Shown in pieces: positions 1 to 64,000 of a stretch of DNA of 64,000 nucleotides (within the stretch, counting starts at the first letter, position 1; the number at the start of each line of letters is the position of its first letter). Source of the stretch: Fragum whitleyi (taxonomy: Eukaryota > Mollusca > Bivalvia > Cardiida > Cardiidae). Made by a program: the position numbers and the translations under genes. Below the pieces are notes generated by a model that did not search any database, was not told the DNA's origin, and saw only the letters and a list, made by a program, of their open reading frames with translations. The stretch lies in the NCBI GenBank assembly GCA_948146395.1, contig OX411557.1, positions 30,916,077 to 30,980,076 on the forward strand. The letters are read 5' to 3'.

Positions 1-621
1 AGTGTATTATTTCTGAAGAATGCATTCGCCGAAATATCAAAAGTGTATCACAAGTATGTACCATCAATGAATTTTCTGAAAATTGGACCTTGAAATGTAC
101 TTAATTGATCTATAAAAGCAGTTCAATTTACAAAGGCTGAAGTCAAAGAAACGAAAGGGGTCAATAAAGTACCACCATGGTCCTTTATTGTTTTATTCAC
201 GAGGCGCAGTCAAAAACATACATCAAGAAATTCCGTGAAATCGATATGAATAACGAGTAATAATAAAAAATAATCATAAGGTTAAGACTGGTCCAATGCC
301 GAAGGTAGAGGACATCAGTTCATAATTACATAATGTAATCCCCGACACCAAGGGCGATTTTTTTTACTGTTACGCGAATATCCATGAAATAAATGTTTTA
401 TTACTTAATAAATATTAAGTTAGTTTGTTTCATAATAAGAAGAGACGTACTGAAAACCCGATTGTTTGATAAATTTCTAAAAGCGTGTCACTCTGCACGT
501 TTATTACACCTGTAACAAAATAGTAGCATTTTGGCAAGCTGGCATCAGTTTGGTGCTTACTTTGCATGGATGAAAGATTTCATTCTGTAGACTGGTCAAT
601 TGACGGATGTTGATATAGACT

Positions 622-859
622 GAGCCTGTGCGTGGCATTTTCAACAATTTGAAATGTTGGTGAGGTTCAAACATTGATATGCATAGACAGCCACCTACTC
701 TTAAAATAAAGATACCTGATGTTCTACACATTCTTTGAGACCTTATGTAACTACAGTATGCATAGTGAAGACTCTGGTCAGACTGTGTGGGTGCACAGGC
801 TGGCCAGAGTCTTTGCTTTGCGCATATTTGAAATTGTTGGAAATCTCACGCATAGGCTT
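622..859. mobile_element. MITE family D, copy 1
   Basis: The terminal inverted repeat begins GAGCCTGTGCGTG and returns as CACGCATAGGCTTA at the other end. An internal stem pairs CAGACTGTG with CACAGGCTGGCCAGAGTC. Length is about 238 bp with no ORF. The same element recurs at 12946-13186 and 13501-13739, and an internal fragment sits at about 60617-60672. Class is unresolved; it looks like a non-autonomous DNA transposon. Confidence 0.7.
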
Positions 860-1366
860 AACTATGAAACAGTTCGAAATGGCTAATAAACATTTATATG
901 GGAGAACAGGTAATAATCAGAACTGATTCGAACTGAGCGATCGAATTGTTTATTGGTTATAAGCAACCATTATTTTTGCTACAAACAGTAACGTCTTGAA
1001 ATTGATACTCCCCTCCGCCGAAAACTATTAAAAAGAAGGATTTGATTGGTTCCTTTAGCTATAGATAGCTATTAATAAAACTTCGGGTGATATTTAATGA
1101 AGGGAGGTTATAGAAATAGCTTATTTTGTTCTTGAACACAGCTAACAATTTTGTATTAACTCCCTTTAATTTCTTCAAAACTCGCACATTCAATTCATTC
1201 AGTTTCATTCCGAAATCATTTCAATATGATACAACTTGTCAATTTCACAATGCTTCTAACTATATTTAAAAAGCCCATTATATCTATTATAATATTCTAA
1301 ATTGTCCTGGTATATCAGTCAAAATCTCGAGTCAAAGTTTGAGGAAATTTTCCACTGTTGAGAAAA

Positions 1367-1650
1367 GTTTTTTTTTCTTATAACTATACAAATATCCGTA
1401 TGATAAAATCCCATACGATATTTTTAATGGTATATGAATATTTTTAGATAAATGACATAATACGGTTTCATATCTGTACGAAACATCGACGAAAACAAGG
1501 CAAATAGAGGTTTAAAGATAAATCGTATAAGTGTATTGTATGGAAAAAATATCTAACTCGGTTGTGGGAATTGGAATTGGGAAGTATCAATTTCCCCAAC
1601 CTCGTTAGATATATTTTTTTTTCATACAAAACACCAAGTACGTATTATAT
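1367..1650 (-). mobile_element. Palindromic element family B, copy 1 (inverted)
   Basis: Contains the characteristic palindrome with ATATCTAAC on one side and GTTAGATAT on the other, bounded by copies of TTGTATG/CATACAA and a TACGTATTATA end. The side arm (TATAACTATACAAATATCC) is the reverse complement of the arm in the copies at 33178 and 61518, so this copy lies in the opposite orientation. Confidence 0.65.
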
Positions 1651-2148
1651 ATATAATCTCGGGTACTAACTTATGTCGTTCTAACGATGGTGTTTTCTAT
1701 GGTGACAAATATCTGCCACAAGATACAAGACAACAGTACCATGATTATGTAAAATATCGCGATGAAAGAAATTTTATATCAAAAGTCAACATTTCCTCTT
1801 GTACAATCGTGATGTTTGAACCTGGTATTCCGAATTCTTCTACGACAATGCCCACTTTTGACATCTAAGATAAAACTTTTCTTGTTTCTAAAACGGTATC
1901 TTAATTTATTTTTCGAAATTCGGCTCATGGTTATAACCCCATTTTTATAAAGGAAAATGAAAAAAAAAGTGTTTTCTGATTATAGGAGTCGGAATTTGTA
2001 TTGAAACGACTTTATCTTGATGCCAATGGTGGGAATTTAAAGTTAAATGTTAAATAAAAGATATGAATTTCAAAACATTTTTTTCGAGAAAAAGATAAGA
2101 CCAAACTAAAAAAAATTGAATCTTAACTAGTACAATGATGATTGTTTT

Positions 2149-2590
2149 ACAGTTAGTTACATCGTGAAATTGATATTCACCTCTAATAAAACCATTCTGA
2201 ACCGCTCACTCAGCGCTCAATTCATTCATTCCAAACGCTCCCTCATACCATTCAAAAACTTTCAAACCTATTGAAAAATATAGAATCAACAACGTCATTC
2301 AAAATAAATTTTGATGGAGAAAAATCGCATTTTCTCTGACATAATTCAAACTTTGAGCGCCTCAAATGTTTTTGAAGAAATAGGAAGCTATGATTTTAAC
2401 TTTTATGCATTTTTCATTAAAATAAGTAATCAATATCACTTATTTTGCTCATCAAGAACACAATTTGCGATATTGGATTCCCTCCCATTCATTTCACCCA
2501 AAACTTGCCCCACACACTCATTCAATTTCAATTCTAAATCATTTCAAAACCATTCACCATGTCAATTTCACGACATTGTTAACTGTATTC
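2149..2590 (+). mobile_element. MITE family C, full-length copy
   Basis: Begins ACAGTTAGTTACATCGTG and ends in the inverted form CACGACATTGTTAACTGTA, so the terminal repeats are about 25 bp. The body carries runs such as CATTCATTCATTCCAAAC and CACACACTCATTCAATTTC. The same element is found many times in the window (11924-12357 is a close full-length match). The 96-codon frame at 2311 is inside it and is not a gene. Confidence 0.75.
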
Positions 2591-2622
2591 GCGTACTGTA
2601 GCAGAAATATGCCAACATACAG

Positions 2623-3553
2623 TTACAGTTAACAACATCGTGAAAGTTACATTCCTTCCGATTACAACCATCCTTAATCGCTCCATCAGCGATCCATTCA
2701 ATCATTCAAGACACTTATTCAAATCGATCAAATACGCTCCAAAGTCATAAAAAACATTGTGAAATCGCACAAGACTGCCAAGATTTAATTCAAATCAATC
2801 AAACTATTTTACTACTTTCTTTAATGCTTTTCGGTGGTTTATCGAGAGATAACGATAGATTATGACTTGATAATCTCACCGCAAAAGCAGTGAGGTTATC
2901 AAAAACTTATACCCTGCTTTTGTGCATTTCATCCTATCTGAGTCATCTATGCGGGGGAATAAGTGATGCACAATGAACGTTGCATAGCAATCACGCGCAA
3001 AATGACGCGCTTTACGAAAATTTGGTCCTAGAAATTTCCCATTTTGTCTCATTTTTGCATTAAAGAAATAGAATAATCGTTTGTTTTTCGTGTAAGATGG
3101 ATTAATATTTTATTTCGTGAACAACAAAAGCTAAATTTTCACTCGTGGCTCTACCACTCGTGAAAATTTATCTTTTTTTGTTCACTCAATGAAATATAAA
3201 TCGATCTTACACTGAAACAAACGATTATCCTCTATTTATTGGACGAAATTATCGTTATTTTATTACCCCCGTTCATAAAAAAACCAAAGCAAATTTCTGT
3301 TTGTACGTCTGTACGGATTAATCAGACGATTAAGTTCACATAATCCAATAAAATTGCGCAACGCTTTGAAATTTTGAAAAAAAATCATGATATCATGATA
3401 TTTTTTAAGGAGTTCGGTGTTTTGTGAAAGGTTTCTGAGCTTTTTTATTGGTTTGAGTAAGTGTTTTGAATTGATAAATTGAGTGCTGAGTGAGTGATTT
3501 AGAATGGTTTTGATTGAAATAAATGTCGACTTCACGATGGTCTTAACTGTTGT
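2623..3553. mobile_element. Two facing family C ends with a nested family F MITE
   Basis: A family C terminus starts near 2623 (ACAGTTAACAACATCGTG) and the same terminus reappears in reverse complement, ending near 3553 (CACGATGGTCTTAACTG). The family F hairpin element at 3066-3240 lies between them. This is either a nested insertion or two inverted partial copies. Confidence 0.55.
3066..3240. mobile_element. MITE family F, copy 1
   Basis: About 175 bp of inverted repeat around the central near-palindrome TCACTCGTGGCTCTACCACT. Outer arms pair AATCGTTTGTTTTTCGTGTA with TACACTGAAACAAACGATT. A second copy is at about 60336-60496. Confidence 0.7.
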
Positions 3554-3850
3554 TTTCATACAAAAAACCAAAAACAAAACAAAAAAAAGAAATAAAACAA
3601 AAAATAATAAATAAATAAAGAAAAGAGGCTTTCTTGGTCACCAAAAGGACATAAATCAAAATCTTAATCAGGACACCATTTATTTCAACCTCTCAACGAT
3701 GGCCAGCTACAAAATCGTTATAAATAAAGGTTTTGTAACCACCATAAAATAAATCAGTGGCTAGCGACGTCTTCATAAAAATCGGTTGTCAAAGGCTGTC
3801 AAAGTTTTCTAGGCGGAGCTTAAGGTTGACCACCTATGTATATTTATTTG

Positions 3851-3858
3851 TATATATG
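3851..3858 (+). promoter_or_regulatory. TATA-like box of the PKS gene (putative)
   Basis: TATATATG lies 70 bp before the start codon. If used, initiation would fall near 3880, giving a 5' UTR of roughly 45-50 nt that includes the small upstream ORF. AT-rich DNA makes chance matches common, so this is tentative. Confidence 0.35.
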
Positions 3859-3919
3859 AAAGGTTGCATTGTCTTGCTTAAAACAGTTTGATGCTTAACG
3901 CAGTGAAGACATCAACAAA

Positions 3920-3928
3920 ATGATATAA
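3920..3928 (+). promoter_or_regulatory. Two-codon upstream ORF overlapping the PKS start
   Basis: ATG-ATA-TAA at 3920-3928 precedes the PKS start, and the last base of its stop codon is the first base of the PKS ATG (TAATG). The sequence is seen directly. Any role in reinitiation or translational damping is inference. Confidence 0.5.
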
Positions 3929-6900
3929 TGGAAGACGACGAGATAGCGATCGTCGGCGCCGGCTGTCGGTTTCCTGGCGCGGATAATCTAGACGAGTTTT
4001 GGAAAGTTCTCGTAAATGGAGAAAATCATGTTCGGGATATTCCGGAAAGCCGATGGAACAATAGCGCTTTTTACGACGAGGACCCGAATGCACCCGGAAA
4101 ATCCTACGTGAAAAAGGCGGGACTCCTGAAAGAGTAAGTTCTGTTTCATGCATTTTACACCCCCCCCCCCTTTGTATTAGTAGCCTATTGGCGAACCCGA
4201 AATAAACTTTAAAGATAGGTAGGTACTCAGTCAATGCATATGTTCGTCAGTGCACTGGGATTTAAACTTTTGCAAAACTGTTTGCAAATTATGACCATTC
4301 GCGAGCATAGCGGGGGTTTATTTCTAAATGTTTACAATAACAATATGACATCCTGAACGCAGGATAGATTCCAAAAATCTTAATTATAAACACCCACAGA
4401 AATTGCGCGAGTTTTCGAAGTTTGTCGTGGTCTCCATGGAAGAGGCGATGTCATAAAAGCGCGCCAGAGCACATGTTGCTTTAATGTGACGTCACAATAT
4501 CACTGAAGATGACGTTGAGAAAAACAAATCAACAACAGATTTAAACTGGACATTTGAAAATTTGATAAGTTTTACTGTGTCTTTTCATCAAGTCATAAAT
4601 GCATAAAAGATCTACAAACATGATTGGTAAGCGTTATAGGAATTAGGATCTTTTTCTTCGGACGTATTGACCAAAGTACCAATTTGAAGCCGATCACCTA
4701 AAAATATTCAAAATTAATTCATTTGCTTCCAAGGTACTTTCCAGGTTAAGGAAAAAGTCGGAGCGATGTCCGTAATGAAAAAAGTTTGTGCCACTTTCGG
4801 GATTGTTAATTTTTGGATAAAATACATGTACTGAAGCTGAAAATTGACTTAAAATTTCGGAATATTTTTTTCTTCTAAATTCTAGCAGATATTGATCTAG
4901 CTTTGGTAAGTTACCTCGCAATGGTAATTTCCCGGTCAAGTTTGGTCCTTTGAATAATTTTTATTAATTCACTAGTCAAAGATTCACTTTAAATTGTGTT
5001 CCTCAGAGTACGTGCATTATAAATGGCTGAAAATTAGCTTTATTATTCAATGACAACAATTTTTAGTACCGGTAAACAGCCATTTTGTAAGATTACGCAC
5101 AAAGTAGTCCCAATATAAATCTGTTTAAGTTTTTAGAAATCTTTATATTTTGGACCCAGTATATCAAATTCTAAAATAATTCTAAATAAATCATGTGTTA
5201 TTAAAACTCAGCAGAATGAGACGATTCTATTGAGTGTAACAGCATAGGATTTACGATACATTCGCAATAAAGTAGATATTCGTTCAAAATAATATTTCGT
5301 ATTTTCTCACGAAAAGTGTATTAAGCGTCCATTCTCTTTAACGACCGCTTTTTTGTGGTTCCATAAGTGGTCACTAAATACAAATTTTACAATAAATAAA
5401 ATGCACGTTCAAGAAAATGAGTCCCGTCCATGACAAAGAAATTAATCTTCTGGGTTTAACTTTTATTTGTCATTTAAAGAAAATACACGATCAAAAAGAG
5501 GTCAGCTAGAGGTCGCAATTTAAAAACAATTATATAGTGAGGTGGAATATTCATTAAACATTAATTAACAAAAACCGACAAGGTGGAACATTTAGATTCA
5601 GGCCAGCCTTCGAATCCGCGTAGACTGACCAGGAACGTACTGCTCTCCCCCATTGTTTTACATGTATTCTGGACACAATAGGTTTTTAAGTACAGTCAGC
5701 TACATGTCAATAGTGAATTGATGTTCATCTCGATCAAAATCATACTATATGGCTCGCTCGGCGCTCAATGCAATACACTGTTAACACTTTTTTTTCTTTT
5801 TTACTCATAAGTAAAATATGTCCGCAATAATCAGGATTCGTTCAAATCACTTCATTATCTGATTCAAATCGGTCAAATCATTCCACAAGTTTATTGACTG
5901 GTTTTGTGTCTGATTAGTCCCTGACGACATGAAAACAGAGCAGGACGTAGATTTTATTATTTGAAGGGATGCAAAAATTCGAAATCTTCGTCTAATTTGA
6001 ACGAAATTTGCAATATGTTATAACGTCTCAGTAATTATATCCAACACTCGTTCACCCCATGCGTTCCTAAATTGTTTAACATGCAAATTCCACGGAGTTC
6101 TTCGTTTGGTTAAGAAAGCTTTACAAGCCATTCTCGTGGGTCTCTAAAAATAATGTAATAACGTGATCAAAAAAATACTTTTCAGTCATGACAAATTTGA
6201 CTACCGTTTGTTCGGCATCAGTGAAGTCGAGGCCACAAGAATGGATCCCCAACAACGTTATGTATTAGAATGTGTCCATATGGCGATGGAAGACGGGGGT
6301 TTTACGAGGAAACAACTCAATGGAACCAACACAGGCGTCATAATTGGTAGGTGTTTATGTGTGTATGCTTTTGTTTGTGTTTGTTTATATTAAAATGCGA
6401 TGGAACACGGATGTTATCAGGGAACGAATGAATGGGACCATAACTGGCGTCCTAATAGGGAAGCTTAAATTACTAAATGAATCATGAATACAAGAGGCAT
6501 CCTATACGTTTCCTTGCCGTAATAATTTTACATTTTGTCCTGCTATTCGCTTTTCTATTGAGATACTGGTATAACCACCACTGGTAATTGCGATCTTTTT
6601 CCATTTTCTTTCTCAAATCAGAAGTATATTGACTGTGTCACGAGTGAGGACAAGATTAACGAGAACGTGCTTAGTAGTCCGTTTGACTTCAATATGGACC
6701 AACATTTCGCCGAAAATCTCAGAAATTAATTAATGAAACGCATATTTTTCTTGTCATATCATTTTTTCCAGCTTATACCATGACGAATTTTGTTTTTCAG
6801 AATTTTTGAATGTAAAATAATGATTTTGTCCGTCCGTCTACATGTTAACTTTCAGCATTTCATACCTACTTGTTACTGTATTAAACGGAACAGCGAATTG

Positions 6901-9900
6901 TAATACCAAAAATAGTACTGATTTGCATAGGGGCCGAGTCAAAAGAGTAAGATTTTAAATGAATTGTATTACTATAAAATCGAGTTTTTCAATATAACTA
7001 AGTTTGTCTAAGATTTTTGCTATCGTTGGATATCAAATCTGTGTATGTTCTCTCTTTCTTCAGAAACTGTTTGACCAGATAATTGATTATTGATTTTATT
7101 CATTCTGAGATGAACCCTATATTTACATGTTAAGACCAATCAAAAGCATTATTAAACGAAGTAGTTGGGAATTTCACGAGGAAAACTTGATGAAAAGGCG
7201 AGTACTAACGGTAAAAATCACGTGTTATTTAAGTTTAAGACGACATGACCGTCGATATGCTAATTAGCATGTCCAAATAAGGAACAATTGACATTTCATC
7301 TGTCAAAGGTTTAGTATAAAACCACGTGTTTTTACTATTTATGATGACATTTTCTTACTATTGAACAGCCTCCATCACCCCTCGTATTTAAGAAGGGATA
7401 ATGCGAAAATATTAACATTAACTAGATAGACAAAATCATTATTTTGAAATCATTTTATTTTCAAAAAATATTTTTTGGAATGGTATTAAGCTGAAATTAA
7501 GATTTTACTACATACAAATCCTTTATTCAAACGCAATGTTATGTAATTGATGAAAAGGTTGGTCCATATAGAAGTCAAACGGACTATACATGTAAAATAA
7601 GGACAAGCCCGTGATGAAAGTGGGAGACCAAAACATCGTATCTACAGCTTCGTTCAAGCTGTAGATACGAGGTTTGGTCACCCAAAGATGATAGGTCATT
7701 GGCCTGGCCATGGACCTGTCATCAATTTGTGATGTATTGTCATTATTTATATTGCCTACGTTTTGTAACCATTTTTTCATGCCACACTATTTTTTGTCCT
7801 TTCGAGATCAAGATTTAGGACACATTCTGCCTCGCCAGATGAGACCTTGAAAACCAGGCGTTTGTTTCATAATCCGATCTTTGTCATATAGGTTATGATA
7901 AATATATTTAAATAAAAACTATAATGACGTCGCACACAGTGATGAGTAACATATTTACGTAACGTCACATTGGTGTATTCACTTCGGTTTTGCAACATTG
8001 ACAAAGACTTTACGCAAAACTTGGCGGTCACAACTGGAACAAATGATGTGCGTTTTAAAATAACGAATAAAAGAAGATTCCAAATAAACTATGATGAAAA
8101 TCAACGAAAATAGTTTATAGTTTTTTTATTCATTTGTAAACTACGTTATGATATGCAATCTAGTCAAAGTAAAAAATGTTACTAAAATATGATTCATATC
8201 AAGCTTAAAGGAATTTTTGAGAACTTCTCACCAAGCATTGATACAAGCTTACACGTTTTTGATCATACGGTTAAGCCCATATTATTCATTATATGGCTGT
8301 GAAATATGGGGCACATCAAATTTGAACTCAGCTTCTGTTAAAAATGAATCAAGGTTTAAGATAGAAAAGTCATTTGAAAATTTCGAGTCTGAAAGATTAG
8401 CTATGAAATTTTATAAATATATACTTGGCACACACAAAAAGACTACTAATTTGGCAGTTTTGGGTGATTTGGGTAGAACACCTTACTTCATTGATATCTT
8501 GTGTGTAATGTTTAAATTTTTCAAAAGGTTAGAAGCTCTTGATAAAGATTGTCTATTATATAAAGCATTTAATGCTAGTAAACATGTCGCTGTAGATAAT
8601 TCACAGTGTTGGTTTTCATTTGTTAAATCAATTTTTCATGAACATAACATTTCAACCAATGTAAGCATGTCAGAAATTAAATCAATTCTTATCAGTCGTT
8701 ATATGAATTATTGGGAAAGAGAAGTTAGAATAAATGCAATTGATAAACAAGGTAAATTAAGAACATATTATACCTTCAAACAATTTTTTTCAAAAAAGAA
8801 CCTTATTTAACTGTAATCAAAACTAGAGAGGAAAGAAAATGCTTAACACAATTTAGATTAAGTTCTCATAAACTCGAAATTGAAAGGGGGAGATATTGTA
8901 GAATAAAACCAGAAGAAAGACTATGTTCTAATTGTGAAAGTGGGCAGATTGAAAACGAATTTCATTTTATGATTAAATGTTACAAGTATCTCAATGAGAG
9001 AAAAACTTTTTTTCTGAAATCGGAGAAATGAATAAAAAAACTTTCTAATTATGGATGACACTAATAGATTTTTGTGGTTAATGTCATCTGAAGACCCGAT
9101 AGTTATCAACATTGTTTCCCTTTATCTAAAATGTTGTTTTGATAAACGGAATCAATAGGTTGAAAGATTAAACCTACCATTGTCGATATTCCATTTGCTC
9201 TATTTCATTTCGCCATATATTTTGATGTATGTTTTGATCTCAAAATAATGTTGTTTTATTAGAAGCTATGAGGAATTTTTCATGATTTTGTTTTTTATAT
9301 AAGACATGTGTTTAATTTTGTACATGTTTGTTTTGTCATGCCCAGATGGGTCAACTTAGTTGAAATTAAAATATATTCTATTCTATTCTATCACCTTCAA
9401 TATACAACCAACTTTTGAGAGAAGTACGACGGAAACTATTGAAAGTTAAATCAGAAGCGAAACGAAACTGTTTCGGAGCCGAATAAAAACCGTAAATGTT
9501 TCCAAACAATCAACGGTGTTAAAATTTAGTAAGGTTGAATGAATGTAAATTTTTATACGAGATAACATCTCGTCCTATGAACGAGAAATATTCTAGAAAA
9601 ATTCTTTTAATGTGACCTGCCGTTAAAACGTTAAAAAATACTGCAGGACAATTTTTAGACCACCCCGACGATGTACATTTCTTTTGATGAGGGGATATTG
9701 ATGAATACTTTTATATAAGCGGAAAATCGTCTAGATGTATTATGGATATGAATTTAAAGTAAGAATATGTTGATGATTTGTACAAAAAATAAATAAATAG
9801 AATACGCATCAAATTTATTTTAATGAAGTTTTTGTGTGTAAATTTACACAATTTCAAGACTGAGAAAACACAATAATTAACTCGTTAGATCAAGTCGAAT

Positions 9901-12900
9901 TTGAACAAAAATATAATTGCATTAATTCGGATTCAGACCAATTTCAAATATTATCTTTTATTAATCTATTCTTAAGAAAAAAATGAAATAATACGATTTC
10001 GAGAGAAAAAAATATTAAAAAACGACGTTTCTTAGCAATCTGACGCTACTGCCATATTTCTTACGTGGTTGCCATCTTTCATTTAGACCATCCAACGGGC
10101 GTAAGACTCACATGGACGTTACGCAAGGTAATGGTGACACTTTACAAAAACGTCGACATTAGCTTATTTTTACGACAAAATTCTTATTTTTCGACGTAAA
10201 TTAATAAAACATACATCAAACTTTGCATAAAAAAACTATCTACATGGTTGTGGTGTTGTTTGTAACTATAAGACAAATTAAAAACAATAAACTATCGTAG
10301 ACCTTTTATTTGATGCCAAATTTATAACTGTAAATATGTGTCAGCAGCGAATACAATGATTTCATATGTAAACGCATCGTCTTTTTTGACGTAACCGGCA
10401 ACTTTTGCTGTTACGTCAAATCGTAATCAAAATTACGCATGGTAAAGAGTATAAAAACCAAATTCACTATCTCATTCAATCAAATGAATAATTAGTTTAT
10501 AAAGTCTCCGAAACGCTTCTCAGTAAAGTGTCTAACACTATTGATGAATCACAAGGGGCGTGCCTACGTAGAACGCACGTGCGTAAAATGGTTTTATCAA
10601 ACAAAATATATTTTGTATATTATCGAAAAATGCTCATTACATCGTTACTACAGCTCGACAACAATTACAGTTTGTCTAACCTGTAATAACGACCTTCAAG
10701 TCCCAAACGACAAAAATCGTTGAAACAAAATTTCAACAGTCGTTGTTTTATAAATCAGTGATTGGATAGGTCAATGATTCAATTCTTGTTGTGTTTGCCA
10801 AGATTCGTGCATTTTGATGGGCTGATAAATTGTTTCATTACACACTGAAAGCAGTTTTGATTACGCAGCTTTTTTGTAGGCTTCCGCGGAAAGAAGTCCC
10901 GTAAAATAATCCATGTATTTGAGGGTAAATCTTAACATTTTTTGCTTCCGGAATTTAAATTATAAGTTGTGAAAGGAGTATTTCTTGATATCATTGAGGT
11001 ATGCAACTAAATACCTTATCCCCCTCATGCACGAATTCGCTTCGCCTATTCATACAGCTTGATAAGTTTTCTAGTTTTTATACCTTCATGGAATCAACGT
11101 CATATTCACTTCATCTCTTAAAGTATTGTCTTTATGAGATGCAACCTAAGCGTCGAAGCTGCGGTTGCAGCGTTTATTTTTTCTCATCCACGAAATTGAC
11201 TGAAACAAAATAGTGGTAGATATTTGGGTTTAACAGACCTTTTTCGTTGGTTACAAGGTCAAAGTAATATGTTAAGGTCAAGGTCAAATATTTTAAAAAT
11301 GGCAGTGTGTGTCTTTTTTTGTCCGTGAAGGTACAAACCAGTTTTTTGTTCTTTATTTAAGATAGGTAAAACATATCGATGATTTCGTCCAATTTGGACG
11401 AAATTAGCGCTATTGTATTACCTCCCTTTAATTTAACATAAAATTCACTCATCGAACTCATTTATTTGCATTCAAAAATCAAAACCCAAAATTATACACC
11501 GCATATATTTCATGATGTTCTTAATTAACTGCATTACATGTATTAGGGGAGGAATGTATCCGCCCCCCCCCCCCCCCCCCCATTTAAGGCCTGTTTATGT
11601 CGTTTTTCATTTCTTCAAAATATAACTTCTGTTGTCCAAAGTATCAGCATAAGACTTCTTAATATTCAGGCTGCATGAATGACGACTATAAAGCCATTGT
11701 GAACGACGATCTAAAGGATATTGGAGGATACAACGCAACGGGAACGTCAGTGGCCGTCATATCGGCGAGGGTTTCTTACGTCTATAACTTACATGGAACG
11801 TGTTTGACGTTGGACACGGCGTGTTCGTCGGCTCTAGTAGCGATACATCTAGCTAGTCAGGCAATCAGAACAGGTACGTCATTTTCTTTTTTATATTTCT
11901 TTCTTTGAGCGACAAAAAACCCATACAGTTTATTACATCGTGAAATTGACACTAATTCTGATCAAAATCATTCTGTATTATTCACTCAACGCTCCATTCA
12001 TTCATTCCAAACATTCACTCAAAAACGCTCCGAAATCATTGGAAAACATTTAAAAATCGTTCAAGACTATCAACAATAAATTCAAATCAATCTATTTATT
12101 CTATGATTTTATTAGCTGCTGTGGACTTTAAAGTGTCTGATTGGCCCACGGAGGCAAACAAACAGAAAAGTACGCATATTTTATTAAAGGGAGATAATTA
12201 ATATCGCAAATTTTGTTCATCCTGAACAGAATTTGCGATATAGGATTACCTCTCATTAAATTAACTCAAACCTCGCTCCACACACTCATTCAATTTCATT
12301 CCGAAATCATTCCAAAATCATTCACTTTGTCAATTCCACGATGTTGCAAACTGTACAGCTTCAATCAAGCATTAGTTATAAAGGTTTGACCCCACCCCAC
12401 CCCCATTCCGCAATGTAATTGTCCTGTACCCTTCGGGTGCATTTTAAGTTGTACAGTTAAAATTTATCGTGAAAATGTCACGATGAATGCCCTTTGAATA
12501 GTTATCGAACGAATTGGAGTGAATTGGGGAACGAGTATCGAGCAAAATTAAAGGGAGGTAATCTAGCATCAATAATATCGCCCAATTGGACGAAATAAGA
12601 GATACTTTATTAACCCCCTCTCATTAAAATCCATGGAATTTTTTCATCAATTGGAGTGAAATGTGGCTCGGTTTGAACGATTTTGAAATGCTTTTGAACA
12701 TTTTAGAGTGTTTTTGAATTGTTTGAGTGTGTGTTCCGAATGAATGAATGGATCGCAAAGCGATCGATTTAGAAAACTTCTGATATAAGGTAATGTCAAT
12801 ATATGATATAAACAACTGTAAATGAAGGCGTGCACGCGTAAATATTTTGAATGCACGATTAGTTTTCATACAAGCGTATTCAAAGTTACAGCAAGCTATC

Positions 12901-15900
12901 GACACGTAAGTTACAATGTACGTTCGCAATTATAATATAAGGTATATGTCTGTGCGTGACATTTCCAACAATTTGAAACATGCGTGAGGTGCAAACATTG
13001 TGTAGCATAGACAGTTCCGCAGTGCTACAGGAATATTGGCTCCCTGTCTGAAGAGACACATCTAGACATGATCTATTTACAAAATGTAAATCAAAGACTC
13101 TGGTCAGACTGTGCAGTTGCACAGGCTGGCCAGAAACTTTGTATGGCACTCATTTCAAATTGTTTGATATGTCACGCACAGGCTCATTTATTTGTTTAAA
13201 CTTTGAGTAAACGTTTACGTCTTTTGTAACATTCTCGAAATCTCAGATTTTACCTTTACTCTTTTACTTTCATTGTAAACACAAACTTACAATTTGCGGA
13301 TGGGCCTTTTACTGTGAGAGTTTCACCCCTAACGAAAATTACACCCCTGCTTTCTGAAAATTTCATTCATAAATCTATAAAAAAGTGATTCTCGAACTGT
13401 GTTGCACAAGAATCTGTACAATATCACTAGTTGTTTAAATCTTTACTCATTTTCTATTTTCTTCGGGCGATGTATAAAACCTTTTAACCTTTTAGTATTT
13501 GAGCCTGTGCGTGAGATTTTCAACAATTTCATACATGTGCATAGCAATAACTCTTACCGGCCTGTGCATCTGCACAGTCTGACTAGAGTCTTCACCATTT
13601 GTTTAGAAGATAGATAAGGGCTAAAAGTACTTGTACACCATCAGGTAACATTACAGTTACAGTAGGTAGCTGTCTACGCTGCTCAGTGATTGCTTCCCAC
13701 GTACATTTCAAATTGTTGGAAATGTCACGCACACGCTCATTTCTAATGTTAGCGCAAAGCTATTATATGTGACTACAAATTCATACACACTTACAAAAGT
13801 TTTATAGTTACCACTCGAAATATGCTTTTGTAAGGATTTTAGTAATCAAACTCGTAAAGTTTTGAGTTTTATATCCCTACGAACATAATTATAATTGCTA
13901 ACTATTTTATTTTGTTTATCATCATTATTACTATTATTACGTGAATTGTTCTTTTAATCATAGTGATGTTTTTTAGCAACCTTAATTTTAGTTGTTTCAT
14001 TTTAAAGGCGACTGTGAAATGATGATTTGTGGAGGCGTCAGCAGTATTATGTCCCCTGATATTTACGTGGCGCTGTGTAAAGCCCGGATGATGTCAGCGA
14101 CGGGACAATGTCAGTCGTTCTGTGATACCGCAGATGGATACGCACGTGGAGAGGGGTGTGGCATTGTGATCCTTAAAAGTCTAAAAGCAGTAAGTCATCT
14201 TATTGCGTTGTTTGTTTAAAGAAATGACGACATATTCCATTTCATGGAAGAATAAAACGAAAAAAAAAAAAACCCTAATCGCGTTGTATGAAAATGAACT
14301 CATAGTACACAAAGATACATATTTCTGACTCTCTTTTCTTGAATTTATTGAAGTTTAGAATATTTGCATAATAAAAGTCTGTGTGCGAACGCATGTGTTC
14401 AACGTTTGAGAAATTTCAACTCGCTTTGAACGTGTTTAGCGTTTAAACACAAGCCGATGTAATTTATTAACGTCTGCACCGTTTTTCGTATCTGAACGCA
14501 GGACAGATTTTCAAAAAATAGAAATAAACTATTTTAAAACCAAACACACACAAAACTATGCTATAACTGCTCCTGTTAAAAGATCTGTTAATCAATGCTT
14601 GATCCACTCTTTCTTTTGTTTTGCTCTCAAGTCAGAAAAAAGTTGCGATATTTCGATAATACATTTTTGAAAGACAACTGAAAAAAAATGTCTTTTCAAA
14701 ATCAGGCCAAGAGAGACGGTAACAAGATCTGGGCAACCATCAAAACCGGAAGTAACCAGGACGGGTGTGTCGCAAAGCCAATCACGGCGCCATCTGGTGA
14801 ACAACAACTGAAACTCCTGAAACGAGTCTACGAGAAATACAAGTTTGACCCTTCAGAAATACAATACATAGAAGCACACGGTAAGACACTTTATCCTTTA
14901 ACTGTACAAATATTCGATTGATAACATCCCATATAATTTTTATTATGATATCACACTGATATTTCTAAAACACAATATGCGCTTATTTTTGGAAGCTTGC
15001 TTTTCTGTTAGAAACATTTACGAAAAAAGGCAAATAAAGGTTGTAAGATAGGTATAATACGTACTTGGTGTTTTGTATGAAAAAAAAAATCCAACTCGGT
15101 TGTGGGAATTAATAATTGTCTCGGTAGAGCCTCGACAATTATCAATTGCCCCAGCCTCGTTAGATATTTGTTTTCATACAAAACACCAAGTGCGTATTAT
15201 AAATATATATAAAGGACTCCCAACTACAGTTGTGAACATCATGAAATTGACCCCCCCACTCTGATCACAACCGTTTTATTACTCAGCGTTCTATTCATTA
15301 GTTCATTCCAAACACACACTCAAATCTTTCAAAGACGCTCCGAAATCGTTCAAAAACGTTCCAAAACTGTTTAAAACGACCAACCTTTCAATTAAATTGA
15401 TCCGCTCATTCCGCAATTTGACATGCTGGTGCGGATTTGAAACGTCTGATTGGTACGCGAAGACACAAAAACAATACGTAGTTTTTTTAAATGGAGGTAA
15501 TACAGTTAACTACATCGTGAAATTGACATTCGCCCCAATCAAAACCATTCTAAATCGCTCAAAATCGCTCCATTCATACATTCCAAACACTCAATCAAAC
15601 CATTTAAAAACCTTTTTACAGGTACCGGTACGCCAATTGGAGATCCAACGGAACTGAATGCGCTTGGAAAATTCTTTTCGTCATCAAGAAATGAACATTC
15701 TGATGCTTTACCAGTGGGATCGGTTAAATCCAATATTGGCCACACAGAATCTGCAGCAGGAATAGCTGGTCTTTTGAAAGTGCTATTAATGATGACAAAC
15801 GGTCAGTTTGTGCCGTCTCTACATATTAAACCAGATAAAAGTAACCTAAATAAGAAGATAAAGCTGACCGAATATGGCCTGGATATCCCTACTCACGTTT

Positions 15901-18900
15901 CGACGTGGCCATTAAATCGAGATTATGGTCGACATGCCTGTCTGAATTCGTTTGGATTTGGGGGATCAAACACCCATGCTATTATTTCACTGTATGATAA
16001 CCCTGTGGCAAGCACAACTTCTGAGGAAAACAAACCCTTACCGGTATGCATATCTGGTATAGATCAAGAGGCGTTGAAACAAAATTTACTTCAACTTCAA
16101 GATGACTTGGACGAGATAGATATCATTCACCCGAACCTAAGCGACACGTCATTTAGACAGCGCGATATTTTTCCATACAGAACATTTGTGTTTGGAAACA
16201 CCAAAGCTGATATTCAAAGAGAATGTAAAACAAAAGCTAACCAAGTAGACGACATATCACCAAAGAAGAAACACAATATAGTATTTGTATATTGTGGAGT
16301 CGGGACGACTTGGACGGGAATGTGTAAGGAACTTATGGAGCAGTCCAGAGTATTTAGAGATTCGGTGCAAGAAATTGACAAATATTTGAAACCATTAACA
16401 GGCTGGAGCATCGCTGACAAGTTCATATCAGATTCAAATTACGATGACCCATTCTTGAACCATATAGCCATATTTTCTGTACAGGTTGCTCTAACAGCTG
16501 TATGGAAATCTTTTGGAATCGTACCCAATAAGATCATTGGGCAATCGGTGGGCGAAGTAGCGGCTGCTTACACGTCTAAATGCTTATCCCTGGAGGCAGC
16601 TGTAAATGTTATCTACTACAGATCGTTAATCTTGGCAAAGCAATCACAAGGATCCATGACTGTTGTTGGAAATGTTGGCATAAATCGAGTGGAAGAAATG
16701 TGCAACAGGTTTGAAAACAAAGTATGTGTTGCTGTTTATAGTAGTCCAATTGCTTGTACGCTATCTGGTACTGCCGATGATCTGAAACTCTTCGCAGAAA
16801 ACTTGAAAAATGAAGAAACAAACACAGATATGTTTGTAAGAGAACTCAGAGTGAAATGCGCTTATCACTCACATTTCCTTGAAGGTTGCATGGATGAAAT
16901 AAGGACAAAAATTGACGAGTCTTTAAACAAGATAGAACCATTTAATGTCACTATGAATGAGAATGTCGAATTGATATCAACTGTCACTGGAGAGGTTGCT
17001 ATTTCCAAAGAACTAGGAACCGGCAATTACTGGGCAACGAATATCAGGCAACCGGTGAGGTTTATGCAAGGTATAAAGAAAGCATCTGAAGATGACATTA
17101 ACAACGTTTATCTTGAGATAGGGCCTAGACCTGTACTAAAAGCACACATTGGTAACATTTTTGAAAGTATGGACAGGGTAACAACAGTGCCATCTATTAC
17201 AGCAAAGAAAGAAATTCAAATTCTTTATGGATCCTTAGCTAAATTATTTGAGATGGGCATAGATATTAACCCATTAGGATTCGATAATGTTGTTTCTAAT
17301 CAAGTAAGTCGAATTCCTAGATACGCATTCAATAAAACTGGGGAGACCTACATACCAAACAAAGCAAAGGTATACCTGGCCGGTTCGACAACTTCTTCAG
17401 CCAGCCATATGTACGTTCAAACTTCACGAAGTGAGAATGACGCTACTTTCAAAATACTCCTGGATGAGGAATCAACACCTTTTGTATTCGAACATTTTCT
17501 GTCGGACAACATCATTGTACCAGGAGCAACGTATATTGAAGCCGGATTTCATATAGGTTCTGAACATTTGATGATACCAGTGAACCGACTTTCCGTAGGA
17601 TTTAGCTTCGTTAAGACTTTTTCACCACCTAAAGGTCGACAGACTGAGTTGCAGGTAAAGATAGATGCCCAGGATGATCGTGACTTTGTTAGATTTGATG
17701 TGCAGGATAGTGATGTTATTCTAGCTAGTGGTACTGTAACACTAAGAAATAACTCTGGGCATAGCGACCAAGATATTGACTATCTAAAAGCATTGTGCAC
17801 GACCCACAGAAGTAAAATTGAATGCTATGAAGCTCTTGAAGAATACAATTTCAAGTACGGTGAAAGACTTAGTCTCATCCAGGAAGCTTGGGTATCTGAA
17901 TCTGGAAAAGCGTGTTTAGCAGAAATCAAGATGCCTGACTTTTTCAATAAGGAACTATTAAAGACACATTTTCATCCATCTGTCATTGACTCGATGTTGC
18001 AAATGTTTGGAGTTATTGTTGGCGAAATGGATGCTAGTACAAGAAAAGATGTTTTTGCTGTACCGAAAGGGGTTGATTCTGTAGTTCTGAACAGAGCACT
18101 AGAACTACATATGTTTGGGTTCGCAGAAGAGGTGAAACGAACTGTGAACTCGATACACTACAATGCCATATTGATGGCATCAAATGGAACAGTCATTGCT
18201 GAACTTGAAAATTTTTATACTAGGGTTATTTCAAGAGAAAGCACAATGGAAGATAGACCATCTGAGTTTGAATTGAAATGGACCGAGCAAGAAATATCAC
18301 AGACAAACCAAGTATTGCTCAACCATATTATATTACTGTCCAATAACCCAGATAAGCAATGGATCTATAAGTTGAAAGGAGCTACGGATGTTATGCTATT
18401 CGAAATAAATGGCAAGTTACCACACACTACAGAACGAAATGGGCAACAATGTATCATTTACCACGTATCTGATAGACCTGGAAATAGTCCTGGGAAAAAC
18501 ATAATTGATGACACAGTGAGAAGATTTACACACGTTCAACAATTATTGATGTTTAATAAACAAATGGCTGATGATATTCCAATCACTATTATAACTGAAA
18601 ATACAAAAGCATGTCCAGGAAGAGAATTCATTAACTATGCTGGATCGGAGCTGTGGGGAATGGTACGATCTGCCTTACACGAAGGATTATATGGAAAAGT
18701 TAGATTGATTGATATCGACCCAAATAAAATCGATATCTCTGTTCTCTTATCGGTCATCTCATCTAATAATCAGGATGGATTTGAGTATGCCGTGTCGGGA
18801 TCTAGAGTATATCAGTCTACATTGAAATCTTGTAAGGATTCTAGACGATATAGTCGAGAAATTTCAGTGAAAGCAGGCGATCATCTCTCTGTTCACACTA

Positions 18901-21900
18901 GCTCATCAAATAATGTGTCGACCCCATACCTGATGGTCTCAAAAAAACCTCAACCAGAAAGCGGATTTATCGAAGTGGTAGTGGAATCATTTGCAATCCA
19001 TGATAAATTTCTTTACGTCCCAGTGGTTACAGGGTCATTGAGATGTGACAATATACTACAAAGTGATACAAATGCCCAAATCGTTCTTCTTGAAGGCAAC
19101 GGGATAGTAAAGGATACAGAAGATGAAGTCTTCTTTCTTTATCCAGTCAAAGCCAATACGTGTGTAAATATTCCGAAATCATGCTTGTTTAACAAAAAAG
19201 ACTGTCCATTCTATCAGAGCGGTGTTTTAATGTTGATAAACGCAATTGTGCAAATATCGTCTGTTGTTGAAAACAGAAAGAACATCATAGTTTTGAAACA
19301 ATCTGAAGACGAAGCCATCGGTGAAAGAATATTCAAAATTTTCATGCAAATGAAAAGATGTAACGCCCGGTTCGTAACAAGAAATGATATTCAGAGAGAT
19401 GGGGCAATATTCCAGGAAGATACTTTGGTGATAGCAACCACGGCTTCTGTGGATTACTGGAATAATATTATGAAATCCTTTCCTCATTTGAAAAAGATAA
19501 TAACCCTTAGTATTTTCGTACCCGAACAACTTTTATTGTGGATCACCCATAATTTTTCGGACATCAAGGTAGAAGTTATTTCAACCATGGACATTTTTAG
19601 CAGTACAAAAATTATGGAAGCAATGCCGATGATCCGAAATTGCATGCAAGACCATCGCGTGGGCTGTGATGTGAATGTAAGAAACAATTTTCTGATAAAA
19701 TTACCCATGCAAAAGTCGGAACTAAAAAGAGATATTGAAAATGGTGCATTAAAATGTATTGTAACTAACAAAAGCCTGTTCCGTTCAGATGCATCCTACA
19801 TAATTATAGGGGGATTATCGGGTCTCGGCTGGGAGCTCCTTCAATATATGGCATCAACTGGGGCGAAGGTTTTGATAACAATGTCAAGGAGGGGACCGAC
19901 AGATTTTATGAAAGAGAAGATAAAACATATTGAGAATAAGCATGAATGTCGAGTCATACCACTACCAGTGGACATTTGTAATCTTGAGTCAGTGCAGTCC
20001 GTATTCAGCAGAATAAGCCTTTGCATCCCAACCAAACCAATCAGAGGTATATTCCACGGTGCCGGTATAACTTCTGATTCAATTCTTCCAAATCTTGACG
20101 AAGAGAGGGTTACTAAAGTTATGAAACCTAAAGTACAAGGTGCGTGGAATTTACACATTGCATCTTTAAATCTCCCTTTGGATTACTTTGTCATTCATTC
20201 ATCGATTGCTTCAGTCCTTGGAAACCCTGGTCAGTGCAACTATGCAGCTGCGAACAGTTTTCTTGATTCATTTGCCCTTTACAGACGATCGTTAGGATTA
20301 CCGGGCCAAAGTATCAATTGGGGTGCACTTGAAGTAGGAATGGCGGCTGAAACAGATGACGTCAAGACAAAATTGAAAGAAAAGGGATTTAATCTGTTAG
20401 CAAAAGATAAATTGATAGAGTGTTTCACTATGGCTCTTATTAAAGACAGAACAAATGTGGTTTATGCAGACATGGAGTGGGAAAAGCTTCTATCCAACCC
20501 ATCATTTGCGATGCAATCCGTGAAATTTGACGAATTTCAAAAAGTCAAAGTAAATTCCAAAATGCTTAGTCGTCAGATACGCTTTGACTTTGACGAATTC
20601 AATGAATTGGACGATGAACAAAAGAAAGAAAAGGTCAAAAGCGTGCTGAAAGAAATAATACAATTAGTTTTAGTGACAGAAGAAGATTCACTATGCGATG
20701 AGACACGGTTAACAGATATTGGAATTGACTCGATGGCTGCTATGAGTCTTTCAAACGCGATGTTTGATACGTTTGGAGTTAGTGAACAAGTGGTTAATCT
20801 GCTCTCTGAAGAAGCGACTATTGCATCCATTGCAGAAAAAATACTACAGAACTTTGGAAACACTGGCATCGAAAATGGAACTGAGAACGGCGAGTCAGAT
20901 GATCTGTCGGAATTTAGAAGTATTTTCGAGTCACATGAAGTGACGTTTATGCAGAAAGACATTTTGGATAGGTGTAAAGTGCAAAAACATAACCCGTATT
21001 TTCTTTTTGTACTCGATATCGAGGTATCTGGTCTCAAACTACCGTTGCTAGTCTGGAGAAAGATTTTTATTCATGCCCTGAAATTGAACCCGGGCTTTCT
21101 TAGAAGATATTCATTTCTTTCGAATGGAGAAATTGTCGTCGAATCTACACCAGAAGATGACCCTCCAGTGCATGTTACGAGAATCTCCATGAAAGAGTTT
21201 GATAAAAGCCAGGAATTTGACGTCCGTGAAGACATTACATTCGACATTAACGGTTCTTTACCAATAGCATTGCACGTTGCAGACAGCATTAAGAAAGCAG
21301 GAATAAGATTGATTGTACATAAACTGGCAATTGATCTCAGGGGTCTGACAATATTCTGTAGAGATATAGGCAAGACACTGGAAGCTGTTATGACGAAGAA
21401 AGATCTCCCAGCAAAAGGTCCCGATGTAGATGTTCCCTCAGCTGTCAGAACCTCTATTTTACCAAGAATGCGTGAGCTCAAAAAGTACTGGGACAACTAC
21501 ATGAATTGTGATCTTCGCCCTGTCACCTTTGGACAATCTCTGCAAGCTATTGATTCTAGCTATTGTCGCAATGAAGATGTGATAGTTCCTACAGCCACGG
21601 TTTCAAAGATAAAAAAGTACATTGCCAAACAAAGCATTAGTTTGTACGAGTTCATGATGTCATTGTATCAGTTATATCTGTATATCGGATCAGGATCTAC
21701 CGTGGTGACCGTCGGAACAGCCGCGGACATGAGATATCACGTGCCCGAACTGAATAATGTTTTAACAAGATGTGTCAATTACATTCCAATTATTGCAAAA
21801 ATAAATGAAGGAAATACACTAGCAGAATTCATCAAACACAACAGTGCTGAGCTATCAACTACAACGAAAAATGGGGCTTATCCCAGCTCTCTGATTCTTC

Positions 21901-24900
21901 AGAATATAAAATCCACTGATATGCGGGAAAATGTTAATCGTCACGTACTTGCCATGAACGACATGACAGGGTTAGCTGGGGAATCAATGGGAAAGAAAGC
22001 CTTCAAATTTCGTCGGATATTACACGCAAGACCAAACCGCGAAACGTTTTTATACGTACAGTATAACTTAAAGCAGGACTGGATTAAGTTTCAACTTGGT
22101 TATAACTCGGAGATATGTGGTCGCTTTGGGCATTCGTTTGCAGAAATACTATTATCGTTAGCAGAAATGGCAATGGAGGAGTCCACACAGTCTATCAAGG
22201 ATGTCAAAGGCGTCGTTCAAAAAACAGAATATTATAAACCACCCAAGAAGGAAAAGAAAGTAAGGAAGGAGGAAAAGAAAGAAATAAAGAGAAAACTGAA
22301 ATTAGAGAAAGGGAAGAAAAGGGGAAAGAAAGCGGTCCCGAAGTACGTTATTGGGCCTGACGTGATAGGTTTGTATTTTTTTCTTCTCCTAAATTCGGAA
22401 ACCTAGTTGTATAAAAGATAGTTATCAAGTGATGTTTTAAACAAGTCTTTGTAAAGTTGAAAGAGAAAAAAATGCTGATTGGTTGAAAATTTAAGCAATA
22501 TTTGAATTCTATAAATTTCGATGCGAAATAAACTTTAAAAAAATCTATACTCTGAAAAACAACAAAAAAATAAGGCAAAACAATATCCATCCGCGCCTAA
22601 TGTTGTTAACCCTTTCCTGTTTTACAAAATTTTGGACCTGTCCAAATTCATAGGTTTTGCAGGCGAAAATTTAAAGTGGATTTGATTTGAAAAATAACCA
22701 TTCAGTAGGGTAGCAAATAATGTGGAAAAAGAAGAAATTGCTTGTCAGAAGCAATTTCATCTTTTTTCCCAATGTTTTCTCAATCAAAAAATCACAGGCA
22801 AGTAAAAAGCAGGGATTAGACAGCAAAGGGTTAAGGTAGTGGACCCGTGATCGTTCCGAAACGTTTCGGAAGAATGAACTTTAACATTGTTAGCCTAGGT
22901 TTCCCAATGATTTTTATTGTGAAACCTCGGTCAAAATTGTGAAAGACCATAGTTGCGAAATATTGCGGAACTATTATGGGCCCACTACCTTAGGTACATT
23001 TGTATTCAATTTGGCCAAATAATAACCTCAAACGTTCTCTTTCCGATAATGCCTTAGGTCGTTAGGATGAATTTCAATTTATAAATATAGTATTTGACAA
23101 TGTATTAATTGGCAATTTGTATTCACCAAACTCAATATTTTTTCTATTAAATTTTTGTTTTTTGTTATCAAAGCAATATAAAACTATATTATGTCTTTAT
23201 TCAGAGAAAAGCCCTGTTGTAAATAGACACGCTGGAAAATTGAATGTTAGTTTTGGGGACAAGGAAAGTTATAAAAGCAGCAAAGGACTCGTAGCAGAAA
23301 CAGGAGATGGCATGTTTGGAAAGATAAAAGATATTTTGTTATCAGGTACGTATATTCAAGTTATTTTAGACTATTGACGAAATGATAAATGTCGTTACTT
23401 AGCTTAACTTTAAATGCATTGATTTACAGTTAAGGTAGAGGAACCGTAATAGATCCGCAATGTTTCGGCACTTTTGAACTTTCACAATGTTGACCGAGGT
23501 TTCCTAATGATTTTCATTAGGAAACCTCGGTTAACACTGTTAAAGTTCGTTACTCCGGTAACATTGTGGAATTATTACGGGTCCACTACCTTAATCTGTC
23601 GTTACTTAGCTTAACTTTAAATGCATTGATTTACAGTTAAGGTAGTGGAACCGTTATAGATCCGCAATGTTTCGGCACTTTTGAACTCTCACAATGTTGA
23701 CCGAGGTGTCCTAATGATGTTCATTAGGAAACCTCCTCGGTTAACACTGTTAAAGTTCGTTACTCCGGTAACATTGTGGAATTATTACGGGTCCACTACC
23801 TATATCTGCATTTTTTTGTCTCGTAAATCTGTGGTTCACAAGAAGATTTTTGTGTGGGAAGACCCTACAAAAATTGTATGAAACAACTGTGTCTTCGTTT
23901 ACTTTAGCTTAACACCGTACTTATAATGACTTTACTTAATTTTGAACATCGTGGAATTTTTAAGGTGCTAATTTTTGGCATTATTTCAGAATTAAATTGA
24001 ATGAGTGCGATGCGTGAGTTTTGAGTGAAATTCAAAGGAAGGTCATGCAATACCGCTAAGTTTGTTCAAGATAAATAACTTTATTGATGTTCATTACCCC
24101 CACCCCCACTCCCTCTCTCCAAAAATATCATGAAAAGTTTAAATAACTTTGTATGTCTTCAGACACAAATTGCATCTTCGAAGCACTTCCGAATTTAAGA
24201 AAGTCGGTAAAATCGTGGATTTTTCATAGCAATTTGAATGTAATTGTTTCGTTTTAAGTGATTTTAGAGCGTTTTTCAATTGGTTGTGTTAGTGTTTAGA
24301 GTGAATGAATGAATACACGAATAAATTAATTAATTGATTAATAAATTAATCGCTGAGTGTGAGTGTCAATTTCACGGTGTTATCAACTGTACGCGATAGA
24401 GAAAAACATGTTAGTGTCTTAAAATATCAATATTATCTAATAATATTTTTTGCAGCCGAGTCTAGATAAAATTGATATTTTAAGACGCTTACATGTTATT
24501 CTATTTATCATACAATCATTTTTCAGCGCTTAATTATTAAATCAAAGTACTGAAAGTACTGATAAGTTGGAATGCGTTCAAGAGACGGTGACATCAATCC
24601 ACTAACGAAGCTGACGCCTCCCGCCCACCGCCGAGGTGATCACATAATACGTCTCGTCTTCTGACGGGCGTATATTAATCAATATATTTCAACAACGAGA
24701 GACGCTTAATTGCCTAAATCGCTATACAGGCCTGCATCTGAATAAAGAAAAATAATAAATTAGAAGAAATGAGAGAAAATAATTCTGTATTAGAAAAACC
24801 GTGAAAATATATTCGTGCTTACTTTAAATCAATGTACACGCAGATGATATGATTACCATGCGCGAATCGAGGAGATAGGAGCATAATTGTTCATGAGTAT

Positions 24901-27900
24901 TGTAGGTATTCCAGTGGGACCTGGGGTCTCTTTCAAGAAGAAAAGTCGTACGATAGCTATTATACTTTAGGAGATATGCTCCGGACAAGTTTAGTTACAG
25001 AACCTCGGAACGATGAAACGACGGAATGACGGACGGAGACCATTACTATATCCCCTCGCCGAATACGGCGGGAGATAAGAGAGCTGTTAACTTTCATCTT
25101 GTACAAATGTACAATTTGTGTTATAAGAAAATTAACAATACGGACATTTTTTCCATGAAGGAGGAGTTGTATTCAAAAGAATTTTGACATGAAGTCCCCT
25201 TTTTCCACGACGCGACTGAAATTCACTTACCTGCAACAACATGCAAAAATTCAGGAAGCAATGTACATTTCGTAAAAAATCTTTAAAATAAGTCCATAAA
25301 TAAAGGAGAAGTTGCGTTCACAAGTATTTTACAAGAAGGTCCCTTTTTCCATGACGTAATTGTAATTCACTAAACCGATACTATATAGGCAAGGTCAGGT
25401 GACTAGGAACATTTTGTGAAAGTTTCATCCGAATCATTCCATAAATGGAGGAGAAGTTGCGTTCACAATTTTTTTTTTTCAAAAAGGCCCCCTTTTTCCA
25501 TGGCACGGCTAAAATTCATCAAACTGCGTTAAAATATGCGCTAGGTCAGGTGACTAGGAATGTTTTGTGAATGTATCATCAAAATGGTCCATAAATGGAG
25601 GAGTAGTTGTGTTCACAAGATTTTTCAAATGGAGGCCCCTTTTCCATGACGCGGCTAATATTCACCAAACCGTGACAATATACACTAGGTCAGGTGACTA
25701 TGAACATTCTGTGAAACTTTCATCCAAATCTATTCATAAATGAGGAAGGAATTGCGTTCACAAGTTTTTTTTACATGAAGGCCCCTTTTTCCAAGACGCG
25801 GCTGAAATACACCAAACCGTGAGTTTATGCGCAATGTCAGGTGACTAAGAACATTCTGTTAAAGTTTCATCCAAATCTAACCAGAAACCTTGGCGGAGTT
25901 GTGCTTTACAAGAAAAGTGGGCGTACATGCGTACGTATGCTTGCACAGTCAAAATCGCAAAATCCACGACTAGCCTTTAGGTGTCGCAAATTTATGAGTA
26001 AAGAAAACAATACGACAAGTTTCTTGAAAGCCAATTTTAATCGTACGAGTACTGGTGATTTTTCCAGGAAGCAGAATCGAGAGGGATAAATCTAAGTTGT
26101 AAGAACTTGTTTCCCAATCGATGTAAAATAAATAGGTTTAAACCAATCGTACGATTGTGATACGATCAAATATCGGTCGTAGGACCTTTCTTGAAAGAGG
26201 CCCCTGAAGACAAAACACGTGAGGTTGGTAAACTCGTTCAGATATTTGATAACAAGCAAGGCTGTAGTAATCTTCAATGAAATTTGAGGGATTGCGAACA
26301 TGCGTATTTTTGCACAAGTGAATTTATGTCTAAGCAATTTTAAAGAAAATAGACAAAAGCAGAAAGAGAAGATAAATATTTGCCTAAAGACCCGCAATTT
26401 AGAGTGAGTGATCCAAGGTAAATTTTGTCTATACAGATGGAGACAAAATTGACCTTTGATCACTCACTTAAACTTGTGGATCTATACCTTCATCGATCCT
26501 TGCTGCGTCCACCATCAGAGAAATTTTCGCGCGATTTTGAAATTGGGTTCCGTTTTGGGGTTGTTTGCTTGTTTTTTGCTATTTTTGATTTGGAGAAGTA
26601 TTAGAAAGAGAATATTTGCTGGATCGGATTTTAATACAAATAAATAATCTGCAGATGTTGCGCGTTTCTAATGATGCTTTACGGAACAATTAGATACAAA
26701 AACATTTAAACTATTTTGTAGAAGTGTGTAAAAAGTTCGATCAGAAAGAGAAACTAGACCTCTAAAAGAAGCTGCAACATAATTCTACGAAAAACCGCTC
26801 GCGACATTACCATATAAGCAGATCACGTGATTGGCTTGTGCTATTTCCACAATTCTACGAAAAACAGGTCGCGACATTACTAAATAAGCAGATCACGTGA
26901 TTGGCGATTGCTATTGTCAATAGCTGACTTTAGTGGACTTGACTTATCACATGATTTCCAAGTATAGTAATGCAAATATGTGATACTAGTAAATTCGTAC
27001 GCAAGTTTCAATAAATATCATTTAAAACATAAATTAGCGTGTTAATAATTTACATGAAGTGATAGTTGGGTAATTGTTCAACATTATTATTTCTTGATGA
27101 AATAAACTGCATGTCTATGTCAAGTTGAGATATACAAAATAGGCCGAAGTGTATTAACATCCTGTTCACGTGATATGTGTTATTAGAAAACCCGAAATGG
27201 AATTATCTTGTGTTCATTTTGCGGTTTTGTTAAATCTAAGTTGGAATTGCTCCGCATTCCAACTTAATAAAACCTTAAACATAAAAAGGAACAGAAAGTG
27301 TATGAAAGTGTAAAAATAGACTGCCTGTTATCTGGTTATGTTATCTGCCACGTGTTATCAGGTCAATATCATTGCATGAAAAATTGTATTTACCGTCGGT
27401 TTCAGGTGAATTTAGCAAACAGACATCGTACGGTTGGGACCATAAGGTTGAAGCCCGGCTGATTCTAGATAGAGACAATCGACTACTATTGGAGTGGGGA
27501 AAAGAGAGGCGAAGCCGGGGAAGGATAAATAAAGTCTTCGATCTCAGCAAAATGAGGAAAATGGTCACAAGAAAAATAAATGGTAAAACTCGTTACTAAA
27601 AGTTTATTTGACATAGAAATTTACAATTTTCTTATAATTCCTTTTCCTTCTTATTTAATTGTTTCTGATACTCAAAATTATTACTTCGTTTTATCATATG
27701 ATGTTTGAATTACTAGTATAGGAATATATAAGAATGAGGCGTTTTGGATTTATTTATCTATCTATACTCCTTTAATCAATACTTATTTTTAAAAAAAATG
27801 GAGATGAAATAGTTGTTTTGGAATGACAAAACAAACAAAGAAACAAAGGAATAAATAATCAAACCAACCAACACACAAAAAAAACAATCTTAATCAGAAT

Positions 27901-30900
27901 ATTTAGAATCTCCAGTTCAATCAAAACGTGAACGTCTTTCTGAAATTTCCTTTAACGTGACATTTATTTAAATTAATTATGTAACTTACAACGAAAGAGA
28001 AAAATACTCCGTGAAATATTTTATCTATACCACACATATTATTACGACGGTGCAATAACTTACCGATTTCTCGAAAATGACCTCGCATCTTATGTGGTTA
28101 CGCGTTTGTACAAGCAGCATTATTTGTTACGCGAAACAAGTAACATACATATTGAAAGTGTTTTATTGCAAAATCGTGGTCATGCCATAAATAGAATAGA
28201 ATCTCATTTAAATAAATTCAATACCCAGCTTATAAAATCGCCATCTAAAAGAAATATAAAGCTCGTCAAAGCCTTGTTTTTTGTCTTTTTATATACATAA
28301 TCAAAAAGTTTTGCATCCTCTGTTTGCCTCATTGGCATTTTTTAAAGAAAAATACTAAATAGGATAAAAAAAAAACCGTGTTGTGAGCATATTTGCACGA
28401 AGTCCAAAAGTACATCGAAACACCAATGTTTAGCTCCGCTGGTCGAAGGCCAGCGAGCTATTGTCCCGGCGGTGTATCCGTCGTGCGTCCGTGCGTCTGT
28501 TCGTCCGTGTGTATACTTTTTCTCTGAATATCCTCTCCCAAACCTTTTGGCCGATTTTTACGAAACTTGGTAGAAATGATCCTTGGGTAACCCCCTTCTT
28601 AAATTGTGAAAGAAATTTTAATTGATCCCGAAATATAGGCGTGGCATGCGCGGCATTTTTTCACGTTTAAATCTTAAAAAATCTTCTCCTTCCAAATCAT
28701 TGGGCCGATTTCAATGAACTCTGTATGAATGTTCCTTAGGTGACCTTTTACTTGAATAACTCAAGAAATTTTAATTGACCCCCAACCAAAGGCGTGGCAG
28801 GGCGCGGCATTTTTCCACGTTTAAACCTTTAAAAACTTTTTCCCCCAAACCATTGGACTGGTTTCAATGTAACTTGGTGTGGATTTTCCTTTTGTAACCC
28901 TTTACTTACATTCTTCAAGAAATTTTGATTGACCCCCGAATATAGGCGTGGCGGGGGGGGGGGCATTTTTTAACGTTAAAATATTTTTAAAAAAACTTTT
29001 CCTGATAAACCTTCCGGTAGATTTTAATAAAATTTGGCATGGATGTTCCTTGACTTAATCTGTTTATGAAAATTTTGATAGACCCGTAGATATGGGCGTG
29101 GCAGGGTGGGGAATTAAAAATCTTCTCAATCAAACCATTTGGCCGATTTCAATGAAACTTTGCATGTATGTTTCTTGGGTGACCCTTTACTTAAATTGTT
29201 AAAAGGAATGATTGACCCCTCAAATATTGGCGTGGCACGGCGGGGCATTTTATCACGTAAAAATCTTTAAAAAAAAATCTCCCACCTAACCTGTGGCTGA
29301 TTTCAATGAAACTTGGCATGGATGTTCCTTGGGTGACCCTTCACCTAAATTGTACAAGAAATTTCGATTGACCTCTGATTATAGGTGTGGCAGGGTGGGA
29401 CTGTTTTTCACTTTAAAATCTTTAATTATCTTCTCCTCTAAAACCATTGGGCTGGTTTCAATGAAACCTGGCATGGATGTTCTTTTGTGATGCTTTACTT
29501 AAATTGTTAAAGAATTTTTCATTAACACCCCCGCCCCAACCCCATCCCCCACCCACCCCAGATATGGGTGTGGCAGGGTGTGCTTAATTTCACTATTATA
29601 TATTTAAAAATCGTTTTCGCACAATCAATTTAACTGATATGAATCTTGTCATAATTGTGCCATGAATAATTATTTACCCAAAATCTACATGAAATTATGT
29701 TAAGAATCGGGTACTTATGCAATCACCTATATATCTTGATTCATATGACCCCTGTAATAAAAATGCTTAAATATCAATTACCGAATTACCTAAACAAATA
29801 TTTCATTCAATACCGTTAACTTTGTTATTCGTTTCTATAGAATCACGTGCAAATCCAAGTTTTAAGTATCAGGTTTTTATTCATCTAAATAGCAGGGGTC
29901 AGATTCGAGTCAATAAAACCGCGCTATATTTTTATGCAATGTGGTCAAGACCAAGTAAATCATCACAAAATAGTTCGTTCTAAAAAGACTTCAAAGTCTT
30001 GTTTTCTGTGAAAGTCAGCTTTGTTAATGAAAGTATAAATGTATAGTGCGGTTTTATTAACTTGAATCTGACCCCTGCTATTTAGATGAATAAAAAACTG
30101 AATATTCCTACTCGGCTTTGCACGTGCTGTCATAGGAATGAATAACAAACGATATTGAATGTATTATACCTTTTGTTTATTGATAAAATATGTCAGTAAA
30201 TGTTATTTAAGCATTTTTTCAACAGAGGTCAAAGTTGGATCAAATTAACCAGGCTATATCACTATTTAAACATTATAAGTCTTTTATAATGCAAAAAGAT
30301 GTTATATTGTGTAAGTGTAGGCCTATCTGAATAGGTACATTTGGGTCCAGATAAGAGGGGGGTAAATCCTGTCTAAAATTCTTTATTCCCAATGAAACTC
30401 TGTGTTGTTGGTATTCATTTGACTCATCTTGGACATTTCAAATGAGCACCGATAGCATAGGGTTTCAGTTAAGAAGAACGAAATGTCTGAATTTGAATAA
30501 CAAAATACCCCACCCCTATCTGTAGATCTTTGTACATTTTGTAGAACATATCAAAGGGAGATCAATACAGCTTATCAAGTGATAGAATTAATGCTATTTA
30601 CTTCCCGTCCTTATATTTTCTATTAATACCCCTAACGCACTGCCCCCTTTCACCAGTTAAACATTGTGTCTGAAGTTGATTTTATTTGCAATTTCTATGA
30701 ATGTTTATTTTTCTTTGCAGTCTGCTAGGATTTATTTGAAATCAGAACAATCAAAGTCAAAATTGTTAGGTAATGGATGAAAGAAAAATTATCTAATAAT
30801 TTTGAGTTAAATAACTGTAATAGGTTTTTTTTTTTAAAGTGATATATAAAAAGTCTTCTTCCATGTAATTTTACATATTAGTTATATGTGTTCACTTCTG

Positions 30901-31230
30901 AAGTTTCGATTTGTAAAAAGTCAGAATTCCTTCTGAATGCTTGTATCTTTCATTACATTCTATTTTCAATATCTCTCTTTCAAATCTTGAGATGTTAAAG
31001 TCAGTGGAGCGATAAAGGCCCTCTTGGGCCTCTTGTGTGTCAACAGCACAACGAAGGAGTCTGCATTATCAATTCTTGACATTTACCTTTTTATATCGCT
31101 AACAGATTTACAGTCGTTGATGATTGTATCCAATGGAGAGAAGCTGGTTTTCAAGACACCAGACCGCAGGCAGGTTGAGCAGTGGATGGACCAGATTCAG
31201 AGATTTGTGAGAAAAGATCCGTTACTGTAG
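3928..31230 (+). CDS. Iterative type I polyketide synthase, KS-AT-DH-(psiER)-KR-ACP-condensation-PH
   Basis: Nine exons: 3928-4133, 6186-6346, 11670-11873, 14008-14189, 14706-14880, 15622-22368, 23205-23345, 27406-27582, 31106-31230. All introns are GT-AG, junction phases are 2,1,1,0,1,1,1,1, and the total of 8118 nt gives 2705 residues plus TAG. The start is the ATG opening directly into the KS motif IAIVGAGCRFPGA. Likely catalytic residues: KS C174/H309/H350, AT S618/H725, DH H934/D1099, KR S1837/Y1850/N1854/K1813, ACP S2013. A condensation-like domain (about 2081-2505), a Lys-rich linker (2514-2550) and a PH-like fold (about 2595-2705) follow. No thioesterase or methyltransferase is seen. 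The N-terminal half resembles fungal, bacterial and animal FAS-like PKSs. It should load acyl-CoA extender units and build a polyketide iteratively in the cytosol; the product is unknown. The last two introns could hide extra small exons, but the phases fit without them. Confidence 0.9.
4134..6185. other. PKS intron 1
   Basis: Starts GTAAGT and ends TTTTCAG, phase 2. It contains a C10 run near 4160, a perfect TGACGTCA at 4487-4494 and a diverged family C fragment around 5690-5885. No coding exon was recognised. Confidence 0.75.
7626..7679. repeat. 54-bp near-perfect hairpin
   Basis: The left arm GACCAAAACATCGTATCTAC plus AGCTT pairs with a right arm that runs AAGCTGTAGATACG and ends GGTTTGGTC. 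About 24 bp are paired with one small bulge and a 5-nt loop. It lies in intron 2, so it is transcribed in the PKS pre-mRNA. Confidence 0.7.
8190..9395 (+). mobile_element. 5'-truncated, frameshifted LINE (non-LTR) remnant
   Basis: The frame encodes the region just after a reverse transcriptase: VKPIL, then (after a frameshift near 8280) LYGCEIWG, a segment with KFYKYILGTHKK and AVLGDLGR, a second frameshift near 8796, and a zinc-knuckle-like CSNC...HFMIKC near 8930-8990. The 3' end is a short TTCTA tandem tail at about 9375-9390, typical of several LINE clades. The palm domain and ORF1 are missing. The clade cannot be fixed from this piece. Confidence 0.8.
11562..11582. repeat. Poly-C tract
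   Basis: About 20 consecutive C residues 90 bp before PKS exon 3. Its length is likely variable or error-prone in assembly. Shorter runs occur near 4160 (C) and 28953 (G). Confidence 0.85.
11924..12357 (+). mobile_element. MITE family C, full-length copy in intron 3
   Basis: Left end ACAGTTTATTACATCGTG and right end CACGATGTTGCAAACTGT. The middle has two facing arms, AATATCGCAAATTTTGTTCA and GAACAGAATTTGCGATATAG, forming an internal hairpin. Length about 434 bp. Confidence 0.75.
12946..13186. mobile_element. MITE family D, copy 2
   Basis: Ends TGTGCGTGACATTTCCAAC and GATATGTCACGCACAGGCTC are inverted repeats. The internal pair is CAGACTGTGCAG with TGCACAGGCTGG. About 241 bp, no coding capacity. 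Confidence 0.75.
13501..13739. mobile_element. MITE family D, copy 3
   Basis: Ends GAGCCTGTGCGTGAGATTTT and GGAAATGTCACGCACACGCT are inverted repeats. The internal segment is in the opposite orientation to copies 1 and 2 (CCTGTGCATCTGCACAGTCT), showing the element is nearly symmetric. Confidence 0.75.
14190..14705. other. PKS intron 4
   Basis: The only phase-0 intron of the gene, starting GTAAGT after codon Ala (residue 251) and ending AAAATCAG. It carries an ACGCAGGACAGATTT motif near 14503 that recurs near 4359 and 35089. No gene seen. Confidence 0.75.
14985..15215 (-). mobile_element. Palindromic element family B, copy 2 (partial, inverted)
   Basis: TACTTGGTGTTTTGTATGAA and its partner TTTCATACAAAACACCAAG flank ATTGTCTCGGTAGAGCCTCG and related inverted sequence. 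Only the start of the side arm is present. Confidence 0.65.
15502..15612 (+). mobile_element. Family C terminus adjoining the exon 6 acceptor
   Basis: Starts ACAGTTAACTACATCGTG and proceeds through the family C left end (AAAACCATTCTAAATCGCTC) to AAACCATTTAAAAAC, followed directly by CTTTTTACAG and the exon. The branch point of this intron must lie within or beside element-derived DNA. Confidence 0.65.
16275..17273 (+). other. Acyltransferase domain (residues about 528-860)
   Basis: The nucleophile elbow reads GQSVGE (S618), with Gln where most ATs have His. The second catalytic site is CAYHSH (H725), equivalent to the HAFH region of malonyl-specific ATs, and YWATNIRQPVRF and LEIGPRPVL are standard AT landmarks. 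Malonyl-CoA is the likely extender by analogy; specificity cannot be proved from motifs. Confidence 0.85.
17409..18240 (+). other. Dehydratase domain (residues about 906-1182)
   Basis: The double-hotdog DH shows HFLSDNIIVPG, where catalytic H934 is kept but the usual Gly of HxxxGxxxxP is Asp. The second motif HPSVIDSMLQ keeps the Asp (D1099) and Gln (Q1103). The domain is plausibly active, with a mild departure from consensus. Confidence 0.75.
18276..19703 (+). other. Structural KR subdomain followed by degenerate enoylreductase (residues about 1195-1670)
   Basis: Residues about 1195-1390 carry the structural-KR landmark SELWGMVRSALHEG...VRLIDID. Residues about 1420-1670 then follow the layout of the medium-chain ER (FFLYPVKANTCVNIPKSC, then a central helix and strand). 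At the place where an ER has its glycine-rich NADPH loop the sequence is NIIVLKQSEDEAIGERIF, with no GxGxxG. I infer a non-functional ER remnant, placed as in animal fatty acid synthase. Confidence 0.6.
19740..20513 (+). other. Ketoreductase catalytic domain (residues about 1683-1940)
   Basis: A typical NADPH Rossmann loop GGLSGLG (1706-1712) is followed by K1813 in MKPKVQGAWN, S1837 in VIHSSIAS, and Y1850 and N1854 in GQCNYAAANSFLD. All short-chain-dehydrogenase-type catalytic residues are present, so reduction of the beta-keto group is expected. The loop that carries LDD in B-type KRs reads ITSD, keeping only one Asp, so stereochemistry is left open. Confidence 0.88.
20616..20858 (+). other. 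Acyl carrier protein domain (residues about 1975-2055)
   Basis: The phosphopantetheine attachment motif reads LTDIGIDSMAAMSLSNAM with the acceptor serine at residue 2013 (codon at 20730). One ACP only is present, which suits an iterative enzyme. A 25-residue Asn/Gly/Glu-rich linker leads to the next domain. Confidence 0.88.
20934..22208 (+). other. Condensation-like domain after the ACP (residues about 2081-2505)
   Basis: The length of about 425 residues and the motif order fit the NRPS condensation superfamily: an N-terminal helix with FMQKDILDRC, a degenerate HHxxxDG reading VHKLAIDLRG (H2209, K2210, D2214), a later VGTAADMRYH resembling the xGTPVxxR motif, and RCVNYIPI resembling G.FVNTLP. 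The catalytic second His is Lys, so classical amide-bond formation is doubtful. Fungal reducing PKSs such as LovB also end in a condensation domain after the ACP. Here it may gate or release product, or be structural. Confidence 0.7.
22233..22343 (+). other. Lys-rich linker between condensation-like and PH-like domains
   Basis: Residues about 2514-2550 consist mostly of Lys, Arg and Glu (for example KKEKKVRKEEKKEIKRK), then a basic patch before a conserved-looking VPKYVIGPDV. A charged helix, a nuclear-type signal or an acidic-membrane contact are all possible. Confidence 0.7.
22369..23204. other. PKS intron 6, with a TTAA-type MITE
   Basis: A phase-1 intron starting GTTTGT and ending TTATTCAG. 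If it is not spliced the frame closes at 22404-22406, 13 codons past the donor, which would give a protein lacking the PH-like domain. Family A MITE at 22831-22993. Confidence 0.75.
22831..22993. mobile_element. Family A MITE, copy 1
   Basis: Inverted ends TTAAGGTAGTGGACCCGTGA and ATTATGGGCCCACTACCTTA, with an inner pair AACATTGTTAGCCTAGGTTT / AAACCTCGGTC. About 163 bp and able to fold into one hairpin. TTAA at the end suggests piggyBac-type target use. Confidence 0.75.
23391..23803. repeat. Tandem duplication of a 207-bp unit carrying a family A MITE
   Basis: The unit starting GTCGTTACTTAGCTTAACTT at 23391 recurs at 23598. Each unit contains flanking DNA plus one TTAAGGTAG-type hairpin MITE (23430-23594 and 23637-23803). 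The few differences include a 3-bp insertion (CTCCTCGG) in the second unit, so the duplication is young and occurred after the MITE inserted. Confidence 0.85.
23940..24395 (-). mobile_element. MITE family C, reverse copy
   Basis: The 3' side ends GTCAATTTCACGGTGTTATC then AACTGTA, with GAATGAATGAATACACG and GAGTTTTGAGTGAAATTC as family landmarks in reverse orientation. The other end is degraded. Confidence 0.6.
24403..24500. mobile_element. 98-bp hairpin MITE
   Basis: ACATGTTAGTGTCTTAAAAT with ATCAAT on the left is mirrored by ATTGATATTTTAAGACGC then TTACATGTT on the right, about 26 bp of arm around a 45-bp centre. Confidence 0.65.
25145..25900. repeat. Degenerate tandem array, period about 145 bp
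   Basis: The phrase GGAGAAGTTGCGTTCACAAG or a close variant begins near 25159, 25305, 25449, 25599, 25744 and 25885 (steps 141-150 bp). Each unit continues with CCCTTTTTCCATGACG, CACCAAACCGTGA and AGGTCAGGTGACTA. The reading frame is broken in every unit. Confidence 0.8.
26045..26140 (+). mobile_element. SINE 3' fragment (family S1)
   Basis: ACTGGTGATTTTTCCAGGAA, AGCAGAATCGAGAGGGATAA, then GTTGTAAGAACTTGTTTCCC and AATCGATGTAAAATAAATAG match the 3' halves of the fuller copies at 34150-34355 and 49440-49680. Confidence 0.65.
26395..26495. repeat. Inverted-repeat element shared with the flank of the Gly/Met gene
   Basis: GATCCAAGGTAAATTTTGTC and GACAAAATTGACCTTTGATC form a hairpin, followed by CACTTAAACTTGTGGATCTA. 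The same sequence order, ending in CAAACTTAAACTTGTGGATC, lies at 56370-56460. Confidence 0.65.
26777..26916. repeat. 70-bp tandem duplication
   Basis: AATTCTACGAAAAACCGCTC at 26781 and AATTCTACGAAAAACAGGTC at 26851 start two 70-bp units that both run through AAGCAGATCACGTGATTGGC. Confidence 0.85.
28510..29600. repeat. Degenerate tandem array, period about 153 bp
   Basis: GGCCGATTTCAATGAAACTT-like phrases begin near 28549, 28702, 28855, 29014, 29141, 29294 and 29450. Each unit continues with GTTCCTTGGGTGACCC, AATTTTGATTGACCCC and ATAGGCGTGGCAGGG. Seven units, no frame maintained. Confidence 0.85.
29735..30250. repeat. About 0.5-kb foldback (long inverted repeat)
   Basis: Arms pair progressively: TGACCCCTGTAATAAAAATG with its diverged partner CATTTTTTCAACAGAGGTCA, CACGTGCAAA with TTTGCACGTG, and most tightly ATTCATCTAAATAGCAGGGG with CCCCTGCTATTTAGATGAAT. 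The spacer is about 110 bp. Arms are diverged, so it is old. Confidence 0.7.
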
Positions 31231-31425
31231 GACATAGTGATGGGCATATTAATCGATTCTAATCGATAACTAATTGGTTTGGGCTTCCGATTGTGATAAT
31301 TAATCAAGAAATTTCATAATCGATTAATCAGTTCCTTACACATAAATGAAAGTCATTATAATATATACATGTAATATAATATAGATGTATATATGTATTG
31401 CTTTTGAAACTGACACCAGTTTAAT

Positions 31426-31490
31426 GGCTCAGCAAGAAGCAGTTGTAACTGCCTATAAGTTTATAGGCAGTTACAACTGTTTCATGCTGA
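31426..31490. repeat. Hairpin repeat family H, copy 1
   Basis: CAGTTGTAACTGCCTATAAG and TTATAGGCAGTTACAACTG form a stem of 18 bp or more, extended on both sides by TGGCTCAGCA / TGCTGAGTCA. A second copy is at 49353-49428. Confidence 0.75.
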
Positions 31491-31775
31491 GTCATGAAGT
31501 TTGTAGTAAAACCTGCAGAAAGAGTCTTTAGGTCATAAGTTTTAATTAAATTTTCACATTCTATTCTTCAAAGGATGATACGAGGAGTGCCAAATTAAAG
31601 TTTTAGAAAACGATTGTATAATCGATCATTAGTTGATTTACTTTTCCGACTACAAACCGATTTTATTCATTTTAAATTGAAACCGGTTGCCCAAATACTG
31701 GAGAACATGGATCGTCTGCATCAACAAGATCCTATAATAACAACAATCATGGACGCCGCGTGATGAAATCGATAA

Positions 31776-31786
31776 AATAAAATAAA
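31776..31786 (+). terminator. Possible polyadenylation signals of the PKS gene
   Basis: Two overlapping AATAAA hexamers (31776 and 31781) are the first clear ones after the TAG, about 550 bp downstream. AT-rich DNA gives many chance matches. Confidence 0.25.
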
Positions 31787-32155
31787 CAACATCACGAAAG
31801 TGAAAGGGTGGGTGTTTTTAAATGAAATTGAATGACAGCAATGAGATAGTTTTGAGTGAAATCAACGGGAGGTAATTCAATAGAGCAATTGAGCGTTATT
31901 TAATACATCTCTTAAATAGAATATGACAACAAGTTCTTAAAATAGTTTCCCATTTCATCAAAAATCAATCAGACGCTTATAATTTCAATCATGTCAGCGA
32001 AATCGTGCACTTTTGAATCATCTTTTAAGTGGTTTAGGGGCATTTCTGAATGGTTTGAGTAAGTGTTTGAAATGAATGATTGGAGCGCTGAGCGAGTGAG
32101 TTTGAATGGTTTTTGATCGCAATAAATGTAAATTTCATTATGTTATTAACTTTAC
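31785..32155 (-). mobile_element. MITE family C, reverse copy
   Basis: Starts AACAACATCACGAAAGTG and ends near ATTTCATTATGTTATTAAC; internal GAGCGCTGAGCGAGTGAG and GAATGGTTTTTGATCGC are the reverse complement of the family's left end. Confidence 0.7.
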
Positions 32156-32669
32156 GCAAGCATATACGACAAGGGTTCATCGGATGTTCAAACCACCGAC
32201 GAGGGAATTCAATCAGCCAATTAGATAGGGCGCTACGTTATCGTAGCTAAGGCTACAGTCAAATACATCCTGAAATTGACACTAACTCCGATAAAAATCA
32301 TTCTAGCAGAGCCTCGACTATTATCAATTCCCACAACTTCGTTAGACATATTTTGTTGATAAGTATATTTTTGTTGATTCATTTTATCATATACGTATAA
32401 TTTTTGATAATCGTTATAATGTAAATAATATTTATATGCTTGTATATTTTTGTATATTCGTTTATTTTGTAAATACTCGCAAGATATATATTATTAAAGT
32501 AAATACATTTTACTGAAGTTCTTATTTTATTTATACATATATATGACTTGGTCGCCGGTAACCCCAATTAAAAGGGGGCTTACGTGACCAAGTACGCGAA
32601 AAAGGGACCATCCAAGTAGTCCGAAAAGTTGCGAGATTTGTCAGACTGCGCGAACTGATCAAGATGGCT

Positions 32670-33035
32670 ATGTACAGTTAGAAATATCATGAAATTGACA
32701 AGCTGAATGATTTTGAATGAATAAGGAATGACATTGGGTGAGTGTTTGGAGCGAGATTTGAATGAAATATAAGGGAGGTAATCCAATATCGCTGATTCCG
32801 TTCAACGAAATAAGCAATATTTATTACCTCGCTTTAAAATTTACATATATATATATACTTTCCAATTTGTGCGTTTTCACGAACTAACCTGACTCTTTGA
32901 AATCTACACTAGTCAAAAAAGTCATGCTATAATTTAATTAATTGCAATGATATATTGATAATTGGAGTGCCGAGCGAGTGATTTTGATTTTTTTTTTATA
33001 GAAATGAATGTCAATTTCACGATGTTGTTAAATGT
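32670..33035 (-). mobile_element. MITE family C, reverse copy
   Basis: Begins TACAGTTAGAAATATCATG, includes GGGAGGTAATCCAATATCGC and ends GTCAATTTCACGATGTTG then TTAA. Terminal inverted repeats are intact. Confidence 0.7.
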
Positions 33036-33177
33036 GTGTATATTTTCTAAACCATACTCTCCAGCATTTTTAAAAATGCGATTTCTGGTTGATCCGTGGT
33101 TGAGCCAATCTCTTTTCAAATATCCATTTATTCAGTTCCCAGATGGTCCGGTTTCGTTTGTCAGACCACAAATATAT

Positions 33178-33495
33178 ATATAATACGTACTTAGTGTTTT
33201 GTATGAGAAAAAATATCTAACGAGGTTGGGAGAATTGATCATTGTCGAGGCTCTGCCGAGACAATTATCAATTCTCACAACAGAGTTAGATATTTTTTCA
33301 TACAATACACTAAGTATGTATTATATTTATCTTATAACCTATATTTGTCTTGTTTTCGTCGGTGTTTCTAACTGAAATGCAAGTTTCGAAAAATAACCAC
33401 ATTATATCATGTTCTAAAAATAACTATGTGATATCATAAAAAATATCATACGGGATGTTATCATACGGGTATTTGTATAGTTATAAGATAAAATT
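33178..33495 (+). mobile_element. Palindromic element family B, copy 3 (full)
   Basis: Core palindrome TATCTAACGAGGTTGGGAGA ... CTCACAACAGAGTTAGATA with GTCGAGGCTCTGCCGAGAC at its centre, and a 170-bp side arm ending TTGTATAGTTATAAGATAAA. Nearly identical to the copy at 61518-61836, so transposition was recent. Confidence 0.8.
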
Positions 33496-33561
33496 GGTAA
33501 TCTCTCTGGCATTTTTTAAGGTTTCTTGATTCGAGACTTAATATAAATTTTATTATTGGAT

Positions 33562-33672
33562 TATTATATTCTTTTTTGTATGAAATGTTATTTCTATGGA
33601 ACCAGCTGTTGAAGTTTCAATCGATTTCCGATGCACATGACATTTCATACAAAAAAGAATATAATAATCAAA
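33562..33672. mobile_element. 111-bp MITE with 28-bp inverted ends
   Basis: TTATTATATTCTTTTTTGTA with TGAAATGT is mirrored by ACATTTCATACAAAAAAGAA with TATAATAA. The arms are almost perfect. Confidence 0.75.
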
Positions 33673-34149
33673 TGATACATTTGATCCCTGAAAACAACTA
33701 TTTTAGGTTACCCGGCGTTTCTTTTTCCTCCTAGTATATATTTCCAGTATGTTCAACTTAGAAATTTGTTAAACTGTAACACCAGATTAATATAATAAAC
33801 ACGAATTTCTGAACGGCTACATTGTATTTGCTTCTTTTAAACAAATTTGTTGTCATTTAGTGAGGTATCTTTTATTTGAATATGAAAGGTCGTTCAATTG
33901 GGCGTACTCTTAAAGAAGAGTGGATTCGATTTTTGTCCGTGGTGTCTAAGATAAACGATTAAACACAAGAACCCTCCTTCACGGAAATCTTAAAAGCTGC
34001 ACATTTTCTGAGAATTATAAATTTTCGGTCTTAAGAAAATAATCCTTTAAGTGACAACAAATTATTGAAGGAAATAATATTGCAGTTGTTTTGTTTCTGT
34101 AACACGCATAAAATATTTTTTAATTCATTTATTTATTTTTGATATTTTA

Positions 34150-34355
34150 TTAATTGGTTTGAGCGTCAGCCTCTTGACCCAAAGGTCGTAAGTTCGATTC
34201 CCGGGAGCGGCTATCGATCTTGGTTCTTTCATTGGTCTAGACATTTGGCGCGAGTACTGGAGAATTTTTTAAAAAACAGAATCGAGAGGGATTACATGTA
34301 ATCTAAGTTGTAAGAGTTTTTTTCCCAATCGATGTAAAATAAAAAGGTTTAAACC
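34150..34355 (+). mobile_element. tRNA-derived SINE (family S1)
   Basis: GAGCGTCAGCCTCTTGACCC and GGTCGTAAGTTCGATTCCCG resemble the D-to-T-arm region of a tRNA including the B box. They are followed by the family tail CAGAATCGAGAGGGATTAC and CCCAATCGATGTAAAATAAA. The acceptor stem is not formed, so it is not a working tRNA. Confidence 0.75.
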
Positions 34356-35412
34356 AATTAATAAAATATTAAAATGACCCCACCCTTCAATGTTAATTTT
34401 CAAATCAGGGGTACCTTTGAAATTCATTAAATTTCGTTGCTTTCCTTGCATTTTTTCAAGTCGATATTAATTGAAGCCCTCCCCGAATTGTATTTCAAAA
34501 ACAGATCTATTACTCCCTATTTCAGATACCAAAGAAACTATAACTTTTTCAGCAAAAACCAACAAGCCGTTTAGAAGTTCGTTTCAGTGTAGCTGTGTTC
34601 TACCTGAAATTCTATGATAATTGGATGAAATTTTATCGTGGTGAATTTTTACTTACAACATCTAACGCACAGTCGATACTTATTTGAGTCAGTAAAATGT
34701 CTATGTCCAAGAAGACATTGAGATTATGCCTTCTTTTTGGGGAAATCTTACTGTGTTTTGTTCGCTTACCAAAGATGTATATTTATCGTCGCTTTCTTAG
34801 CATTCGCCCGTATGTGCGACGCTCTAAAACATGCTAAGTTGTTACGGACAAAATTGCAATGATACAGGACGAAACTACTGCTGAAATTTATTGTTCATAC
34901 ATATGAATTATAGGTTTAACGTCAAATCCAAATTGTTAATGTGCCAGCCTGGGAATCGAATTAATCCCTTTGTTCAGGATGACAAACCGGTGCTAACTAT
35001 TTGCAAATCATACCCCGCTTTATCGGCAATTGCCCTTACAAAGAGGACTATAATTTACAAACGATTTGTACTGATCTGTCATCCTGTACGCAGGATTTAT
35101 TCCTTGATCTACGGGGAAGAGGATTCTATCGACTTAGCCTATAAGAATGACAACCGTATTACAGAAATCATGAAATACTGAAAAGTTACATTTCTGATGT
35201 GTATAGATATTTTGATTTCTAAGTTGTCAGAAGCTTTCAAAAAGCTACATAGCTTTTTTAAATTTCACAGGAGCACAACGGGTGATAGAGGAATTTTTAG
35301 GATCAACCCGAGGGTCGTTTATCGTACGTGGTTTGTCGTCAATAATTCTAAACTTCTTCTTATCCTAATCTTTGGGACAAATTCAATGAAACTTTCCGAA
35401 ATGTTCCTTGGG

Positions 35413-35735
35413 TTACAGTTAATTACATCGTAAGATTAACATTCACCTCGATCAAAAGCATTCTAAATAGCTCACTCAGCGCTCCATTCATTCATTCCAA
35501 ACACTCACTCAAACCATTCAAAAACGCTCAAACCCAATGAAAAATATAGAATCAACAACGTCATTAAAAATAAATTTTGATGTAGAGAAAATTCGCGATT
35601 TCACTGACATAATTCAGATTGTAAGTGTCTAACTGGTTCTTTGAGAAATCGGAAGCTATCTATAGAACTTGTGAGCATATTTTATTAAAGGGAGGTAATC
35701 AATATCGCTAATTTGCTTCGCGAAATTTGATGGGC
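35413..35735 (+). mobile_element. MITE family C, partial
   Basis: Starts ACAGTTAATTACATCGTAAG and contains CGCTCCATTCATTCATTCCA; it ends at GGGAGGTAATCAATATCGCT, lacking the right terminus. Confidence 0.65.
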
Positions 35736-35799
35736 TTTTAGAAACATGTATGGGCATTGCTTGGCGCGGCATTTTGTCTTTTATTTACATTGAAATCTC

Positions 35800-36960
35800 T
35801 GAACGACACCTTCTCCTTTTCTGAATGTTCATTGATTATTCCAATTGAAATTTGCCAAAAAATATGAGCGCTGTAGGGCGTGGTATTTTTAGTCTGAAAC
35901 CTTTGAACGACATCTCCTCCTCAAGCCTCAACCGGTGGTCCAATTACAGAAACACTCCGTCAAAATGTTTCTTGGATGGCCAATTTCAAAACTGAATTTT
36001 TCTTTGCCATTACATATGAGCGTGATGGGGCTGGGTATGTTTCACTCAGAAATCTTTGAGCGACATCTCCTTCTCAAGAGGAGATTCTGGCCAAGATTCA
36101 ATGATTCGTTGTCAGAATGGTCCCTGGGTGACCCTTTCTAATAATTATTTGGAAAAAGTTTGATTGTACAATACATTTGAGCGTGAAAGGGCTGGGTATT
36201 TTCTCACCATGAAAGCTCTGAATGACAATCCCTTCTAAATCACAGGATCATTTTCGATGAAGCTTTCCAATAATGGTCGTTGCTGACGTTTTTCAAAATT
36301 TGTTCTCAAAATTTTGATTGGCCCATAAACATGGACGTGGCATTTCTTCGTCACGAAATTTTCTAAACAACATCTCCTCCTTTACCAAAGGACCAATCTC
36401 AATGGTACTATGCAAGAATGTCTCGTTGGTGACTTGGTCAAAAAGTGTTCCAAAAATTAAGATTGTTCCGTTATCATAGTCGACGCATGGTCGGTGCATT
36501 TTTCACTTTGCATACTTCGAAGGAAACCTCCTAAATCACTTATTCAATTTCAATGACACTATGCCAGAATGTTCCTAAAAAATTATTATTCGGAAATTCT
36601 AATTGCCCCATTGTTATGGAGAAGGCAGGAGGGAGACTTCTTAACTACAAGTATTAAATCTTCAAATTTTATCTCCTTCTCACTAGAAAATTTAAATTAA
36701 ACTTTGTCAGATGTTCCTAAGATAATCTTTTTCTAATATTGTTCATGAAATTCTTATTGGTTTATAAATATGGGTGTGGCGGAGTGTAGAATAAAATCTA
36801 AATTTGAATTCTTTGAATGTCATCTGTTTCTAAACTTCCGGACCAATCCTTTTTTAAATAAAATGTTCGCAATATTTAATTGGCCCATTACTATGGGCTG
36901 GACAGGGCAGGGCAGAGCATGGCCTTTTTTCCTCTGTAATATATTGAAATGACATGTTTT
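35800..36960. repeat. Degenerate tandem array, period about 151 bp
   Basis: A phrase like GACATCTCCTCCTCAAG recurs near 35908, 36062, 36219, 36370, 36520, 36671 and 36820. Units include CCAATTTCAATGAAACT and ATGGGCGTGGCAT-like segments. Distinct in sequence from the array at 28510. Confidence 0.75.
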
Positions 36961-37739
36961 CCTTATCCACTATTTTTTTCCAAGAATTTTTTTTGGCTGA
37001 CATTTGTTTGTTGAAATTTTGATTGGCGTTTCGATAGGGTCGTGTCATATTTTCACTTGAATTGTTTTAAGGAAATATCATCTCAAACCACTTGATAAAC
37101 TTCAATGAAACTGACACAATATTCCTTTGTTCACCTTTTCCGGAATTTGTTCAATACAATACAATACAATTCATTTCGTGACATTCTGACTAGCCCATTG
37201 ATTTTGACATGACAGGTCATATTTTCTTTAACTTAAGCAGAACGTCACAATGGGGACACCCACTTGATCAATAAGATTCGGGTCATTCATGCCCTCATAT
37301 TAAAACAAAAGACCATATTGTGTTATATCAATAAAGATAAATTAAATCAGCGTATATGAATTCAGTAGTTAGCCTCTAAAATGTGAACAACAAAATAAGA
37401 AAGCACTGAAAGTACTGATGGTTAACGATTCCCATATTTTACCATATCAAACAGAAGTCTTTCTGCATTTTGACTATGAAACGTAATCCGTTAAGACTCG
37501 GGAACTTTTATGTCCTGAAAAGGGTCCCCAATCCCTCTAATTCAAAGACCGCTGTTTCGTCTTTAACCACAACGCTGTCATTACAATGTTTTTGTCTCTT
37601 TCGGTAATATACAGAGTTTTGTAAAAGAATGATAATCTGATGCCATTGTGTAAAAAAGGAAAAACAATAAGATTTATGTACGTAGGTATTTTGTACAGCT
37701 AATGAATTGTCCAAATAAAGTCTTATTTTAAAATTCTGT

Positions 37740-37960
37740 TGCTCCTACCAATAAGTGGATAAGCGTTAAACTACTAGGGTAGAAGGCGAAGGCTAGGTAA
37801 GGATGTAGGCTTAACATAGATCTGGTGCGAGAAATACCAGCAATCCGTGTTTAGGTGCTCCTGTCCACAGTCGACTGATACCCAATCTAAATTTCGTCCT
37901 ATTGGTAATTATATATTAACATATATAGCAAAACTCGGCTAATGAAAAATCGCCTGTGCT
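37740..37960 (+). mobile_element. Degraded SINE (family S2)
   Basis: CTAGGGTAGAAGGCGAAGGC, GAGAAATACCAGCAATCC and TTTAGGTGCTCCTGTCC correspond in order to the body of the S2 copies at 50282 and 62005. No tRNA-like head remains. Confidence 0.5.
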
Positions 37961-38266
37961 CCAGCCACCGTGATTTTACAGAGTTATTGTTTATGACGGC
38001 GTTCATCCCTATTCAAACAAAATGCACAAGAAAGGTTGTTCATTAAAACACCTGTAGACTAATTCTTGGAACCCGTCTCGAGACTGACAGTTGCATGTTG
38101 AAAAGTTATGTAAAACCCGATAGCGAAATCCACAGAGATGCCACTAGACTGGTAACCGTTTCCAATACTAACCACGTGTATAGATGTGTACTGTAAAACA
38201 AGTTTAGGGAGTCTCGATCTAGAAACACAAATGTCCGGCAAATTGCTACAAGTTGCAATAGCAAGG

Positions 38267-38333
38267 GCTTAGATCGCAAACATAGTATGTGTCTATACAG
38301 TGTAAAGACACATACTATGTTTTTGCTCTAAGC
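38267..38333. repeat. 67-bp hairpin, precursor-miRNA-like geometry
   Basis: GCTTAGATCGCAAACATAGT with ATGTGTCT pairs with AGACACATACTATG continuing to TTTTTGCTCTAAGC: about 24 of 28 positions pair, with one internal mismatch block and an 11-nt loop. Seen directly; expression is unknown. Confidence 0.7.
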
Positions 38334-39452
38334 TCTCGATAAACTTACGCGGATCATCCATTCGCCCGATTAAATATTTAAGTAAGATAAGTAAAACGTT
38401 CGTAACCCTTGGCTCGACAAGATGTGGGGCATCATGTTCTCATATTTCGCCTATCTCTCAATAAATGCTAGTATACACAGCTGAATCATCCGCCGATATT
38501 TCTTCCAAATTTGAAGCCAAAATTAAAAATAAATAAAATGACAGCGGCTCCTCAAAGACGACATAAAGTAAAAAAATGTAGACAGACCATTCTGACAAAG
38601 CTTTCAAATTCTATTTTTTAGGCCTTTAGCTTTATTTCATAAACAAAACATGTTATATATATTAAAAGCCACACGCAGTGTCCTTTCTCATTAGAGAAAC
38701 ATACTATTTATACGGATATTCAATGCAGAAAAATGTGATGAGTACTTGAAATAAAACGACGTATCTATCACTGCTTCATAATTGATCTGATTTAGTTAAA
38801 AAAGAATACTACATGAGATATCCGTCCTTATTCGACATATACTGACGCCAATAAAAGACGACTCTGTCATGTAGTATGAGCATTTGTTTACAAAAGACAC
38901 AATCCATGTAAAAAATTATTAATTATATTAAAGGTAAATTAATTGCCGTCCAGCTCACGCAAGAACGCAATAACTTATTTTGAGTCAAGATTTGTAGATG
39001 ATTTATCCAGCTTCAAAGATTGACACTCCCTAGTTTGACACAATTCTCAGTAACATGGTTTAATAATAATAATAATTTTTATAACGTCAACGACGTTTTG
39101 ATGCGCCTGTCGTTTCGCATAGACGTCACAAGACGCGCTATTTAACAAAAGTCGGACCTAACTCAGAAAGCGTTATTATAAGAAAATGGATTTAGCCCCC
39201 TTAGGACCATAGGACCTTAGTCGCCGTTTTGGTTTATATTTAAACAAAAGCAGGATACAAAAAGTATATGTATATAAGTATTGTGAAACATTATTGACCT
39301 GTTGCTCATTTATAATTCCTGGTGACCTTTATTAGTATTCGGAACCCATTTCCTTATATCGATAATCAATCAGCAAAGATTACATTTAAGTACCATTTTA
39401 TACCCAGTCGCGATAAGAGAAAAGAATGAGCTGTAGGCATAAGGTCAGAGAA

Positions 39453-39924
39453 TCGCAATTCAGAGGTGGGAAGATCGAACCCCCCTCTCATCTTTTCTTA
39501 TATATATTTTGTTCGTTGTTCTGTGTGGGTGATCTGTTTGATATTCTTCATTAAGTAATTTCCTATTGCTCAGTTGCCTAAACATAACATAAAATTGAAT
39601 TTTAGAAAAGCAAAGGATAGAATTGTCATATTCCTCTCTTTTCCATATCTGGCTATGTCGGATGGTCTATTGAGGAAAATGCTTAGACTCGCAATTCAGA
39701 GGTCGGAAGATCGAACCCCCCTCTCATCTTTTCTTATATATATATTTTGTTCGTCGTTCTGTGTGGGTGATCTGTTTGATATTCTTCATTAAGTAATTTC
39801 CTATTGCTCAGTTGCCTAAACATAACATAAAATTGAATTTTAGAAAAGCAAAGGATAGATTTGTTATATTCCTCTCTTTTCCTTATCTGGCTATATCGGA
39901 TGGTCTATTGAGAAAAATGATTTG
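39453..39924. repeat. Recent tandem duplication of a 236-bp unit
   Basis: TCGCAATTCAGAGGTGGGAA at 39453 and TCGCAATTCAGAGGTCGGAA at 39689 begin two units that stay nearly identical to TCTATTGAG at their ends. The 72-codon frame at 39574 lies across the junction and is not a gene. Confidence 0.9.
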
Positions 39925-40479
39925 ACTCGAATAGAAAATAGGATTGAGAATTCTGCTAGAGGAATTTACAGAAGTTACGGCAAGTAGTGATATATATAAA
40001 GAAAAAAGTAATAATAGCATTAGTATTACATGTATGAACGAAAGAAAAGATAAATCAATTCCGTTGCTTAGGTGATGTATAAGAGTAACAAAAAAGGCTA
40101 AGTTGGCGATCAGAAACCTCATGACCCCAGCTTGAATAAGTGACAACAGCTTATTAATTACATAGTATTTAAGGAACGAAAGATTTGACGGAGAAAAAAA
40201 AACGTCAATACAAAATATGATAATAAAAATATTGAAGAGATAACAAAAGTGACCCGATTTGACGGACGGTTTAGACCAATGGGTAACGGACGCAATTAAA
40301 TCAATGTTAGCAAGATTTTATTTGATCTAGAATAAAACTCATTCTTACATTAATCCCGTGAAACATTTTCCAATACTAGAGGTGCTTGAGCGCCTGATTC
40401 GCTCCACGGGCCTGAATATCGTGATAATAATTATAAGAGGATGAAAAGGCTATTCAAACAAGAATTGAAGTGACTGAAT

Positions 40480-41740
40480 GAGTGAATGCTTATTTCAAGT
40501 AAATAAGTGGTTTTCATCAAATCACAACAATTTTGTGCAGACTGATAATGTGTCAACTAAGAATCATATCAGTGACATTTGTTTGAAATCCAAAAATAAA
40601 AATGTCAACACTAACAGAGTGTTACTGCACAATATACAATGTACTTTGTCCTAAAAACTTTGATTGTAGATTTTTCCGCTTTTCATTAAACACTACTAAA
40701 AGGATGTTACTTCACAATAATTGTTTGTCATCAAAACAAAATTCTAATCAAAGATACTAAAAGGTTGATGCCTTAAAGTGCAGTCAACTCAACTCTTACC
40801 ACCTCTGAACCTCAGTAGGTTCACACCTATTGTCCTCTCTGTGCAGAGTCACCCTCAGTTCAACTTAACTGACCAATTCTAGGGGGGGGTGCTAATCCCA
40901 GGCTACTTATTTCAACTAATGTTTCTAAACATTTGGATTTCAACAAGGTTTTGTTCCTTCTAGTCTCCAATCTTTACACCTATCAAATTTTATAAGTCTA
41001 GATAAATTCATCATTTAGGAGATACCCAAAAGGGGATCAAATATTCACTTTATATGTTGAAATGTCCTCTGCCAATACAATACATGCTGTCCATCTAATC
41101 AAAATATTTTTAGTAGTGATACAACTTTGCAGAAATAAAATTCCTATGATATTTGGTTGAATACATCTATTTAAACTTTGAGAAAGTTTGTTTTCCCTGT
41201 ATTGGAAATTCCAACATATCTGAAGAAATGACCTCTGCCCATGATAAATATATTTTTCATTTGATCACAATATTCTTTTGTAGACTGATAAAGGATCACT
41301 TAAGAATGATTCCAGTGAAATTTGGTTGATACCCATTGGTAAGATTCTAAGAAAATGATTTTCAAAGTTCCCACTATATAACATATAGAAAAATGACCTC
41401 CACCCATATAATACATATTTTTCAACTGATCACAATAAATTTTTGTAGACTGATAAATTATCACTCAAGGATCATTCCAGTGAAATTTGGTTGATATCCA
41501 TCAATTAGTTTCTGAGAAAAGTCACCAATTACCATAGATTGAAATAAGCCACGCCCACTAACGTCATGACTTTAAACCGATTAGAATTCTTTGAAGGAAT
41601 CTGATAGAGGGTAATCCAAGGAACATTTCTGTGAAATTTAAAGTACTTTATCAGGAGATGATTTTTTAAGTAAAAGTTTACGGACGGGCGCATTGACGCA
41701 CGAACACCCCGCCATGACAATAGCCCGATGGCCTTTAACA
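40480..41740. repeat. Degenerate tandem array, period about 165 bp
   Basis: AAATGACCTCTGCCCATG-like phrases near 41061, 41227 and 41391, with TGATCACAATATTTTTGTAG and CCAGTGAAATTTGGTTGAT in each unit. It ends near GGACGGGCGCATTGACGCAC at about 41681. Confidence 0.75.
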
Positions 41741-43164
41741 CACCATTTGAAAACAGTGAACATGAATGTCAGCGTGTTTGACGATCTGAATTGTTTTGAT
41801 GTGTTATTGAAAAATACGACACCAATAATCAACATTTTTCTGCGAGAATCTGAATATAGGTCTGTCGACGTCGTCAATCACAAATAATTCTGATTTGTCG
41901 TCTACATCAATCCCGTGATATTCCGTCTGTCTACAGAGTAAACATTTTTTTTACTACAAGTCGTCTTTGAAGACCCGCTGTCAGTTTTTTATTGAATTAT
42001 GGAAAGAAATATCGGCGGATGATTAGACTTTAGCTGTATACAAGCAAAACTAGCATTTATTGAGAGATATGCGTAATATGAAAGCAAAAACCCTATTTCG
42101 TAATTTTTCATGGGAAACCTCCAAAATAATCAATGATTGTGGCCTTATCTGGGAGGGATATGAGTAAAGATTTATTCTATAGAAGCGCTGAACACTTACT
42201 CACGATCATTTATCAACTTTAGAATACCAGAGCTTCGATCATTTATTTACACGAATAAATTTATTTGACCTACCGTCTCCTCAGCATAAATCTCCGATTC
42301 CGTCGTAGTTGACTCTCACCTGTCGTCGCCGCAAACGGTTGTACGGTGTGATTTTGGCTGGTTTGGATTTTAAAGTGTCTTATTGGCACATCAATTTGAA
42401 ATAAGGGAGAATTCCTAAAAAAGGATGTGATAAAATATCGCTAACTTCGTCATATTTAAGGACGATTTCTAGAATTAACTTTCTGAGATAGAATTTTTTT
42501 ATTTTTTCATATTTTGTAGATTAAAGTATGCCGATTGCAAAAATGGAATAAAAAAAGGGGGTCACCGAATTAGATTTTTTGTAAAACGTCATAGAATATC
42601 GGAGGTTACAAGAAAATCGTTGCCATTTTTGTGGCCGATTTTCATGTCTGGGTATTGACAAAAAAACATAACACAATCGAATCTAGGCATATTATTCATA
42701 TCAATTTCATTTTAATTTCATAGATAAAAAGTTATTTGCACTGAATATAATACACAATTGCTGATTGAAAGGTTACATAATTATTTTTATATCATTTCTC
42801 CTCCTATGAGTCAAAACTGGTATATCGAAAATTTATATGAATATTTCTAAAATTTATCACTTTTTATCAAATTTCACAAAAACTGTGAGATAGAATTTTT
42901 TCTTTTTTCTATATTTTGTAGACAATTATATGTTCATGTGATATTGATAAAAAAAAAGTATGGTCACCGTGCTATTTTTTTAACAAAAGCGCAAAATTCT
43001 ATCCCACCCTATTTTGACGCTACGGAAATAAATCTCTCAGAGTTCTTTTTCTCACACCAATTTTATGTACAAAATAAATGATTTACAATTCTTCTTAGAA
43101 AAATCAACTATGAAGATAAATTCCTAAACAAAGTATGTATATCTATGTAAGATATCAACATAAT

Positions 43165-43725
43165 TGAAGGTCAAGGTCATATGGCAAGGTCAAGGTCATT
43201 TTTCAAGGTCAAACTTGTGAAAAAAGGAAAATTTTTTGACAAATTGCCATAACTTTTGAATGTTAAATGATAGGGTCTTCATATTTCACATGATGATTGC
43301 CTAGGACAAGCACTCTTTGTTGGTACCAAATTAAAGGTCATCAGTCAAGGTCAAGGTCATTTATCAAGGTCAAATTTGACAAAAAACATGCAAAAACAGA
43401 GACGTTTTGCTATAACTTTTGAATGGTTAGTGATAGGGCCTTCATATTTCACATGATGATTGTCTGGGACTAGACCTTTCTGTTGGTACCACGTTCAAAG
43501 TCATCAGTCAAGGTCAAGGTCATTTTTCAAGGTCAAACTTGTGGAAAAATGCAAAAACTTTGACATATAGCAATTACTTTAAATGGTAAATGGTAAGTGA
43601 TAGGGTCTACGCATTTCACATGATGATTGCCTGGGAAAACCACTTTCTGTTGGTTCCTAGTTCAAGGTCATCAGTCAAGGTCAAGGTCATTTTTCAAGGT
43701 TTGCAGTGGTTCTACTGAAGGCATT
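43165..43725. repeat. Degenerate tandem array, period about 165 bp
   Basis: ATAGGGTCTTCATATTTCAC then ATGATGATTGCC recurs near 43270, 43432 and 43600, separated by CAGTCAAGGTCAAGGTCAT. Units are well conserved relative to the other arrays here. Confidence 0.8.
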
Positions 43726-43909
43726 CACATGAAACTTGACACACTCATTCACCATCCAAAGGGCAAAATTTTATTTTAAGGGGGATAACTTTTGAAACAT
43801 TTTCTGCTAATTATGTCCCTTTTTCTACTTATTTTTTTTCGCCATCTATTAGTTTTTTTTACCATCCAGCACTTACAGCCCAGCGTAGGCACCCGTAGGC
43901 GGTACTCTT

Positions 43910-46602
43910 GTTAGCTCACGGTCACCTAAACACTTCACTTTCAAGGTGAGCTTTTGGGGTTACTTGATGGCCATTGTCCGTCATCAGTCGTCCGTTGTCC
44001 GGCGCCAACATTTACCTTGTGGACACTGTAGAAGCCACATTTTCAGACTGTTAATTCAGGTGAGTGACTAAGGGCCACTATTGCCCTCTTGTTAAATTAC
44101 TTTAGGAAAAGCTGTTCAAGATATAAAGTTCATATTTGCTGAAATTGCTGAAAGACATCTAGAAATCTGAAGGTCAAGGATATTTGAAAGTTAATCAACA
44201 AGTTTCGGTCATGCACCAAGGTCAAATTTTGTTCAAATTAAGGCAACACATACAAGATAGTTCAATTCCCATCACACTACCTGGATTTAGCTATATAATT
44301 ATTTTTAAAACAAAAAAGGGCATTCTGCATTTCAATATGTTGCATTTTTGTATACATTGCCTTGCGATTAAAGCAAAAAAGGCAAAAACGCAAATGGTAT
44401 GCAATATAGAGAAATGGTTCTTACCCACTGCAAACTACCTTCATGGTATCTGTCTGCCCATAAAGTTTCATATCAAAGCAACAGTATTTTTATCTGGATG
44501 AAATTAAAATCTCATCTATAAATGTGCAACAAATGTACAAGATATGCTCAGGACAAGACAAGATTAACCAATTTACCTTGACCTTTGGTTTAAATCCACA
44601 TATAAATGAAAACGATATTCTCAGAACAACCAATTCTTATCTTTTTACCTTTACTGTTTGACATTCAGTTTTGACCTTGGATAAATGAAAGCAATTTCTA
44701 TGCTTGATATTGCTGGATGATTTTGAAATCTAATTAAAACTTTTTGAGATATTTTGACCTTGAAATGTGTCTTTGACTTATAGCATTAACCATTTCAAAT
44801 GGCACTTCTACATCTTTAGGGGGGCATATGTGCCAATTTCATTATTTTGAAATATAACAATAAAATCAGAAGTAATGCTCTGTAAAAAATTGACGACCTT
44901 CATTGTGACCTCGACCCTTTGAGACACAGAAAAAATTCGTTGAAATGGCACAATTACTAATGATTTAAAATCCATCCATAAAGGAAGGACCTATGCTACA
45001 GACAAAATTGGATAGACAGATGGACTAAAAGAGACAATAATGCACATACACTACCTTGACATAGTAATGACTATGTTCTGCTCACCACGGGACTTGAAAA
45101 AAACTCTTTGCAAAACACCTGTCCTCATCAAGAAGAAAAAAAAATGCTAAGATAATTTGAAATTGAATTTAAAATACATTCATAACTATAGAAGCTTTGG
45201 ACAGATCTCGAGGTCATCTGAGGTCAAGGCCATCGATGCAGGTCAAACTTAAAGAAAAGATATAACAGGTTACTTTGTTGAACTCACTGAATGAATTTGC
45301 AAAGCCAATATGCATACTTTATATGTAGATATTGTGCGAGCAAAGACGGGTTGAATGTTTTGAAAATTTGCATGATGAAACAAAGCGAATTATGATTTCA
45401 TCAGGAAAAGAGTCACAGACAAGAGCTGTCAATTAGGACAGCTTAGCTTCACTGTTCCGATTGCTGGATAGTAAAAGTAAATCATTGTTGTCATGTGCAT
45501 ATCAATAGCTTTATTAGAACTGGTTGAATTCTACATAACTTTTTATCAGAGAAATGATTCTTTATGTAGAGGCCTAGGCAAGAAAAAAGTCAATGAATTA
45601 GGAGATATAAAGAATTATACACCCTATACTAGAATCTCACAGAACTGTTATATCTTAAGAATAGCTTGTTTTGCATTTTGCCTATTGTTACATAAAATCT
45701 CCCAGTAAAAATGGAAGAAACTGTTCCTAATAATCAATCTTATTGGTATGTAACAAAATATAATAATACCAACAAAGTTATGCTTTATCACATGGTAAGC
45801 ATTATCACAGCTATGCGTGTATCAGAAAATAAATACATATATCATAAAAGTATAATGCTAAAATAACAGGAAAAATTATCAAAATCTTGTCTTCATTACA
45901 AAGAAGTGTTATCACAACTATGCTAGTGCCACTTATTTACTATCATCATCCTAATGAATGCAACAAAAAAGATTATCAGAACCATTATACTTGTAAAACA
46001 AAGTACTTATACACAGATATGCCTATACCACAAAGTAAGTACAAAAAAGCTTCAATAACAAAAGAATACTCATCACAGTTATGCTTGTTTATGGAGGTAT
46101 TAATAAGAAAATTGATCATTGTAAAACAAATAAGGAATCATCACTGTTGAGCATGTAAATGCAACGATAATTACGTATTATCAAAAATTATGTTTGCCAA
46201 TGCAGTAATGCTAGTAAAACATAGGGAATACTATCACAGTTATGCTTATATTATAAAAACAAAAGTTTCATCACAGTTATGCATATATCAATATATGATG
46301 GTCATCAATACTTGTTCGTTGTCATAGAAGAGATTTGTCAGGTAGGAAGAGCATATGCATACATAATAAGGTTATCATAACACCATAGTATCGTAGCTAA
46401 AATAGTAAAGCAACAACAGCAAAACAAAGGATACCCACATTTGGCAGCAGGTACTGGAAAAGGGAAATAAGAGCCATGTCTGACATGGTCATCACCCACT
46501 GTTAAAGAATTGTTGACAACTTCCGACGCATGACACATGACATAAGACGGACAAAGGGTGCTCACAATAGCTCACCTTTAGCACTTTGTGCTAGGTGAGC
46601 TA
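43910..46602. mobile_element. 2.7-kb transposon-like block with inverted ends (tentative)
   Basis: The left side has TTAGCTCACGGTCACC and CAAGGTGAGCTTTTG followed by GTCCGT repeats. The right side read on the minus strand has TTAGCTCACCTAGCACAAAG and AAAGGTGAGCTATTG followed by TTTGTCCGTC. The interior has no long frame. Ends could belong to two separate elements. Confidence 0.45.
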
Positions 46603-46733
46603 AAAAGCCAAGGGATGACATAAACTCAACTTCTTGTTACAATAATTTAAAGCCATAACTATTTATAATTGACTTTTTTTGCAAGTTATAATTAAGCTAT
46701 AGAATTATTTTTTCTATTGACCGATGAATATGA

Positions 46734-49700
46734 TCACATATGACTTAGGAATTCTTTAATACTTTGAATGATTCTGCCATTGTTTGTAACTCTTGCTTTT
46801 CCATTCAGTGTTTTCTCAGAAAGTAATTTGGATAGCCCACCTCTAATAAATGAGATTTTCAAATGCTCTAATCTTAAACCACTTTGAGCTATTTTTCTAC
46901 AAATGTTCTTACTAATACAGTTTGATTCATATAGCACTGATAATGATTCCAAGTTTCTGTCTGTTTCTTTATTGAAAAAGAACAAATCTACCATGGACGA
47001 AGTTGAAGCACTATGCTTTGAAAACAAGCAAAAATCTGGATCGGAATGGCTAATCAAAGTTTGTAGACTAGAGACATCTTCAAGAGCATTATGCGCTGAG
47101 TATGTCTGATTAAGTAATTTTGACACAAGATTCTCTTGACTGTAGCTTTCAAGGTCTGGGTATACTTCTTTCATTAAGGGTAAAGTATCAACAATGCCAA
47201 CTACGCATTCTTTGAAAGGAGCTAACAGATGACAATTCTCAAATGCTCTCAAAATTCTTGGAAAATCAAAAGTCTTGAAATTATGACCAATCAATATGGA
47301 AGGCTTTCTTACGTCTAGCCAGTCTAGAAAAACTGTCAAAACATTGCATAAAGAATCAGTTTTAACTGGCTGGCCCTTAAGAAACAGTGTATTTCCATGC
47401 ATAACTAGCCCTGTCACATCAGATGCATGTGACGAAATAGCTTGAGAAGGCATAATATATTTTGAAAAAATATCATTTCCAGACATTGCTGCTATTTGCA
47501 CAATATCACAACTTTTACTTAAAGAAGTTGTCTCAATGTCACAAAAAATAAAGTTAGAACAAGTGTTGCATTCTAAACTAACAACTTCAGGCAATATCCT
47601 AGGGGGTGGAATTTCAATACTTGAATCATTTTGTGCTGTAGTAAGATCAATACAGGACTGGTATGTTATTCCTTCACGTAATTCACACTGAGCAGTTACA
47701 GATTTCTGTTTTAATTTCCTTTCAAGTTTATTTTTCTTAAATGCCTTAGTGTTCTCATAAGTAAGTCTTCTTTTCCTGGTTTTGTCTTTCCTCTCTGCAT
47801 GTATCTTAAAAATTCGTCCCGGAGAAACACCAATTAATTCATTAACTTTATTAACATATCCAGTCCCAATATTTTTCTCAGCTACGGCACAATTTACACG
47901 GTTTTGCAGACTACTTGTCGAAGAATAGTGAATGCGCTTTGGTGCCTTAGATGATATAATATTGTGAAAAGATTCCACATCCTTGGTTGAACCACATGGA
48001 GCAATTTTATCAACATTATCACATAGATTATTAAAAATGCTAACTAGATCATTTTTAAGGTTATCACCAGACAAATCTCTTCCATGTGGCAAAGACTTAT
48101 GTTTGTAAGTATCAGGAGTTACATTGTATCCACACCATTGGCGATCACAGTTGCTATGATCACCAAATGAATGTGGAACAATCTGACTCAATGCTTGTCT
48201 AAGTCCATCGGCATTGTTTTGATTTTGTTTTACAGCATAACTAAAACATTTTTGAAAATATTGAATTACTTTAGTTGTTAATTGATTATATGATTTAGCA
48301 AGATGATGAAGAGAATTACCCAAATTTTTCTTTATATGATTCATGTCACTCCACTTAGTGATGGGATGAATATTTGTGACTTTTGCCATTGTAGTTGTAT
48401 CGTCATCCATCACCAACACAGATGCATGCACATTCTCTTTCTCAACAGCCTCTATGGTCTGGACAGCAACACTTGACTCCATGGATTTTGATGAGCCAAA
48501 CCAATTTCTGGAGCAGTCATGAGATGGAGGTTGTTCACCCTTGTTATGATAAATATTGCATTTTCTACAGTCCTTATTGCGGATTCCATACGAACAAATT
48601 TTACCTGTTTGATTACCAATCAGTGTCCCGACTCCAGATCTGCTGTCATATGTCCTTCCAGAGCCCCGCTTTTGCCATCCCATATCATATTTGAATTGCC
48701 CTTGGGCTTTATTCTCATCAGATATCCTATAAATTAATTTGTAGAAGTTCAGAGCCTTATAAATCTAATGTAAATAAGAGTGCCATCATCAAAATATTGA
48801 GCCAACACAATGAATTTTCTTGAGTGTCTATCCATCTGTTGTATACAATATAACAAGAAATTTCACGAGATACAACAGAATATTTATAAAGCCAAACAAC
48901 ATGTGAAAGATCACAAAATAAGGAACACTTTGTGATATGTTCATGCAAATTATTGCTGTATGAGTTGTTTTTTAAAGCAATATGAAATCAAAGCTAAATT
49001 TCAAGATTTGACCTAATTTGTAATGCAGAACTTGAGCTATTTGACCTTTGATTTTGTAGTGAACAAACTATGATTCACACGCTTACTATTGAAAATTGTT
49101 GTTTCAAATGATATTTAAATAAGTCATCTATTAATGACCTTGACTGATGACCCTGTCATCAAAATCTTTGTATTGTATCAATCAGGTGTTCTTTCATACC
49201 AAATATCAATGAAAGAAGCATTCATCGCGAAAAGTTCATTCTGATTGGCTGAAAAATTGATTTCATTCCTCATAGATTACAACTTTGAGAACACAGCTAC
49301 TTTGTAAGCTTGGGCATAAAGAAGTCCTTGAGACAAATCTTTATATTTCGATTGCTTAGTGCAAAACAGTTGTAACTGCCTTTATGTTTATAGGCAATTA
49401 CAACTATTTCACACTGAGCTATTGATTTCTTCTTCAGATCATTAATTCATATGATATGAAGAAAAGTTTATTTTTACATAGATTGGGAAACAAGTTCTTA
49501 CAACATAGATCAATCCCTATTGATTCTGCTTCCTGGATAGTTCACCATTACTCAGGCCTAATGAGTGTGCCTATGAAAAAACCAAGAGCCATAGCCGCTA
49601 CCGGGAATTGATCTCAAGACTATTAGGTCAAAAGGCTGATGCTCTACCTCTAGTCTATGGACACCACATAAGCTCAGGTATGAAACTATAAATCCTACCT

Positions 49701-52700
49701 AGTCACACAAACGTATCAACTTGTTTTGCAGATTGGTAGTGTGGTCAGGCTGTAAGTTTCATAAATAGTTGAATTAAAAAAATAATCCCTTCATCTTTTA
49801 AATAATTATGCTGTTTTTAACCTTGTGAAATGTCAAAAATTCCAAGAAAAAAAGCTCCTTAATCACTCCAATGAATAATACACAATGAATCAGAAGAAAC
49901 TTGCAATCAAATAATTATGAAAGAAATTGGCATGAGGCTTTGGGAGGAGAGTCATGTATAACTATTTCAAAGTTAAAATAATTTTGAAGTTTGGCCATGA
50001 CAGATGACCTTGTCATTTGACCTGGACCTTAGTAAAAGCAGATGTACATAAATGAGATCTGTGAGCATGTCAATATGAGGCTTGTATTTATAATAGGCTT
50101 GAGCATATAGGTAATTTTATTTTTTTGGTTAAGTTTTAAGTAATTTGACCTTTGGAGATGACCTTGACATCATCAAATGACCTTGACATTCATATCTACA
50201 GATGCACATTATTGAGATCTAACATCTTGCCAAGTTTTGGACTTGTATCTTAAACAGGCTTGAAGATATTGGCAATCTTAAATTGATTGAATGGAGTTTA
50301 ACAGCACTTTTAACATTTTTCCAGTTATATCGCGACGACTGGAGCACCTAACAATGGATCCCTAGTATTTTCCTAACCAGTGCAACCATCACATTCTTTC
50401 TTAGCCACCAGCTACTATTTCACATAGGTCTACGATTATCAACCCATTGGTGAGAGAAAAATAGTCGGAAAGAATGAGTGCTGCTGTTGGGGATCGAACC
50501 CGGGACCTCTAGATTTACAGTCCGACACGCTACCGACTGCGCTATTACAGCGGCTTTGGCAATCTAAAAGTTTTTAAGTTAAGTTCTTGAGAAGTCTTAG
50601 TTGAAAAAGGGGAATAACTGGCACAAAATCCATTAAGAGATTAGATTGCTTTTTTGATTGTGCCAAAGTTCAAAAGAATGCATTTGGTAAAACCAAGGAT
50701 ATCTCAAATTGTCAAAGATTTGGCAATACGACAACAACAACAACAATGATGACACCAAGGCTATAGTCATACCTTGGGTTTTCTCTGAAAACAGCCAATA
50801 AACCAGGGCAGGTGACCGACAAGTGCATATCAAGATACCCCGTTTTCAAAGAGTGGTTTATTTCATATGCTTATCTTGAAAAAATGCATTGATTTAAAAA
50901 AAAGTACCTGTCTTCACTTTGTTGTACTTTAATTTCCTCTAATAAAGCATCCCTACATGTTTGGTTGGCAACTGCCTGAATACAAGGCTCAACTTCTTTT
51001 TCTCTCATTTTCATGGTTGTATGATGCATGCCTTCTATCTCCAAAGCTGACATAAAATTTGTAATCTGGGTTTGGCCTGTACCACTATGTACCATTCCTG
51101 TAGAAATATATAAAACAAATTAAAGTTTTAAATATAAATGCATGAGGTTCTCTTCCGGCTTACTTTTTTTCTTCGCAGAAAGAAGTCTACACCAGTTCAA
51201 CATTGCTGGTCAGAAAGTTTGAAAATCTAATCTGTCTATTGGTTTCTGTATGATGATATAAGGAAATGTACTGTAAAAGGTTAAAAAGTATTGATTGGTA
51301 CAAATAGGAAGGTTACAAATATAGATGTGTTTGTAAAACACAAATCCCCCACCCCCTTGTAACAGCGTTTTTTACTAAATGTTGACCTTGGCAGATGAGA
51401 TTGGACCTCATTATATGACCTTGACCTAGAGCATTACAGATGCACATCATTGAGATCTTTCTTCATACCAAATATGTGGCTTGTACATGAAATAGGGTTG
51501 AGCAATCTAAACATGTTAAATTTTACCACAAAGTTTTTAAGAAGTTTGACATTGACAGATGACTTGGACCTAGTCACATGACATAGACCTTGGTAACTAC
51601 AGGTCCAGATATCAGGCTTGTATCTTAAATAGGGTTGAATATATTGGCAATGTTAAGGGTTTTAGTTAAGTGTTTGAGAATTTCTACCTTAATAGATGAC
51701 TTGAAATTGTCATTTGACCTCTGTCATAGTATTAGCAGATGTACATCACTGAGATATATCACTATGCTAAATATGAGGCTTTTCTCTTAAAAAAGCTTGA
51801 TAATATTGGCTATGTTCATTTTTTTGGTTATCTGTTTTTAGTAATTTGAACTTTGACAGATGACCTTGACCTTGTCACATGACCTTTTGTATCAGTAGAT
51901 GCAATTCATCAAGGCCTATCATCATACTTAATATGAGCATTGTATCTTGAATAGCCCTAAAATATTTTTAGTTTTTTGGTTAAGTTTTGCAGGGAGACCA
52001 ACAGACAGACAGACAGACAACAGTAAAATAATGTTCTCCCAATCTTTTGATACAGGGGCATAAAAATTGCTTGAAAATATGTATCTTTATTTTCATGATG
52101 TGAATCTCATTAAAAAATACTTACAACTCATTTATTCATTTATAATCATTCTAAAATTTAGTCATATCATACCAGATCATATTGATTAGCACATTAATAA
52201 CATGCAGGTTTGAGATATTTTGAATGGTTAACAGAAAAGATTTATTTTGTCCATCACCAGGCAAAAAATAACGAATATTTCAACTAACAATTAGTACATA
52301 GTTTCAATTCAGTAATTCTCCAAACCAAATTGATCCGTATAATGTTTTATCATAATCATCCCCTTGTTTAATGATGTTACAAACATTTTAAAATAGATGG
52401 AGAAATATTTGTTTAATTCATGGAGGTATGAAACAAAAGACCTAATCAATCTATGAATACTAGAATCTGATTCATATGTAATTGTGATAATATCTAAGTT
52501 TCATACCTTCATGAATTAAAAAAATCTTCATTTCTTTTAATAAGATGCAATGAAGCAAAAATGTAAAGATTTCTCCACACATTTCTTTGAGTGAATTTGT
52601 GCACAATTTGACAAAATAGTTGTGTGCTAAATATCATTTTCAATGAAAAAGTAAACCAATTTCACAGCCAATAAGAATTCACAAAATTGTGAGGGACACA

Positions 52701-53642
52701 ACTGAAACTGAACTATGACTCAGTGAATAAATGTTATATTAAGGTTAAAATAATGATAGTTATTATTGACAATACATATTCATACTTACCTGTTCTGTAA
52801 TAAACAGGTGTTTATCAACTACCAATAAATCAGTTTTACCCTTAACCCACATAAAAGATACATATGATACATTAATGAAGTTAAAAAAAAAATTTGAAAA
52901 CATGTAAATTATTATCTAATTAGATCTTATTTTCAATTCTTGAAAAGAATGAATAATAGTTTTATTCAAGACTGATTATTTTAAAAATATACATTATATT
53001 AGCCCATTAAAAAATGTATCGCTCAACTTCTCTCTCAAAAATAAAATTTTTCCATAAGTGTGTAATTCATTTATTCTTCTAATTGCTGTTGCGTATATGC
53101 ATAAAAAAGACTGTTTCAACCCCTCCATGGGTCTCATCAGGCAGGTGGCAGTAGAAATGTTCAGTTCAGCTACTGCAGATAATCCCCTGCTACAGTCAGG
53201 TCTAACCAATTATTTGAATAAATATTATATTTCCTTGTAGTTATTTCTTCAGTGAGTGTTTTTACTTTTAATACTAATTAAAAGTACATTTTAGATGTTC
53301 AAGAAGTTATAAACATTTTTCATTTCTTTTTGATAGTCAAATTGGCATCTAACAAAGGTATGAAGACAATTTATTCATATGCATTTTCGATAATCATGAT
53401 AAGCATCTCTGGAAATTTCATACATGACTATTTAAAAATATTGAAAGAGATAAAATCCTAAATAAAAGTTTAATCAAGAGCCCCAAAGAAGAAATCATTT
53501 GCTTGGTACTGAAAAATTTAAATGCAAAATAATTACCTAAAGCTGCTTTCGTGTTCACATCAAAAACTGGTGGACCAGTTTGGTTGACTCTGTGTGTTTT
53601 TCCTGTAGACACTTTGTTTAGCATCCCACAATTGTGACTCTT
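46734..53642 (-). CDS. Mutator-like transposase-domain protein fused to DEDDh exonuclease (5' incomplete)
   Basis: Three exons on the minus strand: about 53642-53537, 51097-50908 and 48726-46734 (stop TGA at 46736-46734). Junction phases agree (1, then 2). The reading runs NKVSTGKTH, FDVNTKAALG, HSGTGQTQITNF, then EDR and ISDENKAQGQFKYDMGWQKR, matching the Mutator-like transposase domain (Pfam Mutator, from memory). In the last exon, numbered from M at 48683, a DDDTT motif is at 93-97, an H-x4-C-x3-WC zinc-like motif at 175-184, and a DnaQ-type DEDDh exonuclease at about 378-545: D382/E384 (FCDIETTSL), D473 (GHNFKTFD), H531 and D536 (SAHNALEDV). The exonuclease looks intact. The N-terminus was not found upstream of 53642. 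It may be a domesticated gene or an intron-bearing transposon; neighbours give no further clue. Confidence 0.8.
49353..49428. repeat. Hairpin repeat family H, copy 2
   Basis: CAGTTGTAACTGCCTTTATG and TTTATAGGCAATTACAACT form the stem, with outer GCTTAGTGCAAAA / TTTCACACTGAGC. Slightly more diverged than the copy at 31426. Confidence 0.75.
49440..49680 (-). mobile_element. tRNA-derived SINE (family S1), minus strand
   Basis: Read on the minus strand: TAGAGGTAGAGCATCAGCCT, TTTTGACCTAATAGTC, GATCAATTCCCGGTAGCGGC, then CCAAGAGC-complement, GCAGAATCAATAGGGATTGA and CCCAATCTATGTAAAAATAA. The A and B boxes are recognisable and the head is degenerate. Confidence 0.75.
49970..52060. repeat. GACCTTGAC-rich degenerate repeat blocks
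   Basis: Phrases such as TGACCTTGACCTAG, AGATGCACATCATTGAGATC and GGCTTGTATCTTAAATAGGG recur at roughly 165-190 bp, in two blocks (about 49970-50280 and 51380-52060) separated by the SINE and exon 50908-51097. The second block ends with CAGACAGACAGACAGAC. Confidence 0.65.
50282..50557 (-). mobile_element. tRNA-Tyr-like SINE (family S2), minus strand
   Basis: On the minus strand the head reads GCTGTAATAGCGCAGTCGG, GTGTCGGACTGTAAATC (loop with GTA, the Tyr anticodon) and GTCCCGGGTTCGATCCCC, followed by a body ending GTTAAACTCCATTCAATC. Acceptor and anticodon stems have mismatches, so it is a SINE head rather than a gene. Confidence 0.8.
51098..53536. other. Mutator-like gene intron (upstream)
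   Basis: Minus-strand donor GTAATT at 53536 and acceptor TTCTACAG at 51098, phase 1. Part of the GACCTTGAC repeat block (51380-52060) lies in it. The rest is AT-rich DNA with no recognised exon. Confidence 0.75.
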
Positions 53643-54070
53643 CTAGCAAAACGAAACACCTTAGAAGTGCGAAAATTATGGATCCTGATCAGACTGAGGG
53701 TACCTTTGGTGTTTTTTTTTTCAATCAAGCATAACCTTCTTTCCATTCAGACTTTATCCCATTTTGTTAATCATGAAAAAGAAGTTTGTTAAGCTTAATT
53801 ATGTGTCAAAATGAAGCTCTAGAATCGCACAAGTAGTTAGGCAACATGTGACAACCCTATCTTTTCTAGCACAGCCAATGCATTGTGGAGAAGGACCATT
53901 TTGTACAAAACAAGCAAATACAGTCAGGTGTAAAATTCTTATCCTAAACGTAGTTATGCAAGCAATTTAATATGCTTAATTTTTAAGAAAGGGTTAGGTC
54001 ATTGTAATTTGGTAGACGTGTGTTTTTGTTCCTTTTCACCTGGTAGGGCGTAGCTCAGCCGTAAAGTAAT

Positions 54071-55370
54071 TTAAGGTAACTGCGGACAGATAACATAGTC
54101 AAATTTTCGACTTTCATAAAATCTCACAATAATTGCTGAGATTTATATTTGAAATGTGGGCATTAGCTAACACGCATTGAAAAGGGTCCGAAGCTCGTTC
54201 ATTTGACGTCGTGACGTCATGAAGGGGCCAAACCCTTTTCGACCCGCCAAAAACAGTATTTGCAAATATTTTCTGAATAAATCGGCCGATTTTTACGAAA
54301 AAAGTTTCATTTGGAAAGTCTAAGAACGCCCGAGCTAGTCGTTTAGTTTCTTTGAACATTCAAATAGAAAAACAGGCCCGAAACGCTATCTATTTCGTGA
54401 ATTTTTAGATTTGACGTTCCTTTTTTCATTTCATTTTTTGTAAATATATAGATTTTTCTCAAAATTTTGTCCGGTGACCTATGCTGATTTTTTGTGATTT
54501 TGAGGCTAAAAGAATATGTTTTGCGTTAATGGAAAAAAAATTATATGTCTTCGGGTTAGATTTTTTATCAAATTCGATTTTGTGAAGTTGTTTCAACATT
54601 TTTCGTCGAATTCGACGTCGTACCAAAACAATCGGTACTATGCTTATTTGGGGCCAATCTTCATGCAACAACGTATTTTAAAAAAAATGAAAATAAGGTT
54701 TATTGTAAAATATAGGCTTCAGAAGTATTGAATCTGAATGTGATTTTAAGAAATACAAACATTCACTTAATTTTTCATCCGTTTGAAAAGAAAGCTTTTG
54801 TGAACATTTGACGCGACGTTGAAATATCCTTTGATATTGCAATATCTTTGCGGAATCGAATTTTACAAAAAATCCAACCCGAAGACACATGGTTTTCATT
54901 TCAAAAATCTTCAGTGGAATGGTTTGGCAGCAACATATCTGAATTTCAGCATAGGTCACCGGACAAATTTTCGAGTAAAAAGGCAATTCTTTAAGTAACT
55001 GTACTCGAAAACAGCAACGCAGAAGGCAATTACATTTATTACGTTACACTTAATTGTTTTTCTTACGCTCACATCTTCATATCAGTCAAAACAAAACATC
55101 AGGCGTCTTAATTCGAAGCGAATGGCGTTTTCGCGATAAAAAACGGTTCATTATTTCCGAAAAAATGGACAATTACGAAATTTGGTCCCTAAAAAGGGGT
55201 CGGCCCCTTGATGACGTCATGACGTCAACTCTACGTTAAGAAATCCCCTTTTTTGACCGAAATATTAAAGCGGGTACTTCAAAGTTCGGTTTTGTCGCAT
55301 ATGGCATGATTTGCAGACAATTTAAAATTTGGACCTAAAATGGCCTTCTATGTGTCCGCAGTTACCTTAA
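54071..55370. mobile_element. 1.3-kb foldback transposon bounded by TTAA
   Basis: Ends are TTAAGGTAACTGCGGACA and its inverse TGTCCGCAGTTACCTTAA. Inner arms also pair at mirror positions: TTTTGTCCGGTGACCTATGC near 54465 and GCATAGGTCACCGGACAAAT near 54949, and GACGTCATGAAGGGGCC near 54214 against GGCCCCTTGATGACGTCATG near 55201. No transposase frame is present. TTAA at both borders suggests piggyBac-type mobilisation. Confidence 0.8.
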
Positions 55371-56369
55371 TAATTATACCTCGAAATAAAGTCCAGAAAA
55401 AATGTCTCAATTATTGTGTGATGTTGCACCAAACCTTACATCAATTTTGATAACAATTCCAACCCGGTTGATATGAATGTTAGCATATAAACGGAAATTG
55501 GTTGTTTTCAAAAGAGCCATTTGAGTCTGAGTCCAATATCTACGGTTGTAGTAGTACCCATGAATTATATTTGTATACATTGTGTTCAAATGAATGCAAA
55601 TGTAGTTCAGCCGTACAATAATTGATGGTTTTGATCTAAATGTCCCTTTTCCATAATGGTTTTGCTATACAGATATGATGAGGGCTCTTAATGAGGAAAT
55701 GTTAGTGCTCATCTCGAGCTTCATTCGGATATATTTTTTAGTTGGGCAATTTATTAGGTAAGAACCTCTGTTCACCAATAGGTTCAAACATAAAAGAGAA
55801 AAAGTTAAAGTCATCGATTTATTGAAATCAATAACAGAATTTTGTGATTATAATTACGTTAGCATTTCATTTCTTGCCTTAGATATACATACTTTTTGTC
55901 AAAATTTTTCTAAAAATGATTCATTTTTTCACAAATTTTGTAGGGTAAGAGCCAGTAGTCCTGCGTTCGGGATGATAAAAAAACGATACAAATAGATTTC
56001 CAGTTATGCCCCGCTTTGCACGCAAGTCCACGTGCAAAGTGGGATAAAATCTGCAAACTGTCTGCCCCGCTTTGTGATCCTGAACGCAGGGTAATGCATC
56101 ACATTTCCAAAAATTCTCAATAGCGGCAAATAAAAACTTGGATCTTCCACTGTCTGGTCAATCTTCTCTTTGTGCTCTGTCGATAACATTTAGCCTTAAG
56201 TTTCAAGGCAGAAGGTATGCATGTGTCTTAAAGCACGAATGACCCATGGTTAATATTTCTTATACGTCGAGAGGCAGTTAAATAATACATAATTACATAT
56301 TGATTCAAGCTATTGCTACAATATTTTCATCGCCAAACGACGCTTAACTTTATAAAGATCAACAATTTT

Positions 56370-56460
56370 GAGTGGCCGATCAAAGGTCAATTTTGTCGAC
56401 GGGTAAAGAGAAAATCCACCTTTGATCACAAACTTAAACTTGTGGATCTATACTAGATAC
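56370..56460. repeat. Hairpin element shared with 26395-26495
   Basis: GATCAAAGGTCAATTTTGTC then CCACCTTTGATCAC, followed by AAACTTAAACTTGTGGATCT. It lies just downstream of the Gly/Met gene's stop codon, so it is probably in its 3' UTR. Confidence 0.6.
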
Positions 56461-56480
56461 ATGGAGATAGTATGCGTCTA

Positions 56481-59400
56481 TCACAGACCAAATCCGCCCA
56501 TTCCACCGGCTAATCCGCCCATTCCACCCATGGCATTCAGCGCGCCCATTCCTCCTAATCCGCCTCCCATTCCGCCTCCCATTCCGCTGCCAGTATCAGC
56601 AGGCTTATTCTTCTGCGCCTTCTGGAATGCAAAGCTTCGTTTCATGATAAGCCCTCTGACCTCATCCAACGTTGGTCCTTTAGTACCGGCAGGGGCTCCA
56701 TCTAGCACTGGCTTCTGAATGCTTCCATCTGGCATGAAGATTCCGTCCTTCTTTGCTACCTCAACCATCATGGTTATGTATTTCGCGGATTCTTTTGGGT
56801 TGGACGGTGGTCTTTTCAGGAGTCTTGCGTAATCGAGCATCTCTTGGCTTGGGGATGCGTGTGGCCCAACAGCAACTTTCACCAATTCATTCATCTTTTG
56901 GGTAACAATTTTGCCTGTTATCATGGGCGTTACCATCGTACGGATCATTCTGCTAATACCACCCGGTCCAAGTTCTCCTCCCATGGTTTGCGCCATACGG
57001 GTGATTCTGTCAATTTGGTTCATCATACCACCCATTCCGCCTGCGCCGGCTCCTGCTCCGCCCATTCCTCCCATACCGCCCATCATTCCGCCCATTCCGC
57101 CTCCCATTCCGCCGTTATTTTGACCGAGATCTATTTCCAGAAGTTGAGCTGCCAGCTGTATTTCTTGAGGGGTCAGTGGAGCGTCATTTGCCGCCGTTCC
57201 AGAGCCTGCAGCGGTTCCAGTGGCCCCTGCACTGCCACCTCCACCACCGCCAGCGGCGTCCATTAAGGCCATCTGTAAGAGTCCTCCTTCTAACTGGCAT
57301 GAACCTAGAAAATATATAAATAAGATTTGATTATAAATTTTAGTTCCTTCATTCAAAATATTGATCTAGTTACACTACGTGAGTGATTTTTAAACTAATA
57401 TAATAAAAAAAAAGCCGACAAGTAAGTACTTCGGTGCATTTAGACATTTTTTTTCGCTCGGCGGATCCTTTTTTTAATGACATGCGCAAGGCATCAAGAG
57501 CTAAGTCTGTTTAACCCAGTCGTTATTGAGTTGGACTCTCAGTACTGGAGAGGTTGGTAAGATCCCCGTCTCGGCCAATTTTTATTCTACATTTGTTGAA
57601 AGTCATTGTGACAAGCGCCATCCAGTAAGGTGTCCGTCCGTACACTCGCGGTAACGCAAGATTTAAGCTGTACGCCTGCGAAGAAAAACTGTGTCCGTTT
57701 AACGATAGTAAGGGTACCGTACATCTTTCAATTTCGTTTAAAAAGTTTGAGCAATTTTGATTATCCGAAAGCCGCACGGAGGTCGTAGCCAATAGACACG
57801 TTGTAAAAGAACCACATGTTCTCATTTTTCTTATTGATCTTTACTATCCAATAGTCTAGACGCTGTCACCTCAAGGGCACCGCACGGCGGTCGTACGGTC
57901 AACAGTTGATTTCAGTGGCTTATCGCACGGCTTTCACGGAGGAACCCTTATTATTTATTGAAAAACCGTACGGGCATTGCATAATTTTGTAAACAAATTC
58001 ATCCTAGAAAATAGTATTGTTACAACTATAATATATATCTCTCGTCAAACGAAAAGGGACCATCTGAGAACTCTGTAAAATGAATATTTGAAAAAGAGAT
58101 TGGGTCCAGCATAGGTCAACCAGAACTCGCATTTTAACATTTCTTTCACTGGGAGGAAGATTAATCATTCAAGATTAAAAAAATAAGCACCTTGCGAAAA
58201 GTTTCGACCGTAGTCAGTCTGCACAAACCGGGCAGTGTGACTAGGGTCGACGCCTTACGCACTTTCTAGACGTGACGGGTCACATATACAAAAATCCTTA
58301 GCTTAAATATAGTTCGGCGTCTGTGGCAAATATAGAGCAGGTCAGCGATCAGGGTGACAACACTGCGCAAATTATTTGAACATAATACCTTGGTTTATCA
58401 TCATGAACGCAAGATAGGTTTGACACCAGTGACAAATGCTAACCAGGCTTATATTAAGGTATTGGAACCGTAATAGTTCCGCAACATTTCGGACCAACTG
58501 TTCTGTCACAATGTTAACCGAGGTTTCCTAATGAAAATCATTAGAAAACCTCGGTTATCACTGTTAAAGCTCATGACTTCCAAAACGGTGTAGAACTATT
58601 ACGGGTCCGCCTTTTTAAGTCATGTTTTTATTTGCCACGGATGCCGTAAGATATCGCTTCAAGGTATTTGCATGGTATTTTTGACATGCTTACGATTTTT
58701 TTTCCATGGCGTATGTGTTCACAAATCGTTCACTTCCCTCAAAACATTTAAAAAAAAAAACTCATAAGAACCAAACATTGTGGTGCTCCTGTGGCGTTTG
58801 CAAGGTAACCCCGAACAGACACTGAGCGATAAGCTATTTAAATCTACTGTAGACTTTACATCCGTCGCACAGTTTCCGCACTGTCGGTGTTCAGAGAGCA
58901 AACATAAGGCGATGAAGATTTAAAAGCAAAACATCGCACGGTGCCCTTGAGATGTCCGCACGGAAATTTTGCGACGCTCTTACGACGTGCCTACGGATTA
59001 CAGTCTCCGTGCGATCTTACAAAAATTAGATATTCATCAAAATATTTTATACAATATTATGCGGTATCCGTAAACCATGTGGTGATCGTATGCTGCCGTA
59101 CCACATGATTTTGGCGTTTCTGCGACTTAACGGGTACTGTACGGACTCCATAAACCAAATATGATAATTATATCGAAAAAGAATAGAAACCCTTATAACT
59201 ATAACATCATATATGGTGGCTTTTTGAAAAAAAAATAGCAGACAAAAAAAGCTAAATCATTGAAAATTATTGAAACTTGTTTCACTTTAAGATGATTTAG
59301 TTTTAGTTGAGACCAATAATATACATGTATGTGCATTCTGATAGGATGGACAATTGATATAATTAAGTTGCGATAATTTGAGAACGCGGTTAGTTTGAAA

Positions 59401-61171
59401 CTTACGCACAAAGTAGTCTCAAATAAAAGCTGTCTCGTTGTGTAGAAACTATGACATTTTTGCTAAATGATATTAAGTTAAAAGATGTAAAGCAAGTATT
59501 TGTTCTTTTCGTAAGGACATGACACTAAACCTTATCACTCTTATGAATCCGCCTCGCCAATTCATGCAGTCTTGGTTTTTTTTAGTTTCATACTTCCATG
59601 AAATAAGAGTAGAATACTCCCTTCATTTGTGTCAAAGAATTCGCTTAAAAATCAAACATCTTTGTTCTTTTATTTAAAACAATTTGTGTGTGTCTTCGAG
59701 GACGTTCTAAAACACACCGGCTAATGAAAATGGAATGCTTTGGTCAATTTGAGTTTAGTTGTGAAGCTTTTTGAACGATTCTGGAACGTTTTTGATGATT
59801 TCGAAAATGGTTTTGTACAGGGTGAATGTCAATTTCATGATCTATTTTTTTTTTTTTTTTTTTTTTAAATTTTGAACTATACATTATATAGATGTACAAG
59901 CCTGGCGATCAGGTGCAAACCGTTTGCTAAAGATTATAAAATTTTCCCCGCTCTGAACGATGGTACACATTCAAAAAGGCGTCACATTTCTCAAAAATTC
60001 TGATCGTTTTGTATACCCCGAAATCTCTAAAAATGACCAAACACTTCACTCAAACCGCTCTATACATTCCATAGTTTCAAATGTCCTGCGTAAATTTTGG
60101 ATTTTTTATTAGCTCGTAAAGACATGGAAATGTAATTGTAAAGGGAGGAATTTCCGATATTATTTATTGCGTTCAACTTGAACGAGCCAGCGTGTTTTAC
60201 AAAGTCCCTGTATCATTTAAAAAACACGTTTTCAAAAGTTTCTTTTTTAAATGCTTTTGATTGAAAATCGGGAAATTATAGTAGATTATCGTTTTATAAA
60301 CTTAGCGTCTAACTAGCAAAAATATTGATCTTTTATTTTTCGAGTAAAATCGATTAATATTTCATTTCGCGAACGTCTAAAGCTATATTTTCACCACGAG
60401 TGGCTCTGTCACTCGTGAAATTATAATTTTTATTGTTCTCGAAAAGAAATATAAATCGTACTCACATTGAAACAAACGGTTAACCTCTATAAATCTCATA
60501 ATGAAAATGAAATAACTACTACTTTTGAAAATGAGGACAATGACAGTATAATTACAATTTTAGCCCATGCATAACGTTTCCAAAAACTTCGGAGCTGCGC
60601 AAGGGTAAGACTCAGACTAGCCTGTGCATCCACACAGTCTGATCAGAGTCTTCACTTTGCGCTCGATAGATATTTACGGACATGGCCCCGTTGTACTTAG
60701 CTTCTTAGGAAAAAGTTAATCGTAAGTCAAAATCACAAATCGTACCTGGTGTTTTGCTCATTGTTAGGTTCTGTCTTGCAATATCTCATTAAAATCGTTT
60801 TTTAGAAGACGATTTTCATGAGACGATGCATTGCAGAATTCCATTTTTAGCTACAACTGGAAATTTTGACTTACGAAAAAAAAATCGTAAGATGTTGAGT
60901 ATAACGGCCCCCTGCTGTCTCTCTTAACAATCTCAGAATAATTCTAATGCTCTCTGTGGTTGTCCAGGCCGCTCAATCTCTGTCCATCATACAATAACCA
61001 AATTGTTGATATTTTAGCTCAAAAACTCAAATAAATGATGAATAATTGAAATTAAAACATCAATTATTGTAATAACCTACAGTGTAGCCGAAAACATGAC
61101 AAACAAAACAAAAACTTACATAATGCCAACGTAGAAATGAAGACCAAAAATATACACGCAAGCTTCTCCAT
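56481..61171 (-). CDS. Secreted Gly/Met-rich protein, matrix-protein-like
   Basis: Two exons on the minus strand, 61171-61120 and 57304-56481, with a phase-1 junction (GTAAGT donor, TTTTCTAG acceptor), give 876 nt or 291 residues plus TGA. Exon 1 supplies a clear signal peptide, MEKLACIFLVFISTLALC, so secretion is expected. The mature chain has a Gly run (36-41), a first Gly-Gly-Met block (about 82-112), a middle segment of ordinary composition with amphipathic character (about 113-250, e.g. NQIDRITRMAQTMGGELG, YITMMVEVAKKDG), and a C-terminal Gly-Gly-Met block (about 252-291). There are no cysteines after position 20. Low-complexity Gly/Met-rich secreted proteins are typical of mollusc shell or other extracellular matrices, such as methionine-rich nacre proteins; orthology is not claimed. 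The exon-2-only frame starting at 57356 is an artefact of intron readthrough. Confidence 0.85.
58454..58618. mobile_element. Family A MITE, copy 4
   Basis: TTAAGGTATTGGAACCGTAA at the left and ACTATTACGGGTCCGCC then TTTTTAA at the right; inner pair GTTAACCGAGGTTTCCTAAT / ATTAGAAAACCTCGGTTATC. 165 bp, the same length as the copy at 23430-23594. Confidence 0.8.
60336..60496. mobile_element. MITE family F, copy 2
   Basis: Central CACGAGTGGCTCTGTCACTCG with arms GATTAATATTTCATTTCGCG and GAAAAGAAATATAAATCG. Matches the copy at 3066-3240 in order and length. Confidence 0.65.
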
Positions 61172-61272
61172 CGTGATACAAAAACGTACGTCTGACTGTG
61201 ACACGAAACACCTCGGACTGAACGTGAACCGACAAGGACTTGATGTGATTTATTAACGTCGTCCACCGTTCA

Positions 61273-61280
61273 TGACGTCA
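61273..61280. promoter_or_regulatory. CRE-like palindrome upstream of the Gly/Met gene
   Basis: A perfect TGACGTCA about 100 bp upstream of the start codon, within ordinary promoter distance. Binding by a CREB/ATF-type factor is inference. Confidence 0.35.
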
Positions 61281-61517
61281 CGCGGTCAACTGTCGTCCTT
61301 ATGACACGTGACGCGAAAAAATTATCGTTTCCGAAGGACGTAAAGTATCAAAGCAACCCTGCACTAAAGATTATTTGCAGCGTTCGCGAAACGTTTTAGA
61401 AATGATGCCCCTCATGCACGTGCTAAAGGAGACATTATTTTAAAACGTCATCGAAAGTATGGCTGTTCAGTCTGCTCGTCATGTGCAGGTTGATAAATAC
61501 ACGTTGCATCTAATTTA

Positions 61518-61836
61518 TATATAATACATACTTAGTGTTTTGTATGAGAAAAAATATCTAACGAGGTTGGGAGAATTGATCATTGTCGAGGCTCTGCCGA
61601 GACAATTATCAATTCTCACAACCGAGTTAGATATTTTTTTCATACAATACACTAAGTATGTATTATATTTATCTTATAACCTGTATTTACCTTCTTTTCA
61701 TTGATGTTTCTAACTGAAATGCAAGTTTCTAAAAATAACCTCATTATATCATTGTTCTAAAAATAACTATGTGATAACATAAAAAATATCATACGGGATG
61801 TTATCATATGGATATTTGTATAGTTATAAGATAAAA
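61518..61836 (+). mobile_element. Palindromic element family B, copy 4 (full)
   Basis: Nearly identical over its whole length to 33178-33495, including CATTGTCGAGGCTCTGCCGA and the side arm ending TTGTATAGTTATAAGATAAA. The 89-codon frame at 61798 starts inside it and is not a gene. Confidence 0.8.
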
Positions 61837-62004
61837 AACTTTCTGAATAGTGGTGTATTATTCGAACCTAAAGCAGGTCCGATTTTCCATTTCGAGTCAT
61901 TAATTGATCATCATTATCATTATTATTGTTTTTATCGTCGTTATTTTCATGATTATTTATGCTTTTCGGTATTAATCCTGATAACGGCACTCATTCTTTC
62001 CAAT

Positions 62005-62205
62005 TATTTGTCTCTCACCAATAGGTTGATAATCGTAGACCTATGTGAGATAGCAGCTGAAGGCTAGGAAAGAATGTGATGGTTGTACTGGTGAGAGAAA
62101 TATCAGGAATCCATTGTTAGGTGCTCCAGCCGCCGCGATATAACTGAAATAATGTTGAAAGCGGTGTTAAACTCCATTCAATCAATCAATCAATTTATCC
62201 TGATT
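62005..62205 (+). mobile_element. SINE body (family S2), head missing
   Basis: CTCTCACCAATAGGTTGATA, GTTAGGTGCTCCAGCCGCCG and GTGTTAAACTCCATTCAATC then CAATCAATCAA tail match the body of the copy at 50282-50557 read on its own strand. The tRNA-like head is absent. Confidence 0.75.
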
Positions 62206-63141
62206 AAACATGTTCCATTACCTATTACTATATTAGTAGAGGATAAATTGGCGTAGTGACCTTTGAGCAAAAAGGCAGTAGTCAAAAAAAGGCAGAACTA
62301 TAGAAAAGATTATACAGGATGTGTTCGTTAAACATAAATGCTCCGCAAACGGCATTTTTTTTCAAACTGTTGTCCTCGACAGATGAATTTAACCCCGTCG
62401 CATGACTTTGATGAAGGTATTTGCAGATGCGTATCGCTGCGATCTACATATATTATCGTGCCAAATAAAATATAAGCATTGTGTCTTGAATAGCCTTGAA
62501 CTAAATGTCAATGTTAAGTTTTGAGATTTTTTGTGAAATTTCGTGTGACAGACCGATTGACTGATAGATAGATCTTCCAGCGTACACTCGAATTTCTCCA
62601 AGTTACGCCCTCAATAACCTTTCAGACTGTTATTATCTACGACGTCCCTGCGACGTTTGCCGATTAACCTCTCCCACGGTCACACGTATATCATATTAAT
62701 TCAGATTTTGACCCTTAATTGTACAGTACATGGATAAAACGTAAATATTACCTAGTTTCAAAAAAGTTAATAGACATTTAAAACAAATTCATAATAAAGC
62801 ATAATTATTTAAATGTATGTAAAGTAAATTAAAGAGGATGGAATCCAGGCGTCTTTACACTGAATTAAAACAGAATAACAATTTGTGATCAATGACTAAC
62901 AATGGTGACGTCGATTAAGACCTTAACGTTGAAAATGTTTTTAAGAAGCAAGCCTGGTATTTCGAATATAGTTCATCAATCCCTGATCGGAGATTCTACC
63001 CCGTCTAGAGACTAGAATTGTCTTTGAAATTTGGGTAACAAAACAATCGACAGTCATTGAAGATACTGTCTTATTTAAAAAGGAAATGTCAGTGTCAAGG
63101 AACATTTTTTGAAGATTATACATTTTATACATTTTATAATA

Positions 63142-63321
63142 TGGTGAAGTTGACACTCAGAGCTTTTAAGCTCATTCATAATCATTACACCTCTACCAAT
63201 CAATCAAATCGTTCAAATACCACCCCTTTAATTACATTCAATACTCGTTCATCCGATTTCATACCAAAATCATTCCAAAATCATTCACCTTTTCAATTAC
63301 ACGAAATTATCAACTGTACCG
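63142..63321 (+). mobile_element. MITE family C, short copy
   Basis: GGTGAAGTTGACACTCAGAG at the left, then CATTCCAAAATCATTCACC and TTACACGAAATTATCAACTG at the right. It seems to lack the middle of the element. Confidence 0.55.
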
Positions 63322-64000
63322 GTAACCTTTTTCGTTCTTGACCAGATGTTAATTTCGACCTTGTATCTTTGTTGACACACATTAAAGTGTACTTATGGAC
63401 ATTAGTTCGTCAGAGCATTCCGACGCGAGGTCGCAAAGACTGATCCATCAAATCGTCGGTGTTCTGATAAAACCTCGTAATTGCAGCTTATTGAAATTGT
63501 AGTTACTAGGTTTTAGCTGAAAATCGACAAAATGTTACCGTTGTTTTTATTCGTCTTTTGTCATTTATGATCTACTAGTAATTAACCATTCGACTTTATC
63601 ATGAAGGCATCAATTCGGAGATTCTGCAAAATCCTCACTTATGGTAATATAGCGTGAAGAAGAACAACATAAAATTAGCGTTAACGTCATAGACGTTATC
63701 AAACGTCTTAGAATATCATTTGGCTTATACAAGTACATGTCCATCGTGTTTTATAAGTTTGTTCAAGGTTAAAAGTATAGTGTTACAAAAGGGCCATTAT
63801 AACAAATTATCCGTCAACACATGGCGATAAACATGTGGACGAGCTTGTACAAAGTTTTAGTTACGGTGTTTATCGAAATTGGCGGGATTTCTTGGCAAGT
63901 AATTTATTTTTCTAGACAGAAAAACGTAAATAAGAAATGGGGAGACTATTTTGTTCAACGAGGCCAGAGACAAAACCTTTTCTGCATTATCATTCATATG

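Follow-up and report, generated by a model that had tools for sequence, protein, structure and literature searches.

A Fragum whitleyi polyketide synthase gene with a condensation-fold domain and a conserved PH-like tail behind the ACP

We have analyzed a stretch of 64,000 nucleotides from the bivalve Fragum whitleyi (contig OX411557.1; hereafter the window), in which a polyketide synthase (PKS) gene could be rebuilt from the sequence at 3928..31230 of the forward strand, the strand of all features given below. Its nine exons form one open frame of 2705 residues followed by a TAG stop codon, and the eight introns all have GT-AG borders and consistent phases, so that the joined gene of the preliminary description holds. 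Five of the eight introns fall within the KS; an exon of 6747 nt follows, and the three remaining introns are in the tail. The start codon and the beginning of the KS are in exon 1 (3928..4133), the joined N-terminus matching the KS family PF00109 at 1.5e-88, and the domain continues through exon 2 (6186..6346), exon 3 (11670..11873, with the active-site Cys motif DTACSSA), exon 4 (14008..14189) and exon 5 (14706..14880, through the motif EAHGTG). The large exon 6 (15622..22368) encodes the end of the KS, the AT, the DH, a region that could not be assigned, the KR, the ACP, a condensation-fold (C) domain and a Lys-rich linker. Exon 7 (23205..23345; 141 nt, phase 1-1) contains linker and the start of a PH-like tail, exon 8 (27406..27582; 177 nt, phase 1-1) its core, and exon 9 (31106..31230) a putative last strand and C-terminal Trp helix and the stop codon.

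The body of the protein was well recognized by Pfam, with 297 and 131 bits for the KS, 173 for the AT (PF00698, 16281..17195, motif GQSVGE), 187 for the KR (PF08659, 19791..20330, Tyr motif QCNYAAAN) and 25.1 for the ACP (PF00550, 20643..20837, motif GIDSM). The DH (17433..18242) matched PS-DH with 70 bits and PKS_DH_N with 21 bits, below the cut-off of 27. From their motifs we take the catalytic residues to be kept in KS, AT, DH, KR and ACP. Close to these residues the AT has GQS instead of GHS and the DH has HFLSD instead of HxxxG. The interval between DH and KR (18261..19793, residues 1190-1700) gave no match to any family in Pfam, even with E allowed to rise to 10. Neither a CMeT nor a pseudo-ER appeared by profile, and at this level the additional KRs and the pseudo-ER that had been placed in the domain order find no support. 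Among the NCBIfam families listed for the KR part (25 of 43), all were far below their cut-offs, and no NCBIfam family was found for the C domain. No ER in cis was detectable in the window protein. No TE was found, which implies a non-standard release step, as had been suggested before.

The gene had initially been taken for a fatty-acid-synthase-like PKS (AFPK), an assignment that we reject. Judged by bit score rather than by a tree, the KS is closer to PKSs, with as many as 353 bits for one stretch and 303 for LovB, than to FAS (264-273), and EcPKS1 was absent from the KS matches listed (60 of 75). By the same measure the KR gave 119 bits with MAS, 92 with FAS and 69 with EcPKS1. The introns are not dense along the gene either; for mollusc PKSs, and not for AFPKs, Lin et al. 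(2024, PMC10764717) report a small number of introns gathered in the N-terminal part. Sacoglossan AFPKs such as EcPKS1/2 share with the window protein the animal origin, an iterative mode and the lack of a TE, and differ in the FAS-like KS and the intron-dense gene, no C domain being described for them (PMC7280274). It had also been claimed that animal PKSs stop at the ACP or at a TE. This does not stand, since C domains after the ACP were already listed in 2015 for lancelet and acorn worm (ACP-C-AMP and ACP-TE-C; PMC4604110) and C-domain-bearing mollusc PKSs were reported in 2024 (Lin et al., PMC10764717).

The C domain behind the ACP (residues 2070-2504, 20901..22205) was confirmed by the Pfam Condensation profile, with 49.9-53.9 bits over a cut-off of 30.6. 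In the predicted structure the two-lobe fold is complete by Foldseek comparison (743 matches, 276 of them at E up to 0.001), although the five models varied in mean pLDDT (82.5, 79.9, 79.1, 65.3 and 53.0). Among the best 50 of these 743 matches was the X-domain 4tx2, at E 1.9e-19. The contrasting feature is the active-site motif HHxxxDG, which is degenerate: aligned through the family profile to HHILLDGLS of 6mfw, the window protein reads HKLAIDLRG (21318..21344). In 22 relatives the Asp is present in all and the first His in 17 (the exceptions are P0007 and P0015-P0018), while the second His and the Gly are found in none; the position of the second His varies among A, K, R and S, with Arg in only 6 of the 22. 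A canonical C domain is therefore rejected, and chain release by its usual chemistry is probably not to be expected.

The loss of the motif is no proof of inactivity. The C domain of streptothricin ORF18 is reported active with HQxxxDM, some C domains remain active after mutation of the second His, and the Cy subtype functions with DxxxxD (PMC11546977). The domain might then still release the chain as an amide or ester by residues other than the second His, like these non-canonical C domains, and the complete predicted fold, the Asp kept throughout, the first His kept in most relatives and the absence of a TE in cis are consistent with this. However, a catalytic site would not be expected to vary as the second-His position does, nor to lack this His and the Gly throughout and the first His as well in five relatives, and we consider a retained catalytic role unlikely. 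The domain would be better described as a platform next to the ACP that serves for docking or gating, by analogy with the X-domain of glycopeptide NRPSs. There, too, a C fold has its second His and Gly replaced (PMC6565677, PMC1894796), HHxxxDG having become the inactive HRxxxDE, and the domain recruits P450s (PMC6565677), although the X-domain sits in an NRPS and the window domain in a PKS.

After the C domain comes a Lys/Arg-rich linker of 43 residues with a net charge of +14 (22227..22355), and then the tail. An unspliced exon 6 would read into an in-frame stop at 22406, 11 codons beyond the donor, and the protein could normally end there, exons 7-9 belonging to another gene or to a rare isoform. 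The comparison with the other C-domain PKS genes makes this very improbable. All seven such genes that we found in the F. whitleyi genome, a lower bound (nine candidates were scored), have the C-PH-like ending. Each of the seven has a phase-1 G|GT donor shortly before its C exon runs out, and downstream lie exons 8 and 9, whose splice sites agree in phase. This supports exons 7-9 as part of the gene, as had been proposed. Beside the six other paralogs exon 8 was found at 39-63% identity and 49.3-84.0 bits (up to 25.4 in 200 shuffles), and exon 9 at 27.7-53.9 bits (up to 23.9 in shuffles). The tail exons had pS of 0.70-0.88 against pN of 0.19-0.44 in all 21 paralog pairs. These shuffle controls and substitution values, together with the in-phase donors, lead us to reject a chance reading frame or a separate gene. 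Exon 7 has a counterpart of 141 nt in gE and a weak 90-nt candidate in gA, whose score of 28 did not exceed that of chance segments there (its last seven residues were kept in the tail alignments). In gB, gC, gD and gF, four of the six paralogs, similarity revealed no convincing exon 7, and where it was missing its last base was taken as G.

A homologous, more divergent tail is present at the same place in three relatives, P0016, P0017 and P0018, the last being the NCBI-named LOC133192336 of the oyster Saccostrea echinata, and all three carry everything from the KS to the tail in one protein, which also counts against a normal end at 22406. The hhalign comparison gave a probability of 84%, E 7e-6 and a score of 36.1. 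Column shuffles, 100 in number, did not score above 19.1, and 24 other windows taken from these proteins did not score above 19.2. Their C domains are also divergent and were found by our own family profile, that of P0017 reaching 18.0 bits, below the PF00668 cut-off, and the other two having no match.

What this tail is was less clear-cut. For the window tail the PH family PF00169 ranked first among the Pfam families and aligned over positions 4-104 of its 105, which upholds the PH likeness announced for the region after the ACP, but with 21.5-22.8 bits (E 1.3e-4 to 3.4e-4) the match stayed under the cut-off of 25.1. The cut-off was reached in none of the seven tails of the genome, the alignment covering positions 4-104 in the window gene and gE, being partial in two and missing in three; Pfam detected PH in none of the tails of P0016-P0018. 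Searching the PDB with a 10-sequence tail profile, four of the seven sequences listed up to E 10 were PH proteins, all at E >0.03 (we take 1bak and 1v5u to be PH domains). A profile of seven members gave only 2gmq (E 0.087), and for a single tail the best match was a thymidylate kinase (E 0.027), which we regard as chance. With the exon 8 profile, not one of 43 candidates from the protein database matched at an E of 10 or less. The precomputed domain annotations of the 83 related proteins recovered showed no PF00169, i.e., the PH-like tail escapes existing annotation. As judged from sequence, the fold is likely that of a PH domain, the last strand and the Trp helix appearing to resemble those of PH domains.

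The charge of the tail is relevant to its role. The pI is 9.7-10.6 in the seven F. whitleyi copies, where a basic cluster is conserved, and 9.0, 6.2 and 5.0 in the three relatives; the acidic tails of P0017 and P0018 count against a conserved lipid-binding role. It is possible, though doubtful, that we are dealing with a divergent beta-sheet/helix module through which the protein contacts a partner or forms a dimer, and not with a lipid-binding PH domain. This would fit the charge that is not conserved, the scores under the PF00169 cut-off in 7/7 with P0016-P0018 unmatched, and the E values of the PDB profile matches. It fits less well with the nearly complete PF00169 coverage in two tails, the apparently PH-like ending and the basic cluster shared by the seven copies.

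Bringing these data together, the explanation that we prefer, in which we place about as much belief as doubt, is that the gene encodes a type I PKS that works iteratively, is partly reducing and comes closest to the C-domain PKSs of molluscs. KS, AT, DH, KR and ACP would be expected to make a chain that is hydroxylated or a polyene. The C domain, with its predicted fold complete and its usual catalytic residues gone, would no longer condense and would serve for docking or gating; the PH-like tail, added on phase-1 exons, would tether the enzyme either to a lipid of a membrane or to a partner protein; and the chain would leave through a trans-acting enzyme or by spontaneous ring closure. More tentatively, this might extend to a class of animal PKSs, that of the oyster included, in which the C domain has become a non-catalytic docking hub fused to a PH domain, which directs synthesis to a signalling protein or a phosphoinositide membrane, and the docked partner carries out the release. 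If true, no earlier PKS with spatial control of the PH type would be known to us, and the tail would add spatial targeting to the known capabilities of PKSs. We know of no PH tail in the fungal HR-PKSs LovB and MokA, which have a CON domain. LovB is also described as having a CMeT and a structural pseudo-ER, neither of which was detected in the window PKS by profile. A PKS with a PH domain was not found in the literature searched (largely open-access papers). One paper touching both concerns two separate genes.

The release mechanism of most TE-less mollusc AFPKs is given as unknown (PMC10764717), a question that applies equally to the window PKS. Defined constructs could address it, since the C domain has retained its predicted fold and lost its usual catalytic residues in all 22 relatives, and the PH-like tail behind it is conserved. 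Compared by description, the mollusc C-domain PKSs share with the window protein the animal type I PKS body, the NRPS-type C domain and the few, N-terminally concentrated introns; the main text of that study names no PH-like tail and does not contain the word "pleckstrin", and its sections 7 and 8 describe no loss of C catalytic residues and do not say where in the protein the C domain lies (PMC10764717). The window gene has three extra introns in its tail. The vertebrate otolith PKS, OlPKS, is described with the same KS-AT-DH-KR-ACP body but ends at the ACP (PMC4604110). Many fish PKSs were among the matches of the body search.

The gene model was rebuilt from splice motifs within the 1.22 Gb genome of F. 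whitleyi (38 contigs), where the window spans 30916077-30980076 of contig C15. The joined gene with consistent splice phases given in the preliminary description held up: the predicted PKS gene (plus strand, 3928-31230 of the window) has nine exons, GT-AG sites at all eight introns, and a frame open from end to end that codes for 2705 residues. Five introns fall in the KS, and exon 6 (15622-22368, plus strand) carries the end of this domain together with the AT, DH, KR, ACP and C domains, the tail being encoded by exons 7-9 on the same strand. Pfam recovered KS, AT, PS-DH, KR, ACP and Condensation above cut-off; of the two C-terminal domains proposed previously the first thus stands, and PH (PF00169) matched the tail just under cut-off (21.5-22.8 bits, E 1.3e-4 to 3.4e-4, model positions 4-104/105). 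The product carries the KS motifs DTACSSA, EAHGTG and KSNIGH, a DH motif, and GQSVGE, QCNYAAAN and GIDSM in the AT, KR and ACP, respectively. The usual AT motif is GHS, here GQS, and the usual DH motif is HxxxG, here HFLSD. Between DH and KR no Pfam family was detected, so that the pseudo-ER once assigned there is unproven.

The reality of the tail can be judged from the paralogs. Searching the genome with the Condensation profile gave at least seven matches (nine candidates scored), the window gene among them, all seven in open frames of 2269-2310 codons. Downstream and on the same strand of all six other paralogs, tblastn found exon 8 at 49.3-84.0 bits and exon 9 at 27.7-53.9 bits, the chance maxima on the same DNA being 25.4 and 23.9 bits, respectively (200 shuffles per exon). 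In all seven genes a phase-1 G|GT lies near the end of the C exon, exon 8 is 174-180 nt long and bounded by phase-1 AG and GT sites, and exon 9 then joins in phase 1. Exon 7 has a clear counterpart in one paralog (141 nt, as in the window gene) and a weak one in a second, and was not found in the other four. Over the tail, synonymous differences approach saturation in 21/21 pairs (pS 0.70-0.88) versus pN of 0.19-0.44, a pattern indicating that it is coding and constrained. Since joints 6-7, 7-8 and 8-9 of the window gene are all in phase 1, the tail was presumably gained by exon shuffling. At the paralog gE (locus L018 3792-3958, minus strand, contig C1) two extra exon-9-like copies (58% and 41% identical) follow closely after exon 9, the second of them interrupted by a stop, indicating a tandem duplication of the last exon.

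Searched with the C-terminal part, the protein database gave eight relatives; with the AT-to-ACP part it gave 79 (E up to 1e-60, 8000 candidates scored), which makes 83 distinct proteins over both; alignments of distant relatives were based on HMMER and MAFFT. Three of them (P0016, P0017 and P0018, the last being LOC133192336 of the bivalve Saccostrea echinata) each form one protein of 2560-2586 residues in which Pfam recovers the complete series from KS to ACP, followed by a C domain and a further tail. Their C domain was recovered by a purpose-built 14-sequence profile (E 1e-31 to 4e-18); PF00668 reached 18.0 bits in P0017, under cut-off, and gave no match in P0016 and P0018. The match of fish PKSs from the AT-to-ACP search to the 14-sequence profile was limited to the ACP part. 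Profile-profile comparison of the three tails with those of F. whitleyi gave a probability of 84% (E 7e-6, score 36.1; controls peaked at 19.1 over 100 rounds of column shuffling and at 19.2 over 24 windows taken elsewhere in these proteins), which indicates that the C-plus-tail ending is common to the window gene family and an oyster. Five relatives, P0007 and P0015-P0018, have lost even the initial His of HHxxxDG, the motif of the C domain.

Against a PH identity, none of the ten tails (seven from F. whitleyi plus P0016-P0018) reached the PH cut-off, and in Pfam three of the seven and all of P0016-P0018 had no PH match at all. With the tails of P0016-P0018 added, the tail profile picked up four PH proteins in PDB, FARP1, ARAP3, GRK2 and SBF1; the list up to E 10 held seven sequences, and no match was significant. 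The PH assignment is therefore likely, rather than proven.

The candidate identity as an animal FAS-like PKS (AFPK) was rejected; by KS and KR bit scores the window enzyme classifies as a PKS. Its introns agree with the pattern for mollusc PKSs in Lin et al. (PMC10764717), where such enzymes with and without a C domain are described. Hojo et al. (PMC4604110) list the order ACP-C-AMP for both lancelet and acorn worm, and for lancelet also TE-C orders, contradicting the earlier statement that animal fatty-acid-synthase-like PKSs normally stop at the ACP or a thioesterase. Given both papers, a C domain behind the ACP in an animal PKS is already known. A PH-like tail on a PKS was not found in the literature searched, and neither was family-wide loss of the C motif, in searches directed at PKSs with a PH domain.

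From these parts, observed along with their conservation, we infer a mode of working in which the five-domain body would make a partly reduced chain iteratively. Methylmalonyl-specific ATs carry Met at a motif position (PMC7280274); the window AT has Val there, a weak hint that the chain is perhaps built from malonyl-CoA. The C domain, adjoining the ACP, would hold the carrier or a partner, and the tail would anchor the whole complex. Release might proceed in trans or via cyclisation, resembling what PMC10764717 considers possible for EcPKS1. The tails of F. whitleyi are all basic (7/7, pI 9.7-10.6), which would suit an acidic membrane; with pI of 9.0, 6.2 and 5.0 in P0016-P0018, lipid binding may be particular to a lineage, the general role being to bind a partner.

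C-type PKS genes occur on C15 as tail-to-tail pairs. The window gene (plus) ends near 30947306 and its paralog gA (minus) near 30997345, leaving about 50 kb between ends; in the second pair, gD (plus, near 28241164) and gC (minus, near 28244254), about 3 kb separates the exon 9 matches, and their C domains are sisters (support 100/100). Within the window, a 676-residue open frame (46737-48764, minus strand) combines a Mutator-like transposase (PF20700), an RNase T exonuclease and a PML C-terminal domain, and is possibly a transposon-derived fusion gene. A 205-residue frame inside intron 2 (8193-8810, plus strand), free of Pfam matches, resembles by eye the end of a retroelement polyprotein. 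A Gly-rich frame of 294 residues (56481-57365, minus strand), also without Pfam match, lies within the most GC-rich 2-kb block (45%), and Rfam places a tRNA at 50479-50551 on the minus strand (34.4 bits).
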